Assembly: GCF_020921035.1 (NCBI RefSeq) | Contig: NC_063151.1 | Span: 32,618,934 to 32,682,933, forward strand | Direction: 5' to 3' | Length of the DNA: 64,000 nucleotides | Source of the DNA: Rhodamnia argentea | Taxonomy: Eukaryota > Streptophyta > Magnoliopsida > Myrtales > Myrtaceae | Notes under the pieces: model-generated | Told to the model about the DNA's origin: nothing | The model's database searches: none | What the model saw: the letters and a program-made list of their open reading frames with translations, nothing else | In this document: in pieces, positions 1 through 64,000 of the stretch | Numbering within the stretch: the stretch's first letter is position 1 | How the letters are laid out: every line of letters begins with the position of its first letter | Position numbers and translations under genes: made by a program

Positions 1-1100
1 CACGTGTCCAGTGCTTTACCTTCTCATGTATTGCCTACAGAACTTAGTTCTATAGAACCAAACAAGGAAATCTTGAGATATCTCGCACCTTCTTTTGCAG
101 TATATCTTGTGGAGGAGGCCAGAATAGAGAAGAGTACTGAAGGCCATCAATCCACCTCTCACATGCAGCCATTAGAAGGTCACAAAGCGTTGAAGGAAAC
201 CAACCAACCCTCAGCCGCAGGAGATAGCACGAAACTGAACCAGTGCAAAAAACATGTCTTCAATTTGTGGGCTGCCAACCAGGAATCAAGACAAGGTAAT
301 CCAACATCCCCGATTGAGGATAGAATGGTAAGCCACAAAGAATATCAGCGAACAAGCTATTCAGCAAAGATGACCTGAATCGATGGTGGAACAATTCCAG
401 ATAATTACTGATGTTCCGCAGTATGCGTGGGTCTCCGCTCCGAGTCTCCAACACTCAAACTTCCAGGTCTTGGGTAGCTAGAGACCACCGAAATCAAATC
501 AAAATCAAACGCAAAAGTTCCTGCAGAAAAGACCAGTCAATCATCACGAAGTTCAGCCGGAAGAAATGCAAACAAACGCAAGATCAGCACAGAACCGACA
601 AATTCCTTTTCCGCCTGACTACGAAATCTAAAATCGTCAGCCCAGAATAAATATCCCCAAAACCATCAGATTTTTTCCCCCTTCTTCGCTTACGAATCCT
701 CACACCAAACCAGAGCACATCTTCACCCAAAATCGAAAATTTTCCGGCTCAATCCCCTAAGAACACTCGAAACACGTAGACTTGAACAGCATAGGTCGAG
801 CTCCAGACCACCAAAACTGAACCCCCAAAAAAACGCAAAAAAAAATTCAGCCACAGCATAAGCTGACCTCGCAATCTCGTGCTCCGAAGAAGGAAATTCT
901 CAACAAGAGCGTGTGCTTCTTCAGGAAAGGAGAAGGCGTACTTCACCCGAAATTCCTGTATCGTGCAGTGAGAGCGGAGGTTGAAATATTCATCATTATC
1001 AGGAGGAGGAGGGGTGGGGGGGTTACTGAAGTTTTCTGGTGGTGAAGAGAGAGACAGAGGAGAGAGAGAACGAGAAGATCTTTTACAAGCCTGTGAGCTC
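1..1100 (-). other. Probable spliced 5' leader of a minus-strand gene running off the left edge
   Basis: No protein is recognised here, but read on the minus strand the segment looks like a transcribed leader. A CT-rich start (about 1090-1040) is followed by an exon-like stretch ending in a GAG|GTCAGC donor-like site at 868/867. An AT/T-rich intron-like stretch then ends in TTTTCTGCAG, with the next exon starting at 520. A further donor-like TCAG|GTCATC lies at 75 bases past 300 (position 375/374). The first leader exon contains a 17-codon upstream ORF (ATG at 996, stop at 943-945). No long open frame follows, so the coding region should lie left of position 1. Direction is inferred from splice-like signals and composition only. 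A plus-strand open frame at 4-378 (GTG start) is the competing reading and resembles no family I know. Confidence 0.35.
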
Positions 1101-1158
1101 GAGATCGCTGCGAACGTGGCAAGGATATTTTCCTCTCGCGTGAGAGGCCTAGTGCCAC

Positions 1159-1226
1159 ATCATGTCAGTGCATGTCCATGTCCATACCCATGCCCATGCC
1201 AATGCCCATGCCCCCATGGCATTGTA
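1159..1226. repeat. Degenerate CATGYC hexamer repeat
   Basis: About ten near-copies of CATGTC/CATGCC/CATACC lie end to end, upstream of the inferred leader of the left-edge minus-strand gene. They open spurious His-rich frames on both strands. Confidence 0.75.
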
Positions 1227-1864
1227 CATGTCCTACGCCCCCCGTGGTCCCCATTCGCTGGCCTTTTTCCATTCACCAAGGGGCATGATAGTAATGTCAC
1301 CTGCTCTTTCAATCTCATTATATATCTTGTCAAATTATGAGCGACAAATGAATGATTTGAAATTTTTAACACTAATAATTTGTATCGCTTTTATTGTCAA
1401 CGAAATTTTTTTAAATATAAAGTGTTGCTAATAATAAAAATATTTTTCATTGATTAATTATTTAGAGCGATACAAACGATCATTGTCGGGAAAATAGTTT
1501 TCAAATCATCGATTTTTCACAAATCAAATGGAGTCATAGAATCGAGTGCTAATGTTTCATAAAAGAGGAAAATTCATGATTTAAAAAATATTTTTCATAA
1601 AACGGTCACCTGTATTAGTTATAAAATAAAAGAAAGATAGATATTTTTATCATTCATAAAACTATTCGGGCATAAACTATTGTCGGTGATTGAAACATTT
1701 GTCATTGGTTATTTTTAAGAGATATGACCAATTACACTCTTCAAAAATGCTTTCCAAGTAATTTCTTTTCGCGAAACAAATGAATCCTGAAATGATTAAG
1801 AAAATTAAACAATTGAAAAAATCGAGCCACCACAATATCGCAAATTTGATCCATGAAACAACCG
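1227..1864. other. AT-rich intergenic stretch with eroded MITE-like sequence
   Basis: No gene is seen. Words such as AGCGATACAAACGA, TTTTCAAATCAT and ATTTTTCATAAAAC recur in both orientations between about 1330 and 1720. They resemble the ends of the GCGAAAAA-type small elements found intact at 49.8 kb, so this is probably a decayed copy. Confidence 0.35.
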
Positions 1865-2206
1865 AATTTTCTTATAATTTGAAGTTTGATATTTTGTAAC
1901 GAACTATAACCCTTAATTAGCGCTCCGAAACTCTTGAAGTTACGATAAAATCGGAATATCGAATGCATAAGCAATCGAAATTTTTCTAGAATTTGAAGCT
2001 TGCTTTTATGTAACTAGCTATGACCCTCGATTTATATTTCGAAACCTTTGAAGTTACGATAGAATCGGAATATCTGATGCATAAACATCCAAACTTTCTT
2101 AGAATTTGAAGTTTTCTCTTTTCTTGTAACGAACAATGCCCCTTAATTTCTCCTCCGAACCCTTTGAAGTTTGAAAAAGAATCGGAACACCCTAAGTCAT
2201 GAGACT
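1865..2206. repeat. Three-copy tandem repeat, 114-bp period
   Basis: The anchor AATTTGAAG recurs at about 1875, 1989 and 2103, exactly 114 bases apart. Each unit repeats the same order of landmarks: TAATTTGAAG, TGTAACGAAC or a variant, CCCTTAATT, TCCGAA, TTTGAAGTT, AATCGGAA. Copies 1 and 2 are closest to each other; copy 3 is more diverged. No coding capacity is seen. Confidence 0.85.
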
Positions 2207-2972
2207 TACATTTTAATAACGTTTACTTTTGGTCAGTGGGCTGCCGTTAGTGGAAATTCGTCAAACCCTAGAAGACGAGAATAAAGTCGAGAAAGAGTGA
2301 CTCGGACGAGCACTAACGTTGAATTATTGTCATATTTAAATTGCGAAATTAGGAGGTCAAATGGTTGGGAACATGGTGGCGCCCAAGAAATTATAATAAG
2401 GATAGATATGTCGAGTACTGTGATAGATATTTTCGGTGGAGTTTCGTGTGACAAACGTTCGATCGGGTCTGTCCACCTCGTGCAATGTTTTTGACCGAAT
2501 TAGGGTTTTAGCCACTTGGGCAAGCCTCGGTTGCGATTGGGTGCATCTTTTTCCTTTCGGAAATGGATTTGAAGTAGACAGCATACAGCAATCCACTTGT
2601 TGTGGAGCACGCACCTGGTCAAGATTATCGAGGGACCGAAAAAGTAACTATTCGTATCGATAAGCAATATTTATTCGTCACGTGATGAAGAGATCGGACA
2701 GACTCTATAATTTCCTTTTACAAGACCAGAATTGTGAAAAATAGGATTGAGCATAATTGACCGACGAAATCGGAAATGGCCAAGACCGAACCTAACTGGT
2801 TGGGTCCAGTCTCGGAGGCTCCGATCTAATTCCCCGTTCTCACCTAGAATAGGACCACCCGGGTTGGACCGGATCGGACCGAATAATATTTTGATAAAAA
2901 AAAATCCTAAATTTAAACCTATGATGTTTACGATGCTTAGTATGACTTATAGATTTAGAGACACTGCGATGC
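2207..2972. other. Intergenic stretch, nothing recognised
   Basis: There is no gene model, RNA gene or clear transposon end. Short overlapping frames on both strands (for example 2233-2663) have no recognisable domains. Confidence 0.4.
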
Positions 2973-4166
2973 AATTAGTGAGAGGTGATCCGTTGAATAT
3001 GTCGCTAACAAGAAAAGTTTGATTGCAAATCACAAGAAAAAAGAGATCGGTCTAATGATTGGACTGTCCGGGAACCAAATGGAATCGAAAATCGATCATC
3101 CTCGGTGAAAAATGCTTGAGTTTTTTTACGAAGAAGGTTGGTAAAATTATCAAAAAAGTCTTGAGTTTATTACAATTATACCCATTCGGTTCTAATTTTT
3201 TTTTCACTTGAGTCATAAACCTTTAACAATTGTATCAATTTAGTTCAAGGTACCGACAAGGCAAATATTTAATAATATTTTTTTTATTTTTTCCTCTATT
3301 TTCTTTTCTTTTCTTTATTTGTAGGGTTTGGGCCGATCGGCGACCTCCGTCGGTCCTTAGACAGAGGCTCGCGGCCCTCACCGGCCGCTAGCGAAGGTCG
3401 CAACCCCCATCGCGGTTGGGCAAGGGCTCGTGACCCCTAGCCCCCGGCCCGGCAACCCAAACCCTAAAAAAAGACAGAAAATTTACTAAAAATATATAAA
3501 GAAAATTAGCTAGAGATTTGAAAAATATTAAAATTTTGTCACATTAGTGCCAGCCCGCCAAATAGACTTAATTAGTGAGAGGTGATCCGGTAAATATGCC
3601 GCTAACAAGAAAAGTTTGACGACAAATCACAAGAAAGAAGTGATTGGTCCAATGATTGGACTGTCCGAGAACCGAATGAGATCAGAAATCAATCATCCCT
3701 AATGAAAAATGCTTGAGTTTTTTTAATGAAAAAGGTTGATAAAATTACCAAAAAATTCCTAAGTTTATTGCAACTATGCCCATCCAGTTCTAAATTTATT
3801 TTCCAATTGAGTCCTAAACATTTTACAATTATATCAATTTAGTTCGGGGCAACGACAAGGCAAATATTTAATAATATTTTTTTGATTTTTTTCCTCTCCT
3901 TTCTTTTGTTTTCTTTATTTGTAGGGTTTGGGCCGATCGGCAACCTCCGTCGGTCCCTAGACGAGGGCTCGCAGCCCTAACGGCTAGCGAAGGTCGCAAC
4001 CCACATCGTGGTTGCGCGAGGGCTCGCAGGCCCTTTTCCAACGGCCACGCAACCCAAACCCTTAAAAAAAAGACAGAAAATTTACTAAAAATTTATAAAA
4101 AAAAATAGTTGGAGATTTGAAAAATATTAAAATTTTGCCACATCAATCTCGGCCGGTCAAATGGAT
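2973..4166. repeat. 597-bp tandem duplication (two copies)
   Basis: The 13-base word AATTAGTGAGAGG starts at 2973 and again at 3570, and the following sequence matches along almost the whole period. Shared landmarks include GATTGGACTGTCCG, AAAAATGCTTGAGTTTTTTT, GGGTTTGGGCCGATCGG and GAAAAATATTAAAATTTTG. Copy 1 is 2973-3569 and copy 2 is 3570 to about 4166. The duplicated unit includes the left terminal repeat and GC-rich core of the transposon described in the next entry. Confidence 0.9.
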
Positions 4167-4270
4167 TGAATTGATACGGTTGCAAAAGGTTCGGGACTCA
4201 ATTGGCCAAAAAAAGAAATGATTAATGATTAAATTAGCATAATTACAATAGGTTTAAAATCTTTTTTGGT
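3140..4270. mobile_element. TIR element with GC-rich core, left half tandemly duplicated
   Basis: The left end near 3140 (ATCAAAAAAGTCTTGAG followed by TTTATTACAATTATAC) is matched in inverted orientation by the right end near 4225-4270 (reverse complement reads CCAAAAAAGATTTTAAACC, then TATTGTAATTATG). Between them lies a GC-rich core carrying GAGGGCTCG words. Such long AT-rich terminal repeats without an encoded transposase suggest a non-autonomous Mutator-like element; that class is an inference. Boundaries are approximate, and no target-site duplication was found. Confidence 0.65.
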
Positions 4271-4743
4271 CTTGGTTTCCAACATCCATTAGTAACCGAT
4301 TGTGTTTGTGACGGTGCTCCCGAGCACGATCATCTGGCGATGCAAGATGGACGGCTTCCATTCCCCGCTTTACGCAGTTGTTGTAGTGGGACCCAACCCT
4401 TGGGCCAAGTAGTCACGAGTCATCCGAACAATTTGAAGCGTCTCGACGTGCTTTTTCGGTTATGCTCGTTGCTCGCCGAGAGCCCTGGCATTGGTTGTCT
4501 ACTTGTCTGCTCTCTTTTATGTTATCGACAATGAAACTGGAGACATTTTATACTTTCAGTAGTTCGTACAAAATGCCCGGCTATATTAAGTATGGAGCGA
4601 AGATTAAAAAAAAAGAAAAAGAAAAAGATTGGCCAAGCCCTCCCTTCCCTTCCTTTAACTAATATAGATTACTTCACCGATATATGAATTTTTGTAGCAT
4701 AGTATGATGATGTGACCTAGATTCTATGTCGTACAACTTTAGC
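4271..4743. other. Intergenic stretch between two TIR elements
   Basis: No gene is seen. Short open frames (4340-4534, 4462-4662) lack recognisable domains. A motif near 4711 (GTGACCTAGATTCT) reappears at 5639 on the far side of the next element, so that element sits inside or between copies of a local repeat. Confidence 0.4.
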
Positions 4744-5564
4744 AAGAAAATTATTATAAAAAATCCTTAACTTATCGCAATTGTACTAATTCGGTCATAA
4801 ACCCTTTTTTTTTTGTCGATTCGGTCATAAACCTTTTACAACTATTCCGACTCAATCCATCCGATGAATTTTTGACAGCCGGCGCCGACGTGGCCGCTTT
4901 TTAAATTTTTTTACTTTTTTCTTCCCCTTCATTGTTCTACCTCCAGCCGGTTGTCGAACCTCCTTGACCGGCTCGAGGGCAACTAGTGAGGCTCTATCTC
5001 GCCGTGTGGCGGGGTGATTGGCATCTAGACACGACATGCAAGAGCAACAAGTCGAGCGGGAAGAAGCGCCGGCCAATGATGGTGCCCGAGATGGTGAGCA
5101 TGCTAGATAAGCACTTGGGGGTGAAGGCTTGGCGGCGGGAAATGGAGATGCCCGGGAATGGTGACGTCGACTTCCCGCCCAACTTGGTGCTCTTGCCCCC
5201 TGTGTCCAGTGATGCTAGGCACCCCTTTGCCCCTTCACACGGTGAGATCAAGCCTCACCCGGCCATGGTGAGGCGGGCGAGAGCCTCACCGGTCATCCTC
5301 CAGCTAATCGCCAGGTCTAGTGATCTACTAGAGGTAGAACATGGAAAGGAAAAAAAAAAGAAAAGAGCAAAAAAAAAAAAAAATTCTGAACAATTTACTA
5401 AAATACTAGATCGTTGGCGACCACGTTAGCGTCAACTAACCAAAATTCGCCGGACGAACCGAATTAGCGCGATTACAAAAGGTTTATGACTGAATCAACA
5501 AAAAAAATTAGGGTTGAATTGGCATACTTGTAATTGAATTATGACTTTTTTTACAATTTTTCCT
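4744..5564. mobile_element. Mutator-like non-autonomous TIR element with near-perfect 9-bp duplication
   Basis: Long imperfect terminal inverted repeats of about 120 bases are visible. The left end carries TCGGTCATAAACC, TTTTGTCGATTCGG and CATAAACCTTTTACAA. The right end read in reverse carries GTTGATTCAGTCATAAACC and TTTTGTAATCG. Immediately outside lie AACTTTAGC (4735-4743) and AACTTTAAC (5565-5573), matching at 8 of 9 positions, the size expected for Mutator-superfamily target duplications. The core is GC-rich, and its open frames (4986-5429 plus, 4994-5251 minus) show no transposase domain. Confidence 0.75.
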
Positions 5565-5573
5565 AACTTTAAC

Positions 5574-6099
5574 AAGGGTTGCCGAGTCTTCGCCCATATA
5601 GAACCCAAACTCGAAGAAAGAAATAGAAATATGAGAATGTGACCTAGATTCTCGTAAATCTAAGTTGTACGACTTTGATTAGCACCGCCATCGATGGCGG
5701 TAGCAAATGTGAGTCCTGTAATTTAGAACTACTTTGCTGCCTTTCGACGGCAGCGACGAGTCTTTGTTGCAAAAACATATCCATATCACCACAGTCGATG
5801 GCGACACGCAAGAACCTAATGCTCCAACCTTTGATCGTACCTATTGAGAACTTTGGAACAATGATCACTACTTTACTTCTATCTTGGGGTGTAAGGATGC
5901 CATTTGGAAAAAAAAAAGCCCATTTATATTCGCAAAAATTACATTTCCATATAGTCAATAAAATGAAAAAAGTTCCAATAATCCCTCAATTAAAATTATG
6001 AACTATACATATTAATCTAAAATTCGACAAGGAAAAAGAAAAAAAAGAAGAAAAAGAAAAGCAACTCGTGTTCATAGCAAAATTCGGGTTCCACCAATC
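5574..6099. other. Intergenic stretch, nothing recognised
   Basis: No gene is seen. Open frames on both strands at 5644-6001 are mirror images without known domains. A purine-rich run at 6029-6060 ends the stretch. Confidence 0.4.
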
Positions 6100-6500
6100 T
6101 AAAGAGAGACCAGCTCAAAGCGGAGGCCACGGGCAGCGGATCGACTGCCCGAAAAGGACCAGGCCCGTCCCGCGTCCGCCACGTGGTGCGTTGGGTGGCT
6201 GGAACCGACGGGCAGGCCTCAGCGGGGCAAAGGGCACAAATATCTCGTGCCAAAACGCGCATATCCCCAGTAGATATTTCGCGACCAATGAGAGACGAGC
6301 TCTTGATATATTCCCGAAATCTCACCCATCACCCACGTGGCTCGTCCTCGCGCGAGATTTAAATCCCGCGGCTCGCGACCGTCCGATCCAGCTCCCGTTC
6401 TTCGCTCTTCTTCCTCCCACTTGCCCCCGCGATGCGGGTGGGCCCCCACCCCACCATCCCAGCCCCCGAGGCCAGTGCTGTGGGGCCCGCGAGTCGATGT
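6100..6500. promoter_or_regulatory. GC-rich promoter-like island with G-boxes and evening-element-like pair
   Basis: CACGTG G-boxes lie at 6180-6185 and 6334-6339. An AAATATCT word at 6238-6245 faces its inverse AGATATTT at 6272-6279, resembling clock evening elements. GTGGGCCC-type words follow near 6440-6485. The block is far more GC-rich than its surroundings, which suits a plant promoter or leader, yet no recognisable coding sequence follows on either strand. Function is an inference from motifs alone. Confidence 0.35.
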
Positions 6501-6502
6501 TA

Positions 6503-6538
<36 letters not shown>
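6503..6538. repeat. (ATG)12 microsatellite
   Basis: Twelve uninterrupted ATG units. They give runs of Met or Asp in the plus frames and Ile in the minus frame, creating spurious ORFs around 6322-6721. Confidence 0.95.
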
Positions 6539-8749
6539 CGCATCGATGGCATATGCCATCCGAGGAGTGCCGTGTCGAAGACGATTACCGTCCATTTCCG
6601 AAAACCTTATCTTTACTTTCTCAGTCCCCGCGGGATGCTACTTGGAAAGAAAACAAGTGACGTCCACCGAGTTTCACAGTCACCAAACCACCACTATGCG
6701 ACATCCTTAATCATGGATTAAGTCTTAATGATTATCCATTTCAATTTGTACTATTTGTTCATTCACTCGTCTTCGAAGCCGAGGATTTTCGTCGATTGTG
6801 AATTTACCCTTCGTCCATTCAATTTTTGTAAGAGATATAATCGATAATTTTTTTAAAGTATTTTTCAAATCATTCAAAAATAAATAAAGCCGAGTGATAT
6901 AATCCCATGGCTTAGGTTATTTTCAGTACTCCCTCTAATTTTAATTCGTCCTTGATATACACGGGAGAGAACGATATAAAACGGCTGCACGACAATTGCG
7001 GGACCTCGTTTTTGGGCTGGCAGCGGAATGTATACGAAACTCGGGTAAGAGTCTGGTCGAATAGAAGAATCCAGAAACCAAAGAGCTGACATTGGTAAAG
7101 CTTTCCTTCGCTAGTGGAGAGAAGTCAAACGATGACGTGGAAGTCGGTTGAGCACTCGGACTATAAAATTCGAGGGAAAACATCAATTGGGTCACGTTCT
7201 CCGTCGGTGATGATGACGATGATGATGATCATAGCAGGTAGGGGCAAATTATTTTCAGTAAAGAGTTCATTACGAAAGCGACACATTAAAGCCAACACGG
7301 TTGAAAATTAAGATGGGATGAAAGAAATCTTTTTTTTTCTCGAATTAATCTTTTGGATTTCAAATAATTTGACTCGCTACCGAAAGCCGTGTCCACGGTC
7401 GAAGAAATTGTGCACGCTTTGAAGTTTTAAAAGGAAAAAAAAAAAAAAACGAGTTTCTTAACCTGAAGTTTTTCCTCGGATACAAATCGCATCCTGAAAT
7501 GTCCGGCGAGAGATTTGATTCTCCGTCTTATCTAATCACGAAATTGTTGAAGCGCTTTACGGGTTCGAATTTACCCAAATGCGATCGGGTTACTTGTTGT
7601 GAGAGAAAAAGAGCGAACTTAATTTCTAAACAAGAGAAAATCCTACATCGATACTCCGTGAAGCATTTATTAAATCACAAACCGGTGCCTCAATCCAAAT
7701 CTTCCGTCCATTAGCATCCCATTAGAAATCGCGCTAAAATGAGAACGTGTTATGTTATCGCGGGTGGCTAAGAACCGGAAGACGAATCTAATGTGGACGA
7801 CGGTAGTTCCGACATTGAAAACCAAGATGTACCGACATCGGACGAAATGTTATTAAAGGTTTTGCATTTTTTTTTGTTAATGAGGCGAAAATTAATTGAA
7901 ATGAATGTGTCGCGAGGGCATTGGTTTCGGATGTTTAACTGCCGTAACACGCAGACTGAGACAGCCATGAAATGAAATGCAGTAAAGTGATGGTAAAAGC
8001 CAAGAGACACGTGGCAGCACAGAAGTGGCAGCTCAGTGTGGGCCCCCCACCAAGCACCATGATTGAGCGCATGAGCCAATTGTTGGCCTTCGAAATGCTG
8101 TGGTCGGTTGGCTGGAAAAGGAACACGCCTCCCTTAATTTAATCGAAAGCTTCAAATCGCTGTCTTTGCTTGATTTATTTACCAAAACAGAGGACGAACT
8201 CAATAGAAACAGCCACGACACTTCGCAAGATCTCGTCTTTTCACGTGTCGGGTGCTGCGGAAGTCGAATACCGAGATCGCCAAGTGGGAGCGCTCAAGTT
8301 CAAATCTCAACCGACTAGCGATGTAAGGAATATCCATCGAAGTGTTTCGCCATATACGTTCTTTCAAGAATCAAGAAACCAAATGGATGGTGTCTCGTTC
8401 GTGTCTAGCCACGAGCGTCAAGAGTTATGGTTTACCAACATGTATGGGGGAGACCGGTGCGAGAGAGTCTGTATGGTTTTTGAGCAGGATCATCCTGGAA
8501 ATGGAACTCCAGTTGATCACACAGGACACTGGCCACATGTTGAAAACCCGAAACTCCACTGTGACCCCCTCGGAATAGCTCGAAACCGAGAACATGTCTG
8601 GACTTTGCTAGGTTCGGGGGGAAAGCGCTGCACGATTTCCATTCATTTTTTGCCGATAAACGAGATGCTTACGCACCGATGTACTTTAGAGAACAATAGA
8701 GCGAAGCGTCGGAGCATTGAAGCACGGACAGAGTAATAAAAATAAGAAT
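6539..8749. other. Gene-poor interval downstream of the 5-phosphatase gene
   Basis: No recognisable gene is present. A second GATGAT run occurs near 7208-7229. The longest frame (8170-8736, 188 codons from a TTG) shows no known domain. A G-box-like CACGTGG occurs near 8009. The segment near 6830-6890 (TTTTTCAAATCATTCAAAAATAAATAAAG) resembles small-element ends seen at 46.6 and 49.8 kb. Confidence 0.4.
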
Positions 8750-9249
8750 CCTCATCCCTAATCATAGGTTAAATAGGAGATGCATAAGCGGAATGGCGTC
8801 TGAACTGCAACATATGGAGCTCAAACTTAACCGACTGTCAAGCGTATTAGAGCGGCGAGACAGTAGAAGGTGCGGAGAAAGAGATGAAGAGACTGAAATT
8901 TTCGCACTGCATTGCAACTCATAAGCTCATCCAACATCACGAATCAGTGTAACGGAACAGCACAAGATCAACAATGTGTGTTTTATATTAGCATTCTCAG
9001 AAAAAAGCTGCTCGCTGAGTGCGATTCCTTACAGACACTACGGTACTCATGTACAGACCCAACATACTTCAGACCGAATTTGCTAAACCTACTTCACAAG
9101 CCTCTCTTCCTAGGGTATTTCCACAGTAATGGAAGGGTGATGTATAGAACCGATGAAAGTAATGCAGAACAATGAATGAATGAAAAACGTGGTAGTCATA
9201 CCAAAAATCCATGTAAGTTGTGGAAGCTATCGAATTCTTGTCTCTTCTT

Positions 9250-12200
9250 TCATGATATCCCATCCTCCTCCAGAGCTCCCAACTCGGCGCCACCTACATC
9301 ACCCTCCTCTTCGATTAGTAAGGGTACTGTACAGGCATCAAAGCCCATGTTTGCCGCAAATTCCTCAGTTTCAATTTCTGCATCAGTGAAAGTGAGGGCA
9401 CGCTGCAATTTCTTCGCAGAAAACACCTCAACCTCTGCCACATATGTGGCGGTCACAGGTCGATGATCAGATAGTTTTAGTTCAACTCTCCTATAGCAGA
9501 GCTGTCTCATTCCTCTGCCGCACGAAAGAATGCGATCACACCTGAAAGGGCAATTCAGGCTTTAAGTAATTTAGCATAATCACACACCAGAAAACAAGTT
9601 CAGCAAGATCATGTCATGCTGACCAGTTAAGCTCAAGTGGACGTGGCAGGAAAAAGAAAACAATGAAAATCAACATATATCTCGCAGATGCTTTGTGCAT
9701 TTCAATTTCTACACCACATTGCAGAGGTGATCATATGAACATATAGGTACTCCATAGATCAAGATATATCCGACAGCTACTGTTGCAAATCAGAGAATCT
9801 TGATTATGAATAGGTAACATCTATTGAGTATGACTTGCAACTAGCACACCATAAAACAAGTTTGGAGTCGTTTATGCGAAAAATACATACTTTCATGTAG
9901 TCAAATATCCATGCAGTAGAACTTCTGCAGCAAAATCATGCCATTCTGTACACCTAAGTATCCTCAATGCTACAACGCCATCATATAAGGAATGTCATGT
10001 ATTCTCAAAGCCACGTTTCCTAGGGAACTTGCATTTTGAATGCATATTTCAATTGGCAGAATGGTAGCGTTCTGAAGGATATGAAAGAGTAAAGCACTTC
10101 ACAGCACCCACCAACTGCTTGAGATTTCATGGCGCCAGAGTCAACGTTAGTATAGTAAAAGCTAAAATGAAATTTGCCACGGAAGCAGGGAAAAGCAATT
10201 GTTGTAATAGGCAGGGATGCACCATCAACTACTATGAAACAAACATTAATCTCATTCAACCACAGGGAAGCATAAGCATACCACGCTGGAGTACGTCTTC
10301 CAAACTTGGGATCCTCTCCGAAATACTTCTCTGAATTATTTTCATACTTGTATGTGGGTGGGAAATTCAAAGTACCCTCGGACCACCCATCAAAAGTGCG
10401 ACCTTTTCTTAGCTCACGTACAAGCTGTTGAAAGGTTATGGCGCTAGTCAGCTGGGGTCATATAAAATCAAGTTCATTTTGGTGCTCTATGAGAAAGCTG
10501 CGACGAGGAAAAGAAAAAGCATCCCACCCAAATATGGGTCGCCCTTTTGTTCGCAATTTGCATACATTCACAGAAAACCATAGGAAAAGATGCTACTTAA
10601 TAGGAAAATTGGTTCATGCGGAGAATAATTCAAACAAATTGTACAAAACAATCATCCGCACCGTAAATCCTAACATATACAACATGACACCATCTTGCAT
10701 ATGCAAACTTGCTTTAGCAACTAAAATGTCCTGAAGTAGACAACTCCTCCTAAAAAAGATCTTGGTACTAAATCGTCATTATTAATGCTATAAGGTGGGT
10801 TCTGTAAACAGTAGAGTTCATGTATGGAATGGACATGGATTGGCCATCAAAACCATTGATAATGCGGAAAAGGAAAAAAAAAATTGTGGTATGTCTACCT
10901 GATCTCTCTCAGTCAACTTAGACCACTCCTTTTTTGAGATGAGTTCTCTTGTTTCCTCATATGACAAGTTGATCCGATAGTTCAAGTCACCTAACCAAAT
11001 AATTTTTCTGCAGGGAACATGAATTTAGATCGATCTTCATGAAAGTAGAAAAATATGAACGTTAAAACATTCTGTAAACTGGAATTGAAATTATCTGTCC
11101 TCAATTTTCTCCACCAAAACTACCCACTCTTTTGAATAGGTCAATGAAGTAGATTCTTAGACTAAAAAGGACAAGACACATAACTCTAACCATGAGAGCA
11201 TAACCATTCAGATGTGTTTGATCCTATTTTCCATCTGGCAATTGCAAGGTAACTATAGAAAAAGTCCTTTATGTACTCTACATCTAATTACGATATCAAA
11301 CAGACAAAATCTGATATGTGCACCAAGCGACTAGGATCTGAACGTTTCACGGGTAGAGCCAAAATAATGGTTTTTAAAGTCTTCACTAAAACGGCATAAC
11401 CTGAATTAGCTAGATCCCTCCAACTCCTCAATGTCACTAGATGCGTCAGGGGCCAAATAACGGTTCAAGTTATATCAATTGATACCAAATTATCCACAGC
11501 TACCTAAAAGCATTACAAGGGTAACATTGATACACAACTATGAATCTAATGTTAGCGTTTTCAAGATATAATGAACTAAAAATCACAATCTTATTCATGC
11601 TGTCAAGGTAATCACGTTTTCTTTCAAACAACAAAATTCTGCGTAGTTTAGGACGCAATAGCTAATATGTATGCCGTTGGAAGTTTTGCCAACATTCTAC
11701 CTGATATATAACCAAACAGTCGAATGTTTCTTCACTCACATAAACCATATACAACCTGTTCATGGAACGGATGGCAACATGACCCCACAAGAGAGGGAAA
11801 TCACAGAGAGCTATACCCAGGCACTAGCAATGTCAGTAATAGTATTACATAGACCCAAAGTAGATTTGATCTATCAGATGGCAACATTTCTGTCTAAATA
11901 AGTACATGGAAGGATGAGACAACTGATAGCTTATTCCAAAGGTGAAGTGAGATGGAAACCATAAAACAACGAAACATATTTATGTGCTGAAGTGAAACGG
12001 AATGAAAAGACTAATGGAAAATATATATGTACCAAGTCTTAGAACTCACTCATGGTCAAGAATACTTTTGGGAAGTCCGATTCCAGGCACTGAACGAAAC
12101 TGAGTTCTACGACGTATTTCATGCACATCAGCATTCCTCTTCAGTTGATCTCCATCTTTTTCTCCCGAGGTAAGATGAGTGCAAATAAAGCAGAAAAGCG

Positions 12201-14661
12201 TCTGATAAATAGACATACTGACTGATACTGATCCCTGAAAGAATCAAGTTTTCAAGTGTTTCTGGTCATTAGAAGGTATTTGTGCAGTTAAAAGAAAAAG
12301 GTCAAATGAAGGAAATGGCTAGTAAGTTTCTGAATGCAAACAGTGAATCCAAAGGCATGAGCATCCTGGACACACTATGTTACCAGTAAGCAGCACGAAA
12401 TGAAAGTAATGTACTAAAATAATCTTAGTCAGGAAAAACTGTACTAGAATTATCTAATAGAAGTCTAAAGAACTCCAAGGAGTACTTCAATGGGAGGACA
12501 AACCTTGTTGCCTATGTAGCCCATAACGCCCACACCAACAGTCGACACCTTCAAGTTGTGAATGTGCCTGCGTAAGCTCCTGCGAACCCAAATTGTTAGG
12601 AATATCCCAACCATCTGCTTGCTGACTATCCTGACAAAAGGTGTTTGTCTTTTCCGTTTTAAAAGGGATTCAATATCCAGTTCTGCCAGCAAGGACAGAT
12701 CCGGTGGAGCTTCACTTGTAAATGACTTGAAGGAATTAAATTTTCTCAAAGACTTCGGCGCTTGAAATGATCTTATTGACTTGAAGGAATTTGGCCTTTC
12801 GAGAACACCCTCAGATATTAAATTTAATGGAGGCTCTGGCCAGCTTAAACCAATTCTCTCAGAACCACTTAGCATTCTTGTCAATTTCGTGTTGTGCTGA
12901 GCAAATGGAACTTCTTCTTGCTCTTCTGTCCTCAAGCAATTTAACCTATCTAACCTCTTTGGAGAAGAGAATTGCCTCTCCAAGTCTTGCCCATCCGGCT
13001 CACTCGACTTGCCACTGTCACCATAGTGCGCATCCCCGAAAGTCGTGAATGAACTTCTGTCTGTGACTGGTCTTTCCTCACCAAAGCCATCAGGTTCATC
13101 ATCAATAGGATGAACTTCCTCATCTCCATCACTGTCAGTCTCAAGTAGTAACTCCTCTTCTATGTCAGGGATGTCTTCGGACGGTTTAAACCTTGATGGA
13201 GATGGAGGATCACTATAGCATTTAACCTTTGCCTTTGTGAGTCGGACTCTGTTCAATGTTTCCCGTATGATGTTTTCCCATTTTGGTACCGGGCGGTTAT
13301 CTTCGGCCCCCAATATATTTCCAGCATTTAAGGGCACGATCTCTTGAAGACTGCAATGGATAGTGTTAGTCACTACTTAAGAAGCTAATACTGCAAAAAA
13401 GTGAATGGCAGTTTTAATTGTTTCAGTTACTCAAAACAAGCTCTCCCAGGAAGAACCAATGAACAACCTCTGCAGAAAGTAATTCCACAGAGGTGGCAAG
13501 CTTAAAGCCTACAATAGGAACTCAGAACTACTTTGAAAGACTGAAAGGAAGTACACACCCAAGCACATAGATGTCAGCAGGCTCACTGATGTTTAGCCAC
13601 TCGTCAATATCCAGATCATCAGGTGGAAGCTTCCCTCCAACGTTCCATGTTCCAACGCATATTCTGGGAACAAAAGAATACTTAGATTTGGAGGGGAAGA
13701 AGAGATGAAAGAAAACATTAAGTGGTACAACAATTAAATCTCATAAACTGAAGTGATGCTATGTGGTTCATCTATCACATCACTCAGATATTGAGTTACA
13801 GCTGACTAAAGGCACGTACTTGATTTCTTTTGTGTTTATATACTGAGCCCGGAAAGTCTCCGACTTCCTCCTTCTCATTCTTGGAATAGTATCTGAACTC
13901 AATTTTGTTCCAATTAGAGGTTAGTAATATACGAGATAAGGATACTAATGAATAATATTAACAAGAACCACAGAGTTTCATATGAGACCATCATTTGTTT
14001 TTGAGAACAATTTTACGTGTTTCTGCAGTGGGAACATTACCAATAGGATCGACTTGAGTATCCTTGCGGCCGCAATTCCTAAGCCGAGACCCCCTTCCCC
14101 CTTGATTGAATTCTGCAGTTCATCAACTTCAAAATTAGAAGGAACTCCTCAATACGGAAAGACTGCTCAAGACAGAACCATAGGTACTCAAACACCGCGG
14201 ACAATAATCACATTCTTAAACCTGAATCTCCAGCTAAATTAAAGAAAACCAATAAGGAAAAGAACTTCCAGTACAAGCACATCAAATCTTAACAACAACT
14301 CATAAACCATAGGAACAAAGCAAAGACAAAACAGAACAAAGCTCACATTTGGAAGGACTTTTTTGCGAAATTTGAGAATTTAGTGATCTGGGTCTCACTC
14401 TCACCTTCAATGTCGGAGTTGGAGTCGACATCGTCTTCGTCGTCAGAATCGGCGCTGTAATCCGATTCCTTGGTGCTGATGTTGAGCCATTTGCGCACGA
14501 CCACTCTCGGCCAGAACAGCTGCAGGCAGGAGCAACCCAAACAACATATTTCAGCCCAACTTCTCTGCAAATTCTCTCTCGTTTAAACATCACAGCCGCA
14601 CAAACAAAAAAAAACCAAAACGTCGAAGCAAATTGCATCGACGTAACAAGTTTATTTGCAG

Positions 14662-14696
<35 letters not shown>

Positions 14697-14731
14697 TATA
14701 CCTCCGGTTGATGCTTTGACCGTTGCCTCAT
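9250..14731 (-). CDS. Type I inositol-polyphosphate 5-phosphatase (9 coding exons, 632 aa)
   Basis: Predicted to remove the 5-phosphate from inositol polyphosphates such as Ins(1,4,5)P3 and so damp calcium/phosphoinositide signalling (family knowledge). Exons I assembled, all GT-AG and in phase: 14731-14702, 14519-14405, 13892-13820, 13663-13559, 13350-12504, 12234-12050, 11007-10899, 10424-10282, 9541-9250. The N-terminus has the family's FWPRVVVRKWLN box and an acidic run. Catalytic-fold motifs are GTWNVGGKLPPDD (about 77-89), LQEIVPLNAGN, GYIGNKGSVSVS (about 385-396), WLGDLNYRI (about 456-464), PAWCDR (534-539) and SDHRPV (560-565). A Ser/acidic insert of about 250 residues between LQEIVPLNAGN and GYIGNK is typical of plant type I enzymes. 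Start chosen at 14731 because exon 1 joins in frame to FWP. Closest Arabidopsis relatives by memory are At5PTase1-3 (At1g34120, At4g18010, At1g71710); I cannot choose among them. The leader probably extends to about 14880, and 8750-9249 is probable 3' UTR. Confidence 0.95.
14662..14689. repeat. (GA)n microsatellite in intron 1 of the 5-phosphatase
   Basis: On the coding (minus) strand this is a CT run starting 12 bases after the intron 1 donor GTATAC. It is absent from the inferred mRNA. Confidence 0.9.
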
Positions 14732-14889
14732 ATCTGAGTAAGGAATGGCGATGACTCGAAGATTCTATGATAAATCAGAGAGCGGATGAAAGAAAGCGAA
14801 GCAGCGAGAAAGAATTCAATCCGACAGACGATCAAAATGAGAGCTTTGAGGGAAACATCGACGAAGCTTCGAAGGGTTTATCATGAACA

Positions 14890-16655
14890 AGGGTCGAGGA
14901 AATAATCAAACCCCAACACAGATCAAACCAACCAACCAGAAAGAATGCAAATTAACAACGGTTGGTGGAAACTGCAGACTGGGTCTCTCACTAGTTTTGC
15001 GCCAAGCAAGAGTTGACCGGTGCAATAAATTTAGTTCCATCCACCATTACTGAGCAAACAAATGGACACACTTCAGAAGAACACATATTGGAAAATCATC
15101 TCATGCTCTGTGGTCATGTTAACCATTAGAAAATAGAAAAAAATACTAAAACTTCAAATTTGTGGTTTTTCTCGTTATCAGACCCCGACTCGTTTCGGCT
15201 GGTTTAAATTAACAAAGAGTGTGTTTGACACCGAACGTCAGAAGAGCAAAATGGTCCATGGCGTCAGTCGATGGTTGGACCATTAGCCCAGAAGCAAAAT
15301 ACTAGGCTCCGATCTCTTTCACGTTAATACTATGTACTCTCATTTAATGGCGTCCCATCATAGCATTGGATGTCTAATCATTTGGAACTATTTTCATTCT
15401 TCCGATCGCAAAAAAGAATAGATGTTCTCTTTCATGAGAAGGAGAAGATGATCAATGATGTGCTAACAAATATCGGGTCTTTACGTAGATTAAATACCTT
15501 CTTTTTTAATTTTTTTAGTTTCTTACTTTCTTATCCATGCTTTACCCACCCGCAATTAAAAACCACTTAATATTTCTGTAAGATCCAATAAGGCCTAAAT
15601 AGGCCAAGAAGGAAGCATTTTACTTAATGCCCTCCTAGTGACGCTTTGTGGATTTTGTTGACGGTGCACACGTTTTCCATCCATTCAAATCAATAAGGAA
15701 ACAATCAAGTCTTAAAGCCTAGCGATAATTCTCATGCTTGCTGCCGACTAATTAATCGCCGACAAACTCTCTCGACAAACAATCTACGAACTAATTGCTA
15801 CTAAACTCACTCTTGCACGCTTTCGCCCTCGCATTTTTACGATATATAAGGACAAACTCATCAGAAAGAGCATATAAGAGTGAGATTATTAAACTCTAGA
15901 TCAATCAACTTTGGCAACCTAGTGCTCATCTTTCCATTGGAATTCTGTTTTTTTTTTTTTTTTTTGGGGTGCAAAATGATGTTGGATAAGTTAGAATTTT
16001 TAAGGGTAAGGGTAAGCGCACATTATTATCTATTGAAAGCGTGATTCGACCCCCAAATCACATGTTTGCGGAATCATTGAAGCACTGCTTTTCTAACCTT
16101 TTTCCACCCACATGGAAAAAAAGTTGATCTAACTTTTTTCTTTTCTCCTTTTTCGCTTAAAGAACACTTTTTTTTTCCCTTGGCCAGCATGGGTTTGCTC
16201 AACTTTGCTACGAGGAAAGTTCGATCAACTTTGATCGAACGTTGCCTCCTCCTGGGAGGAGACAACCTTTGGGAATACTATAACAATGTTTGGTGGACGT
16301 GTGTCAAGTCATCTTCCAACACCTGGTCAACAATCTTCCCCCCCAAAATTATTCTAGTTTTCCTTTCTTTCTTTTTATTTTTTATTTTTTTTCCATTTTT
16401 TGTTAGCATTTTCACCCTCTTTTTTTTAGCATTTCTGACTGAAGTTAGCGAAAAGGACAAAACAAACGAAGGAGAGAGCAACAAAAATTTAGTTAAAAAT
16501 GTAGGACCAACGAGGGAGGAACAAATTCCTGCGGCCCCAGAAACGACAAAAATAAAAAAAGAAAAGGAAAGAGTACGAGGAACTAGAAAATTAGGAATCG
16601 TCCGGCGGACGTAACACCTACGGAGGGACGGATAGGTAGCAGCACAAACTTGATT
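14890..16655. other. Promoter side of the 5-phosphatase and intergenic DNA
   Basis: 14732-15000 is the likely leader and proximal promoter of the minus-strand 5-phosphatase; no clean TATA box stands out. The rest has no recognised gene. A poly(T) of about 18 lies near 15950-15966, and T-rich low-complexity DNA lies near 16360-16430. The 144-codon frame at 16180-16614 is driven by that T-rich tract and has no domain. Confidence 0.4.
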
Positions 16656-17115
16656 TAGAGAAAATTTCAAATAAAAATTTGAAATTTATTTTCTCAAATA
16701 ATAATTTGAAGTGGACATTATTTCAAATAAAAATCTACAATGCTCTCTTTGTTTTAAATAAGGATACAACCAAGGGTATTTTTGTCATTTTTTTGTTTAT
16801 TTTCTTTTATCCCATTTCTTCTTTTTCCTCTGTTTCGGCTTGCTAGGGTCGCCGGTCTCTAGGTGAGGGTTGCCTCGCTACGGTTGACGAGGACTTGGGC
16901 GAGGGCTCCTTGGTCGAATTAAAGGGAAAAAAAGAAATGAGAAAAAAGAAAAGAAAAAAAAAAGAAATCAAAATAGGAAATAATGAAAATGTCATTAGAC
17001 ATGCCCTTCTTTGAAATAAAAACAAGACTTTTGACACTTATTTGAAACACGATATCTCTCGGAATTTTTATTTGAAAAAATAAGAGTTTTTCAAATCTTT
17101 ATTTGAAATTGTTTC
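16656..17115. mobile_element. About 460-bp MITE with AAATTTCAAATAA-type ends and GC-rich core
   Basis: The left end reads AGAGAAAATTTCAAATAA, and the right end in reverse complement reads GGAAACAATTTCAAATAA. Both continue inward with further TTTGAAA/TTTCAAA repeats. CTTGATT is repeated just outside (16649-16655 and 17116-17122), a plausible 7-8-bp target duplication. The core (16845-16920) holds the GTGAGGGTTGCC and GGGCGAGGGCTCC words shared with other elements in this window. It is related to the element at 23178-23632. Confidence 0.7.
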
Positions 17116-17122
17116 CTTGATT

Positions 17123-18150
17123 AATGATCTAAATGATTTTCTTACACCGTCTTGAGGAAATAATAAATATATATATAGGTGTCATTTTTCCCCCAATTTA
17201 ACTTTTTTTTTTTCAGCTAGTCAAAGTCAACCCCTTCTGGTAAAAAGAAAATTGAAAAGGAAAAATCTTTATGTCCGAAGCGTAGGACGGTAGTAATAAA
17301 ATGTGTGGTTGGGCCGGGGGACACGTCATGTGGAAGCATGAGAAGCAACCAGACACGCTGATCTCGATTGCATGATTACGAGTAAAGCATCAGCCAAATC
17401 TGGGACCCGCCCCAAGGTCCAAGGCACCGATCGGGTGGGTCCCGCGGTGGCGGCGCCGACGACGACCGTGTGCGGTGGATGTGGTCAAGACATGCACCAA
17501 GTGCCCTTTTCGTCTTTCAGTTTTTGCCCTTTTTTTGGGTGAGGAATCCACATTCTAGAATAGAATACTTTCTATATGGGACGCCTCTTTTAGAAACATA
17601 TTATGAAAGACATTCCTTTCCTTCCTCCCGAAATTGTGGAAGCGAAGCGCTTCATTTTTTTTCATCCTGTGTTTATTTCCTCTCTATATATCTGACATTT
17701 GTTCTTTTTACGGAATACGGGAATCGAACCCCACATCAATGATACTAGCATCCTTATTTTCAATCTCTTTACCAATAGCGTCTCATGCCTATCGATAAGG
17801 AAACGACGTCTCGAAGCGACGAGAAATCAATCAAACACTAGACACTTGAAACCATAATTGGTAGCATGCATCATTAGGTGCCCCCACCTCCTCGTTATCC
17901 TTAAAAATATCCTTATACGTCGGCCACACTAACACTCCGTTACCTTAGTCCTTAAAAGGGCGAAAAAGAAAAAAATTATCATTTTGTGATGAAAAATGAG
18001 GGAGAGCAATATGCATAAAAATAAAAAGAAAAAGAAAACGAACGAGGAGAAGAAATAATTATTTTCCAAGATCATCTTCCAATACTCCTCCCGAAGAGAG
18101 CTCTATAAAGGATCATGTCAAACGTAAGAGCCACTGTACAGTTTCTTCCT
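17123..18150. other. Intergenic stretch, nothing recognised
   Basis: No gene is supported. A frame at 17470-17742 has no known domain. A short GC-rich patch occurs at 17400-17475. Confidence 0.4.
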
Positions 18151-18159
18151 ACGAGCTTG

Positions 18160-18680
18160 AGTCGAGTTAGTTCCCAAGTAACGCGAGGAGATCTCGACCC
18201 CGAGACGGCGGAGATGCGCCGTCCCCGTCGGTCAAGAACATCCTCCCGTCCTGGAATGCAGAAACTAAAGTTCTAACGTGCTTAAGCTTCCGTGGAGAAA
18301 AGAACAGGAACCAGGGACGAGACACGGACACTGGGAAGCAGCGAAACTGTCGGAAGCGTTTCTTCTGTTGCAGGGATGAATCATGTGGGCAGATGTCATA
18401 CCTCAAGTTCAGGCTGTTCAGCGTGCTCCGATCTCAGCTTTGCAAGGAGGAAGCTCTTCTTCTTCTTCGTCTTCTTCTTCTTCTTCCGAAACCCTTATCA
18501 GATGACTCTTCCGCTAGGTTTTTCGCCAAATCCCAGGTGGGGCTAAGACGGAAGCAGGAGCTATTTTTGCCACTTGCAGAAACTCTCAGGCTTCGCTTAT
18601 ATACTGAGAAGAGAAGAGAAGATAAAGAGGACTCGCCCCTTTCCACAGTTCACCAGCTTCTCCCTTCTCGTGCCACGTGG
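18160..18680 (-). other. Putative small minus-strand transcription unit (G-box and TATA, no known product)
   Basis: Read on the minus strand, a CACGTG G-box (18674-18679) is followed by a good TATA box TATATAAG (18604-18597), placing a start site near 18565-18570. The transcript would contain a GAAGAAGAAGAC-rich tract and acceptor-like CCTGCAACAG. It has two modest open frames: 18646-18434 (70 codons, Arg-run from the GAA tract) and 18406-18167 (79 codons, basic, ending LLALLGN). Neither resembles a family I know. It could be a non-coding RNA, a short gene or the detached 5' end of a gene. The promoter call is firmer than any product. Confidence 0.3.
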
Positions 18681-18723
18681 CTCTTGTCCACCGAAGCACG
18701 CGCCAATCATGAAAACGAAATTG

Positions 18724-18743
18724 TTTAGTTTAGTTTAGTTTAG
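18724..18743. repeat. (TTTAG)4 short tandem repeat
   Basis: Four exact TTTAG units followed by TTTAA, just upstream (in minus-strand sense) of the G-box/TATA unit. They resemble, but are not, plant telomere repeats. Confidence 0.9.
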
Positions 18744-21685
18744 TTTAAATTAACTGAAGCATACTTCCTAAAGAATAATTCCATGCACTTTCTTCATAAT
18801 TCGTATAGAACGAGTGCCTATACTCTTTTCAATAGAAGCTGCATCCATCATGATTAATTTGATCGGCCGGCGTTGGCTTCTGAAAACATAATTACTTGTG
18901 TTAATAGCTGTGAAGGTTGGCTTCTGTAAGGGGGTGGAAAAAAGAAGAAGTTATGTGTCGGAACATTAATCTATGCAAAAACAAAACTCTGAGTTTTTGT
19001 TATTTGGTTACTTAACAAATGCGTTGAAGCTCGCTAATAAAATTGAATCGTGAAGAACCATATCCTACATATTCGATCTATGCCTCGCTTCTACTTTCGC
19101 GGTGAACTTGAGATCTCTTGGCCGATGGACTCGTCGTATTGGGATACCGCTCGGCAAGAATCAAACTCAATACCTCTAACACATTGGCCCGGGTAAGCAG
19201 AAACGTCCATATCGTTAGCACAATGCAAGCGGGTGCTGGAAATGAGACTGTTTATTCAGTCACGGAATCTTGTTGTGGGGGAGAAATAATTGGACAGACC
19301 AATTGAGAATAGGAAATGAAAAATTTTGGTTGGTGCAGTGCAGAGTCTGCAGACTACAAACCCTACAGGCCCACGTGCGCAAATCTATGGTCGGCCTTCG
19401 GTTGAGAAGTGCGTGTAGAACAAGCGAACCGGCAATAACACGTTTGACTCGAATGTTTAGACCGGTCCTTGGCCATATGGAACATATGAAAAGTGTAGAA
19501 TAAAACACATTTGGCTTGGCCTATAGCCCTTTTACTATCGATGAGTTTAGGCTGTGACAAAGAGTATTATCATCTTTCGACTTCCCAAACTTCGTATCTA
19601 ACTTTTGCGGGTGAGCTCGCCTTAAAGAGGTGGAACAAAGAGGAGGCATTTGGCTCGAGATCGGCATGCGAGCGCCCCGGAACAAGTGCCGAGAAAGCAT
19701 TTCAAGTCCAATCAGAAAACAAATGCTTGTGAACGTAACGAATGATTTTTCATGGTTGGTTAAGATCAAACATGCGACCAAGTTTTTCGGAACAATGTGA
19801 GAAGTTAGAAGATGGGGGAACCAAAAGATTCACCAGACTTCACATCTCAAAGTTTAGGAAATATCTGATAGACGAAAGAGGAGAAAGAAAATGATTATTT
19901 CGATGATTTAAGACACGTCTTTTATTAGTATTGAAAGATACCATCGTTGCTATCTAGCAATACAAGTGCTTACCTAAACAGGGTCCATAGACATTTAGCG
20001 ACACAAGATTCTTTAGCTTTCTTTAGCTTCTAAGTTATCAAGAACTAAAAAAATGACTAGTTTCGATGCAATAAATAAGGAAAATAACTGCACATGCGAA
20101 TGATTATTTTCAAAAATATTGATTTTGAAATTTTATCTTATTCGAAAGTGCTTCGAATAGATATCGACCATCGTTAAACATATTTTTGGTAAGTGTACAT
20201 TGTCATTTTTTATTTACAAGATCTTATGCGGTTGAGATTTGGACCACACGTTTGTTTTGCAACTTCAGCTGACGTGACTCCACCCAACAATGTCGAATGC
20301 TACGTGTTACTCGAAAATTATATTATCTCACATTTTTTTTTGTTTGTTTTAATTTTGGAAAAGAATCTACTGTTATGGTGTCATTATATAGATATATGTA
20401 TGTCGATGGTAGATAAATATTAATAAAATTAGATTTTATCCTAAAGTTCATTTAACAAGTAAACTGACGGCTTGTATATCATTGATGAATCCTGACAGGT
20501 TAATGTTATAATAAATTCCGAGCTAGTACACCTTGTCGCGTTAACCTTGCATCTGCCCAGTCAACACTATTAGAAGAATCTAAGCAAAAACCGAACATTC
20601 ATAGAAAACTGAACATGATCCGACCTATTGACTTCCCGTGGATGACGAGGCTACAATTCATCGTTGGCACCGAAAATTGATTAAAAAAAATAATGAGTTG
20701 AAAAATAAAAAAAATCAAGCTCTACGATAATGATGTTTAAACGGGGGTCGCATTTCATCAACTCATATATTTTATTTTTGACCTCCGTGGGAGAAGACAC
20801 CTGGACAAATTATTGAACTCCCGTGAATTTTGAGGGGAGAAACGTCAAAAAGAGTCCTAAACCTACTTACTACATCAATGCCAATTGAATCAATCCAGCC
20901 AATTTTTATCGAAAATCGCCGACGTGGATGCCGGTGGTCTCGCATGGTACTGTCGGCACTGACTTGGACATTTTTATGTTTTTGTTAGCGATGGATTTGG
21001 CGATGGATTGACACAAATGCAACAAGTTGATGATTTTTTTTTTATGCTTTTTCCAAATTTTGAGTGTGCGGACTAATAATTAAATTTATCTATCCAGTAG
21101 CATTAATTTTTATTTTATTTTTTTTACATCCATTCAACACCCCCACATGTCTTCATAAAAAAAGGGGAAACATAAAAATTTTGTTGCCCCATAAATAGGT
21201 GGACAGCGAGGATGGAGCCGTTCATTAATCAATTTTCTATTTTCAACTATTAAACAAATGGCATGGAAAAAAATATATATATTAGCTAATAATGGCAGGC
21301 GTGCACCATTGAACCGCACAGATAAGATAGAAAAGAACGACGCAGATGACATAATATTAAAAATACAACTAAGAAATCGACAACGTAAGTACTCAGTTTC
21401 ATTTTGTTAAACAATGGTCAACGGATGACATCCTCGGAAAGATGCAGCTTGTCTTCGTCCTAAGATTATAAATTGGTTTTTCGAGTTACCGATTTTTAGC
21501 GAAATGAACGGAGCCAAGACGTTAATTTCACCTCCTCCTGCACCTGCCCCTCAGTTTTATGTAACCCAAAATATCCCCATTAGAAAGAATGGAAAAAGAA
21601 GATGAGAACGCTGCGTACATGCAAGGGATGATAGCATAAATGGTTCCTAAACTTTAGGCTACTTGTCTTTGAACCTTTGACATCG
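18744..21685. other. Gene-poor AT-rich interval
   Basis: No gene or RNA gene is recognised. Small frames around 19118-19781 overlap on both strands and have no domains. A decayed copy of the TIR family (words GAGTCCTAAACC and GCCGACGTGG) is seen near 20840-20990. Confidence 0.4.
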
Positions 21686-22770
21686 TACAAATTAGGAAAA
21701 ATTATTTAAAAAGTTCTAAACATATTGTACTTTTGGCAATTCAATTTTAAATCTTTTAATTTGATCAATTGAGTCATAAATCTTTTCACGTTTTGCTAAT
21801 TAAGGTAGCTGAAAATAGCCGAGTGGATGCTAGTTATCCTATATGCCACGATCGGTGGTAACGTTGACCCTTTTTTTCAATTTTTCAATTTTTTATCGAG
21901 TTTCTTCTTCTTCTTCTTCTTATGTTTTCCTTCTTTGCTTTTCCTTCTTCCATATTACTTGATGCGGAATGTATTAGTAGTGCGTTTCTGGATCCAATTA
22001 GACAAGCAGAAATCCAATCAGAAGGCGAAATGGTGATGTGCCAAGAACCCGTGGACTAGGTCGACAACATCAGATCGGGCTCAAATTCGGTCGGCTGAAG
22101 CGAAACGGCGTCTTGATCAATATACACGGCTTTAGCCATGACTAAAAATGGATTTTGGCGATTCGGGATCGTCTATATGGGTTTTCCAATTTTTTTTAGT
22201 ATTTTCGAAATTTATTTTACTATTAACGGCAGTTTTATAATTTTTAATTTTGATGTTTAGAATCATAGCAAGGTTATGATTAGGGTTAACATGCTATAAA
22301 AAGTGTGTTTATGATGTTTTTGGAGATGATTATTATTTTATTATCAGACTTTTTGATATTTCTCTCTTAAGCAATGATTTGTTTGTTATCTTAGTTGAAC
22401 GTTGCGTCATCACTAGCCATCACCCCGCGTCAAGTGAGGGGGGCCCTCGCCAACCCAAGCCTGGGCATCCCTCGCCTAAGGCCGGCGATCTCCGTCGGCC
22501 ATTGATGAGGCCCGACGGAAGGGAAAAGGGAAAAATAAAAAGAAAAAAAGTAAAGAAGGAAAACATAACAAGTAAAAAAAATCTAAAAAATAATAAAATA
22601 ATATTAAAATTCTCCACTTCGGCGTCGATCGTGTCACGTAGAATAGTCGAGATCCATGTTATGATTATTTCAATTGAAAAAACGTGAAAATATTTATGAT
22701 TTGATTGGTAAAATTAAAATATTTAAGAGCGAATTTTATAAAAGTGTAATAAGTTTAGGGTTTTTTTTTA
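21686..22770. mobile_element. TIR element of about 1.1 kb with GC-rich core
   Basis: The left end (AAAAAGTTCTAAACATATTG, then TACTTTTGGCAATTC) is mirrored at the right end, which in reverse complement reads ACCCTAAACTTATTACACTT, then TTATAAAATTCG. The core at 22425-22510 has the GGGGCCCTCGCC and CTCGCCTAAGGCC words common to the other elements. No transposase frame is present. Boundaries are approximate, and no clear target duplication was found. Confidence 0.6.
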
Positions 22771-23170
22771 CTACTAATTTCTTTAGCGGTATGTTTTTAT
22801 GGTCTATCCGGTCACGTCGGCAACATCTTTTCTGGTTAACCTCTTACGTGGTTCCAAGCCAAAAAAGAAGGGTGGACAATCTTACAAATGGCGTCAGGAC
22901 AACCTTACGGAAAAAGTGAACCGCCAATTTTAAGAATTATGAATTAATCATCCGGCTTTCTTTCGAGGAAGATTAGGCTTGTCGTACTTGTCGCTTCCGA
23001 TTGGACGTCATTTGTACAAGTCATCCACCACTGAGTTAAGATACAACCACTCCTACTCTCGTCCCGGAGGTCCGGCGCAACTTAATTTTATTAATTGCGA
23101 TATTTAATTGTTAATCTACTGTCATTTTAGACCCCACGACAACCCCTGCCACGTACTTCTCTTTGGGAAT
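22771..23170. other. Intergenic stretch, nothing recognised
   Basis: No gene, RNA or repeat end is recognised between two TIR elements. Confidence 0.4.
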
Positions 23171-23177
23171 ATTTTAA

Positions 23178-23632
23178 TGAAAAATTTCAAATAAGAACTT
23201 GAAATACCCTGAATTGAATATTATTTCAAGTAAAAACCTGAAATTGTCATGTAATCTCAAAAAATGACTTGACCTCAAGAGCATTTTCGTCATTTATTCT
23301 TTTATCAAAAAAATTAAAAAAATTGTAATAAAAAACACACAAGTGAGAGGGCTGTTGCTATTGCCCCGCCATTGGTGGGGCATTGGCGAGGGTCGCCGGC
23401 CCTCGCCTAGGTCCGGTGGAAGGGTACGACCCTCGGCCAGTCCAATGTGAGGTCCTTGAAGTTAAAAAAAACATAAAAAAAATAAAAATCACGAAATCAC
23501 GAAAATACCCTTGAGGCGAGACTATTTTTTGACACTAAATGGTCAGTTTATGCATATATTTGAAATAAAACTCATTTAGAATTTTATTTGAGAAAATGAG
23601 AATATTTCAAGTCATTATTTGAAAATTTTTCA
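23178..23632. mobile_element. 455-bp MITE with 7-8-bp target-site duplication
   Basis: The left end TGAAAAATTTCAAATAAG matches the right end in reverse complement, TGAAAAATTTTCAAATAATG. ATTTTAA flanks it at 23171-23177 and 23633-23639, and the match extends to 8 bases if the T is shared. The core at 23355-23460 carries GGCGAGGGTCGCC and CCCTCGCC words. Same family as 16656-17115. No coding capacity. Confidence 0.8.
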
Positions 23633-23819
23633 ATTTTAATTATTGGCTAGAGTTACTAATGCTTCTCGGAATATAATTGGGAGCATATATGATGACAGCT
23701 AATAGTGTGTCAGACTTTCACCTGCAAAAAAACATTCCTATGAAGAAATAAACACCCGTTATCTCGATAAAACAGCAAAATCGAAAATGACCAAAAAGGC
23801 AAGAAGGGTTATGCGCATC

Positions 23820-25020
23820 AGAAATCTTAAAATTTGTAAAAAGTACAATTAAATCTTAAAATTTGTCAAGTTTATGTAATGAAATCCTTCTATTAACTAT
23901 TAACACCATAAGTTTAATTAACGGAAAATACTGACATGTCATTTTTTATTATTATTTAAATCAAAATTTATTTAAAATAAATTTTTTGTTAAATATTTAA
24001 ATTAGATAAAGAAAAACTACAATTTTATTGAAAAAATAAAACTAAAAATAAAGAAAGCAAAATGGTAGATCGCTAGTGGAGGGCTGTTGTCGCAGTCGCC
24101 CATCTCCGGAGGTGCCGGCAGCCCTGGGTGAGGCCTCGCCAGTGGCCCTCTCTAGGCCCAGGCGAGGGCGCCTAGATCTAGCGGTTTCTTCAGTCCAATT
24201 TTATCGGACAGATCACCTCATGATCTCGAGGAACTCACCCCCTTTCTCGCGGTTGTTCAAAATCACGGCCGTGCCCGACTCTGGCTTGCGGCGAGCATGT
24301 TTCGATTCTCTTCCCCCACACCTCTATGCCTTCGTCGCCCTTCCTTCTCGGAAAACTTAGGCATATGTAATTCTGGGTTCGTCGATAAGAGAGCGATCAA
24401 ATGAGAAGAATTGCGGACGCGCGAATCATGCCCACTGTCACCCTTGAACAAGACAAACGGTGCAGAGAATCAGACATGGGAATCAAATGGAACTTGGGTC
24501 ATGCGGGGCAGTGCCGATCGGAATACCCAAGGGGTGCCATGTTCTCGGGTGGGAGAGAGAGAGAGAGATTTTGGCAGGAGGATCGAATGATGGTCGGAAT
24601 ACCCAGGCGATGCGATGTTGTCGGGCGATGGTCGTCGGCCCAGGCGAGGCTGGCATCCTCCAGATCTGAGCGCCCTCGGCCAGGGCCGCTGGACCTCCTC
24701 CGGCAATGGGCGGCAACGCCCTCCACCAGTGACCTGCCATTTTTTTTTGTCAGAGGTGACTTGTCATTTTTCATTATTTATTTAAACTTTTGTTTTTGTC
24801 AGTAAAATTTTAGTTTTTCCTTTTTATTTTTTATTTATCTAATTTAAATATTTGAAAAAAAAAACTGATTTAATAATGAATGGAAAGCGAAAAAAAAAAA
24901 AGTCACGTGCATTTTCTGTTAATTAAACTGACGGTGTTAACGGAAAGACTTGATTACATCAAGTTGACAAATTTTAGGATTTGATTATATTTTTTGTAAG
25001 TTTTATGATTCAATTGCACT
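23820..25020. mobile_element. About 1.2-kb TIR element with long (about 120-bp) inverted repeats
   Basis: The left arm contains AAAATTTGTCAAGTTTATGT, GTTTAATTAACGGAAAAT and, further in, CATGTCATTTTTTATT. The right arm in reverse complement reads AAAATTTGTCAACTTGATGT, then GTTTAATTAACAGAAAAT. The interior is GC-rich in two blocks (24070-24180 and 24600-24720) carrying GGCGAGG words. The many overlapping frames at 24401-24805 are products of that composition. No transposase is seen, so the element is non-autonomous. A poly(T) micro-insertion sits inside at 24741. Confidence 0.7.
24741..24755. mobile_element. Poly(T) micro-insertion with imperfect 12-bp flanking repeat
   Basis: Insert reads T8 then GTCAGAG. 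It is flanked by GTGACCTGCCAT (24729-24740) and GTGACTTGTCAT (24756-24767), 10 of 12 identical. It matches the pattern poly(T)-G(1-4)-TC-N seen at 27228, 40373, 46072 and 48553. Confidence 0.5.
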
Positions 25021-26193
25021 TTTTATGATAAGCTTTGAAACTTTTAATGCACATATCTCAACATATTAATAGATTTATGTTTTCTTAATACTTTTTTCCT
25101 TTTATTAATGCTTGTCAGAATATAATTGTGAGCATGTGTGACGACAGCTAATATAGTGTCGGACTTCGACCTGCACATTGTGAGAGCTCATGTTGCATGT
25201 CAACCTTTTGATTTCTTACAAAATGCACTAAATGAAATTAGTTTCTTATAAAATGGTTAATTTGATTAGGTTTTTGTTCTTTCTTTCTATTGGGTTAAAT
25301 TTTGAACAAGGAGGTCCATATTTTTGGGATGTGTGGAGCTTAGAAAGAGGTGGGGATTGGGCGCAGAGGATAATAAGCTGGCTTGATGTTAATCATTTTA
25401 TCACTATGTTTTATCAGAGAATGAGATAGATACCAAGTACATAATTTTTTTTTTCAAAACCAAGTACATATTGTTAACTCAGAAAACAATCAAATAATAT
25501 AAGCAATAAATAAGTCATGCAAATAAAAGTCGATGAGCCAGTGGAAGAGTCGGCGATTCGCAACCCATGAAGAAAAGTCAATAATTTCGTAGAAGTGTTA
25601 AAAGGGTACCAACAAGTCATCCTTGAAAAGTGAAAAACGCAAAAAAAAAAAAAAGCGACCGGCCTTTTGAACCAATAATTCTTTGACACTTAGAAATGCT
25701 TAAAAATTAGCTATAGACACGTTATCATCTCGAAAGACTAGATCTTTCTTATCATCAAAGAACAATCGATGAATAGTCACCGGAACAACTAGTGTTGGGC
25801 ATATGCCAAGATCTTCCTCTAAAAACTACGACTTACAGTGCATGCCTAACTTCGGTGCCCTCAACACCATGGTTATACGGAGACAACAACAACGACGACA
25901 TGTTGAACCGTCAAAAATAGAATACCTCTAAAGAACTCCCAAATCTAAATTTAGATCAAGATCTAAATCGGGGGAGGAGAGCTTTCTTCAAAACTCAAAG
26001 AAATCATAGAATCACACTCTAGTCATGTTGTTGAATGGACTGGTGATGAGTTCTCACAGAGTTTTTAGTTGCAAGCAAATTTATTCGCCACAACAAGCGA
26101 AGAAAAGAAACAATAACGGTCGAAGTAGATTTTAAACGAGGCGAAACAAGACTCCCATATTAGACCAAGAGAGAGAAGCAAAAGGAAATTGAA
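25021..26193. other. Gene-poor interval
   Basis: No gene is recognised. 25480-26160 has moderately complex sequence without long frames. Its style resembles 31060-31800, and both may be eroded retroelement pieces, but no domain or LTR boundary supports that. Confidence 0.35.
25444..25458. mobile_element. Poly(T) micro-insertion with perfect 12-bp flanking repeat
   Basis: ACCAAGTACATA occurs at 25432-25443 and exactly again at 25459-25470. The 15 bases between are A, T10, CAAA. A 12-base perfect direct repeat around a homopolymer is what a target-primed insertion of a tailed RNA would leave. The tip CAAA departs from the GTC consensus of the other copies. Confidence 0.6.
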
Positions 26194-26942
26194 GGGTGCA
26201 TTTATTCGGCGAAAAATTACATGCAAACGGAAAATACTTTTCAGGAAAATGATTAGTTTTTCTTTGTTTGGTGATATGTGGCGGAAAATGTTTCTGGTGT
26301 TTGGATCCCTTTTGAAAAATGATTCAATCTCGTGTTTTTATATCAATTAGAAAAATTCAAAATTTAAATATTTTTTATTTCTTCTCTCTCTTTTTTTTTC
26401 ATTCTTTTTCCTTCGCCTTCTTCTTCCACACTCCTCTTCTTTCACCACTGCGGTTCTCCACCTTTTTCCTCCACTGTGACTGGCCAACAGCTGCCAAGGA
26501 CAAGCCTTAAGCTTGCCGGCCGAAGGCTAGCGAGGCTCGGCCAATTGAGGCCGGATCTGGCAAGGGTCGGCTCGGCCTGGACCTCGAGGCCGAGCCGAGC
26601 CTCGCCGAATCTAGCCTTGAGGCCGAGCCTCACCAAGCTGCGCCAATGGCTAGTCACTTGTAGGTTGCCGTCGCTGAAGGAAAAGAACAAAAGAAAACAT
26701 AGTATAATACAATAAAATATTCATTATTAAAATAAAAAAGGATATTTCAAAAAAATTGGAGTGAAGAGTTCCAAAAGTGTTTTCACCTCTTTAGATTGAG
26801 GAATTCACTTTTTTAAATTTATACATCAAATTTTTTGTTGACTGGAAATTTTTTTCATCGACTTGTCATTTTAGACGAACCAAACGGGTGAAAATCCAGA
26901 AAATCAATTCCCGAAAATCACTTTCCCCGAAACGAACACACC
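26194..26942. mobile_element. hAT-like non-autonomous element of about 750 bp
   Basis: The left end GGGTGCATTTATTCGG is matched by the right end in reverse complement, GGTGTGTTCGTTTCGG. Both continue with GGAAAAT/GGAAAG-type words (for example GGAAAATACTTTTC near the left). The interior 26500-26650 is GC-rich with GAGGCCGAGCC words. There is no transposase frame. A clean target duplication could not be read. Confidence 0.6.
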
Positions 26943-27217
26943 AAAAAATGGATAACTTGAAAATATTTCTCGTAAAAATGACGGCTGTAGCGCATATAAA
27001 AGTAAATGAACAAATTTTTTTCATCATCCATGAATATATTTATTAATTATTTCAAGCGATAAAGGTAATTTTTTTTTTTTACAAATTATTTATTTTTCGG
27101 AAAAATAAATGAAGCCAGTCGTACGCGTAACAAAATCATTGGTAAAATGAAATCACCTAAAATTGGGAAAATCTTGTCTGCGAGGGTCAGATAACTGTGA
27201 AAACACGGAAATGAAAT
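26943..27217. other. AT-rich intergenic DNA with decayed MITE ends
   Basis: No gene is seen. GAAAATATTTCTCGTAAAAA near 26958 and TTTATTTTTCGG near 27092 look like the ends of the GCGAAAAA-type small element seen intact at 49.8 kb. Confidence 0.35.
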
Positions 27218-27227
27218 CACCTAATGG

Positions 27228-27252
27228 TTTTTTTTTTTTTTTTTGGGTCGGA
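27228..27252. mobile_element. Poly(T) micro-insertion with 10-11-bp flanking repeat
   Basis: CACCTAATGG lies at 27218-27227 and again at 27253-27262, each followed by T. Between them are T17 and GGGTCGGA, nothing else. Confidence 0.65.
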
Positions 27253-27262
27253 CACCTAATGG

Positions 27263-30200
27263 TAAAAAGCAATAGAATGGAGTCATAATAATTTGAGCTC
27301 ATCATTTCGTCCGTACAACGAATGGGGAACACGTGTTTGGAACAATCGTGAAGTTTGGGTCGTTATGTGCAACGTCAATCAATGGAAATTGGGAAATATT
27401 TGCCAATTGCGTGGGACCTAATGTCTTCATCAATCAATCGCAATCTTTTCGTGCTCCAGGAACAAAAAACAAAAAGTCCATGGCCAAAGAAATTTGCTTT
27501 GTTTTCAATCTAAGCAAGAGATTTTTCCAGAAATTTGTTCACTAGATAGAATTGGAATCGCTTAAGAGCAACCCCAAACAGGATTCGGGTTACCGATGGG
27601 CTTAAGCAACAAGTTAGGTTGAATGTAAGAGTCCGGCATAGCCCTGAGCCTGTCTAGATATTGTTTCAATGGGAGCAACCCATATGCAAGATTAATACGT
27701 TCCCTTCAAAAGTTCGGCCCTGAAAGGATAAAACACGATAAAAATTCTAACATTGTATACAAATGCCTTAGAAGTTCCGTTGGCGTGTCAGTCAGACACA
27801 ATTCACATACTCAAGTGATCGGCTACTTTTTGCAAGACTCGGTGTACGGAAAATTGCAATATCACACTTTTACATTATCAAAATCATAAGGGAACCCGTG
27901 TCCGCTACGTAGAATATGACTCGAAAGATAATATTCACGATTAAGCGAGAATAAAAACTATCAATTCATTTGATAGATTGATTGATCCCTTCCACCTTGT
28001 AGAATAACCGTTGACACTTAAATTTTGACTAGCCCTTTTAGTTATATTGCATAAAAAAATTTAAACTAATTTTAGTTCTCATAAAAAAAATAATTAATTA
28101 ATTTTCATGCATAGCATATTTAATTTAGTTTAGCATGCATCGCGTTTGCATTTTGACCGGACCGGCGCTGGATGGATTTAGGCAATGGGAGCTCTAAGCT
28201 TAATTGAATAAATTGGAACAAGTCCATAAAGTTGAAAATTTAACCAAGTTCATGGTTCAAAAGTGGACAAGATCACACGTGATGGCATCTTAATTTTTGA
28301 ACAATATGTCTAATGCAAATAAGACCTTCACGTGTGAATGTATATATGTATGTATCTTCTAAACATTACAGAAGGAAAATCGCATAAGCTTGATTGGTAT
28401 AAGGGGTGCACGATTATCTGGCCATATTCACACAAGTTGGAATAGGGAAGAAGCAAAAGTGAATCTCACTTGACTGAGAGGTAATGAAAGATACATTTCT
28501 TTTCCTCGTCCAAGATTGGATACGCTGGCCTATATAGAGGAGAGAGGTCGGAGAAACGGAGGAGGGGAGAATTTTGAGAGACATTAGCTCTAAAAAAATT
28601 CAGAATTCACGAGAGAGAGAGAACTTCGGCTGAGCACTCCCGGAGGTTGACCAACGCTCATGTTGCTAGGCCCGACCCCGACGATTCATTCAACATCGCA
28701 GCTTCGATTATCCTCGTTGCAGCTTGGCAAGCAGTCCATGACCACCCCGACAAATCTTCTTGTCAAGTCTCTCGGTGTCCCTCTAGTCATCATCCTGTCG
28801 GTGGTCCAGTAAGTTCACTTGCAATTTTTAGTTGATTGGTCCTCCTTCAGTTCCTGTCCATCACGGATTTGTCCTGTGGAACACGTAACAAAGGACGAAG
28901 GAAACGTGGAGTGTCCCCTCTTGTTTTTTGTCTTCTTTCTCTATGGCCCATTGGAGGACAAGCCCCGAATTCATGGCGAATCAATTGTGACCGTGCACTC
29001 TCCTCAAGAATCCATGGATTGGGACTCGTCACCGAGTGCCGCAAGTTATTTGTCTAGTCGACCTTGACCAAGAGTAATCTCGCCGGGAGGTTCTCGCATC
29101 GTGAGCCGTCCTCGAGGAGTCCCTTGCCAACAGTCCAAAAGTTGCGAACATTGGCGCACAAGATTTGTTCAAATTCAAATTGAAAAAAAGCAATCTTGCA
29201 AGATAAGGTATAGCTTCCTATCTTGCAAATTGTACATTCATGGCAAGCATAATTTGAACATATCACATCGTATTTTGCATATCTTGCATCGAAGTGGACG
29301 TTTTTTTTCAAAATACAGGTTGATTATTGATTAGTAAAATTTCTTTCATAATCCGCAACTTGCCATGCGATCGAGAAAGTTCATCATTAAGATTATTGAT
29401 AGAATACTCGATTAGGTAAGGATTTGGGTTCAATCGTTAATCATGGGATTACGAATTAAAGATTGACTCAAATATTCGCAAAATATTTCAAAACTTGATT
29501 GATATATCCACTTTCTTGATTGAATTGATTGGCATATTCACTTTCCTAATTTGATTTGAATTGCTTTATTGTCGTATTTTTAGATTATATCCGTCGCATG
29601 ATGTACTCTCGAAAATTCTAAAAGATTTGCATTCATCCACTTTCCATATTTGAAAATTACATATCTTTTAAAATTTGCATCATGTAGATAACTGTATATT
29701 TAATCTTTTTTGTAAAATATTTAGGCTAGATCGCATTTTAGGATAAAAATTGCATGTTTAAATAGAATTTTATGTTTAAAGTAATTCGTCTTTAATATAT
29801 TAGGGTTTAGGTCAATTTAAACTCTAAAATATGCAAGATAAATATTGTTTTAGCATAGTTCTATTTTAAGAAACAAATTCATCCGAAAATTAAAAAAAAA
29901 TTCATTGCCACGTCATCTTTGTCACATCATTTACCATACCACATAGAGTCACGTGTTTAGTTTAATTAATTAATTCATCATGTAGATTGCATGCTAGGAT
30001 TGATTTATTTTTAATTGCATGTCATATAGAGCTAGTCATGTAGTTTAATTAAATTCATATGCATTCTTAGGATAGTTTGCATTTATTTATGCCATTGCAA
30101 TTAGAATAGAATTGATGCATCTCATTTACGTTATTCGCCTTTTAAAAAGCAAAAATCAAAAAGTGAGAACAATAATTACGTGGCGCATGCTTTCTTGATT

Positions 30201-30600
30201 ATATTGATTTTTGGATGTTCAATTAATTGATTGTGCACCTGCATGATAACATTTGTTAGTGAGTTAGGTTAAAATCAATTAATGTTGCCTTCTCAAATGA
30301 TTTTTTATGAAATAAAATGGTACCGAAATAGCGTTAGAGTAATCTAGCGTAACAAAGTCTCCAACCCTTAATCTCCGATTTGTAGAAATAATATAGTCTT
30401 CTCGTTAATTTACTTAGGTTTCTAATTAACCTACTAAAAACGATTAGTGGCAACTTCAATTAAAAACATTTGCATGTTGATCACATTGAATCTTAAGTTG
30501 CGATTTGGTAGGGCTTGAGAGAGCCCGAGTTAGGTTAATTAAATAATTAACCCGATAATCCATTAATTTCGAAATTTTTCAAATTTTTAGGTCGCGACAA
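27263..30600. other. Gene-poor interval; possible decayed LTR-retroelement or non-coding transcript
   Basis: No reverse transcriptase, integrase or other domain is readable. A TATA-like CCTATATAGAGG at about 28529-28540 is followed by GA-rich DNA and then a moderately GC-rich stretch (28640-29100) with short frames but no known product. From about 29880 to 30600 the sequence is strongly AT-rich with repeated TAATTAATTA and AGGTTAATTAAATAATTAAC words, and ends in TAGGTCGCGACAAAG. That tail is reminiscent of plant retrotransposon termini, but I could not define paired LTRs. Confidence 0.3.
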
Positions 30601-31020
30601 AGTTGAGTCATAAATCTTTTCACATTTTACGAGTTGAGACATGAAAATTCTTCAATATTGTTTTTCTAATTTTTTTAAACTTTTTTTCCTTCTTTTATTT
30701 TTATTGTGGTTGGCGAGGGCAGCAAAGCCCTCACTTAGTGATTTCGAAACAGGAAAGCCAAAAAAAAAAAAGTAAAAAAAAGTAAAAGAAAGAGAAAAGA
30801 AAATAATAATTCTAAAAATTTAAGAAAATTGATCACGTCGGTGCCGGTTGTGCTACGTAAAACAACTGTCTTTCATGTTAGTGGTTTTTGACCAAAATTG
30901 GCTCGATTGAGTCAATTAGTAAAACATAAAAATATTTATAACTCAATTGACACAATTAAAATGTTTAATACTAAATTGACAAAAATATAATAATTTTAAA
31001 ATTTTTTAGAAAATTTTTCC
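30601..31020. mobile_element. Truncated TIR element
   Basis: GTTGAGTCATAAATCTTTTC at the left is mirrored near 30920-30960 by the reverse of AATTGAGTTATAAATATTTT. The right end (reverse complement AGGAAAAATTTTC) resembles the end of the element at 4744-5564, but the corresponding outer left arm is missing. The core includes GGCGAGGGCAGC near 30713. Confidence 0.5.
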
Positions 31021-31909
31021 TAGTACTTACGTTGTCCCAAAAAGATCTATTTCCATCCATCCAAATCATTTCTCCATGCAAAAATGTCAGTTAGAAATAA
31101 AAATTTTAGTTCCTTTTTTTTTTGTCATAATAAATAGGATTTCATTCACTTCCTCAAAATACAAGAGAAAAATATTATTTAATTATAAATCAAGGCAAAT
31201 CTCAGATTACTTCAAAACAAAACAAGTTTTAGATAACACGAGAAATCGTCAAAACAAGGTTACAGGTCACGCGCTCAAACAACATATTTGTGATTTCTTC
31301 ATACCAAAATCGACGACCGATCAACGAATCCGTAATCGGGAATGAGCACACACCGTAGTCTTTATCTATTGCTACGGCAATGCGCGCCTAAGTTTGGCAT
31401 CCATAATACCATCGTTGAGCAGAGCATAAAGGTTGAACGAGTACAGATCCGACACCTTTGAGAATGAAACATTCACGAAACTCCTCTAATTTCTTTTGAA
31501 ATTGGACTTGTTCACAACGAAACTTGAGGCAAGTGAAACCTTGAAACATGAACGCACAAAACCCCAAATCTGGACTGAAGCGGGATAGAAATCTCCCATA
31601 AATGGGAGAAAGAAGCTTCCAGATCCGGACTAAATCGGAAGAGAAAAGCTTCCAATGGGAAAAAAGTAAAAAAATAAAATAGAGAACTAAAACTTCCTAA
31701 GAAAAAGGGGAGGGAAGGGAGAGATCTAACTCAAACCCTCCATTCATAAAGATCGAAGAAGAAAGTTGTGTGAAGATAAGAGGGAGAGGAGAAAGAAACT
31801 AGGGTCGGCTAACAAAGAGCTCATTGAATTGTGTTTTAGTCCCATTGAATTGTGTTAGTCCCATTTGGCATAAAATAATTTGTGGGGAAATTGTTTTGCT
31901 TATAAGCAA
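31021..31909. other. Intergenic stretch, nothing recognised
   Basis: No gene is recognised. A T10-GTCATAA tract at about 31114-31130 resembles the tips of the micro-insertions but has no readable flanking repeat. A purine-rich tract occupies 31660-31800. Confidence 0.4.
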
Positions 31910-31917
31910 CTAAAAAA

Positions 31918-32261
31918 TAGGGATAATTGCCAAAAATTCCCTAAACCTATTTCAGTCTTAAATATTTTATATTTGTGTCAATTTAATCATACCCTTTGCA
32001 TTTGTACCAATTTAATCATTTCGGCAAATTTTGGCTAAAAATCGCTGACTTGGCAATATCGGCGCTAACGTTCGGCTAGAGGTGTGGCCTTGCTCGCCAC
32101 TAGCAATGGCTGGTCGGAGCTATTGTCTGTCGGAGGTGTAGTTAAGGAAGAAGAGAAGGGGAAAAAATGTTTAGGACTGAATTGATAAAAAGAAGAAGAA
32201 GAAGTTTATGATAGAACCGGCATAGTTACAATAGATTTAGGACTTTTTAGGCAATTTTCCC
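31918..32261. mobile_element. 344-bp MITE with 8-bp flanking repeat
   Basis: The left end AGGGATAATTGCCAAAAATT is matched by the right end in reverse complement, GGGAAAATTGCCTAAAAAGT, and both run on into CCTAAA(T/C)CTATT. CTAAAAAA is repeated at 31910-31917 and 32262-32269; being A-rich, this could be partly chance. The core has GTGTGGCCTTGCTCGCC-type words. No coding capacity. Confidence 0.7.
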
Positions 32262-32269
32262 CTAAAAAA

Positions 32270-33110
32270 CAATCTCTTATTAAGCACTTTTACATCATTG
32301 GAACATGGAAAAATTTGCAAAAAAGCGGTGGAAATCAAGAAAGAGAATGGAGAAAGAAAATTGAGCAAAGCGCACTGGTAATATTGTCTTAAAATATTGT
32401 CCCGAGACTTTTAAAATTGAGCAAGGCATATGTACCGCTTTGAGTTGAATATCTTACGTGAACAATCTATATGTAATCCTTTTTTATCCACCATTCAAAA
32501 CCTATTATATGGGACGCCAACTGTTGATTTAAATTAGTGAAAGGACGGTATTGAACAATTTTCGATAGTCCGGAGATTATATTGAAGATGTACCAAAAGT
32601 ACAAAAATCACATTGAACAAATTAAAAATTCACGAATGTTATTTCACATTGTATCAGAGTTAAGAGATCATTTGTATAGTATTTCCGCTTTTATATGTTA
32701 AAAATCACTATTTGTCCCACTTTTTTAATACTTTTTCAATATTACTCCAACAACAAAATGATAAAAACATGAATCTATTCTCGAATTATAACGAGCACAT
32801 CTCTTGCGGTATTCCATTCCATCCCTTCGCTCCTACATGAAGCCCACGTGCTTGCCCCTACACTAGCATCCATGAACACATGCAGATAAAGTCTACTTAC
32901 TAATTATACTTACACAATTGTTAGGTCACTTAATGACTTGTTAATTCAATGCAAAGTTAACAACTTCCAACCGTTACCATTTATTACAGCGCCTACGACA
33001 TTTACCAATTACGGGCGGATCGATTTCAATAAATTAGGGCAAAGCGGTGCAGGAAAGTTCCCAATGCTCTGTCACGGATTCCGTCAACTCCAAGTCTCTC
33101 AACCTAATCC
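32270..33110. other. Upstream region of the ketoacyl-CoA synthase gene
   Basis: AT-rich with no gene. The last few hundred bases are presumably the distal promoter of the downstream gene. Confidence 0.4.
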
Positions 33111-33113
33111 CAA

Positions 33114-33121
33114 ATATAAAA
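33114..33121 (+). promoter_or_regulatory. TATA box of the ketoacyl-CoA synthase gene
   Basis: ATATAAAA within CAAATATAAAAGGAG lies 67-74 bases before the ATG at 33188. That puts the start site near 33145-33150 with a leader of about 40 bases. Confidence 0.6.
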
Positions 33122-33187
33122 GGAGACGAACCCTCCGATATTTCAAATCCCCACCAAAACCAGAAACCCTAACGGTGCTATTAAGAC

Positions 33188-34618
33188 ATGAAGCTCATCA
33201 AACCCTTCTTCCGAATTACCTCCACGACGTTCCTCTTCGTCTCCACTTTCCTCCTCCTATCCGCAGTCGCTCACTCTCTCTCCTCGTTCGTTCCTTTCGG
33301 ATGCCTCGCCATTGTCGTCCTCTCGTGCTACTGCTACTCTCGCCCGACCCCGGTTTTCCTCATCGGCTACTCGTGCTTCAAGCCGAGCTCCGACCGCAAG
33401 TGCACGTACGTAGCCTCGGAGAGCCTCGTGCGCAGGAGCCGGCGCTTCAGCCCCGAGAGCGAGGAGTTCATGCGGAAGATATACCTCAAGTCGGGCCTCG
33501 GGGACGAGACGTACGGACCGCCCTTCATGTTCCGAGCCGGCTACGAGGAGGCGAGGCTGGAGTCCGCCGTGCAGGAAGCCCGGGAAGGCATCTTCTCGGC
33601 CGTCGACTCGCTCCTCGCGAAGACCGCCGTCCACCCGCTTGACATCGACTTGCTGATCGTCACGTGCGGGAGCTTCTCGCCCTCGCCGTCTCTCTCGTCA
33701 CTTATTGTGAATCATTGCAAACTCAGGCCCGACGTCAAGGTTTATAACTTGAGCGGCATGGGATGTAGCTCCGGCGTGCTCTCTATAGACCTGGCTGCGA
33801 AAATCCTGCGTCACGGCGGAAATGTCCGTTGTGCCCTAGTGGTGATAACAGAGAGCATCAGCCTGAACTGGTACTTTGGGGATAACCGGTCGATGCTCGT
33901 GACCAACTGCATCTTCCGTGTCGGTTGTGCCGCCGCGTTGTTGACCAACGATCCAGCTCGCCGCCCTGCAGCAAAGTTCGAGCTCGTTCGCTCGCTCAGG
34001 ACTCACCACGGGGCAGACGACCGTGCTTACAGGGCCGCGTTCCAGGAAGAGGACGACGAGGGCAACACTGGGATTGCGCTCACCAAGGATTTGATTCGCG
34101 CCGCCACGACTAACCTCGGTGAGCACATCAAGATACTCGCTCCCTGGGTCCTGCCACCAAGCCAGCTCGCCTCCTACGCCTGCTCAGCGCTTGTCTCGGC
34201 ACTATCCCGCAGGTATGCGAAGCCTGCGGTGCCGGACTTCACGACGTCCTTCGAGCACATTTGCATACACACGGGCGGGAGGGCAGTGATCGAGCAGGTG
34301 GGGCGGGTTCTGCAGCTGAGCGAGGAGGCCACTGAGCCGGCTCGGATGAGCCTGCACCGGTTCGGCAACACGTCGAGCAGCCTCGTGTTCTACGAGCTGG
34401 CGTACCTAGAAGCGAAGAGGAGGATCGAGAGAGGGGACAGAGTGTGGATGCTGGCGTTCGGGACTGGATTTAAGGTGGGAAGTTTGGTGTGGAGGTCGCT
34501 GAGGAGTTCAGGCGACGTAGAGGAGGAGGATAATCCGTGGAGCGATTGCGTTTATAGTTACCCAGTCAGCCAAGTGCCGGGTGAAAGTTATCCTGTTGAT
34601 CTCCATTCCAAGTCATAA
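33188..34618 (+). CDS. 3-ketoacyl-CoA synthase (fatty-acid elongase condensing enzyme), single exon, 476 aa
   Basis: Condenses malonyl-CoA with long-chain acyl-CoA, the first step of very-long-chain fatty-acid elongation for waxes, cutin or suberin and lipids, at the ER (family knowledge). The N-terminus has two hydrophobic segments (about 10-29 and 35-50). The thiolase-like fold follows with NLSGMGCSSG (catalytic Cys193), RTHHGADDRAY (about 271-281), HTGGRAVI (His361) and HRFGNTSSS (His390, Asn394). The C-terminus has NPWSDCVYSYPV. Cys, both His and Asn are all present, so the enzyme looks active. Length is normal for plant KCS proteins, and being intronless is common in the family. Which of the 21 Arabidopsis KCS it matches is unclear; the C-terminus looks more like the shorter KCS7/15/21 group than the CER6 group. 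The exon is notably GC-rich, causing long shadow frames on both strands. Confidence 0.95.
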   Translation: MKLIKPFFRITSTTFLFVSTFLLLSAVAHSLSSFVPFGCLAIVVLSCYCYSRPTPVFLIGYSCFKPSSDRKCTYVASESLVRRSRRFSPESEEFMRKIYLKSGLGDETYGPPFMFRAGYEEARLESAVQEAREGIFSAVDSLLAKTAVHPLDIDLLIVTCGSFSPSPSLSSLIVNHCKLRPDVKVYNLSGMGCSSGVLSIDLAAKILRHGGNVRCALVVITESISLNWYFGDNRSMLVTNCIFRVGCAAALLTNDPARRPAAKFELVRSLRTHHGADDRAYRAAFQEEDDEGNTGIALTKDLIRAATTNLGEHIKILAPWVLPPSQLASYACSALVSALSRRYAKPAVPDFTTSFEHICIHTGGRAVIEQVGRVLQLSEEATEPARMSLHRFGNTSSSLVFYELAYLEAKRRIERGDRVWMLAFGTGFKVGSLVWRSLRSSGDVEEEDNPWSDCVYSYPVSQVPGESYPVDLHSKS

Positions 34619-35966
34619 ATTGAGTGACTTTTTTTTTTTTTTAGAAGCTGCCGACTTAACAGTATGTGTAATAATACGCTCAATTATTTCTGATCACACA
34701 CGATGAGTGCTTTTATATAAAATAATGTGTGTATCTATAATTGAGATCGTACTGTGTATCTATGATTGAGATCGTATTCTCGGTAGCATTTGCTTTTCTT
34801 TTTCCCTATTTGATCATTAATTTCGCGTTTTTGAGATCCTTAAATTTATATGCATGCACTGTTGTATTCATCCAATGTATTTCACTTCTCGGGGATTTGT
34901 GGCTGTAAGCGGATGGAAATCCTCTCGATTTAAAAAGGTAAATTGACGTCTCGGATTACGCTTTTTGGGGAAATGACACACAGTGGCATTTACTCACGAG
35001 CGAAATCGGAGGATGCAAATCTATTTTTCCGTTGTGTTCTTTACCCTTTTCATTCTCTTTTCTTGTTTTGCATCGTGCACCGCTAGTCGCCCTCCAAAAA
35101 AAGAGACAAATACTGACACCCTCCGCCGTGCAGGAGGATGGTATGGCGACGAGCGGCAAAGGACGATGGCGGATCGACGCAGGGGAGAGGGCAGGCGGTG
35201 GGCCCATAGTGTGACGTAAGATTTTGGAGCTGGCATCGTCACCTTCATTTCCCCCTCTCTTCCCCGCGTGGACGGCTAACGTGAAAAAGTTTCAATGTTT
35301 GTATTGATTTTTTTTCCTTCTCTTTCACAGGACGGGCAGGCCCGCCAGCAGCTGGCCGAAAGCTACGGCCCTCGCGGGATCTAGGCGAGGGCTCACGTGC
35401 CCTCATTGTGACCTGCGACGACATTGTGAGCCCTCGCTGGCCACAACCAAGGCATCGTGGTCATCGTGGTTGTCGCCTGCCCTTGTCATATTCGATGAGA
35501 TCCTGAACGAAGGTTGCAGTGCTCTCGCCAGATCAGATAAGGGCTTCATAGTCCTTGCCCTGGGGAGGCTTGGGCGCCATAGCATTGATAGATCCATGAT
35601 TAAATTGATAAATTCTTAAAAAGTTTAGAATTAAATTGACATAATTGGAACGTTTAAAAATTACAAGACTAAATTAGTGTGATCGAAAAGTTTATAATTG
35701 AATAGATCGTCGTATAAGAAATTAAAACTTTTTAGGCAATTTTCTGGACCGCGTTGGGAGATTGCCGACCTCATCATCTTCTATTGGAAAAAAGGTTGAA
35801 TGATAGGGTTGAAATTGATAAAAAGGAGAAGAGGATACGGATCAAAAATGAATTCCCCAAACATATGAGTGATCTCTGTCCCTTCAGATTATTTGAACAA
35901 TCGAAGGATAAAACGAAAGATATTTAGATAGCGAGCCACGAGCGAGACGCAGAACTCTCTCTGCTC
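34619..35966. other. Intergenic region between KCS and PDE338-like genes
   Basis: 34619-34740 is the KCS 3' UTR with AT-rich polyadenylation-type sequence. 35300-35750 is a truncated TIR element: a GC-rich core (GCCCTCGCGGGATCTAGGCG and CTCACGTGCCCTC words) followed by a right arm ending CTTTTTAGGCAATTTTC, like the element at 31918. Frames at 34956-35248 on both strands are mirror images with no domain. Confidence 0.5.
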
Positions 35967-35984
35967 ATGAAGCTGCTTGTGTAA
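35967..35984 (+). other. Five-codon upstream ORF before the PDE338-like start
   Basis: ATG AAG CTG CTT GTG TAA, ending seven bases before the main ATG at 35992. If the leader includes it, it could lower initiation at the main start. Confidence 0.5.
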
Positions 35985-35991
35985 AGTGAAA

Positions 35992-38900
35992 ATGCAAACC
36001 CTCCTTCAACCCTGCAACTCCGTATCCTCTCTTAGCTCATCTCCATTCTCAGCAATTCCCATCATCAGCAATTTCCCTGTTTCTCTTTTAGCCGTCCAAG
36101 CTCGACGCTATTCCCTTCGCGATTCTTGCCTTATCCCCTTCTCTTCTTTGTCTCTACTCTCGTCTACCAACTTCTTCACGAGCCCTTCTTCCCATAGGAC
36201 CACCCATGTCGCCCTTCACTCTCAAAACGACATCTTTGATGGTTTCTCGATAACCCAATCGCCTCAGAAGCCCGAAAACGAAGAGCTCGAGTTGCGAAGC
36301 AAGCCCTCCCCAGTTTACATAGAGGACGGTTCTGCCGCGGAAACGGAGGAATCCGCCGGTGAGTCCGGCGAAGACGAGGCTCTGGCACCGTTCTTGAAGT
36401 TCTTTAAGAATAAGGAAGATCCGTTGGGTGACGACGATGACGAGAGGGATGAAGTAGAGGTTTTTGATGAGCATAGCGGAAGAGATAGTGTAGATGAGAA
36501 GGTTAGCGTAGAGTATTACGAGCCGAAACAGGGGGATTTTGTGGTCGGGGTGGTGGTTTCAGGTAATGAGAATAGGCTAGATGTCAACGTGGGCGCTGAT
36601 TTGCTGGGCACAATGTTGACGAAGGAGGTGTTGCCTTTGTACGAGAAAGAGATGGATCATTTGCTGTGCGACTTGAACAATGATCCGGAGGCTTTTACGG
36701 CTCGTGGGAAGATGGGAATTGTGAAGTATGATGATGCGATGAGCGCAGGACCTGGGCCGGGTAGGCCGGTGGTGGAGACGGGTACGGTGTTGTTTGCCGA
36801 AGTGCTTGGGCGCACACTTAGTGGAAGGCCTTTGCTTTCAACTCGGCGGCTTTTTAGGAGGATCGCTTGGCTTCGAGTGAGGCAGGTTCTTTTCTCACTT
36901 TCTTTGTCCATTGTAGCCGGTAGAATTGGTTTAGGATCGATGGTGATATTATGAAGTTTATCTACTTGGCTTGGCTGCGATAGAAAGTTGTAATTTTTTA
37001 GCTTTGTATAGTGTACGAGGTACTATGTAGAGCTTGAACTTGACTCGGAATAATTGCCTATTGAGTGAATTAGAAGTGGGGATGCATTACCTTCTCCTTT
37101 GTAACGAGGGAAGAAGGGGAACAGAAATCTCTTATTCCAATTCCTTGGTTTCTTAAGAAGTATTTGGGGTTGAGCTGTCATTTATTAGATCCCAGTGTAC
37201 TTATTCTCGTCTTTTGCTTGGTGGGAAAGCTTGAAATTCTTCTTATGAGATTTTACTATTTCTCTGAGCAGATAAAGCAACTGAACGAGCCTCTGGAGGT
37301 CAAAATTACAGAGTGGAACACAGGGGGGCTTCTCACGAGAATTGAGGTTAGGTTGTTGTTTAGTTGACTGGTGCTGTGTTGATTATCTGCATCTACATGT
37401 ATACATCCTATATCGGATGCATATGCCAATCCGGATTAAATCGTGTTAATATCTTCTCTAGATCATTGCTGATAAGCTTTTGTTTTTGGTTGAAGGGGCT
37501 GCGAGCTTTCCTTCCTAAAGCAGAGTTGCTTAATAGAGTGAACAATTTCACCAAGTTGAAAGAAAATGTAAGTTTGAATTGGCCTCTGAATATGACCTAA
37601 GTTCATCCTTTTGCCCCTTTGGTGTTCTCTGTTTATGTGCTCGTTATTTTTACCACCAAGATTCACTTGATTGTTCTATTGCATGGAACAGCAAAGGGAC
37701 TTGGTGCTCGATAGTCTTATTGCCCCTTCCAAAGCTTTTTTGTGGTCTAATTTGCATTCATTGTCCTAACACAGATTTAAGACTTTGGAAATGGATATTC
37801 TTGAGAGGAATGAAGTCTATTCAAACCAAATTAGCATCCTTCAGATCACGTGACTCTGCATGTGAGACAGTTAATTTTAAGGACAAAAAAATTGTATAGA
37901 GTAGTCAGGACTCAGGTTAATGTTTTTGTATTGCCTCTGTAGACTGATTCTTTATAACTAGTCCACATCCTTTTGAGTGCCTGCTGGTTCACTTTTTTTT
38001 TTGCTCTTAGGACTTTGTTAAAAGGACTGTTCAAAAAACACAATAAAATAATATAATAAAAGGGGTAGCAAGAAAACCCCACTGAAAATAAGACTAAAAG
38101 CAGGAATTCCATAAACATTGAAAAGCTCTAAGAACAGCGGAAAAATGAGACTCAAAGTCAAATCCTTTATAAGATCTCTTAAAAGTTATAATTTGTCTAG
38201 TGCGATGGACACTTGTGCTGATTCTGTTGCTAGAAAACTTATTCAGATCAGATGGCTAGCCTTGTATAGAGTAGTTCCAGGTGGTAGGAGTCAGCATGTG
38301 ACTTCCTTACTACATGATTAGTATCGGGGGAAGCTTCTGCATGTTCTTCATTGTTCCCACTGGTTAATTTGTTCAGTCAAAGTGAGCTACCTTCATGTTG
38401 TACTCAATGAATAAATTGAAAATCCCGTTACCGCGGCATTTTTTCTTAATTGCTCTAGCAGTGGAAAAGAGTACAGTACATGGATGTGCCAAATATGTTT
38501 ATGAGGTTTTGGGTCAATTGGATGACTGGCAACTGGCAAGTAAGGGGGTAGCTGACAATCTAGTTGATTTATCTTTTTCCTTGCTATTAAAGCCCAACTG
38601 TGGTGTTTACGTGAAACAATATCAATTCTGCATGGTCAATATGGGATAGCCATGTCATTGCCCTTGCCAATGTCAATGAGCTAAGCTATAGGGGATGCTC
38701 TAAGACTTAAAAGCAGTTGACACATTTATTTTAGCGCTATTTCCAAGTGTTGGTTTCTATAGTGAATTTTCGCTGTGGTACCTACCAAGTACATACTTCT
38801 TTGTGTGAATGGTTTCTTGATTTTATAGGTGGGCCGCCAAATACAAGTGCTGATTTCAAGAATAGACGAGGATAAGAATGACTTAATTTTGAGTGAGAAA

Positions 38901-41103
38901 GACGCGTGGGTGAGTTCTGCTAGCATTTTCTGCTGCTCTTTCCATTTTTTGTCTGAACTTCTCTTCAGATTTATGTGTTACCTGCAGGAGATGCTGCATC
39001 TACAAGAGGGGACACTTCTTGATGGAACTGTAAAGAAAATTTTACCTTATGGAGCTCAGATAAGGATCGGTGACACTAATAGAAGGTGAGATGCAATTCC
39101 TTAAGTTTGAAAGTGATCTCAGAGGGTAACAGAAACTTTTATTGTTTTCTCAATCACATTGTTATTTTGTTGGCCTCAAATACATATAGTGGCAGGAGGC
39201 ATGGAAATTAATAGAAGGCTACCTCTTTAAAGCTCTCCATTATCATACTTGGTGGTTTGTTGGAAGTATGAACATCGTATTTGTCCGGAAAGTTCCATGG
39301 AAGTAAAGGATGTAGAACTGCAGAGTTGTTGGTCTTTTATGAAGTCTATCTGTATTGTCAGCACAAGCATGAACTGCTTATTGGGAAAACTATCACTATT
39401 GCCTTCAATTTTATGTAGCAAATATGGCAAAGTCCAGCGATTTGTCGCGAGGTTTATTAATAAGGGAACACCGGATTCCTAGCTTATCATCCCTTGCTTA
39501 ATCCTATCTTCCCCTTTTCGATCACATGATAGTGGTTGAAATTGATGCTAATATTATATGCTGTTTGAGGAAAACATATTTAATCTATTTGTCTAGTGAC
39601 AGGACTAACAGGTTTTTCTGGACTGTTGGTGGCCCAAACACATTTTTCCCTTGCTAGTATGCAATCAAAATATAATCTTTCCTTATGCACGTGTTTCCCA
39701 TTGTGATACTTCGAATAGATAAAAGATATGATAGAAAGGACACAAGACTAGCTCTAATGAGACTGTACTTGAAATTTCATCCTCATTTTGTGGATACCAA
39801 ATATCTTTGTGCTCAAAACTGTCTAATTTGCTTGTTGATTGTAAAAGCTTAAAACACGCTAATTCTAATTGGCTGGCCTTGAGTGGCTTACTATCTGGTC
39901 TGTCTGTGCTGATGTGCCTGCATTGCCAATACCTTCTTTGTTTTATCCAGTGGTTTGTTGCATATCTCGAAGATTACTGCTACCCGGATCACTTCTGTCA
40001 GCGATGTCCTCTCAGTTGATGAGAAGGTCAAAGTACTGGTTGTGAAGTCAATAATTCCCGATAAAATCTCTCTCAGGTAATTGTGGAAGCAAATACCTTA
40101 TAATGTTCATTTATGCTTGTCTAGTGCTTTGCCACTTAGCCTGAATTCTTGATAATGTGAATGCTGAATGGAGATCATTGACCAATTTAAGTACTTCGAA
40201 CATTTAGTTTCAATAATTGGACAAGCTCCGGTCGAGCTCCTTTCATTTGTGAATTCGCCTCTCTTTGGTTAAATAAACTTGTTTTCAAGTTCAACAAATC
40301 GCACCTCTATATCGAGTTCTCTCTGAGTGAGTTTGAATCGATGAAATTAAACTTGTTTTCAAGTTCAACAAATTTTAGATCCAAAAAAAGTTCAACAAAT
40401 CGCACCTCTATATCGAGTTCTCTCTGATTGATTTTGAATTGATGAAATTAAACTTGTTTTCAAGTTCAACAAATTTTAGACGGGGAAAAAAAAAAAAAGT
40501 TCAACTATCGCCCCTCTTTATCGAGTTCTCTCTGAGTGAGTTTGAATCAATGAAATTAAATTGCTCTGAGTGGATATCTTACAAGCAAAGAAATACTGCT
40601 GAAATTTTCTAAGTGATATTTCCTAAATTCCTGCTTGCTTATTAGCTCCATATCCTCATCGCACGTCATGAAGCTCTCTCGATGCCCTTTTTCTTTCAGG
40701 TTAACTCGAACTAACATCATCCAGTCATCGGATATGCCTCTAACTTGTTGCATTTGTTGATTTCAGCATTGTGGACCTTGAAAGCGAGCCTGGTCTATTT
40801 ATATCAAACAAAGAGGTAGGGATATTACTGTGGGTGATGTTTCCTTGGCACTGTGCCATCACGGTTGCATAACATAAGCACGAGATGTTAACTAACACGT
40901 GTCTCTCCCTTCCGCTTAATACTTGGTTTGTTCAGAAAGTATTTTCCGAGGCAGAAATGATGGCGAAGAAATACAGGCAGAAGCTGCCTGCCGTAATTAG
41001 AGCTCCCAAGTCGGAGGCCTCTGCGACTCTGCAGGTACCTTTGGATAGCGAAGCTTCATTTTATGCAAATTGGAAGTGGTTCAAATTTGACAGTGAGCAA
41101 TAA
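35992..41103 (+). CDS. PDE338: Plastid S1-domain RNA-binding protein, PDE338-like (8 exons, 520 aa)
   Basis: Expected to bind chloroplast RNA and support processing, splicing or translation of plastid transcripts; loss in Arabidopsis gives pigment-defective plants (family knowledge, from memory). Exons, all GT-AG and in phase: 35992-36885, 37272-37346, 37496-37567, 38829-38909, 38988-39085, 39951-40076, 40767-40815, 40936-41103. Residues 1-75 are Ser-rich and basic, a plausible transit peptide, and an acidic linker follows. Three S1/OB-type stretches are visible: GDFVVGVVVSGNENRLDVNV (about 178-260), EVKITEWNTGGLLTRIEG (about 306-345) and DGTVKKILPYGAQIRIGD to GLLHISKI (about 385-425). The protein ends NWKWFKFDSEQ, as in this family. 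An upstream frame from TTG at 35977 is ignored because ATG at 35992 is the first in-frame ATG. The last exon runs open to TAA. Intron 6 holds tandem repeats. Confidence 0.9.
40373..40389. mobile_element. Poly(A) micro-insertion in intron repeat copy 2, empty site preserved in copy 1
   Basis: GTTCAACAAA at 40363-40372 is repeated at 40390-40399. The 17 bases between are TTTTAGATCC plus A7. Copy 1 of the tandem repeat has a single GTTCAACAAA (40289-40298) running straight into TCGCACC, so it shows the pre-insertion state. Confidence 0.7.
40474..40498. mobile_element. Same poly(A) micro-insertion inherited in repeat copy 3
   Basis: TTTTAGACGGGG plus A13 sits between GTTCAACAAA (40464-40473) and GTTCAACTAT (40499-40508). 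The shared TTTTAGA start shows it was copied with the tandem repeat and then diverged in tail length and tip. Confidence 0.6.
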
Positions 41104-43745
41104 CACGAGCAAGCCAACCTCGATGTGTTGCTACAGAGCCTCACTCGGTGGAATTCTAGATTTTCTGTAGCTTCCCCTTTCCTGCGAGATAGTGTATTTA
41201 TCCCATTGCGATTATTAATCAATGGCCCTTTTTTTGTCTAATTCGAATTCACTAGTACCTATAATACCTAATGAAGGGCAAACTGATTTTACCATAGAGG
41301 CCAACGATAGACAATAACTTCATTGATATTACAGAAATAGATTTCAAAATTAACAGTCAATTTCATAAAGCTTACTGTCGTGCCAGCTGCGGGAATAGTT
41401 TTCAGGCAAGTCTGTGGGCTAGTGTCGTCGAAGAGGCTTGACAGGAGTGGCCCGGTGAACCCGCTTTGACCAGTGCCAAATCTTACTCAATGGAGCTATG
41501 GGTCCTCCCGCATTCATTGGCTACCAGTGCCATGTAAGGGCCATGGTTTACAATCAATAGTCGGGAAATTGGTGTCGTTGTGGTGCCACGAGATGGCGAT
41601 TAGGCGTTGGTAGGAGCAGCAGAATGATGATGAGTCCCTATAATTGATAGATTCTATTAGGGAGGGGATGCCGAGGTTCGAGTGATGGTTCCCTAATAAG
41701 AGATCGGCGGAAAGCAAGTCTTCTTCCTTGCATTGCCACCGTGCTCTTTGCCCGGCCTCTCCAACCTTATTCATTTTTTTAGGGCGAGTGGGTGTCCTAG
41801 GTTTGTGTATTCTTCGGCAACGGGGTACTCCAGGAGATAAGGTTATGAGAGCAAGTACCTGAGGAATAAAACTATATGTTTGACAGGCTGTGATACTTGA
41901 TTGGCTCATCTTCGGTGCCTTTGCTGGAGTGACGGGCAATGCCACCGAAAGGGTGATTCGGAGATACTCGATCATTAGATAGATTATGAGTTCCGAAATG
42001 AACAAATGTTCTTTTCGGAAAATGTAGAACAATAGACTTACCGGAAGAATAGCTATTAAAGGCGGAGGAGCCAGTAACTCAATTAAGATATTTCTCTTAA
42101 TCTAATTAATCGCGGACGACGCATCTTTAACGAGGACAACTGCTTAGACCATACATGATTGATCTCAGTTTGACCCCCATTTTCTGAACCAAAATGAGAA
42201 CATCTCCGAACAGAGCAAAGTCCTTTTGAAGTCCCCCTTTTCTCATTACGAATGACCACGGTGAATACTGATGAATGCCTGGCCATGATTGACCTCGCAA
42301 TCTGAGGATGTAAAACGGCGTGGTCTTGTCGCCTTCCTGAAGTCTAAGCTACATGTTCTGTGGCTAGGGTTTGGGGCTCCAAAAAAATTTTATAAATGGG
42401 AAAAGGTCAAGAAAGTTGCCCTAAAGTCTGTCTAACTTAGGTTTTAAAACACTAATGCATCACTCCCCTTTTCTTTCCTTCCGAGACTCTGTTCTTTTTT
42501 AACTTTGGGCGCTAAACAACCGGGCATCCGAGCAAATTATGTTAATTTAGACCGCGAGTCCTCTAATTCAAAGTACATAAATGGCACTAGACTCTATATC
42601 CTACGCCCTTCACGTGCCTCACTGAGATGATGCGATAGAGTTCGAGTTGTTTTAATTCGCGAGAGGGAGTCATTTGTACCCATCTCGGGACGGGATCACT
42701 TGATATCAAAGACCTTTATCGATTTATCTTACTATGAAATGCCATGTTGGCGTAACATGTGATATCAACTTCTCGTGAAAACCATTTTTCCTCGCGCGAC
42801 ATAGGGCCACACTTTGCTGATAAGGCGAGCGAGATCGTGATCGTTTTGAGTTCTTGAAAAAAAAAACAAAAAATTACGTAAGATCTACAGTCAGGGGCAG
42901 CTCCATCAAACCCGGAAAAAGGGAAAGATGAAAAATATTACAGTGTCTGATAGTAAATCCAAATTGTTGTGGGCTGGTTTATCTTCAGCACATAATGTAT
43001 GAAGTTCAGGAGAATTGGAATGCTTGTCTCTAAAGAAACTACCGTATGCTACTTAATCATTGACAACGTAATTAAGCATAGATACTATGATAATTGAGTG
43101 TCCCCTTGTGTAGAGCCACTGCAGGGTGCAGACCTATGTCCATTTCTTTTTCGGGGTTTCAAGCTCGGTTACAGCGATAAAATCCTCCTTTGTTTATATT
43201 CGAAATTCATGTTGTTTTCACTCTCCTGCGCAGCGCTAACTCCCTTGAAATCTTAGGGGCCTGGCGAACCATATAATACAACAAAATCTTAGAGTATAGA
43301 AAAAAAAGATTAGCTGGATGCCAAAAATATGGCAGAAAATAAGCGGCGCATTAACGTAATGCATGGGACACCGCGAGTTTCGAAAAGCTCCACCGAGCTT
43401 CTCTTGAAAGGTGCCCACAGTATCATAACTTCAAAAAAAATTATTATGTGGAAATAATCTCATGTGTATATAATAATGTTATTTAGTCAAAGCGATGAAT
43501 TAAATGGTCCGCTTATCTTGGTGATGATCCAGCAATATTGGTGGTCTAAATGTGGAGTAACCCTTATCATGTGGTTGGCTATTGAGTGAATCAGAAGTTT
43601 TGTGTTTGGTGTCCAATGTAAAGGGTCAGCATATGTTAGCCCTCTTTTAACCACAAAAACGTTATGCCAGTAGTGTGGAGAATCATATTTACATGAGTAT
43701 CGATTCTTTTTTCACAAAACCAGTCTTGTGGGGTCATATATATAA
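41104..43745. other. Intergenic interval with an unexplained minus-strand open stretch
   Basis: 41104-41300 is the likely 3' UTR of the PDE338-like gene. 41300-42300 is less AT-rich than usual intergenic DNA and holds a 172-codon minus frame (42032-41514) and a 67-codon one (42286-42083). A TATA-like TTATAAA near 42390 is placed to drive the minus strand. Neither frame shows a domain I know. The stretch could be a decayed gene, a non-coding transcript or an inserted organellar fragment. 42400-43745 shows nothing recognisable. Confidence 0.3.
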
Positions 43746-44297
43746 CAGGGGTGAGCATGGTTCCAGGGTAGAAACGGAAATCGGAGAATTGAGACCGTAG
43801 AAACATGCAGGTTCCAATGTATCCATGGTAAGTTCCGGGTTCAAAAAATTGGAGAACCGATTCTGACAAGTAGGTTTCAAGTTTTTCAAGAGGTGGGACC
43901 TGGAACAAGCCTTTGTGTTTTTCTTGTTACATATCTTCACGTGATCCTGCGATATTCTATAGCGTCCGATGATGAGTGTGCAATCTAAAACCATTAGTTC
44001 GAGCTTCCATTTTCGGCGATATCCACGACCGAGACTTTTACTTTGTTAATGTTTCATATTCTTCGTCTGTCTAAATATGAATTATGGTCAGTGAATTGTA
44101 GCGGCAAATGGTGGACATTAGAGGTGATAATTCACTACAACTGTTCAATTAAGAATACATGTGTAACCTGAGTAGGTTCAAGGTTTTAAGCTATGCGGGG
44201 TAAATTTCAGGTTTCAAAAAACAGGGAACCAATTTCGATGGATTGATTTTAAGTTCCCACATGGAACCTAGAAGGAACTCAGAACTGCTCACCCCTA
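43746..44297. mobile_element. 552-bp non-autonomous hAT element with perfect 8-bp target duplication
   Basis: The left end CAGGGGTGAGCA and right end TGCTCACCCCTA form hAT-type terminal repeats (C/TAGGGGTG). Inside, GGTTCCAGGGTAGAAAC and its inverse GGAACCTAGAAGGAAC extend the symmetry. ATATATAA flanks both sides exactly (43738-43745 and 44298-44305). No open frame of note is present, so it would have been mobilised by a transposase from elsewhere. Confidence 0.85.
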
Positions 44298-45126
44298 ATA
44301 TATAAACACTCGGATGCTCACCAAACTATGTGTTTTTGAAGCTTAGCCCGGACGGTAGCCATTGATGTGTCAACATTAGGAGATGAATTACGTGAATCTT
44401 GATCCTGAACGAATTAGAATAGTGATATTGTATGGGTTCTAAGATATTTATTGGATAATATATAAGTCCAACAACGTTTCTTTAGGGTGTGACCCAAGCA
44501 AAGCATTTGAATTTAGCTTTCTAAAACTATAAAATGCTACTTGTAGATCTCATCTTGCGATTTTGTTTTTGATTTTCTAAGTTGAGATTGCTGATCCAAT
44601 AGTTGCAATCCTTGTAAAAGCATTCATCTTACTATATAACTGCTTGCACAAAAAAAAAAGAGTAACTTTTGGTTATTATCGACATATATGATAGACTTAA
44701 TCGATGAAAGCAGAGTATGGTCATTTATGAATATACTTATTGATAACTTGAAGAGAATCAGTAACTTGCCAATAAAGTTATCGGCGACACACAACTTTGA
44801 AATTAATCGACGAAGTCATCGATATTGATACCAAGCAATTCACGGGAGGATAACCGACGGCGGGTTATTTCGCCGCTATTTTATGATTGTTGCAACGTCT
44901 CATAATTACTAGAAAGTTATTTCTTTTTTCGGCAACCTTTTATAACTTCTATTTGTAACATCCGTTTGTAACCTCTGCTTGTAACCTTCATTGATAATCG
45001 TCGATTGTATGCTTTAAATAGTTAGTTGTGTTCTTTAGACATCCTCCACACACAAACGAACAAATCTACTATCTTTTAGTTATCTTTACCTTCCCACATT
45101 GTATTTTAGTTTCCAAACTCGCGCCA

Positions 45127-45350
45127 TCGATTAAATTCTGACGTGTTTCTTAGTTGTAGTTTTCAGATCCGCGTTATCGATTAAATTTTGGTGAGTATAT
45201 TTATCCTGGGTGTTGCGTTGTCAATTAAATTCCGGTATAGCTTCTTGCATTATCAAGCTCTATTGTTGATTAAATTCCGGCACAGTTTGTTATGCTCGGT
45301 CCTGTTGAAGTGGCTGTATTTCTAAGTTTGGTCATCGATTAAATTTCGGC
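45127..45350. repeat. Five degenerate repeats of a TCGATTAAATTCCGGCAC core
   Basis: Cores start near 45127, 45178, 45221, 45265 and 45334, spaced 51, 43, 44 and 69 bases. Each has ATTAAATT preceded by TCG, TCA or TTG and followed by CTG, TTGG or CCGGNA. Confidence 0.65.
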
Positions 45351-46071
45351 ACTGTTTGTGTTGTTGCAGTTGTATTTGGAGTGAAGTTATTGTTGTTCTT
45401 GTCTACTTGTGATATTCCCTATCAGGAATCGCTGCAGAACCCACTCTAATAAAGATTGAAAAACGTTTTTCGATGAAAGATATTTCGTTGTGGGATCTAT
45501 TTCGTGTGAAACAATAACATAGAAAAGTCTTCAATCAATTTTCTCTTGGGTATAAACTTGAAGTCTTTGAAATTTTCTTAAGACTTCAGAAATCAACAGT
45601 ATGCATAAGTTGACCATACATTGCATAACTGTACGCGTGTCACCTAATTTCTTCGCAGCTTATAAGTTGGCTCACTTCATTTCACCAATTTCCATGTTAA
45701 AAAGTTTTCCGGAGGAGCTGATCAGAAGACATTTCTTCACAACTTATGTCTTACTAAAAGAAGCTGCAACCTTAAGAAATAATTGGTAATATTGGCTAAC
45801 TAGTTTATAATGAGGTTTGGCCCCTTGAGGAGGACTTTACCTGCATGTATTTGGGATTCACACACATATGATAAATACTCAAAATAGCCGCATATATGAG
45901 ACAAAAGAAACTAATATTCCTGCTTAAATAAACAGCTAATGGAATTTTCACAACCTGAATAGATTCTTTCATGTAGCTATTGTATGAAGAGATTACATAT
46001 TAAAAGTTGTAAAATGATTGTGGAAGAAGCTACTATCGTTATGGAGTCATTAATAAATAACATTGTACTAG

Positions 46072-46092
46072 TTTTTTTTTTGGTCGGAAACA
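46072..46092. mobile_element. Probable poly(T) micro-insertion
   Basis: T10 followed by GGTCGGAAACA lies between TACTAG (46066-46071) and TACTAG (46093-46098). The repeat extends as AACA-TTG-TACTAG versus AACA-TACTAG if a 3-base indel is allowed, so the boundary of insert and repeat is uncertain. The GGTCGGA tip matches the copy at 27228. Confidence 0.4.
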
Positions 46093-46599
46093 TACTAGTT
46101 GAATGGATGATACTTATCGCGGCAAAACCGTTTCCACGGTATCAAAATGAAGTGAAAACATTTGCTTGAGCGGCATTTATTTCATACTTGTAGGTTGATC
46201 CATGTGAATCGAGCCTCTACAAGGGGATATCGATATGGATCTTTACTTAAGTAATAGCTTCACAAACTCTCTCCCTCTTGATGTGCGAGATTAGGGTTTT
46301 TTTCAGGGAGAGAAAATTTCCTCTATATGCCAGATCACAAGGATTCACTACAAAATACTTTATTAATATAATGATGTAGTAAAGTACCTAATTTGCTGCT
46401 ATATGTTACTTTCATTTCCAACATTACTTGATTCTCTGTAAAATTCCTAGTTTACTGTTTTGAGTTACTCTGATTCTTGACATTACTCATCTCAACTCTT
46501 AAGTCCCTTCTATCTTTATATGCAACGAGCTCGGAGTATTTACCAAAAGAACGAGCTACCACATAAGTTTACGTGACAAAACTCTAATATTTCTTTTCA

Positions 46600-46823
46600 T
46601 TGGATCCGTTTGTTTCTCGAAAAAATAAGTGATTTGAAAATATTTTCTTAAAAAAGATCGTATATGATATTTGAAATAATTAGTTAATGAAAAATATTTT
46701 CATTACCGATAATAATTAGTTTCTAAATATTTACATAGATGGTGAAAATATTTTTCGATCGTTCATTTTCTCGAGTGATATAAGCTATCAATGACTATTT
46801 TTTTTTAAACAAACCAACCAAAG
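46600..46823. mobile_element. Small AT-rich MITE of about 220 bp
   Basis: The left end GGATCCGTTTGTTTCTCG is matched by the right end in reverse complement, GGTTGGTTTGTTT. Inner AT-rich words such as AAAATATTTTC are mirrored around the centre. No target duplication is clear. Confidence 0.5.
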
Positions 46824-46930
46824 TCTAATGTTTGCTTAAAAATGAAAGTATATGTCTCGTGCGGCTGAATTGTTAGTATGCAGTCAAAGCCTAAAACCCT
46901 AATCGGGACCTGTGCCCTAATATAACAATT

Positions 46931-46969
<39 letters not shown>

Positions 46970-48540
46970 GTGACTGAAGAAATTTTTTCATTTTATTTAT
47001 CTTTCCCTCTTTAGCTCCACTCCCAAAACAAACCCACCACCTCTTCCTCGGAAACCAAATCGCAACCCCATCAACAGTTTAATTTTCACCAGCTTACACC
47101 CATAAAAAGACAGTGAAAACAGTAATTTCTTTAGCAGAGCACAGCATTTTTTTTTTTTACCACACCCCAATGAGCCCCTCCCCTCTACAACCACGCCCAG
47201 CCATTAAGAAACCCTAGCTTTTTTACATTATGAGGGCAGACCACGTTCGTAGGGAACACATTTCTTTATTGCATTTAAGACATACATCATTATCTAATGC
47301 AAAAGACATTGAACTGAGGGTTGCTGCTGCTTTCATTTCACCCTTTATTTCTTTTTTTCACCACCTTTCACAATCTCCTAAGTTTGCCTCGCCCTCTTAT
47401 TATCACCAAGGTTTTATTTTCTTGTTCTTGTTTGGCCTTCTCTTCCCTAGGAGTTAGGCTCTGCCATATCTTTTCCACGATCTCCCATACGGTGTCTCTG
47501 AAATTTTTGATCCTATCCGTACCTGTTTGCTAAGAAAACCCTAAAAATATAATCAACCTACCCTCTCTTGCGCTCGGTTCTTGCTTTAACTAAAAACCCT
47601 AATTTGCTGATCACTGTGCATGAATTTCCCCCCCATTAATTGTACTTCCTCCTGGCTTTGGAATTTCGATGGACGATGCATAGACACATGGTACGTTAGA
47701 TGAATGAGGCATCGTACTTGGTTTGTTACAAAACTCAAGTGAAAGCTAAAAGATTTGATCGAGCTTTGCGCCTTCAAAGGAGTATCCAAAGGAGGCGGCA
47801 AAGATTGTCGTGACGGTGGCCACATTGTCTAGTTAATTGTGGGAGCATAGCATGCTATTGATAATTTCTTTTTTTCACTTACCATCGATGTTTTAGGATA
47901 CGTTTACCTACGCAAATAAGGAGGAGTAATGTTGAGTGATATGGAATTATGATAATTGTTCGTCCAAGTCGACCATACATGTGCTACACATTTTACTTGA
48001 AAAACTCATTATACTTATCTGTGGTATCTAATAGAAATGGACTCATAAAACGCGCTGTGAGATCACATGAAATTTCTTCTACTTAATGCATTCTTATCGG
48101 GGAGTATCATTTTCGAAATGTTAAGATATTTCATCAACCGATACATTTGAACTATTTCGAAATAACCCAAGAGTGAGTCATATCACGGTGGATTATCTAT
48201 CTACCTTTTGCCCTATGGAATTCTCTAGAACCCAATAGTTACGATTCCTTGTAAATTCTACATATAAATTAACAACAGAATGACTCCGGAATGAATATTA
48301 GCTTTATTAAATCGAGATCTTTACCTCTCCGACTTTCTAATTAACTGGAAAAATTTTCTTTTCTTTTGCTGGTGGTCATGTCAGTTGAATCAATTGAAAG
48401 GTATAATCACATCTTTTTGATAAAGCTCTATTACACTAATTAAAGAATCTAGTACTCAATTGCATTTTGGATATAAAGATTCAAGAGTTCAATGCCCTAT
48501 TCCCTGAATCGAGAATAAGTGCACAGGCCTCACACTTAAA
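46824..48540. other. Intergenic interval with CT microsatellite and AAACCCTA words
   Basis: No gene is recognised. Telo-box-like AAACCCTA words occur near 46894, 47208, 47537 and 47596, which in plants often mark promoters or leaders of housekeeping genes, but no coding exon follows. Short frames at 47230-47533 and 47586-47825 lack domains. Confidence 0.35.
46935..46967. repeat. (CT)n microsatellite
   Basis: About 16 uninterrupted CT units. Confidence 0.95.
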
Positions 48541-48552
48541 TGGTGAAGTAAC

Positions 48553-48574
48553 ATTTGACCCCAAAAAAAAAAAG
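48553..48574. mobile_element. Poly(A) micro-insertion with perfect 12-bp flanking repeat
   Basis: TGGTGAAGTAAC occurs at 48541-48552 and 48575-48586. The 22 bases between are ATTTGACCCC, A11 and G. This is the opposite orientation of the poly(T)-GGGGTC form at 27228. Confidence 0.65.
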
Positions 48575-48800
48575 TGGTGAAGTAACGGAACTAATTTTAG
48601 GTCATGTCTTATCTCTACAATCGCAATACGACTGAAATCATTTTTAGAAAAATATTTTTCATATTCTTTATTTTTCATTCAATTATTTTTTATTTTTTGT
48701 CTTTCACCGCCGGTGGTTATGCGATACAGTTGGAATCAAGTTCTCTCAATAGAGACATAAACAAAGTAGCTGGGGAACCAAACTAGGCATAAGTTGCTAA

Positions 48801-49780
48801 GGGCGCGCATGGTAACACTTCTACTTGAGAAATTAACTTCTAGCCAGAAGTAAATTTTTCTACTTTTCCTCAGAAGTAGAAGTTGATTTTTCTACTTCTA
48901 TTGCGGAAGTTTTTTTCGATCGGAGAAATTCGTTTGGTAATTGTTGAAAATTTTTACTTCCGAAACATTATTAACACAAAATATTTTATGAAAAATATTA
49001 TCGGCGGCCAAAAAATTTCTACTTCGTTTTTTGAACTTTTCAAAATTTCTTTAAAAATAATAATTATTATTAAAATATTATTTAATTTTTTAAAAAATTA
49101 AATTTTATTATTACTTTTTACTCCTGTGACCGGAGACGACTACTCAACGGCGGCAGCTGGGGCAATGGTCGATGGTTGGAGGCAAGGGCGGCGGTTGGCG
49201 GTGGTTGCGACCGACGAAGATCGGTGGTTGGCGGCGATCGCGGCCTACGAAGGTTGGTAGTGGACAGTGGTCGGCGGTCGGTGGAGGTCGGCGAAGGTCG
49301 GCGATGGTCGATGATGACGGCGGTCGAGGGCGGCGATGGCTTTGGTTGAGGGCGGCGATGGGTGGCGGCCGGCGGTGGTTGGCTACCAGAGGCGGTTGAT
49401 AGGTGGTGGCCGACGGAGGTCCGTGGTGGGCGGGGGTAGGCGATGGTCGGCGGTTGGTTGTGATCATGGGTGACGCCCGGTGGAGGTTGGCGGTTGGCGA
49501 TGGTCCGCGGCGGTGGAAATTGGCGAAAGTGGGTATGATCGAAAAGATGGCGAGAGCATAATAAAAAGAAAGTGAGGTGAGAAGTACCTCTTGAGTTAGA
49601 GAAGTTATTTTTTTTTTTTAACTTCTCAAATTGGGAAACTTCAGAAGTGGAAATTTCTTTCAAAAGTAAAAATTTTACCAAACAGATTTTCGCTTCAGAA
49701 ATTACATTATCAAATGGATTTGTCCCAGAAGCATTTCTCAAGCGTAAATCCATTTCGAGAAGTGTTATCATGCACACCCT
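48801..49780. mobile_element. About 980-bp hAT-like element carrying a G-rich minisatellite
   Basis: The left end GGGCGCGCATGGTAACACTT is matched by the right end in reverse complement, AGGGTGTGCATGATAACACT. Further mirrored CAGAAGTAGAAG/CTTCTGAAG-type words lie inside both ends. The interior 49140-49510 is a degenerate GGCGGTGGTTGGC-type tandem repeat. That repeat opens long Pro/Arg-rich frames on the minus strand (49118-49777) and Gly/Trp-rich ones on the plus strand, which I do not regard as genes. No transposase is present, and no clear 8-bp duplication was found. Confidence 0.65.
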
Positions 49781-49799
49781 AAATAACCAAGTAATTAAA

Positions 49800-50042
49800 G
49801 GTGTGTTTATTTTGCGAAAAATAAAATATTTAAAAAATATTTTTTTTAAAAATGATTACTTACATCACTTACAAAAATGAATGAACGATAAAAAAAAATC
49901 ATTATCTACAAAAATATATAGACATAAATTATTATCGATGGTGAAAATATTTTTCATTCACTAATTATTTCAATTAATATAAGTGATCATGTTAAAAAAA
50001 ATATTTTTCAAATCTTTTATTTTTTCGCGAGACGACTGCACG
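49800..50042. mobile_element. About 240-bp MITE with GCGAAAAATAAA-type ends
   Basis: The left end GGTGTGTTTATTTTGCGAAA is matched by the right end in reverse complement, CCGTGCAGTCGTCTCGCGAA. AATAAAATATTT and AAATATTTTTTTT follow in both arms. It lies 20 bases from the 980-bp element, suggesting a preferred insertion region. No coding capacity. Confidence 0.65.
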
Positions 50043-50852
50043 GTAAAATTCCGAAAACAAAGTTGATTCAAGTGGAAGAAATGGCGCAAAAAAGGAGGGG
50101 CAGTTTCCTTCTTTAATGCAAAGGTGGGGCTTCTTTCTGAATTATAATATAAAAGAGAAGTACGAGGAACAAGGAAGAGAGTTCTTGGCACTTGAATGTC
50201 ATTCCAAGTTTCGCTCGTCTCAGCTGCGACTGCAAGCAAAGACGAGAGCGTCTACTCGAGAGCACGGAGCTCCCGTTCATAACCCATTCCTAGTTTTATA
50301 TATCGTAGGATTGCATCCTCTCTCTTCACTGGCAAACAACTCTTTTCAATGGCCGTCTCAAATGGAGTACACTGAACACAATCTCGTTTCTGTATTCATC
50401 TGTCTTGAAAAGCGCCAACTCTGATTCAAACTCGCGGTTGCTCCGCCGTGCCGGAGAGGAGCTTTTTTCCAGTATGCAGAGGGATAGGGTCTTCTTCTTC
50501 TTCTTCACTAACAGCTTGATGACTGCATTTAATTCCATGTTATAGCACCCATCAATGATTCAAAACGAGTTTGGTTTTATCTTTTCTTGGGCCGTCTTTC
50601 ACATGCATGGTTTCAAAAGCTTTGTGTGAAAGATAAGCATCCACATACACCCACCGCGAAATCCTTTCTCACATGGAACTTGTCTCCTAAGAGTGGACTT
50701 TCACCGTCAGTACTCTGTTGATTCTACCGAGAAGAAGAAGAAGAAGAAGCAGAGAGAGAGAGAGAGAGTCTCTGTAATCGCCATTTCTTGATCAAACACT
50801 CAACAGTCTCTTAATTTCACCACCACCTCAAAGGCCGCATTTTGATTCTTCC
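50043..50852 (+). promoter_or_regulatory. Promoter and leader of the LRR receptor kinase gene
   Basis: About 800 bases between the MITE and the start codon, with no competing gene. A GAAGAAGAAG plus GAGAGAGAG tract at 50731-50767, about 90-120 bases before the ATG, is typical of a purine-rich plant 5' leader. A CTTCTTCTTCTT tract lies near 50493. No unambiguous TATA box was found. Confidence 0.5.
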
Positions 50853-53800
50853 ATGGCCAAAAGTAGCCATTTTGGCACTAACCCTTTATTCCTTGGGGCC
50901 TTCTTCTTCTTCATTTGGTTCTCTAGCTCCAAAACCCTAGTCACTTCTCTTTCTTCTGATGGGCGAGCCCTTCTCTCTCTCCTCACTGCTTTGGGCTCTT
51001 CTTCTTCCTCTTCATCTTCAGTCCTTTCCTCATGGAATCCATCAAGCCAGACTCCATGTTCATGGCAAGGTGTTACTTGCTCTCCTCAGGACAGAGTCAT
51101 CTCTCTGTCTCTGCCCAATACTTTCCTCAATCTCTCCTCTCTGCCTCAAGAAATATCATCTCTCTCATCCCTTCAACTCCTCAATCTCTCTTCCACCAAC
51201 ATTTCAGGAACAATCCCTCCTTCTCTTGGCTTGCTCTCGCACCTTAGGCTTCTTGACCTCTCCTCCAACTCTCTCTCGGGCCCAATACCCCCTGAGCTTG
51301 GCAAGCTCTCTTCACTTGAGTTCCTTTTCTTGATCTCCAACAAGCTCACTGGCATAATCCCTCCGCAGCTCTCTACCCTCACTGCACTGCAAGTGCTCTG
51401 TCTCCAAGACAATCTCCTCAATGGGTCAATACCATCCCAGTTAGGCTCTTTGGTTTCTCTCCAGCAGTTCAGAATTGGAGGGAACCCATATTTAACAGGG
51501 GAGATTCCAGCACAGTTGGGGCTACTCACCAATTTGACCACCTTCGGTGCTGCTGCTACTGGGCTCTCTGGTGTGATACCTCCCACATTTGGAAACTTGG
51601 TAAATCTCCAAACTTTGGCACTTTATGATACTGATGTGTTCGGTCCAATCCCTCCCGAGCTCGGGTCGTGTACCGAGCTCACGAATTTGTATTTGCACAT
51701 GAACAAGCTCACTGGTCCAATCCCCCCTCAACTGGGTAAGTTGCAGAAGCTCACCAGCTTGCTTTTGTGGGGGAATGGGCTAACTGGGCCTATACCGGCT
51801 CAACTTTCAAATTGCTCGTCGCTTGTTGTCCTTGATGTCTCAGCCAATGATCTCTCCGGTGAAATCCCCGGTGATTTGGGGAAGTTGATAGTTCTCGAAC
51901 AGCTTCACTTTTCCGATAATGCGTTCACAGGTTCAATCCCCTGGCAGTTGAGCAACTGCACAAGCCTCACTGCACTTCAGCTTGATAAGAACCAATTGTC
52001 AGGCACCATTCCGTGGCAAGTCGGCAACTTGAAGTTCTTGCAGAGTTTTTTCTTGTGGGGAAATTCGGTTTCTGGAACGATGCCATCCGCTTTTGGTAAC
52101 TGCACCGAACTTTATGCACTCGATCTATCAAGAAATAAGCTCACTGGGTCTATCCCAGAAGAAATTTTCAGTTTGAAGAAGCTGAGCAAGCTTTTATTGT
52201 TGGGGAATTCGCTAATAGGAGGGTTGCCACCTAACGTAGCAAAGTGTCAGTCATTGGTGAGGTTGAGGCTTGGAGAAAACCAGCTTTCGGGTCGCATTCC
52301 AAAAGAAATTGGACAGTTGCAGAACCTTGTGTTTCTTGACTTGTACATGAACCATTTCTCTGGCGGGCTTCCTCAGGAGATAGCCAATATCACAGTTCTT
52401 GAGTTGTTGGATGTGCACAGCAATCACATAACTGGATTAATTCCTCCTCAGTTAGGGGAGCTAGTAAACTTAGAGCAGCTTGATCTCAGCCAGAACAGCT
52501 TCACCGGCGAAATTCCTTCGGGCTTTGGAAACTTGAGTTACTTGAATAAGCTCATTGTCAACAATAATTTGCTAACAGGGTCGATCCCGAAATCGATCAG
52601 AAATTTGCAGAAACTGACTCTGCTTGATTTGAGCTTCAATAGCTTTGCAGGTACAATCCCACCAGAGATCGGTTATATCACGAGCCTTACTATTGGCTTG
52701 GACTTGAGCTCGAATGGGTTGACCGGAGAACTTCCCGAGTCAATGGCTGGGTTGACCCAACTGCAATCGCTTGATCTGTCGCACAATGTGCTGTCTGGTA
52801 AAATTGCCGTCTTGAGTTACATGACCAGTCTTACTACCCTAAATATTTCCTGCAACAATTTTTCAGGTCCAATACCAATAACCCCATTCTTCAGAACTTT
52901 GTCAGGAAGTTCATACCTTGAAAACTCTAACCTTTGCCAATCGATGGATGGCTCGACTTGTTCCACAGGCATCTTTCGCAGAAATGGGTTGAAATCGGCT
53001 ACAACTGTAGCTTTGATTACCATCATTCTAGCTATATTGACTGTAGCGCTTCTTGCTTCGTGGATTTTGGTGACTCGAAATAGTCGATACATGGTTGAAA
53101 AATCTTTAGGCACGTTGGCCTCATCGTCAGGTGCAGAAGACTTCTCCTTTCCATGGACTTTCATACCATTCCAAAAGCTCAACTTTACTATGGATAATAT
53201 CTTGGAGTGCCTAAGAGAGGAGAATGTTATTGGCAAAGGATGTTCGGGAGTTGTGTATAAGGCGGAAATGCCGAACGGGGAAATAATTGCAGTGAAGAAG
53301 CTCTGGAAAACCAAACAGGATGAGGAGCTGGCAGTGGATTCTTTCGCCGCGGAAATTCAAATTCTTGGGCATATACGGCATCGGAACATTGTGAAGCTCT
53401 TGGGATACTGTTCTAATAAGAGCGTGAAGCTCTTGCTTTACAATTTCATATCCAATGGTAATCTGAGGCAGCTTCTCCAGGGAAATAGGAACTTGGATTG
53501 GGAAATTCGTTATAAGATTGCAGTGGGATCTGCACAGGGTCTTGCCTACCTTCATCATGATTGCGCTCCGGCGATACTTCACAGAGATGTCAAGTGCAAT
53601 AACATACTTTTGGATTCGAAGTATGAGGCTTATCTCGCAGATTTTGGCCTGGCTAAAGTGATGAATTCTCCAAATTACCGCCATGCGATGTCAAGAGTTG
53701 CTGGATCTTACGGCTATATTGCCCCAGGTAACTTCAATACTGATCCGCACATAAAAGTTCCGTCTTGCATATCGGTCGATCCTCCGGGTGCTTAAACTAA

Positions 53801-54406
53801 CAATGGTATTTGCACACGTAAGGTTAAAGACTTCAACATGTGTCAATCTAAGTTAGGTTCTTGCTACATCAAGTTTTGTTCTGACAAGAACTGACTATGT
53901 TCGAGATGTAATTTTTTCTCTTTTATTGGCTCTGAGTCAGTGCTGGGAAAATGTAGAAATCATGCCTATATTGCATTCAGCTTTGGAGCAGTATCTAATG
54001 GACGTTTCATCATGTCTATGCAGAGTATGGATATACAATGAACATATCAGAGAAGAGCGATGTCTATAGTTATGGAGTGGTCTTGCTTGAAATTTTAAGT
54101 GGACGCAGCGCCGTCGAGTCCCAGGCAGGTGACGGGCTCCACATTGTCGAATGGGTGAAGAAGAAGATGGGGAGTTTCGAACCAGCCGTGACGATCCTTG
54201 ACATGAAGCTCCAAAGCCTACCGGATCAGATGGTGCAAGAGATGCTTCAGACGCTCGGGATCGCAATGTTCTGCGTGAACTCTTCGCCAGCGGAGCGTCC
54301 CACCATGAAGGAAGTGGTGGCGCTGCTAATGGAGGTGAAGAGCGTGCCCGAAGAGTGGGGAAAGACCTCTCAACCGCTGATAAAGCCATCTTCGACACAG
54401 AGCTAG
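50853..54406 (+). CDS. RGI5: LRR receptor-like kinase of the RGI/RGFR (root meristem growth factor receptor) group, 1085 aa
   Basis: Plasma-membrane receptor kinase, probably perceiving a small secreted peptide; the Arabidopsis relatives RGI1-5 bind RGF/GLV peptides and control the root meristem (family knowledge). Exons are 50853-53727 and 54024-54406. A signal peptide spans about 1-31, then comes an LRR N-cap with PCSWQGVTC and about two dozen 24-residue LRRs (about 95-680). A transmembrane helix lies near 717-740. The kinase domain starts about 792 with GKGCSGVVYK, the lysine in IAVKKL, HRDVKCNNIL (about 909), DFGLAK and APEYGY, then SEKSDVYSYGVVLLE. All catalytic residues are present. The only intron falls inside the APE motif codon (CCA G|AG), as in this subfamily. 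Reading through the intron would add 22 codons and stop at 53795. I place it nearest At1g34110 (RGI5) from memory; the exact RGI number is tentative. Confidence 0.93.
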
Positions 54407-55330
54407 TTTAGACGTTGATTTTTCCTTCTTGTGACTGTCAAAGACAATGGTAATTCGATTCGCCTTTCGACCCCGAGATGCATAGAGCGAGAGTTGTCGA
54501 ATGAGAAAGAAGAGAGGGTAGGATGCTTTAGGCCGTGATTTATTAGATTAGGATGGGGGTAGTCTTGGGTCTGTACAGTTTTTAGATGCAGCAATGTCAT
54601 TGATTTTCTTCATCCTTTACATTTCTTGCCTATTTTCTTCTTCTTTGCTTGAATTTATATTGATGGGCTGCATCATTTCTTCTCGGAATGCAGCAGACCG
54701 TCCGACAGAATAGAAATGCTCCTACATGTCTCGAACTAATGAAGGGCGGATGATCCTATCATTCCCCCCAGCATTCAAGAATAAGAAAGCTTTCGATTAA
54801 AAAAAAAAAAAAAGACACTACATAAGTTGTTGAAGAATTGGAAATTATTACATCAAAAGCTTGGGATGTTGCTAAACCAGCATTGCGATGAATCAGATTC
54901 AATAGCATCAGTCTGCATGTCGACTGGTTTGTTCAGTGGAGGTTTGGCGGGGGCCTAAAGTTTGAACTGATCAGTAGACCCAGATGAAGCGTGGGATGGT
55001 CCGGTCGGGTCGCCGATTGGGAAGCAAAGGAGAAGGCAAGTCCTAGACAGGAACACAAGCGACGTACGCCGCATGTCAGAGAATAGTGAGGCCGCTCCTC
55101 GTGCCGGCTCTCTTTCTAGATCAAGTCTGTCTTTCTACTCTGATTAAAAGTTGGGGCCATCATCCCAGGACTAAAACACTTGAGCGGCGTATAAATCGAA
55201 TCTTACATCTTACACTTGTTCGAGTAGCAAAGTCTCGACTGCGAACGTGGTCGCTTCGGAGTTGCTAGTGTGATAGATAAAATCAATTACTGAGATAGAT
55301 CTATGGGGGCTTGCTGTTTTAATATGGCAC
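54407..55330. other. 3' UTR of the receptor kinase and intergenic DNA
   Basis: 54407 to about 54640 is likely 3' UTR. The remainder has no recognised gene. An A15 tract sits near 54799-54813. Confidence 0.45.
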
Positions 55331-55333
55331 CTT

Positions 55334-55435
55334 TGTCTTTTTGGTCAGGGCATGGTGCAGGGGAGGAGCAGACAGGAACGAGGCAAGAAGCCCATGCTTT
55401 CCCCTCACCTCCGGCACATGCCCTAACAAAAAGAC
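55334..55435. ncRNA. Candidate miRNA-like stem-loop
   Basis: An inverted repeat folds into one long stem. GTCTTTTTG (55335-55343) pairs perfectly with CAAAAAGAC (55427-55435), and AGGGCATG (55347-55354) with CATGCCCT (55417-55424). Inner segments GGGGAGGAGCA (55360-55370) and TGCTTTCCCC (55395-55404) can also pair with G-T wobbles, leaving a loop of about 24 bases around GGCAAGAAGCC. Length, arm pairing and a single terminal loop fit a plant miRNA precursor on either strand. Mature sequences of families I know (156-172, 390-399, 408, 482, 528) do not match well. Confidence 0.35.
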
Positions 55436-56505
55436 TCTCTGATTTGTCCCTGCATCATGTCCTAGCGTTAACTCGAGTCGGTCTATGCTATGGCTTTTGA
55501 TCTCTTTTGGTCAAAAAGAGGATCACGCGAGGTGGCCCCCGGAATCAAGCCTGTCATCTCACCAATCTCTCCTTTGCGACCTGAAAATGAAACAAAAGGA
55601 AAATGAATCAACTCTGCACACACACGTTGGCGAGTACTTTGGACTTTGCTGCCCATTAGGGTGCTTGCCGCATCAATTTTTGAAATTTCAAAATAAAAAC
55701 TTGTTGTCGTGTCAAAAGATGTCTCCGCGAACTAATGTCAGTATTTACATACATATTCTAGATACGTTATATCTATGTTTAGTATGCAATTCGATTCATT
55801 TTTACTCCTTTCGTCATCATAAAAGTCTGTCAAGAGCTGTCTCTTGTTCGAACCCTCCAGCTCCAATGAGTACTCTTGGCTCTCGTCAAACCGGATCATT
55901 AAACCTAAATCCTACCGTGTCGTTGGATGTCCCTTCACGGGAAAACAGTAAGGACTGGAACCCCACGTGAGCGACCATCGGCGGGCACGTTCACTGAAAA
56001 CAGTATTCTTGTCCTAGCACCTTCTCGTTGTCAGCCTCTGAACCCGTGGCATGACCTGCTCATCAGCTCAAGCTTTGAACAAAATTCCAAGGGCGTGCCA
56101 TGCATGCATGCATGCACTTTCAGACTTTGTATGGACATCACAAGAGCTCAGACCATGGGAAGCAGCTTTGGCGTTGCCTCAGCTTGTCCCAGAAAGCCAT
56201 GGCCTTCCTCATTTTCCGAGGTCTCTTTACCTTGAAAATTATGCATCCAAAGTTTAGTCTTTAGTGAATATGATATGATATTTCGGTCATCTGAAGACTC
56301 AAAGTTCCTCCCCAACCGTTGTCATTTATGCATGTCACGACATAACGTAATTGGTCATTAAGATATATCTTTTATATTGTAATTACTCTACATTCATCTT
56401 CTATGTATATTGTACATAACTGCAAATCAAAGGCAAAATTCCGTCAATAACAATTAACTTTAACTGTGAAAATTATCTGATCGATGTATGGCGACCATTT
56501 CAATA
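55436..56505. other. Intergenic interval downstream of the hairpin
   Basis: Several modest plus frames (55485-55970, 55927-56235) have no domains. A palindromic ATGCATGCATGC run lies near 56100-56115. Confidence 0.4.
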
Positions 56506-56509
56506 GTAA

Positions 56510-57290
56510 ATTTTTCAATTTTGTCAATTTGATCCCAAATCTTTTTAATGATTTTTCAATATAGTCCTTTTGACCAGTTTAGGCCAAGGATGTGGAGGTA
56601 TAGTCAACGTCATCATCATACGTGGCACTACACCAAGATCGAGTCCTAGACAGGCAGACCTCATTTTAACAGCTGGTACAGTAACAATGAAAATGGCTCC
56701 TTCTTTAGTGAGATTATATGAACAAATGCTTGATCTATCCGATCATATCTTCATGTACCAAATCCAAATATTTGGATATCGATACATACGATATCCCGAC
56801 GTCTTACGTGAAAGAACTTAAGTAAAACAACATAGTTTTGCATATTTTACTGAATTTTCTAAAGTTTTTCTACTTTTTAATTTTGTGGTTTACTATTCAT
56901 CTTCCCTAAGCATTGAAGATGAACAGAAAAACGACACCCCCAGCCCCCTCTCTAGCCATGGAAGCCATGTCTACATCTCGTTCGTTCGCCAATGGTCTAC
57001 TATCTCAGCCAACCAAATCTGGCCGAGGGCAAGGGTCACCGACGAGCCCTCACTTGTGGTTGGCCATCATTGAGGCCCCGTGACCCCAACTAGCCCTTCT
57101 ATGAAGTGAATAGTGAAAAAAAATATAAAAAAATAAAATTTAAAAATAAAAAATTACAAAAATTATCTACGTGAGTGCCGACTACACCATGTAAGATAGT
57201 CGGTGGCCATCTCAATGATTTCCATTCAATTTTGATTGGGAGACTACATTGACAAATTATTAAAAGATATAACTGAAAAATGCAAAAGCA
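56510..57290. mobile_element. TIR element of about 780 bp with GC-rich core
   Basis: The left arm TTTGTCAATTTGATCCCAAA, then TCTTTTTAATGATTTTTCA, is mirrored near 57235-57290, where the reverse complement reads TTTTTCAGTTATATCTTTTA, then ATAATTTGTCAATGTAGTC. The core 56935-57090 carries GGCCGAGGGCAAGGG and GACGAGCCCTCAC words shared with the other elements. No transposase is present. Confidence 0.55.
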
Positions 57291-60200
57291 AAGGGAACGC
57301 ATTTCAACCCCAGGTGTAACATCTGAAATTTTCTATATTCGACAATAACATTTAGGATGATTCTCGCAACAATAGTCGTTTGGAGTGCAATGTGTTAACA
57401 TTAAATTGATAGATACTGATATGTACGCTAATGGTGTAGTGTGAAGGTAATTGAATTAATGCCATATTGGTTGTAAAAAGGGACTAATATACTCTGAATG
57501 ACTAATTTGATGATATTCAAGTTTTGAATTTACCGAGTTAAGATTTTCCTAGTGTTTGATATCTTTCATCGATAATTTTAATCGGTTCAAATATTAGTTC
57601 TTGACATGTCAATTATTAGTCAGAGAAAACATAATTTAATAATGGGATCACTTGGAATTCCAACTTCCCATTGCACAAGACTATACGAAAAGCTCCAAAC
57701 AAGCAGTGACTTGGTGGTGACAAAGAATCATCAGGATATCAAACATGTGCATCATATTCAACATCTCAATTAGCAACCTCATTATTCCTTGCTTGTATTA
57801 GACAAATCAATAGATAAAGTGTTCTAACTATTTCATGCACTTACATAAACATAGCAAGCGAGAGCACAAGCTTGATGCACGGATACAAAAAAATAGAGGA
57901 ATCAGACGATAATAAAACTGAGAAGAGCCTGCAATGGAAATACTACAAATATGCTCTATTCAATATGCTCCATCATACATATACATATATATATGTGTAT
58001 ATATGTGTGTGTATATATGTATGCGCTCTATTCAATGCAGGTCAGCACTCTTTCGCCAAAGAACCTGCAGTGGAAATCACCCAAATACTTCAATCGGAAG
58101 AATGGCCCAATTAAGAAGTGTGTTGGATCAAGCATATCAAGCACACAACTTGCTATACTGTTAAAGAAGTTTTGATTTTCTTATTAGAATATTGAGATTC
58201 AATTCACTATAAAGCTGAAGAAAGTAGAAACTTTTTGAGTACGAACCCAAATTGAACTTGCACTACACCTCTCATTGACAACAATGTACAACACATAACG
58301 GTCTATCTTACATACATTGTGAAAACAGCGGCGATCACAAGACTTGTGAATGAATTGAATCAATAAACTATTTCTAAACTTCAATAGATACAAGTTCATT
58401 GTTCAAGATGCAATTAACAACCATTCTTCAAGCCCCAACACTATACTAAGCCAAAAGCAGGTCTAGTACATCAACAATGCACAAATATCAGTAGAAATGA
58501 CATAACACTTTCTGATGTTACACTATTTGAATCCGAATTCAACAATCCAGCTAGCTAAAAGCTATCTCACACCTCAAAAACAAAAATTCTTGGCAAACCC
58601 AACAAAACAGTAAGGAAAAAGAGACCCAATACCCAGAGACAAAAACACCAATCCATTCGAACCCCGCCGAGTACGAGGAGCTCGGCTCGTGAGTTCTGAT
58701 CAGCCACCCTTCGAGCCATGAGACTCAATTCGACGAGCCACACGAGACGAAGACCAAATACTCGATTGTCATCGAGGGAGCGAACTTTGTGAGCACACAT
58801 CAATGGCACTCGGGAGGCAAGAGTCGAAGCGATGGTGGCGGTGCCGTACGCTTGACGGCAGACGAGGCGATGGTGGCGGTTTGTGGAAGCGAAGAGGGAA
58901 AGAGAAGATCATGAGTTGTGTCACAATCGTGAGTAAGTGTCGAGTGAAGAAGAAAGAAGATGAATGGTAAAATGGGTTGTCAATGGGTTTAGACTAGACT
59001 AAGAACCATATATTTTGGCCTTCTTATTTGCAAAACCCATTATGGCTGGTTTGGGAAATAAAGAGTAACCCATTAATGACCCATTTAAACAAACATGGGT
59101 TCGTAAATGAGTTTTGTCAACTCATTTTGACAGGTCTAGTTTCCGATTACTAATAGAATTTCTATCACCAGAATCAATGCTGCAAAACTCTTTAAGGGAA
59201 AAAGAAATGGTGACGTGAGCTTTTTCTCACCATATACAACTCTCTACAATCTCTAGACTTAGCTCGTTCTCGCTTCTTCCATATGTGTGATTTTTAAAGT
59301 TTCTACTCATTGAATGGAGGAGCATTCAGATGTTTTAAGCCAAATGAGAGACGAATGTAGCTAAGTGCAGTCGATTAGAGTATTTTCAGTCAAATGAAGG
59401 CCCTTTGAGCCCTTCTGGCTAAAAAAGACTTCACTTGATCCCTTTTTCCAGTTAAAAAATGCTGGGCCAGCAGAGCACAATGCCACTCATTCCATATGAA
59501 TACTATTAAGGGGTAAGTTGCTAAACAAGAAGTTGACATTACAACTCTTGCTATACTTCAGGGACATTGGCAATTACTCAAGACAAACTACATGCCCTCA
59601 AATCGACATTATCACTATCTTGACCAGATGATACAGAAAAACGGCTGATCCAGGAAAAATTTGAATGCCAGCAAGCGAGATATGATAGTACAAAGCAACT
59701 TCAGGCTCGCGTGATTTGTCCACACCCAAAGGAGGTATTCTTAAGTTAATTAAGCTAGATATCAGCAACACGAACTCTGAGACAAACTGATCCAAGTAAT
59801 AGGCATGAATGAAGCACAAATATCAGAGAGCAGCAACTAATCGGCCAGTATTCAGATTTAGAATCCGAGAACAGTGACAAAAAAAGGTAGTGACTATGCA
59901 TGACCACCTCCATGGATGCCTAATTCTCATCACATGCAAACATACCGAGCCCCCAACTCCTGTTGAGAAGATACAAGGCTAACATGTCTACCATGGCGTT
60001 ATGATTCAGTTCATTCAGATGCAAACCGCCAGAAGTGACATTAATTCCAGAACAAAATCAATTGGTTAAAGGCAGTGTCTCACCGTTTATGGAGAACGTG
60101 CATTGCCAGTTCCACCCAACCAAACCAAGGGTATAGCCAAGATTCAATCACCGCGATATAGAGTTTCAAAAGGACTGTAAAATCCGTTGCATTATTGCTT

Positions 60201-60387
60201 AAAACTAGGACAACATCCTCTGATCAAATGTACTTCACCAGCTCTCCTCAAAAACCATTCACTTGTCCAAGTACCTCGGCAAAAAGAATAATCCGAACCC
60301 ACCTCGATCAAGAATCCACGAGTAACAAAATTAGCTAGAGAAACAGAGTAGAGTACACGAACCGGAGCTGGCCAGAGTATCCAAAGT
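57291..60387. other. Gene-poor interval including 3' UTR of the 173-aa gene
   Basis: 57291-58560 is AT-rich without genes and includes a TA/TG microsatellite (57977-58022). 58560-58960 is less AT-rich with an 80-codon minus frame of no known domain. 58970-59145 contains ACCCATTAATGACCCATTT and ends TCATTTTGACAGG, resembling one end of a hAT-type element. About 59900-60387 is probably 3' UTR of the minus-strand gene that stops at 60388. Confidence 0.4.
57977..58022. repeat. TA/TG dinucleotide microsatellite
   Basis: Alternating TATATATATGTG and TGTGTGTATATATG units. Confidence 0.9.
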
Positions 60388-60909
60388 TCAGTCGTTGAGC
60401 TGCTGGAGCTCGGCCTTGAGCTGCTCCATCTTGAGACCCATCGACCGCTGCAGCGCCGCCTTCTCGGCCTCCGGGAGCCTCCGCAGCAACCCCTCGAACC
60501 GGTCGACGACCTCCTTCACTGCGGCCCTGGCGCACTCGGCCTCCTCGTCGAAGTACACCGTCTCCTTCGACTCCATGGCCATCTCGATCTCGTCCCTCGC
60601 CTCCGCGAACTTCAGGTTTATCGCGTCTACCTCCTCGTCGTACTCTGGCACCGAGCCGACGCCCGGGTCGGTGCTGAGTCCCCTCCGACTCGGTCCGAGA
60701 TTGGCATCGAGCGAGCGCGGGAACGAACCGAGGTACCAGGTTCGAGTCGCGTGGTTCTGGGGGCATTGAGGGCGAGGATTGAGCGGATTCGGGGATGGCG
60801 ATAGCGACGCCAAGGAAGTTGAAGAGGAAGGGTGGGGTTTCGGAGGCGGTCTTCGTAAGCTCTGTCTGCTGAGGAATTTGGAGAGTGAAATTGGGGCCTG
60901 TGGAGGCAT
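60388..60909 (-). CDS. Conserved plant protein with organelle presequence and C-terminal helical domain, 173 aa
   Basis: Function unknown. Residues 1-85 are rich in Ser, Pro and Arg with almost no acidic residues (MPPQAPISLSKFL, RQSLRRPP), which fits a mitochondrial or plastid targeting region. Residues about 86-173 are acidic and helical (EVDAINLKFAEARDEIE, SKETVYFDEEAE, AALQRSMGLKMEQLKAEL) and end QQLND, probably forming a coiled coil. The frame is open further upstream to 61071. I chose ATG 60909 because the protein-like region begins there, and the upstream part would place a hydrophobic stretch before the presequence. The conserved C-terminus reminds me of the Arabidopsis unknown protein next to PDE338 (At1g71730), a tentative link. 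It is head-to-head with the next gene. Confidence 0.8.
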   Translation of the reverse strand: MPPQAPISLSKFLSRQSLRRPPPKPHPSSSTSLASLSPSPNPLNPRPQCPQNHATRTWYLGSFPRSLDANLGPSRRGLSTDPGVGSVPEYDEEVDAINLKFAEARDEIEMAMESKETVYFDEEAECARAAVKEVVDRFEGLLRRLPEAEKAALQRSMGLKMEQLKAELQQLND

Positions 60910-61394
60910 TTCCGCGATCTCGCCAAGCTTCTGGGAAGAGACACCGACCTTCCGGATCGAATTGAATTCACACCTCCAACGTAGGAGTGCGAGCAACCCA
61001 GCAAGACTCGTGTAGCTGATGAAGGTGGCTAAGAGTCCCTGCGAACGCCGCTCTTCAGCCCAAAACCGCAAGGGGGATCCATGAGGAACAAGCCCTAATT
61101 TTGAAGGCCCATGATGACTGGTGTTGGGGATTGGGAATCCACCCCTCGGTTAGAAGTCAAACCCTTATTACCAAATCGATTATCGGCTAATCCAGTCGAA
61201 GTCCACCTGATGAGTTCTTGGCAGGTCAAAGATAAGTACAGGACCGAACCCCACAATGATGATGTCAATCGCCTTGACCTGAACCAAACCATCACCAAAT
61301 CCTCCATTCATTCCAACGGCCCCATTTGGCATCAGCATATATGTGCTCCGTCACCCTGAGTTCCATCCATCACACCCCCTAGATCCTCCCCCAC
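60910..61394. promoter_or_regulatory. 485-bp divergent intergenic region (shared promoter)
   Basis: It separates the start codons of two head-to-head genes (minus at 60909, plus at 61395). Both leaders and core promoters must lie here. No consensus TATA box is obvious on either side. Confidence 0.5.
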
Positions 61395-61796
61395 ATGGCT
61401 CGCCCACTCCGACTGATGCACCCGGCGATGGGCGTCCCTCAGCTCGGCCTAGTCGCGATGACCCTCGTCCTCTGCGCCTTTGCGCTGCTCATGTGCGCTT
61501 CTCATTCCCGGAGACGGCGGCGCTGGCACGAGTGCTACGGTTTCTTCGAGGAAGAGCCCGTCATAGAACTCCACAACGACGCCGTCATCTTGGAGTCACG
61601 AGCGGACCGTGAAGACGGCATGTTAATGGGTGGTGGAGGAAACGAGGAACAAGCCGCCTCCGTGTGGCAGAAGAACATTCTCATGGGCGGTAAATGTCAG
61701 CTGCCAGACTTTTCCGGGGTGATAATTTACGATGCCGATGGGAAAATAGTCACCCCTCCTAAGACTCCTCGCCCTCTGTTACTCACATGGAAGTGA
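61395..61796 (+). CDS. Small single-pass membrane protein of unknown function, 133 aa
   Basis: One hydrophobic segment (about 17-37, LGLVAMTLVLCAFALLM) is followed by an Arg cluster (SRRRRRW), suggesting an N-terminal anchor with a cytosolic C-terminal part. The C-terminal region has WQKNILMGGKCQLPDFSG followed by VIIYDADGKIV and ends PRPLLLTWK. This pattern occurs in uncharacterised plant proteins I recall as lacking an assigned function. ATG 61395 is the first good start and the stop is at 61794-61796. It is convergent with the helicase gene: the two stop codons are about 260 bases apart, so the 3' UTRs may overlap. Confidence 0.8.
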   Translation: MARPLRLMHPAMGVPQLGLVAMTLVLCAFALLMCASHSRRRRRWHECYGFFEEEPVIELHNDAVILESRADREDGMLMGGGGNEEQAASVWQKNILMGGKCQLPDFSGVIIYDADGKIVTPPKTPRPLLLTWK

Positions 61797-62055
61797 CATG
61801 TGCCTACAATCGACATGCTTTTATCCTACATTGTACCAAGCGTCTTTTGATTCTGAATGTAACGTTGGACTCTCTGTTATTGGAGCACCAAATGAGGTAA
61901 AGATTCACAAACATGGAAACAGTTTACAAGAAACAATCCTCCGACCAGGATTTGCCAGGACCTGTGATTTTAAACCAAATCTCAAGAAAAAAGGGAAAAA
62001 GGGGGACAACTTAAATCAATTTACAGATCCAATTTTTGGGGGTGCCTTAAAGCAG

Positions 62056-63540
62056 TTAAGCATCGACAACTTTCTTGCTCAACGAAGAATTCCGACCCCT
62101 GAACCCAACTACGCTTAATTTGCCAGATTTGCTTTGCGTTTGTTTCCTCCCAGAAGAGGACGTTTTGGCGGACTTACCAACAGCGGAAGGCCTCATCACC
62201 TTTGAAATCTTAACTGCCCTTGACGGTTTGGTCGAGGATGATGTTTTCACAGCTTTTGTTCCAACGGTTGTCCTTCCAGAAACTTGCGAGGATGCCGCCT
62301 TAGTGCGAGAATTAGAAGATTTTGCGGCTGCTGATTTGCCCTTGTTTCTCTGATCCGATACCTTACTCGATTTGGTGTTCTTCCCCTTGTGTTCGCTTAT
62401 TCTTGCCCTAGCTATGTCCCTGCGGACATTGTCCACAGTAAGAGCTTCCAAGCTCTCATTCTTCCTGATTGCTTCTTCTATTCGAGTGGCCAAAGCAAGG
62501 TCCTTTTTCGCAATCAAGCTTGTCACTTTTCCTGTAGAAAGAAAAAAAAATGGGTTGTTTAAATGCATATTTGAGCTCAATAAGTAGCCGACCCATGCCA
62601 TCGCTGTCAGTATCTAAAAGTGGAAAATTAGCTCCTTAATATCATCTTTATGATTATAGGATACATGCATAAGCAAACAAAACTTTCCAACAATGACTCG
62701 ACCAGCTCTCCAAGCAAACCTTCTGCCTCAAATGTAATTGTGTCAGGTACAAGAGCATGATGTACTTGAGGTAGAGCTGACTACAGGAGAGTGAATAAGG
62801 TTAATAGACTCTACATAAGCAACCGCCACCCACCTTTTGCACCCATTCGAGCAGTTCTTCCAGTGCGATGAAGGTAGTCAATCTAAAAGTCAAGAGAGAG
62901 CGTTAGTTTCTCTCTGTGTGTGCATGTGCACGCAGAGAGAGAGAGAGAGAGAGAGAGAGTGCGCTTACAGAGTTCAGTGGGAAATCAAACATGATGACAT
63001 GATCTACATCCAAATCCAGTCCCCTAGCAGCCAAATCTGTGCAGACCAATGTCGGGCAATCTCCATCTTCATTCTTAAATTTCTTCAAATTTTCGACTCT
63101 GATATTGGCAGAGAATACTACTTATAAGCATTAAAACCTAGAGCTTCAAAATGACTATGGAAAATCAGAAGAAGACAGGCAAGCTATAGTGGAGTTACTA
63201 GTGATTGAACACATGCACGGGCACTTAAACGGATATCCATGAACAATATAAATCAGATTTCTAGGCGCTCTGTGATCACAGTTCTCATACAACAACTTTA
63301 AAGTTAACGAAAAAGGAAAAAAAAAAAAAAACAATCAATCATCATTTGAAGGCTGCAAGTAGAAAAAGGACAAGGGGTCTACTCATCGTTAACTTACCTT
63401 TGCTCAGCCGGCACTTCTCCGTGGTAGTTGACAGTAGAGATTTGGTTTTCATGGAGAAAATGATCCACAGCACGACTAGAATTCAGAGTATTACAAAACA
63501 CCATCACTTTGTTTCCCTTTGCCAAGCTAGGCTCAAGAAC
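62056..63540 (-). CDS. RH39: DEAD-box RNA helicase, RH39-like, C-terminal part (gene continues past right edge)
   Basis: ATP-dependent RNA helicase; the Arabidopsis relative RH39 acts in chloroplast 23S rRNA maturation (hidden-break formation), from memory. Four in-phase exons are visible: 63540-63398, 63098-62969, 62882-62834 (49 bases) and 62531-62056. They give about 265 residues of helicase lobe 2: [18 protein letters not shown] (motif IV region), [30 protein letters not shown] (motif V) and [13 protein letters not shown] (motif VI). [16 protein letters not shown] comes next, then a Lys/Ser-rich basic tail of about 120 residues ending SLSKKVVDA. Lobe 1 (Walker A, DEAD) should lie to the right of position 64000; 63541-64000 appears intronic. 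The tail composition and motif spacing favour RH39 over RH22, which is the alternative. Confidence 0.88.
62935..62959. repeat. (GA)n microsatellite inside an 86-base helicase intron
   Basis: On the coding (minus) strand a CT run begins about ten bases after the donor GTAAGC of the intron 62968-62883, filling nearly a third of it. Confidence 0.9.
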
Positions 63541-64000
63541 CTGCCTCCATGTAAGAACGAAATCAAAGTGAGACATCCATGTGTCCTCATTCCCACATTG
63601 AGTCACTAGTTAATTTACTCTTTCCACGTTTGATGTAATGAGTTGGACGTTTCTAATATAATGGGTTTTGAAGTGTTTGCAGCCAGAAGCTAATTAATAA
63701 AAATAACCAGACAGGTGATCACAAGGGAAGCTCATTTATACCAAAAAGGAAACTTCAGAAGTTCAACCCAACTTGTTTAATTCAGAAAGACCAGTTGGAA
63801 TACGATAACTGATATGCGAGTAGAGTGGTGCATATCTCAAACACCACATATCACCAGATTCTTTTCTTGCTGTAACATAACGCCCAGGTAAGTTAATTAT
63901 GCACTCTGCACAATAAAATATTCCCAGTCTGATTTCAGGCAAGTCTTTCAAAAAATTTCCATCCTGGTAAAAGATGAATCCTGTCTGATGCAACAACTCA
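63541..64000 (-). other. Presumed intron of the helicase gene at the right edge
   Basis: It follows the acceptor GGAGGCAG at 63541 on the minus strand. The 77-codon frame at 63996-63763 does not resemble helicase sequence. Confidence 0.5.

Follow-up and report, generated by a model that had tools for sequence, protein, structure and literature searches.

Short poly(A)-plus-tip insertions as probable extremely 5'-truncated copies of zf-RVT LINEs in a plant genome

We analyzed a 64,000-nt stretch of DNA (the window) and the 346.7-Mb genome that contains it, and found a class of very short insertions in which an A-run and a tip of a few bases lie between target-site duplications (TSDs). These insertions are very probably "stubs", plant LINE copies with extreme 5' truncation, derived from LINEs with a C-terminal zf-RVT domain, and they seem to outnumber the recognisable copies of their parent LINEs.

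Tract-plus-tip sites in the window

The initial annotation had listed seven sites at which a homopolymer with a short tip sits between direct repeats, and all seven were confirmed in the sequence. The putative stubs are given below, together with the tandem array that holds two of the inserts.

24729..24767, reverse strand: stub 24741, TSD 24729-24740 and 24756-24767 (10/12, GTGACCTGCCAT / GTGACTTGTCAT); insert 24741-24755, CTCTGAC-A8/9
25432..25470, reverse strand: stub 25444, TSD 25432-25443 and 25459-25470 (12/12, ACCAAGTACATA); insert 25444-25458, TTTG-A10-T, with no match among the fetched LINE ends
27218..27263, reverse strand: stub 27228, TSD 27218-27227 and 27253-27262 (10/10, or 11 with one tail base); insert 27228-27252, TCCGACCC-A17, among the 169 exact T9GGGTCGG sites
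40274..40588, forward strand: tandem array of ~74-bp units, unit one empty, later units with insert
40361..40400, forward strand: stub 40373 (unit 1), TSD AAGTTCAACAAAT at 40361-40373 and GTTCAACAAAT at 40390-40400; insert with tip TTTAGATCC at 40374-40382 and A7 at 40383-40389
40462..40505, forward strand: insert 40474 (unit 2), repeat AAGTTCAAC at 40462-40470 and GTTCAAC at 40499-40505; insert AAATTTTAGACGGGG-A13
46066..46100, reverse strand: stub 46072, TSD TACTAGTT at 46066-46073 and 46093-46100; insert TGTTTCCGACC-A8 to A10
48541..48586, forward strand: stub 48553, TSD 48541-48552 and 48575-48586 (12/12, TGGTGAAGTAAC); insert 48553-48574, ATTTGACCCC-A11-G

The two perfect 12-mer repeats that had been noted are those of 25444 and 48553. 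The repeat at 27228 is perfect over 10-11 bp, the repeat at 24741 is imperfect and that at 46072 measures only 8 bp, of which two are possibly tail bases. For the 40373 insertion, a paralogous empty site is provided within the array by its opening unit at 40274. The 40474 insert is possibly a diverged copy of the insert at 40373, and the two may not be independent, since they lie in the same tandem array and have TTTTAGA in common. The L1-endonuclease motif TTTT/AA fits three of the six window sites.

We applied a strict window test, which required an A-run of at least 7, a tip of at most 15 nt and an exact repeat of at least 8 bp. In this test, 5 of 118 A-runs passed (4805, 25444, 27228, 40373 and 48553), against a mean of 0.127 (rounded, 0.13) and a maximum of 2 in 2000 permutations, and against 0.31 per 117 placebo anchors (47/17,701); direct repeats flank such tracts in the window more often than chance predicts. 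Sites 24741, 40474 and 46072 failed this test. Site 4805, which was absent from the initial annotation and has a perfect 15-mer repeat and the tip CGAC, was rejected as a false positive, because sister copies of its repeat also carry the T-run. Furthermore, [CT]GAC(1-4) stood ahead of 6 of the 46 A-runs of at least 9, compared with 102 of 8226 runs of 2-6 (p=2.6e-5), and the enrichment persisted when 4805 and 31114 were left out (4/46, p=0.003).

Inserts of 16-50 nt in the window showed no excess of flanking repeats, and neither did long-range TSD matches, which numbered 16 in the window and 6-17 in shifted controls. The strong window signal at 51-200 nt was traced to the tandem array and the matches at 201-600 nt to a ~600-bp tandem duplication at 2973-4172, and both were rejected as longer insertions. 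Rfam at the gathering threshold and a scan of viral contigs with one pattern each returned 0 matches.

Genome-wide counts and the tip boundary

Genome-wide pattern searches, of the general kind that the initial annotation had proposed, used the reversed pattern as the control and covered CCGACC(C), ATGACC and TTACC tips. T9GGGTCGG was found at 169 sites (2 for its reverse), T9GGTCGG at 653 (15), T9GGTCATAA, an ATGACC-type tip, at 89 (2) and T9GGTAAGG, a TTACC-type tip, at 1077 (6); the latter three are pattern counts alone, and the site sequences come from the T9GGGTCGG set. These counts settle the existence of a tract-plus-tip insertion class, and a rough estimate of stub abundance is of the order of 10,000 per genome. 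When the tip was extended to 11 bases, 269 of the 1077 sites were still present, suggesting that the TACC class is less sharply short or richer in long copies. The extended pattern T9GGTCGGAAACAC reduced the count to 7 sites, of which 5 lie on identified L075-type LINE copies, and this drop informs on L075-type copies only, because other CCGACC LINEs differ there.

We then scored TSDs in 86 non-duplicate T9GGGTCGG sites, with a threshold of at least 8 and permuted controls. TSDs with 0-3 extra tip bases before CCGACCC were detected at 33 of the 86 sites (0.00 permuted) and those with 4-8 extra bases at 6 (0.03 permuted), while 9-23 extra bases gave 0/86 (0.03 permuted) and 24-95 gave 2 (0.71 permuted). 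At 39 sites, therefore, the TSD ends 0-8 bases ahead of CCGACCC, with a median TSD of 13 bp; TSD lengths in the stub set are mostly 8-19 bp. A further 45 of the 86 sites, without a TSD at this threshold, might represent old sites, LINE bodies or another kind of sequence. The TTTT/AA motif is not clear in the 39 sites: the TSD begins with A in 54% of them against a background of 31%, a weak preference that is partly by construction.

In a logo of 66 sites, the two bases ahead of CCGACCC were rich in T (73% and 53%), and positions farther out were near background. The tip measured 8.6 +/- 1.5 bases in the T9GGGTCGG-derived set, a mean biased upward because the search pattern requires at least 7 tip bases and misses shorter tips. 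The tail measured 14.1 +/- 3.0 (range 9-22 A), and its correlation with tip length was not significant in the sampled set. In addition, we analyzed an independent set of 321,171 bases, from which CCGACCC matches had been removed, for TSD-flanked A-runs of at least 9. It yielded 13 such runs with tips of 4-15 nt against 0.14 expected, the 13 including the rejected 4805, compared with 1 at 16-30 nt and 2 at 31-60 nt; the tips in this set span 4-13 bases.

Source LINEs

A LINE with a 3' end of the form NGACC(C)(A)n, which the initial annotation had suggested looking for, was indeed found: zf-RVT LINEs of the genome carry such tips directly ahead of the poly(A) tail. The 3' end of LINE L075, TGTTTCCGACC-A20, is identical in 11/11 bases to the tip of stub 46072, the tip of stub 27228 matches the end of LINE copy L019 in 8/8, and the tip of the L030 stub matches the end of LINE L087 in 8/8. 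None of the fetched LINE ends exactly matched the tips of 24741, 25444, 40373 and 48553. Of 20 fetched LINEs, 8 ended in GACC, GAC or GATC and 5 in TACC, each followed by poly(A), and 7 gave no assignable end type; TCGACC, GATC and GGACC were among the LINE ends observed. Thus, the idea that a tailed RNA was retroposed with almost no body gains support from the tips, the TSDs and the LINE ends, and the single family proposed at the outset gives way to several LINE subfamilies.

For PF13966, 150 of 907 candidates were scored, and several open frames reached 1000-1400 aa. RVT_3 (RNase H-like) was detected in 4/4 GACC-type ends tested and in 0/1 TACC-type end; the domain order zf-RVT then RVT_3 is presumably that of plant L1-clade LINEs.

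Longer copies were sought by comparing 88 sites with 29 fetched LINE stretches only and with each other. L019, a clear longer copy, has CCGACCC-A10 together with a LINE body of 68 nt (91% to L071), and L044 was a probable longer copy; four further matches were too weak to judge, and 86 of the 88 sites had no clear LINE body in this comparison. When the last 281 nt of L075 served as the query, we obtained 17 matches of at least 139 nt and one 30-nt stub, so that L075-type copies of any length are few. Two longer truncated copies are L109 (~125 nt, with TSD AATAAGCGAGTTTCT) and L110 (~250 nt).

The stubs share with 5'-truncated LINEs the LINE 3' bases followed by poly(A) at some sites, a variable TSD and a coding LINE with the same 3' end in the same genome. 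They also resemble simple poly(A) insertions, with a tail and a TSD and no body, except that a short LINE tip is retained. The pol III promoter boxes that define a SINE body were absent from the 39 TSD-bounded sites, since inserts made of the tail and a tip of at most 13 bases leave no room for them.

Mechanism, alternatives and known systems

We propose that the LINE machinery would nick the target and that poly(A)-tailed RNA would be primed there, as suggested by the tail, the TSDs and the LINE 3' ends. Reverse transcription then covers the tail and no more than about 7-11 bases of the LINE 3' end, such as TTCCGACC(C) or TTATGACC; this short copying step is shown by the identity of some tips to LINE ends, together with the narrow boundary. 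Joining of the cDNA end to the upstream target, in many cases at T or TT, presumably follows, and the observed TSDs would come from fill-in. Since the tail varies without significant correlation to the tip, the stop seems to be fixed on the RNA, not by cDNA length. A roadblock, or a failure of the LINE enzyme to pass from initiation to elongation near the RNA 3' end, is the cause of the stop that we favour, tentatively and at well below even odds. The broader proposal is that in this plant LINE reverse transcription, once the tail is copied, very often aborts at a nearly fixed point of the RNA body, 7-11 bases in, and that the product is still integrated with a normal duplication, so that the stub would be the main LINE product at ~10,000 per genome; it is a serious candidate, to which we give slightly less than an even chance. 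Stubs from such an abortive phase would escape repeat annotation because they are shorter than the usual search words.

The template might instead be a separate, very short polyadenylated RNA, such as a remnant of decay that the LINE protein had shielded or a SINE-like transcript of minimal size, and copying through to the 5' end of this RNA would fix the boundary. The narrow boundary, independent of tail length, and the lack of a clear body at nearly all compared sites agree with this, but the tips vary by subfamily and several follow LINE 3' ends, which makes it unlikely overall; a decay remnant of LINE RNA is a possible template and would be a variant of the main explanation. Somewhat less likely again is ordinary LINE 5' truncation with broad lengths, in which stubs only look dominant through the purging of longer insertions by selection or through their erosion. 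Longer truncated copies such as L109 and L110 do exist; however, purging kilobase inserts leaves the gap unexplained, with 39 sites at 0-8 extra bases and none at 9-23, and the independent set likewise drops beyond 15 nt. Double-strand break repair with filler T tracts, also considered in the initial annotation, is highly improbable: repair can insert filler sequence, but this predicts neither tips equal to LINE 3' ends nor a narrow tip length. Chance or slippage, giving short tandem duplications beside homopolymers, may explain single sites, as direct repeats are common (99 of at least 9 bp in the window) and 4805 combines a perfect 15-mer with a T-run unrelated to insertion, but it has a negligible probability for the class, given the permutation, placebo and reversed-pattern controls and the identity of tips to LINE ends.

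In humans, both simple poly(A) insertions and 5' truncation of an extreme degree are already known. For human disease genes, one paper counts simple poly(A) insertions as three of 48 earlier events and describes one of ~120 T in NF1 exon 25, which it interprets as an Alu, L1 or processed pseudogene after severe truncation (PMC3219598). Like the stubs, these human L1-endonuclease poly(A)/poly(T) insertions have a homopolymer and almost or entirely lack a body; as excerpted, they are single, de novo events whose tails are long and for which no diagnostic tip is described (PMC3219598), whereas the plant stubs comprise hundreds of motifs with tails of 9-22 A and a tip that indicates the source LINE. 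ZfL2-2 in DT40 cells also keeps its 3' end, loses its 5' end and frequently has TSDs, and its inserts are longer without Ku70 or Artemis (PMC2666801, in excerpt). Plant L1-clade LINEs that end in poly(A) have been described, and one monocot lineage has a conserved 3' end with a hairpin (Ohshima 2013, PMC3747384); the excerpts of that paper contain no mention of stubs. Unlike that lineage, the 13 LINE ends folded here (last 45 nt, -7.7 to 0 kcal/mol) had no strong common hairpin beside the tip, and a stem-loop there was rejected as the cause of the stop. A maize screen, as excerpted, used the last 30 bases of a LINE consensus and needed to separate SINEs from severely truncated LINEs (PMC2774510), and we would not expect a 30-base probe to detect tips of 7-11 bases. 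Among the titles and abstracts of the matches listed, with subscription papers mostly outside this set, there was no report of genome-wide tail-plus-tip LINE stubs in plants.

LINE truncation points are normally spread, whereas those of the plant stubs cluster at 7-11 nt from the tail, and it is this narrow stop and the abundance of the stubs that are new. The cause of LINE truncation is a long-standing question, which can be put to the test with insertions whose stop is narrow and lies at a known position of the template. Furthermore, the stubs preserve a record of LINE activity and targeting that would go unnoticed in annotation. They could bring poly(A)/poly(T) tracts close to genes, and they would serve as clean presence/absence markers between related plants.

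Poly(A) stubs in the window

The initial annotation had described seven T or A runs of 7-17 bases, each with a small tip between direct repeats, and all seven (7/7) were found in the window sequence. Here a stub is a poly(A)/poly(T) tract with a short tip between such repeats (target-site duplications, TSDs), and the tip is the few bases preceding the A-run. Inserts in the poly(A) direction and other window features are as follows; the last three features suggest a plant.

24741: stub, CTCTGAC-A9
25444: stub, TTTG-A10
27228: stub, TCCGACCC-A17
40373: stub, TTTAGATCC-A7, first filled unit of a tandem array
40474 (40471-40498): insert, AAATTTTAGACGGGG-A13, second filled unit of the array
46072: stub, TGTTTCCGACC-A10
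48553: stub, ATTTGACCCC-A11-G
within 12465-13373: Exo_endo_phos2 domain
33188-34618: FAE1/CUT1-type synthase
50853-53795: leucine-rich-repeat receptor kinase

Under a strict test, requiring an exact direct repeat, non-simple and 8 bp or longer, whose end lies no more than 15 nt from an A-run of at least 7 (both strands, n=118), 5/118 runs passed, as compared with a mean of 0.127 (maximum 2; 2000 permutations) for permuted downstream flanks and 0.31 per 117 for non-A placebo anchors (47/17,701), so that the proposed excess of direct repeats around the tracts holds in the window. One of the five, 4805 (4789-4833; a perfect 15-mer around T10-GTCG, tip CGAC), was rejected, as aligned copies of the same repeat also carry the T-run and the stub mimic is inherited from the surrounding repeat; four strict sites were thus counted, with 24741, 40474 and 46072 as weaker ones. 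A looser score gave nine sites against 0.77 expected, including 4805 together with 16116 and 49890, which were not counted as stubs. Inserts of 16-50 nt showed no excess of flanking direct repeats in the window, the single strong 51-200-nt match was the tandem array described below, and the 201-600-nt class was a tandem duplication of about 600 bp at 2973-4172, with blocks 82-91% identical. Furthermore, the tip [CT]GAC(1-4) was enriched, preceding 6/46 A-runs of at least 9 versus 102/8226 runs of 2-6 in the window.

In the tandem array at 40274-40588, unit 1 holds the target once, without the insert, and unit 2 holds the insert and the duplication; the first unit is a paralogous empty site. 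The two filled units differ in their inserts (TTTAGATCC-A7 versus AAATTTTAGACGGGG-A13), and the preceding neighbour units are 97% alike.

Recurrence across the genome

The window lies at C2:32618934-32682933 of a 346.7-Mb genome (74 contigs), in which exact matches were counted, with the same pattern read backwards as the control. This search for T-runs with G/TC tips, of the kind proposed in the initial annotation, gave a clear excess: 169 versus 2 for T9GGGTCGG (CCGACCC-A9 on the other strand), 653 versus 15 for T9GGTCGG, 308 versus 3 for T9GGTCGGAA, and 89 versus 2 for T9GGTCATAA.

We drew 88 loci from 100 of the 169 T9GGGTCGG places and dropped two segmental duplicates. Among the remaining 86, a TSD (score at least 8) ended 0-8 nt before CCGACCC in 39 (33 at 0-3, 6 at 4-8; permuted 0.03 in all), 9-23 nt before it in none (permuted 0.03), and 24-95 nt before it in two (permuted 0.71), while 45/86 had no TSD at this score. 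The tips of the 39 sites were TCCGACCC (12), CCGACCC (9), ATCCGACCC (5), TTCCGACCC (3) and others (10), with a mean length of 8.6 (SD 1.5) and tails of 14.1 (SD 3.0), both bounded from below by the pattern itself, which requires seven tip and nine tail bases; tip and tail lengths were not significantly correlated (rho 0.24, p 0.14). In a position logo of 66 loci, T reached 73% and 53% at the two bases preceding CCGACCC, with near-background values further out. At L022, L010, L042 and L049, two tail-plus-tip tracts lie near each other or share one target, as with TCCGACCC-A15 beside TTCCGAT-A12 and their common repeat at L049, suggesting target hot spots.

We also analyzed an independent set made up of the window and 66 loci (321,171 bases in total), from which all CCGACCC hits were removed to leave 248 A-runs of at least 9 (TSD score at least 9). 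TSD-flanked runs numbered 1 versus 0.00 expected for tips of 0-3 nt, 13 versus 0.14 for 4-15 nt, 1 versus 0.35 for 16-30 nt, and 2 versus 0.28 for 31-60 nt. Three of the four runs outside the 4-15-nt class contain a motif resembling TTTAGGATTGAATTGG, and appear to be repeats internal to a different element. Within the 4-15-nt class, the tips of the twelve runs other than 4805 were TTATGACC, TCTTTGACC, TTCAACC, TTCCTTACC, TTCGATCC, TTCCGAT, CATTTGG, GCTCTTCGCC, ATTTCGACCAC, TTCGACCACCACC, ATTTGACCCC and TTTG. The window accounts for three of the 13 runs, one of them the rejected 4805, and the other 257,171 bases for ten; this latter density of about 1 per 26 kb gives, roughly, ten thousand stubs per genome, a figure that may be too high since every locus had been selected because it contains a stub, and that the A-run and TSD thresholds push downward.

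LINE 3' ends matching the tips

The genome contains many LINEs that carry a zf-RVT domain (PF13966); of 907 candidates, 150 were scored, and several of these have open frames of 1000-1400 aa. We inspected 1.3 kb downstream of zf-RVT in 20 LINEs picked for long open frames, and eight of them (8/20) gave these 3' ends:

L071: GTCTTTTTCCGACC-A7
L072: TTCTTGTTTGGACC-A16
L075: TTGTGTTTCCGACC-A20
L079: ACGTGCCTTTGATC-A14
L082: GTTTCTTTTCGACC-A11
L083: GCATCTTCATGACC-A20
L087: TTTATCTTATGACC-A17
L088: GTTTATCTTATGAC-A10

In L071, L072, L075, L083, L087 and L088 the open frame ends close to the poly(A), its stop codon starting only 22-34 nt upstream. TACC-poly(A) marks the 3' end of a second LINE type (5/20: L077, L078, L080, L085 and L086), and no clear 3' end was seen within the 1.3 kb in 7/20. 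RVT_3 follows zf-RVT in 4/4 tested GACC-type ends and is absent from the single TACC-type end tested.

A LINE with a GACC-like 3' end and poly(A), as the initial annotation had sought, is indeed present. The 46072 tip is identical to the last 11 bases of L075 (11/11). Likewise, the tip of a stub at L030 equals the last 8 bases of L087, and L019 ends in the same 8 bases as the 27228 tip; for 24741, 25444, 40373 and 48553 the agreement with LINE ends is poorer. Since L019, itself a CCGACCC locus, has 68 nt of L071-type LINE body directly abutting its tip, the CCGACCC class is tied to zf-RVT LINEs.

Short copies and their possible origin

When 88 CCGACCC loci (duplicates included) were compared with 29 LINE stretches, L019 was the sole clear longer copy; L044 is a probable one, judged from a 31-nt alignment (84%, E 3e-4) in line with the tip, and L028, L049, L099 and L101 gave matches too weak to count (E 0.14-1.7). 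A genome search with the last 281 nt of L075 yielded 17 long matches and a single match of 30 nt, the latter (L112) being a stub with the TSD CTTCGTTCGTTT. T9GGTCGGAAACAC, with 12 L075-type tip bases, occurs at seven sites, five of which are LINE copies found with the 281-nt L075 query. Copies truncated to about 125 nt (L109) and about 250 nt (L110) were also seen. TACC-type LINEs, too, appear to have left numerous tails, short or long, since T9GGTAAGG gave 1077 matches versus 6 reversed; as 269/1077 keep 11 tip bases, this class is less extreme or richer in long copies.

The joint occurrence of tail, TSD and LINE 3' end points to target-primed reverse transcription as the origin of the stubs. 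Given a nearly uniform tip length and variable tails, the stop seems tied to a site on the RNA. It might be caused by a protein roadblock near the RNA 3' end, by a failure to pass from initiation to elongation, or by end joining that intercepts the process; in a different LINE, insert length is limited by Ku70 and Artemis (PMC2666801). Alternatively, a short RNA remnant could serve as the template. No hairpin common to the LINE ends was found. The RNase H-like domain is suspect only insofar as the tested GACC-type LINEs have it; a stub with a TACC-type tip also exists (L023, tip TTCCTTACC, independent set), and the single TACC-type LINE tested is without the domain. The endonuclease motif (TTTT/AA) gave no clear signal, fitting 3/6 window sites and showing as a weak A preference in the 39 TSD-flanked sites.

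Among the open-licence literature matches listed, we saw none that describes such insertions as a genome-wide class marked by a diagnostic tip and a narrow stop. The nearest description is that of simple poly(A)/poly(T) insertions in humans (PMC3219598).
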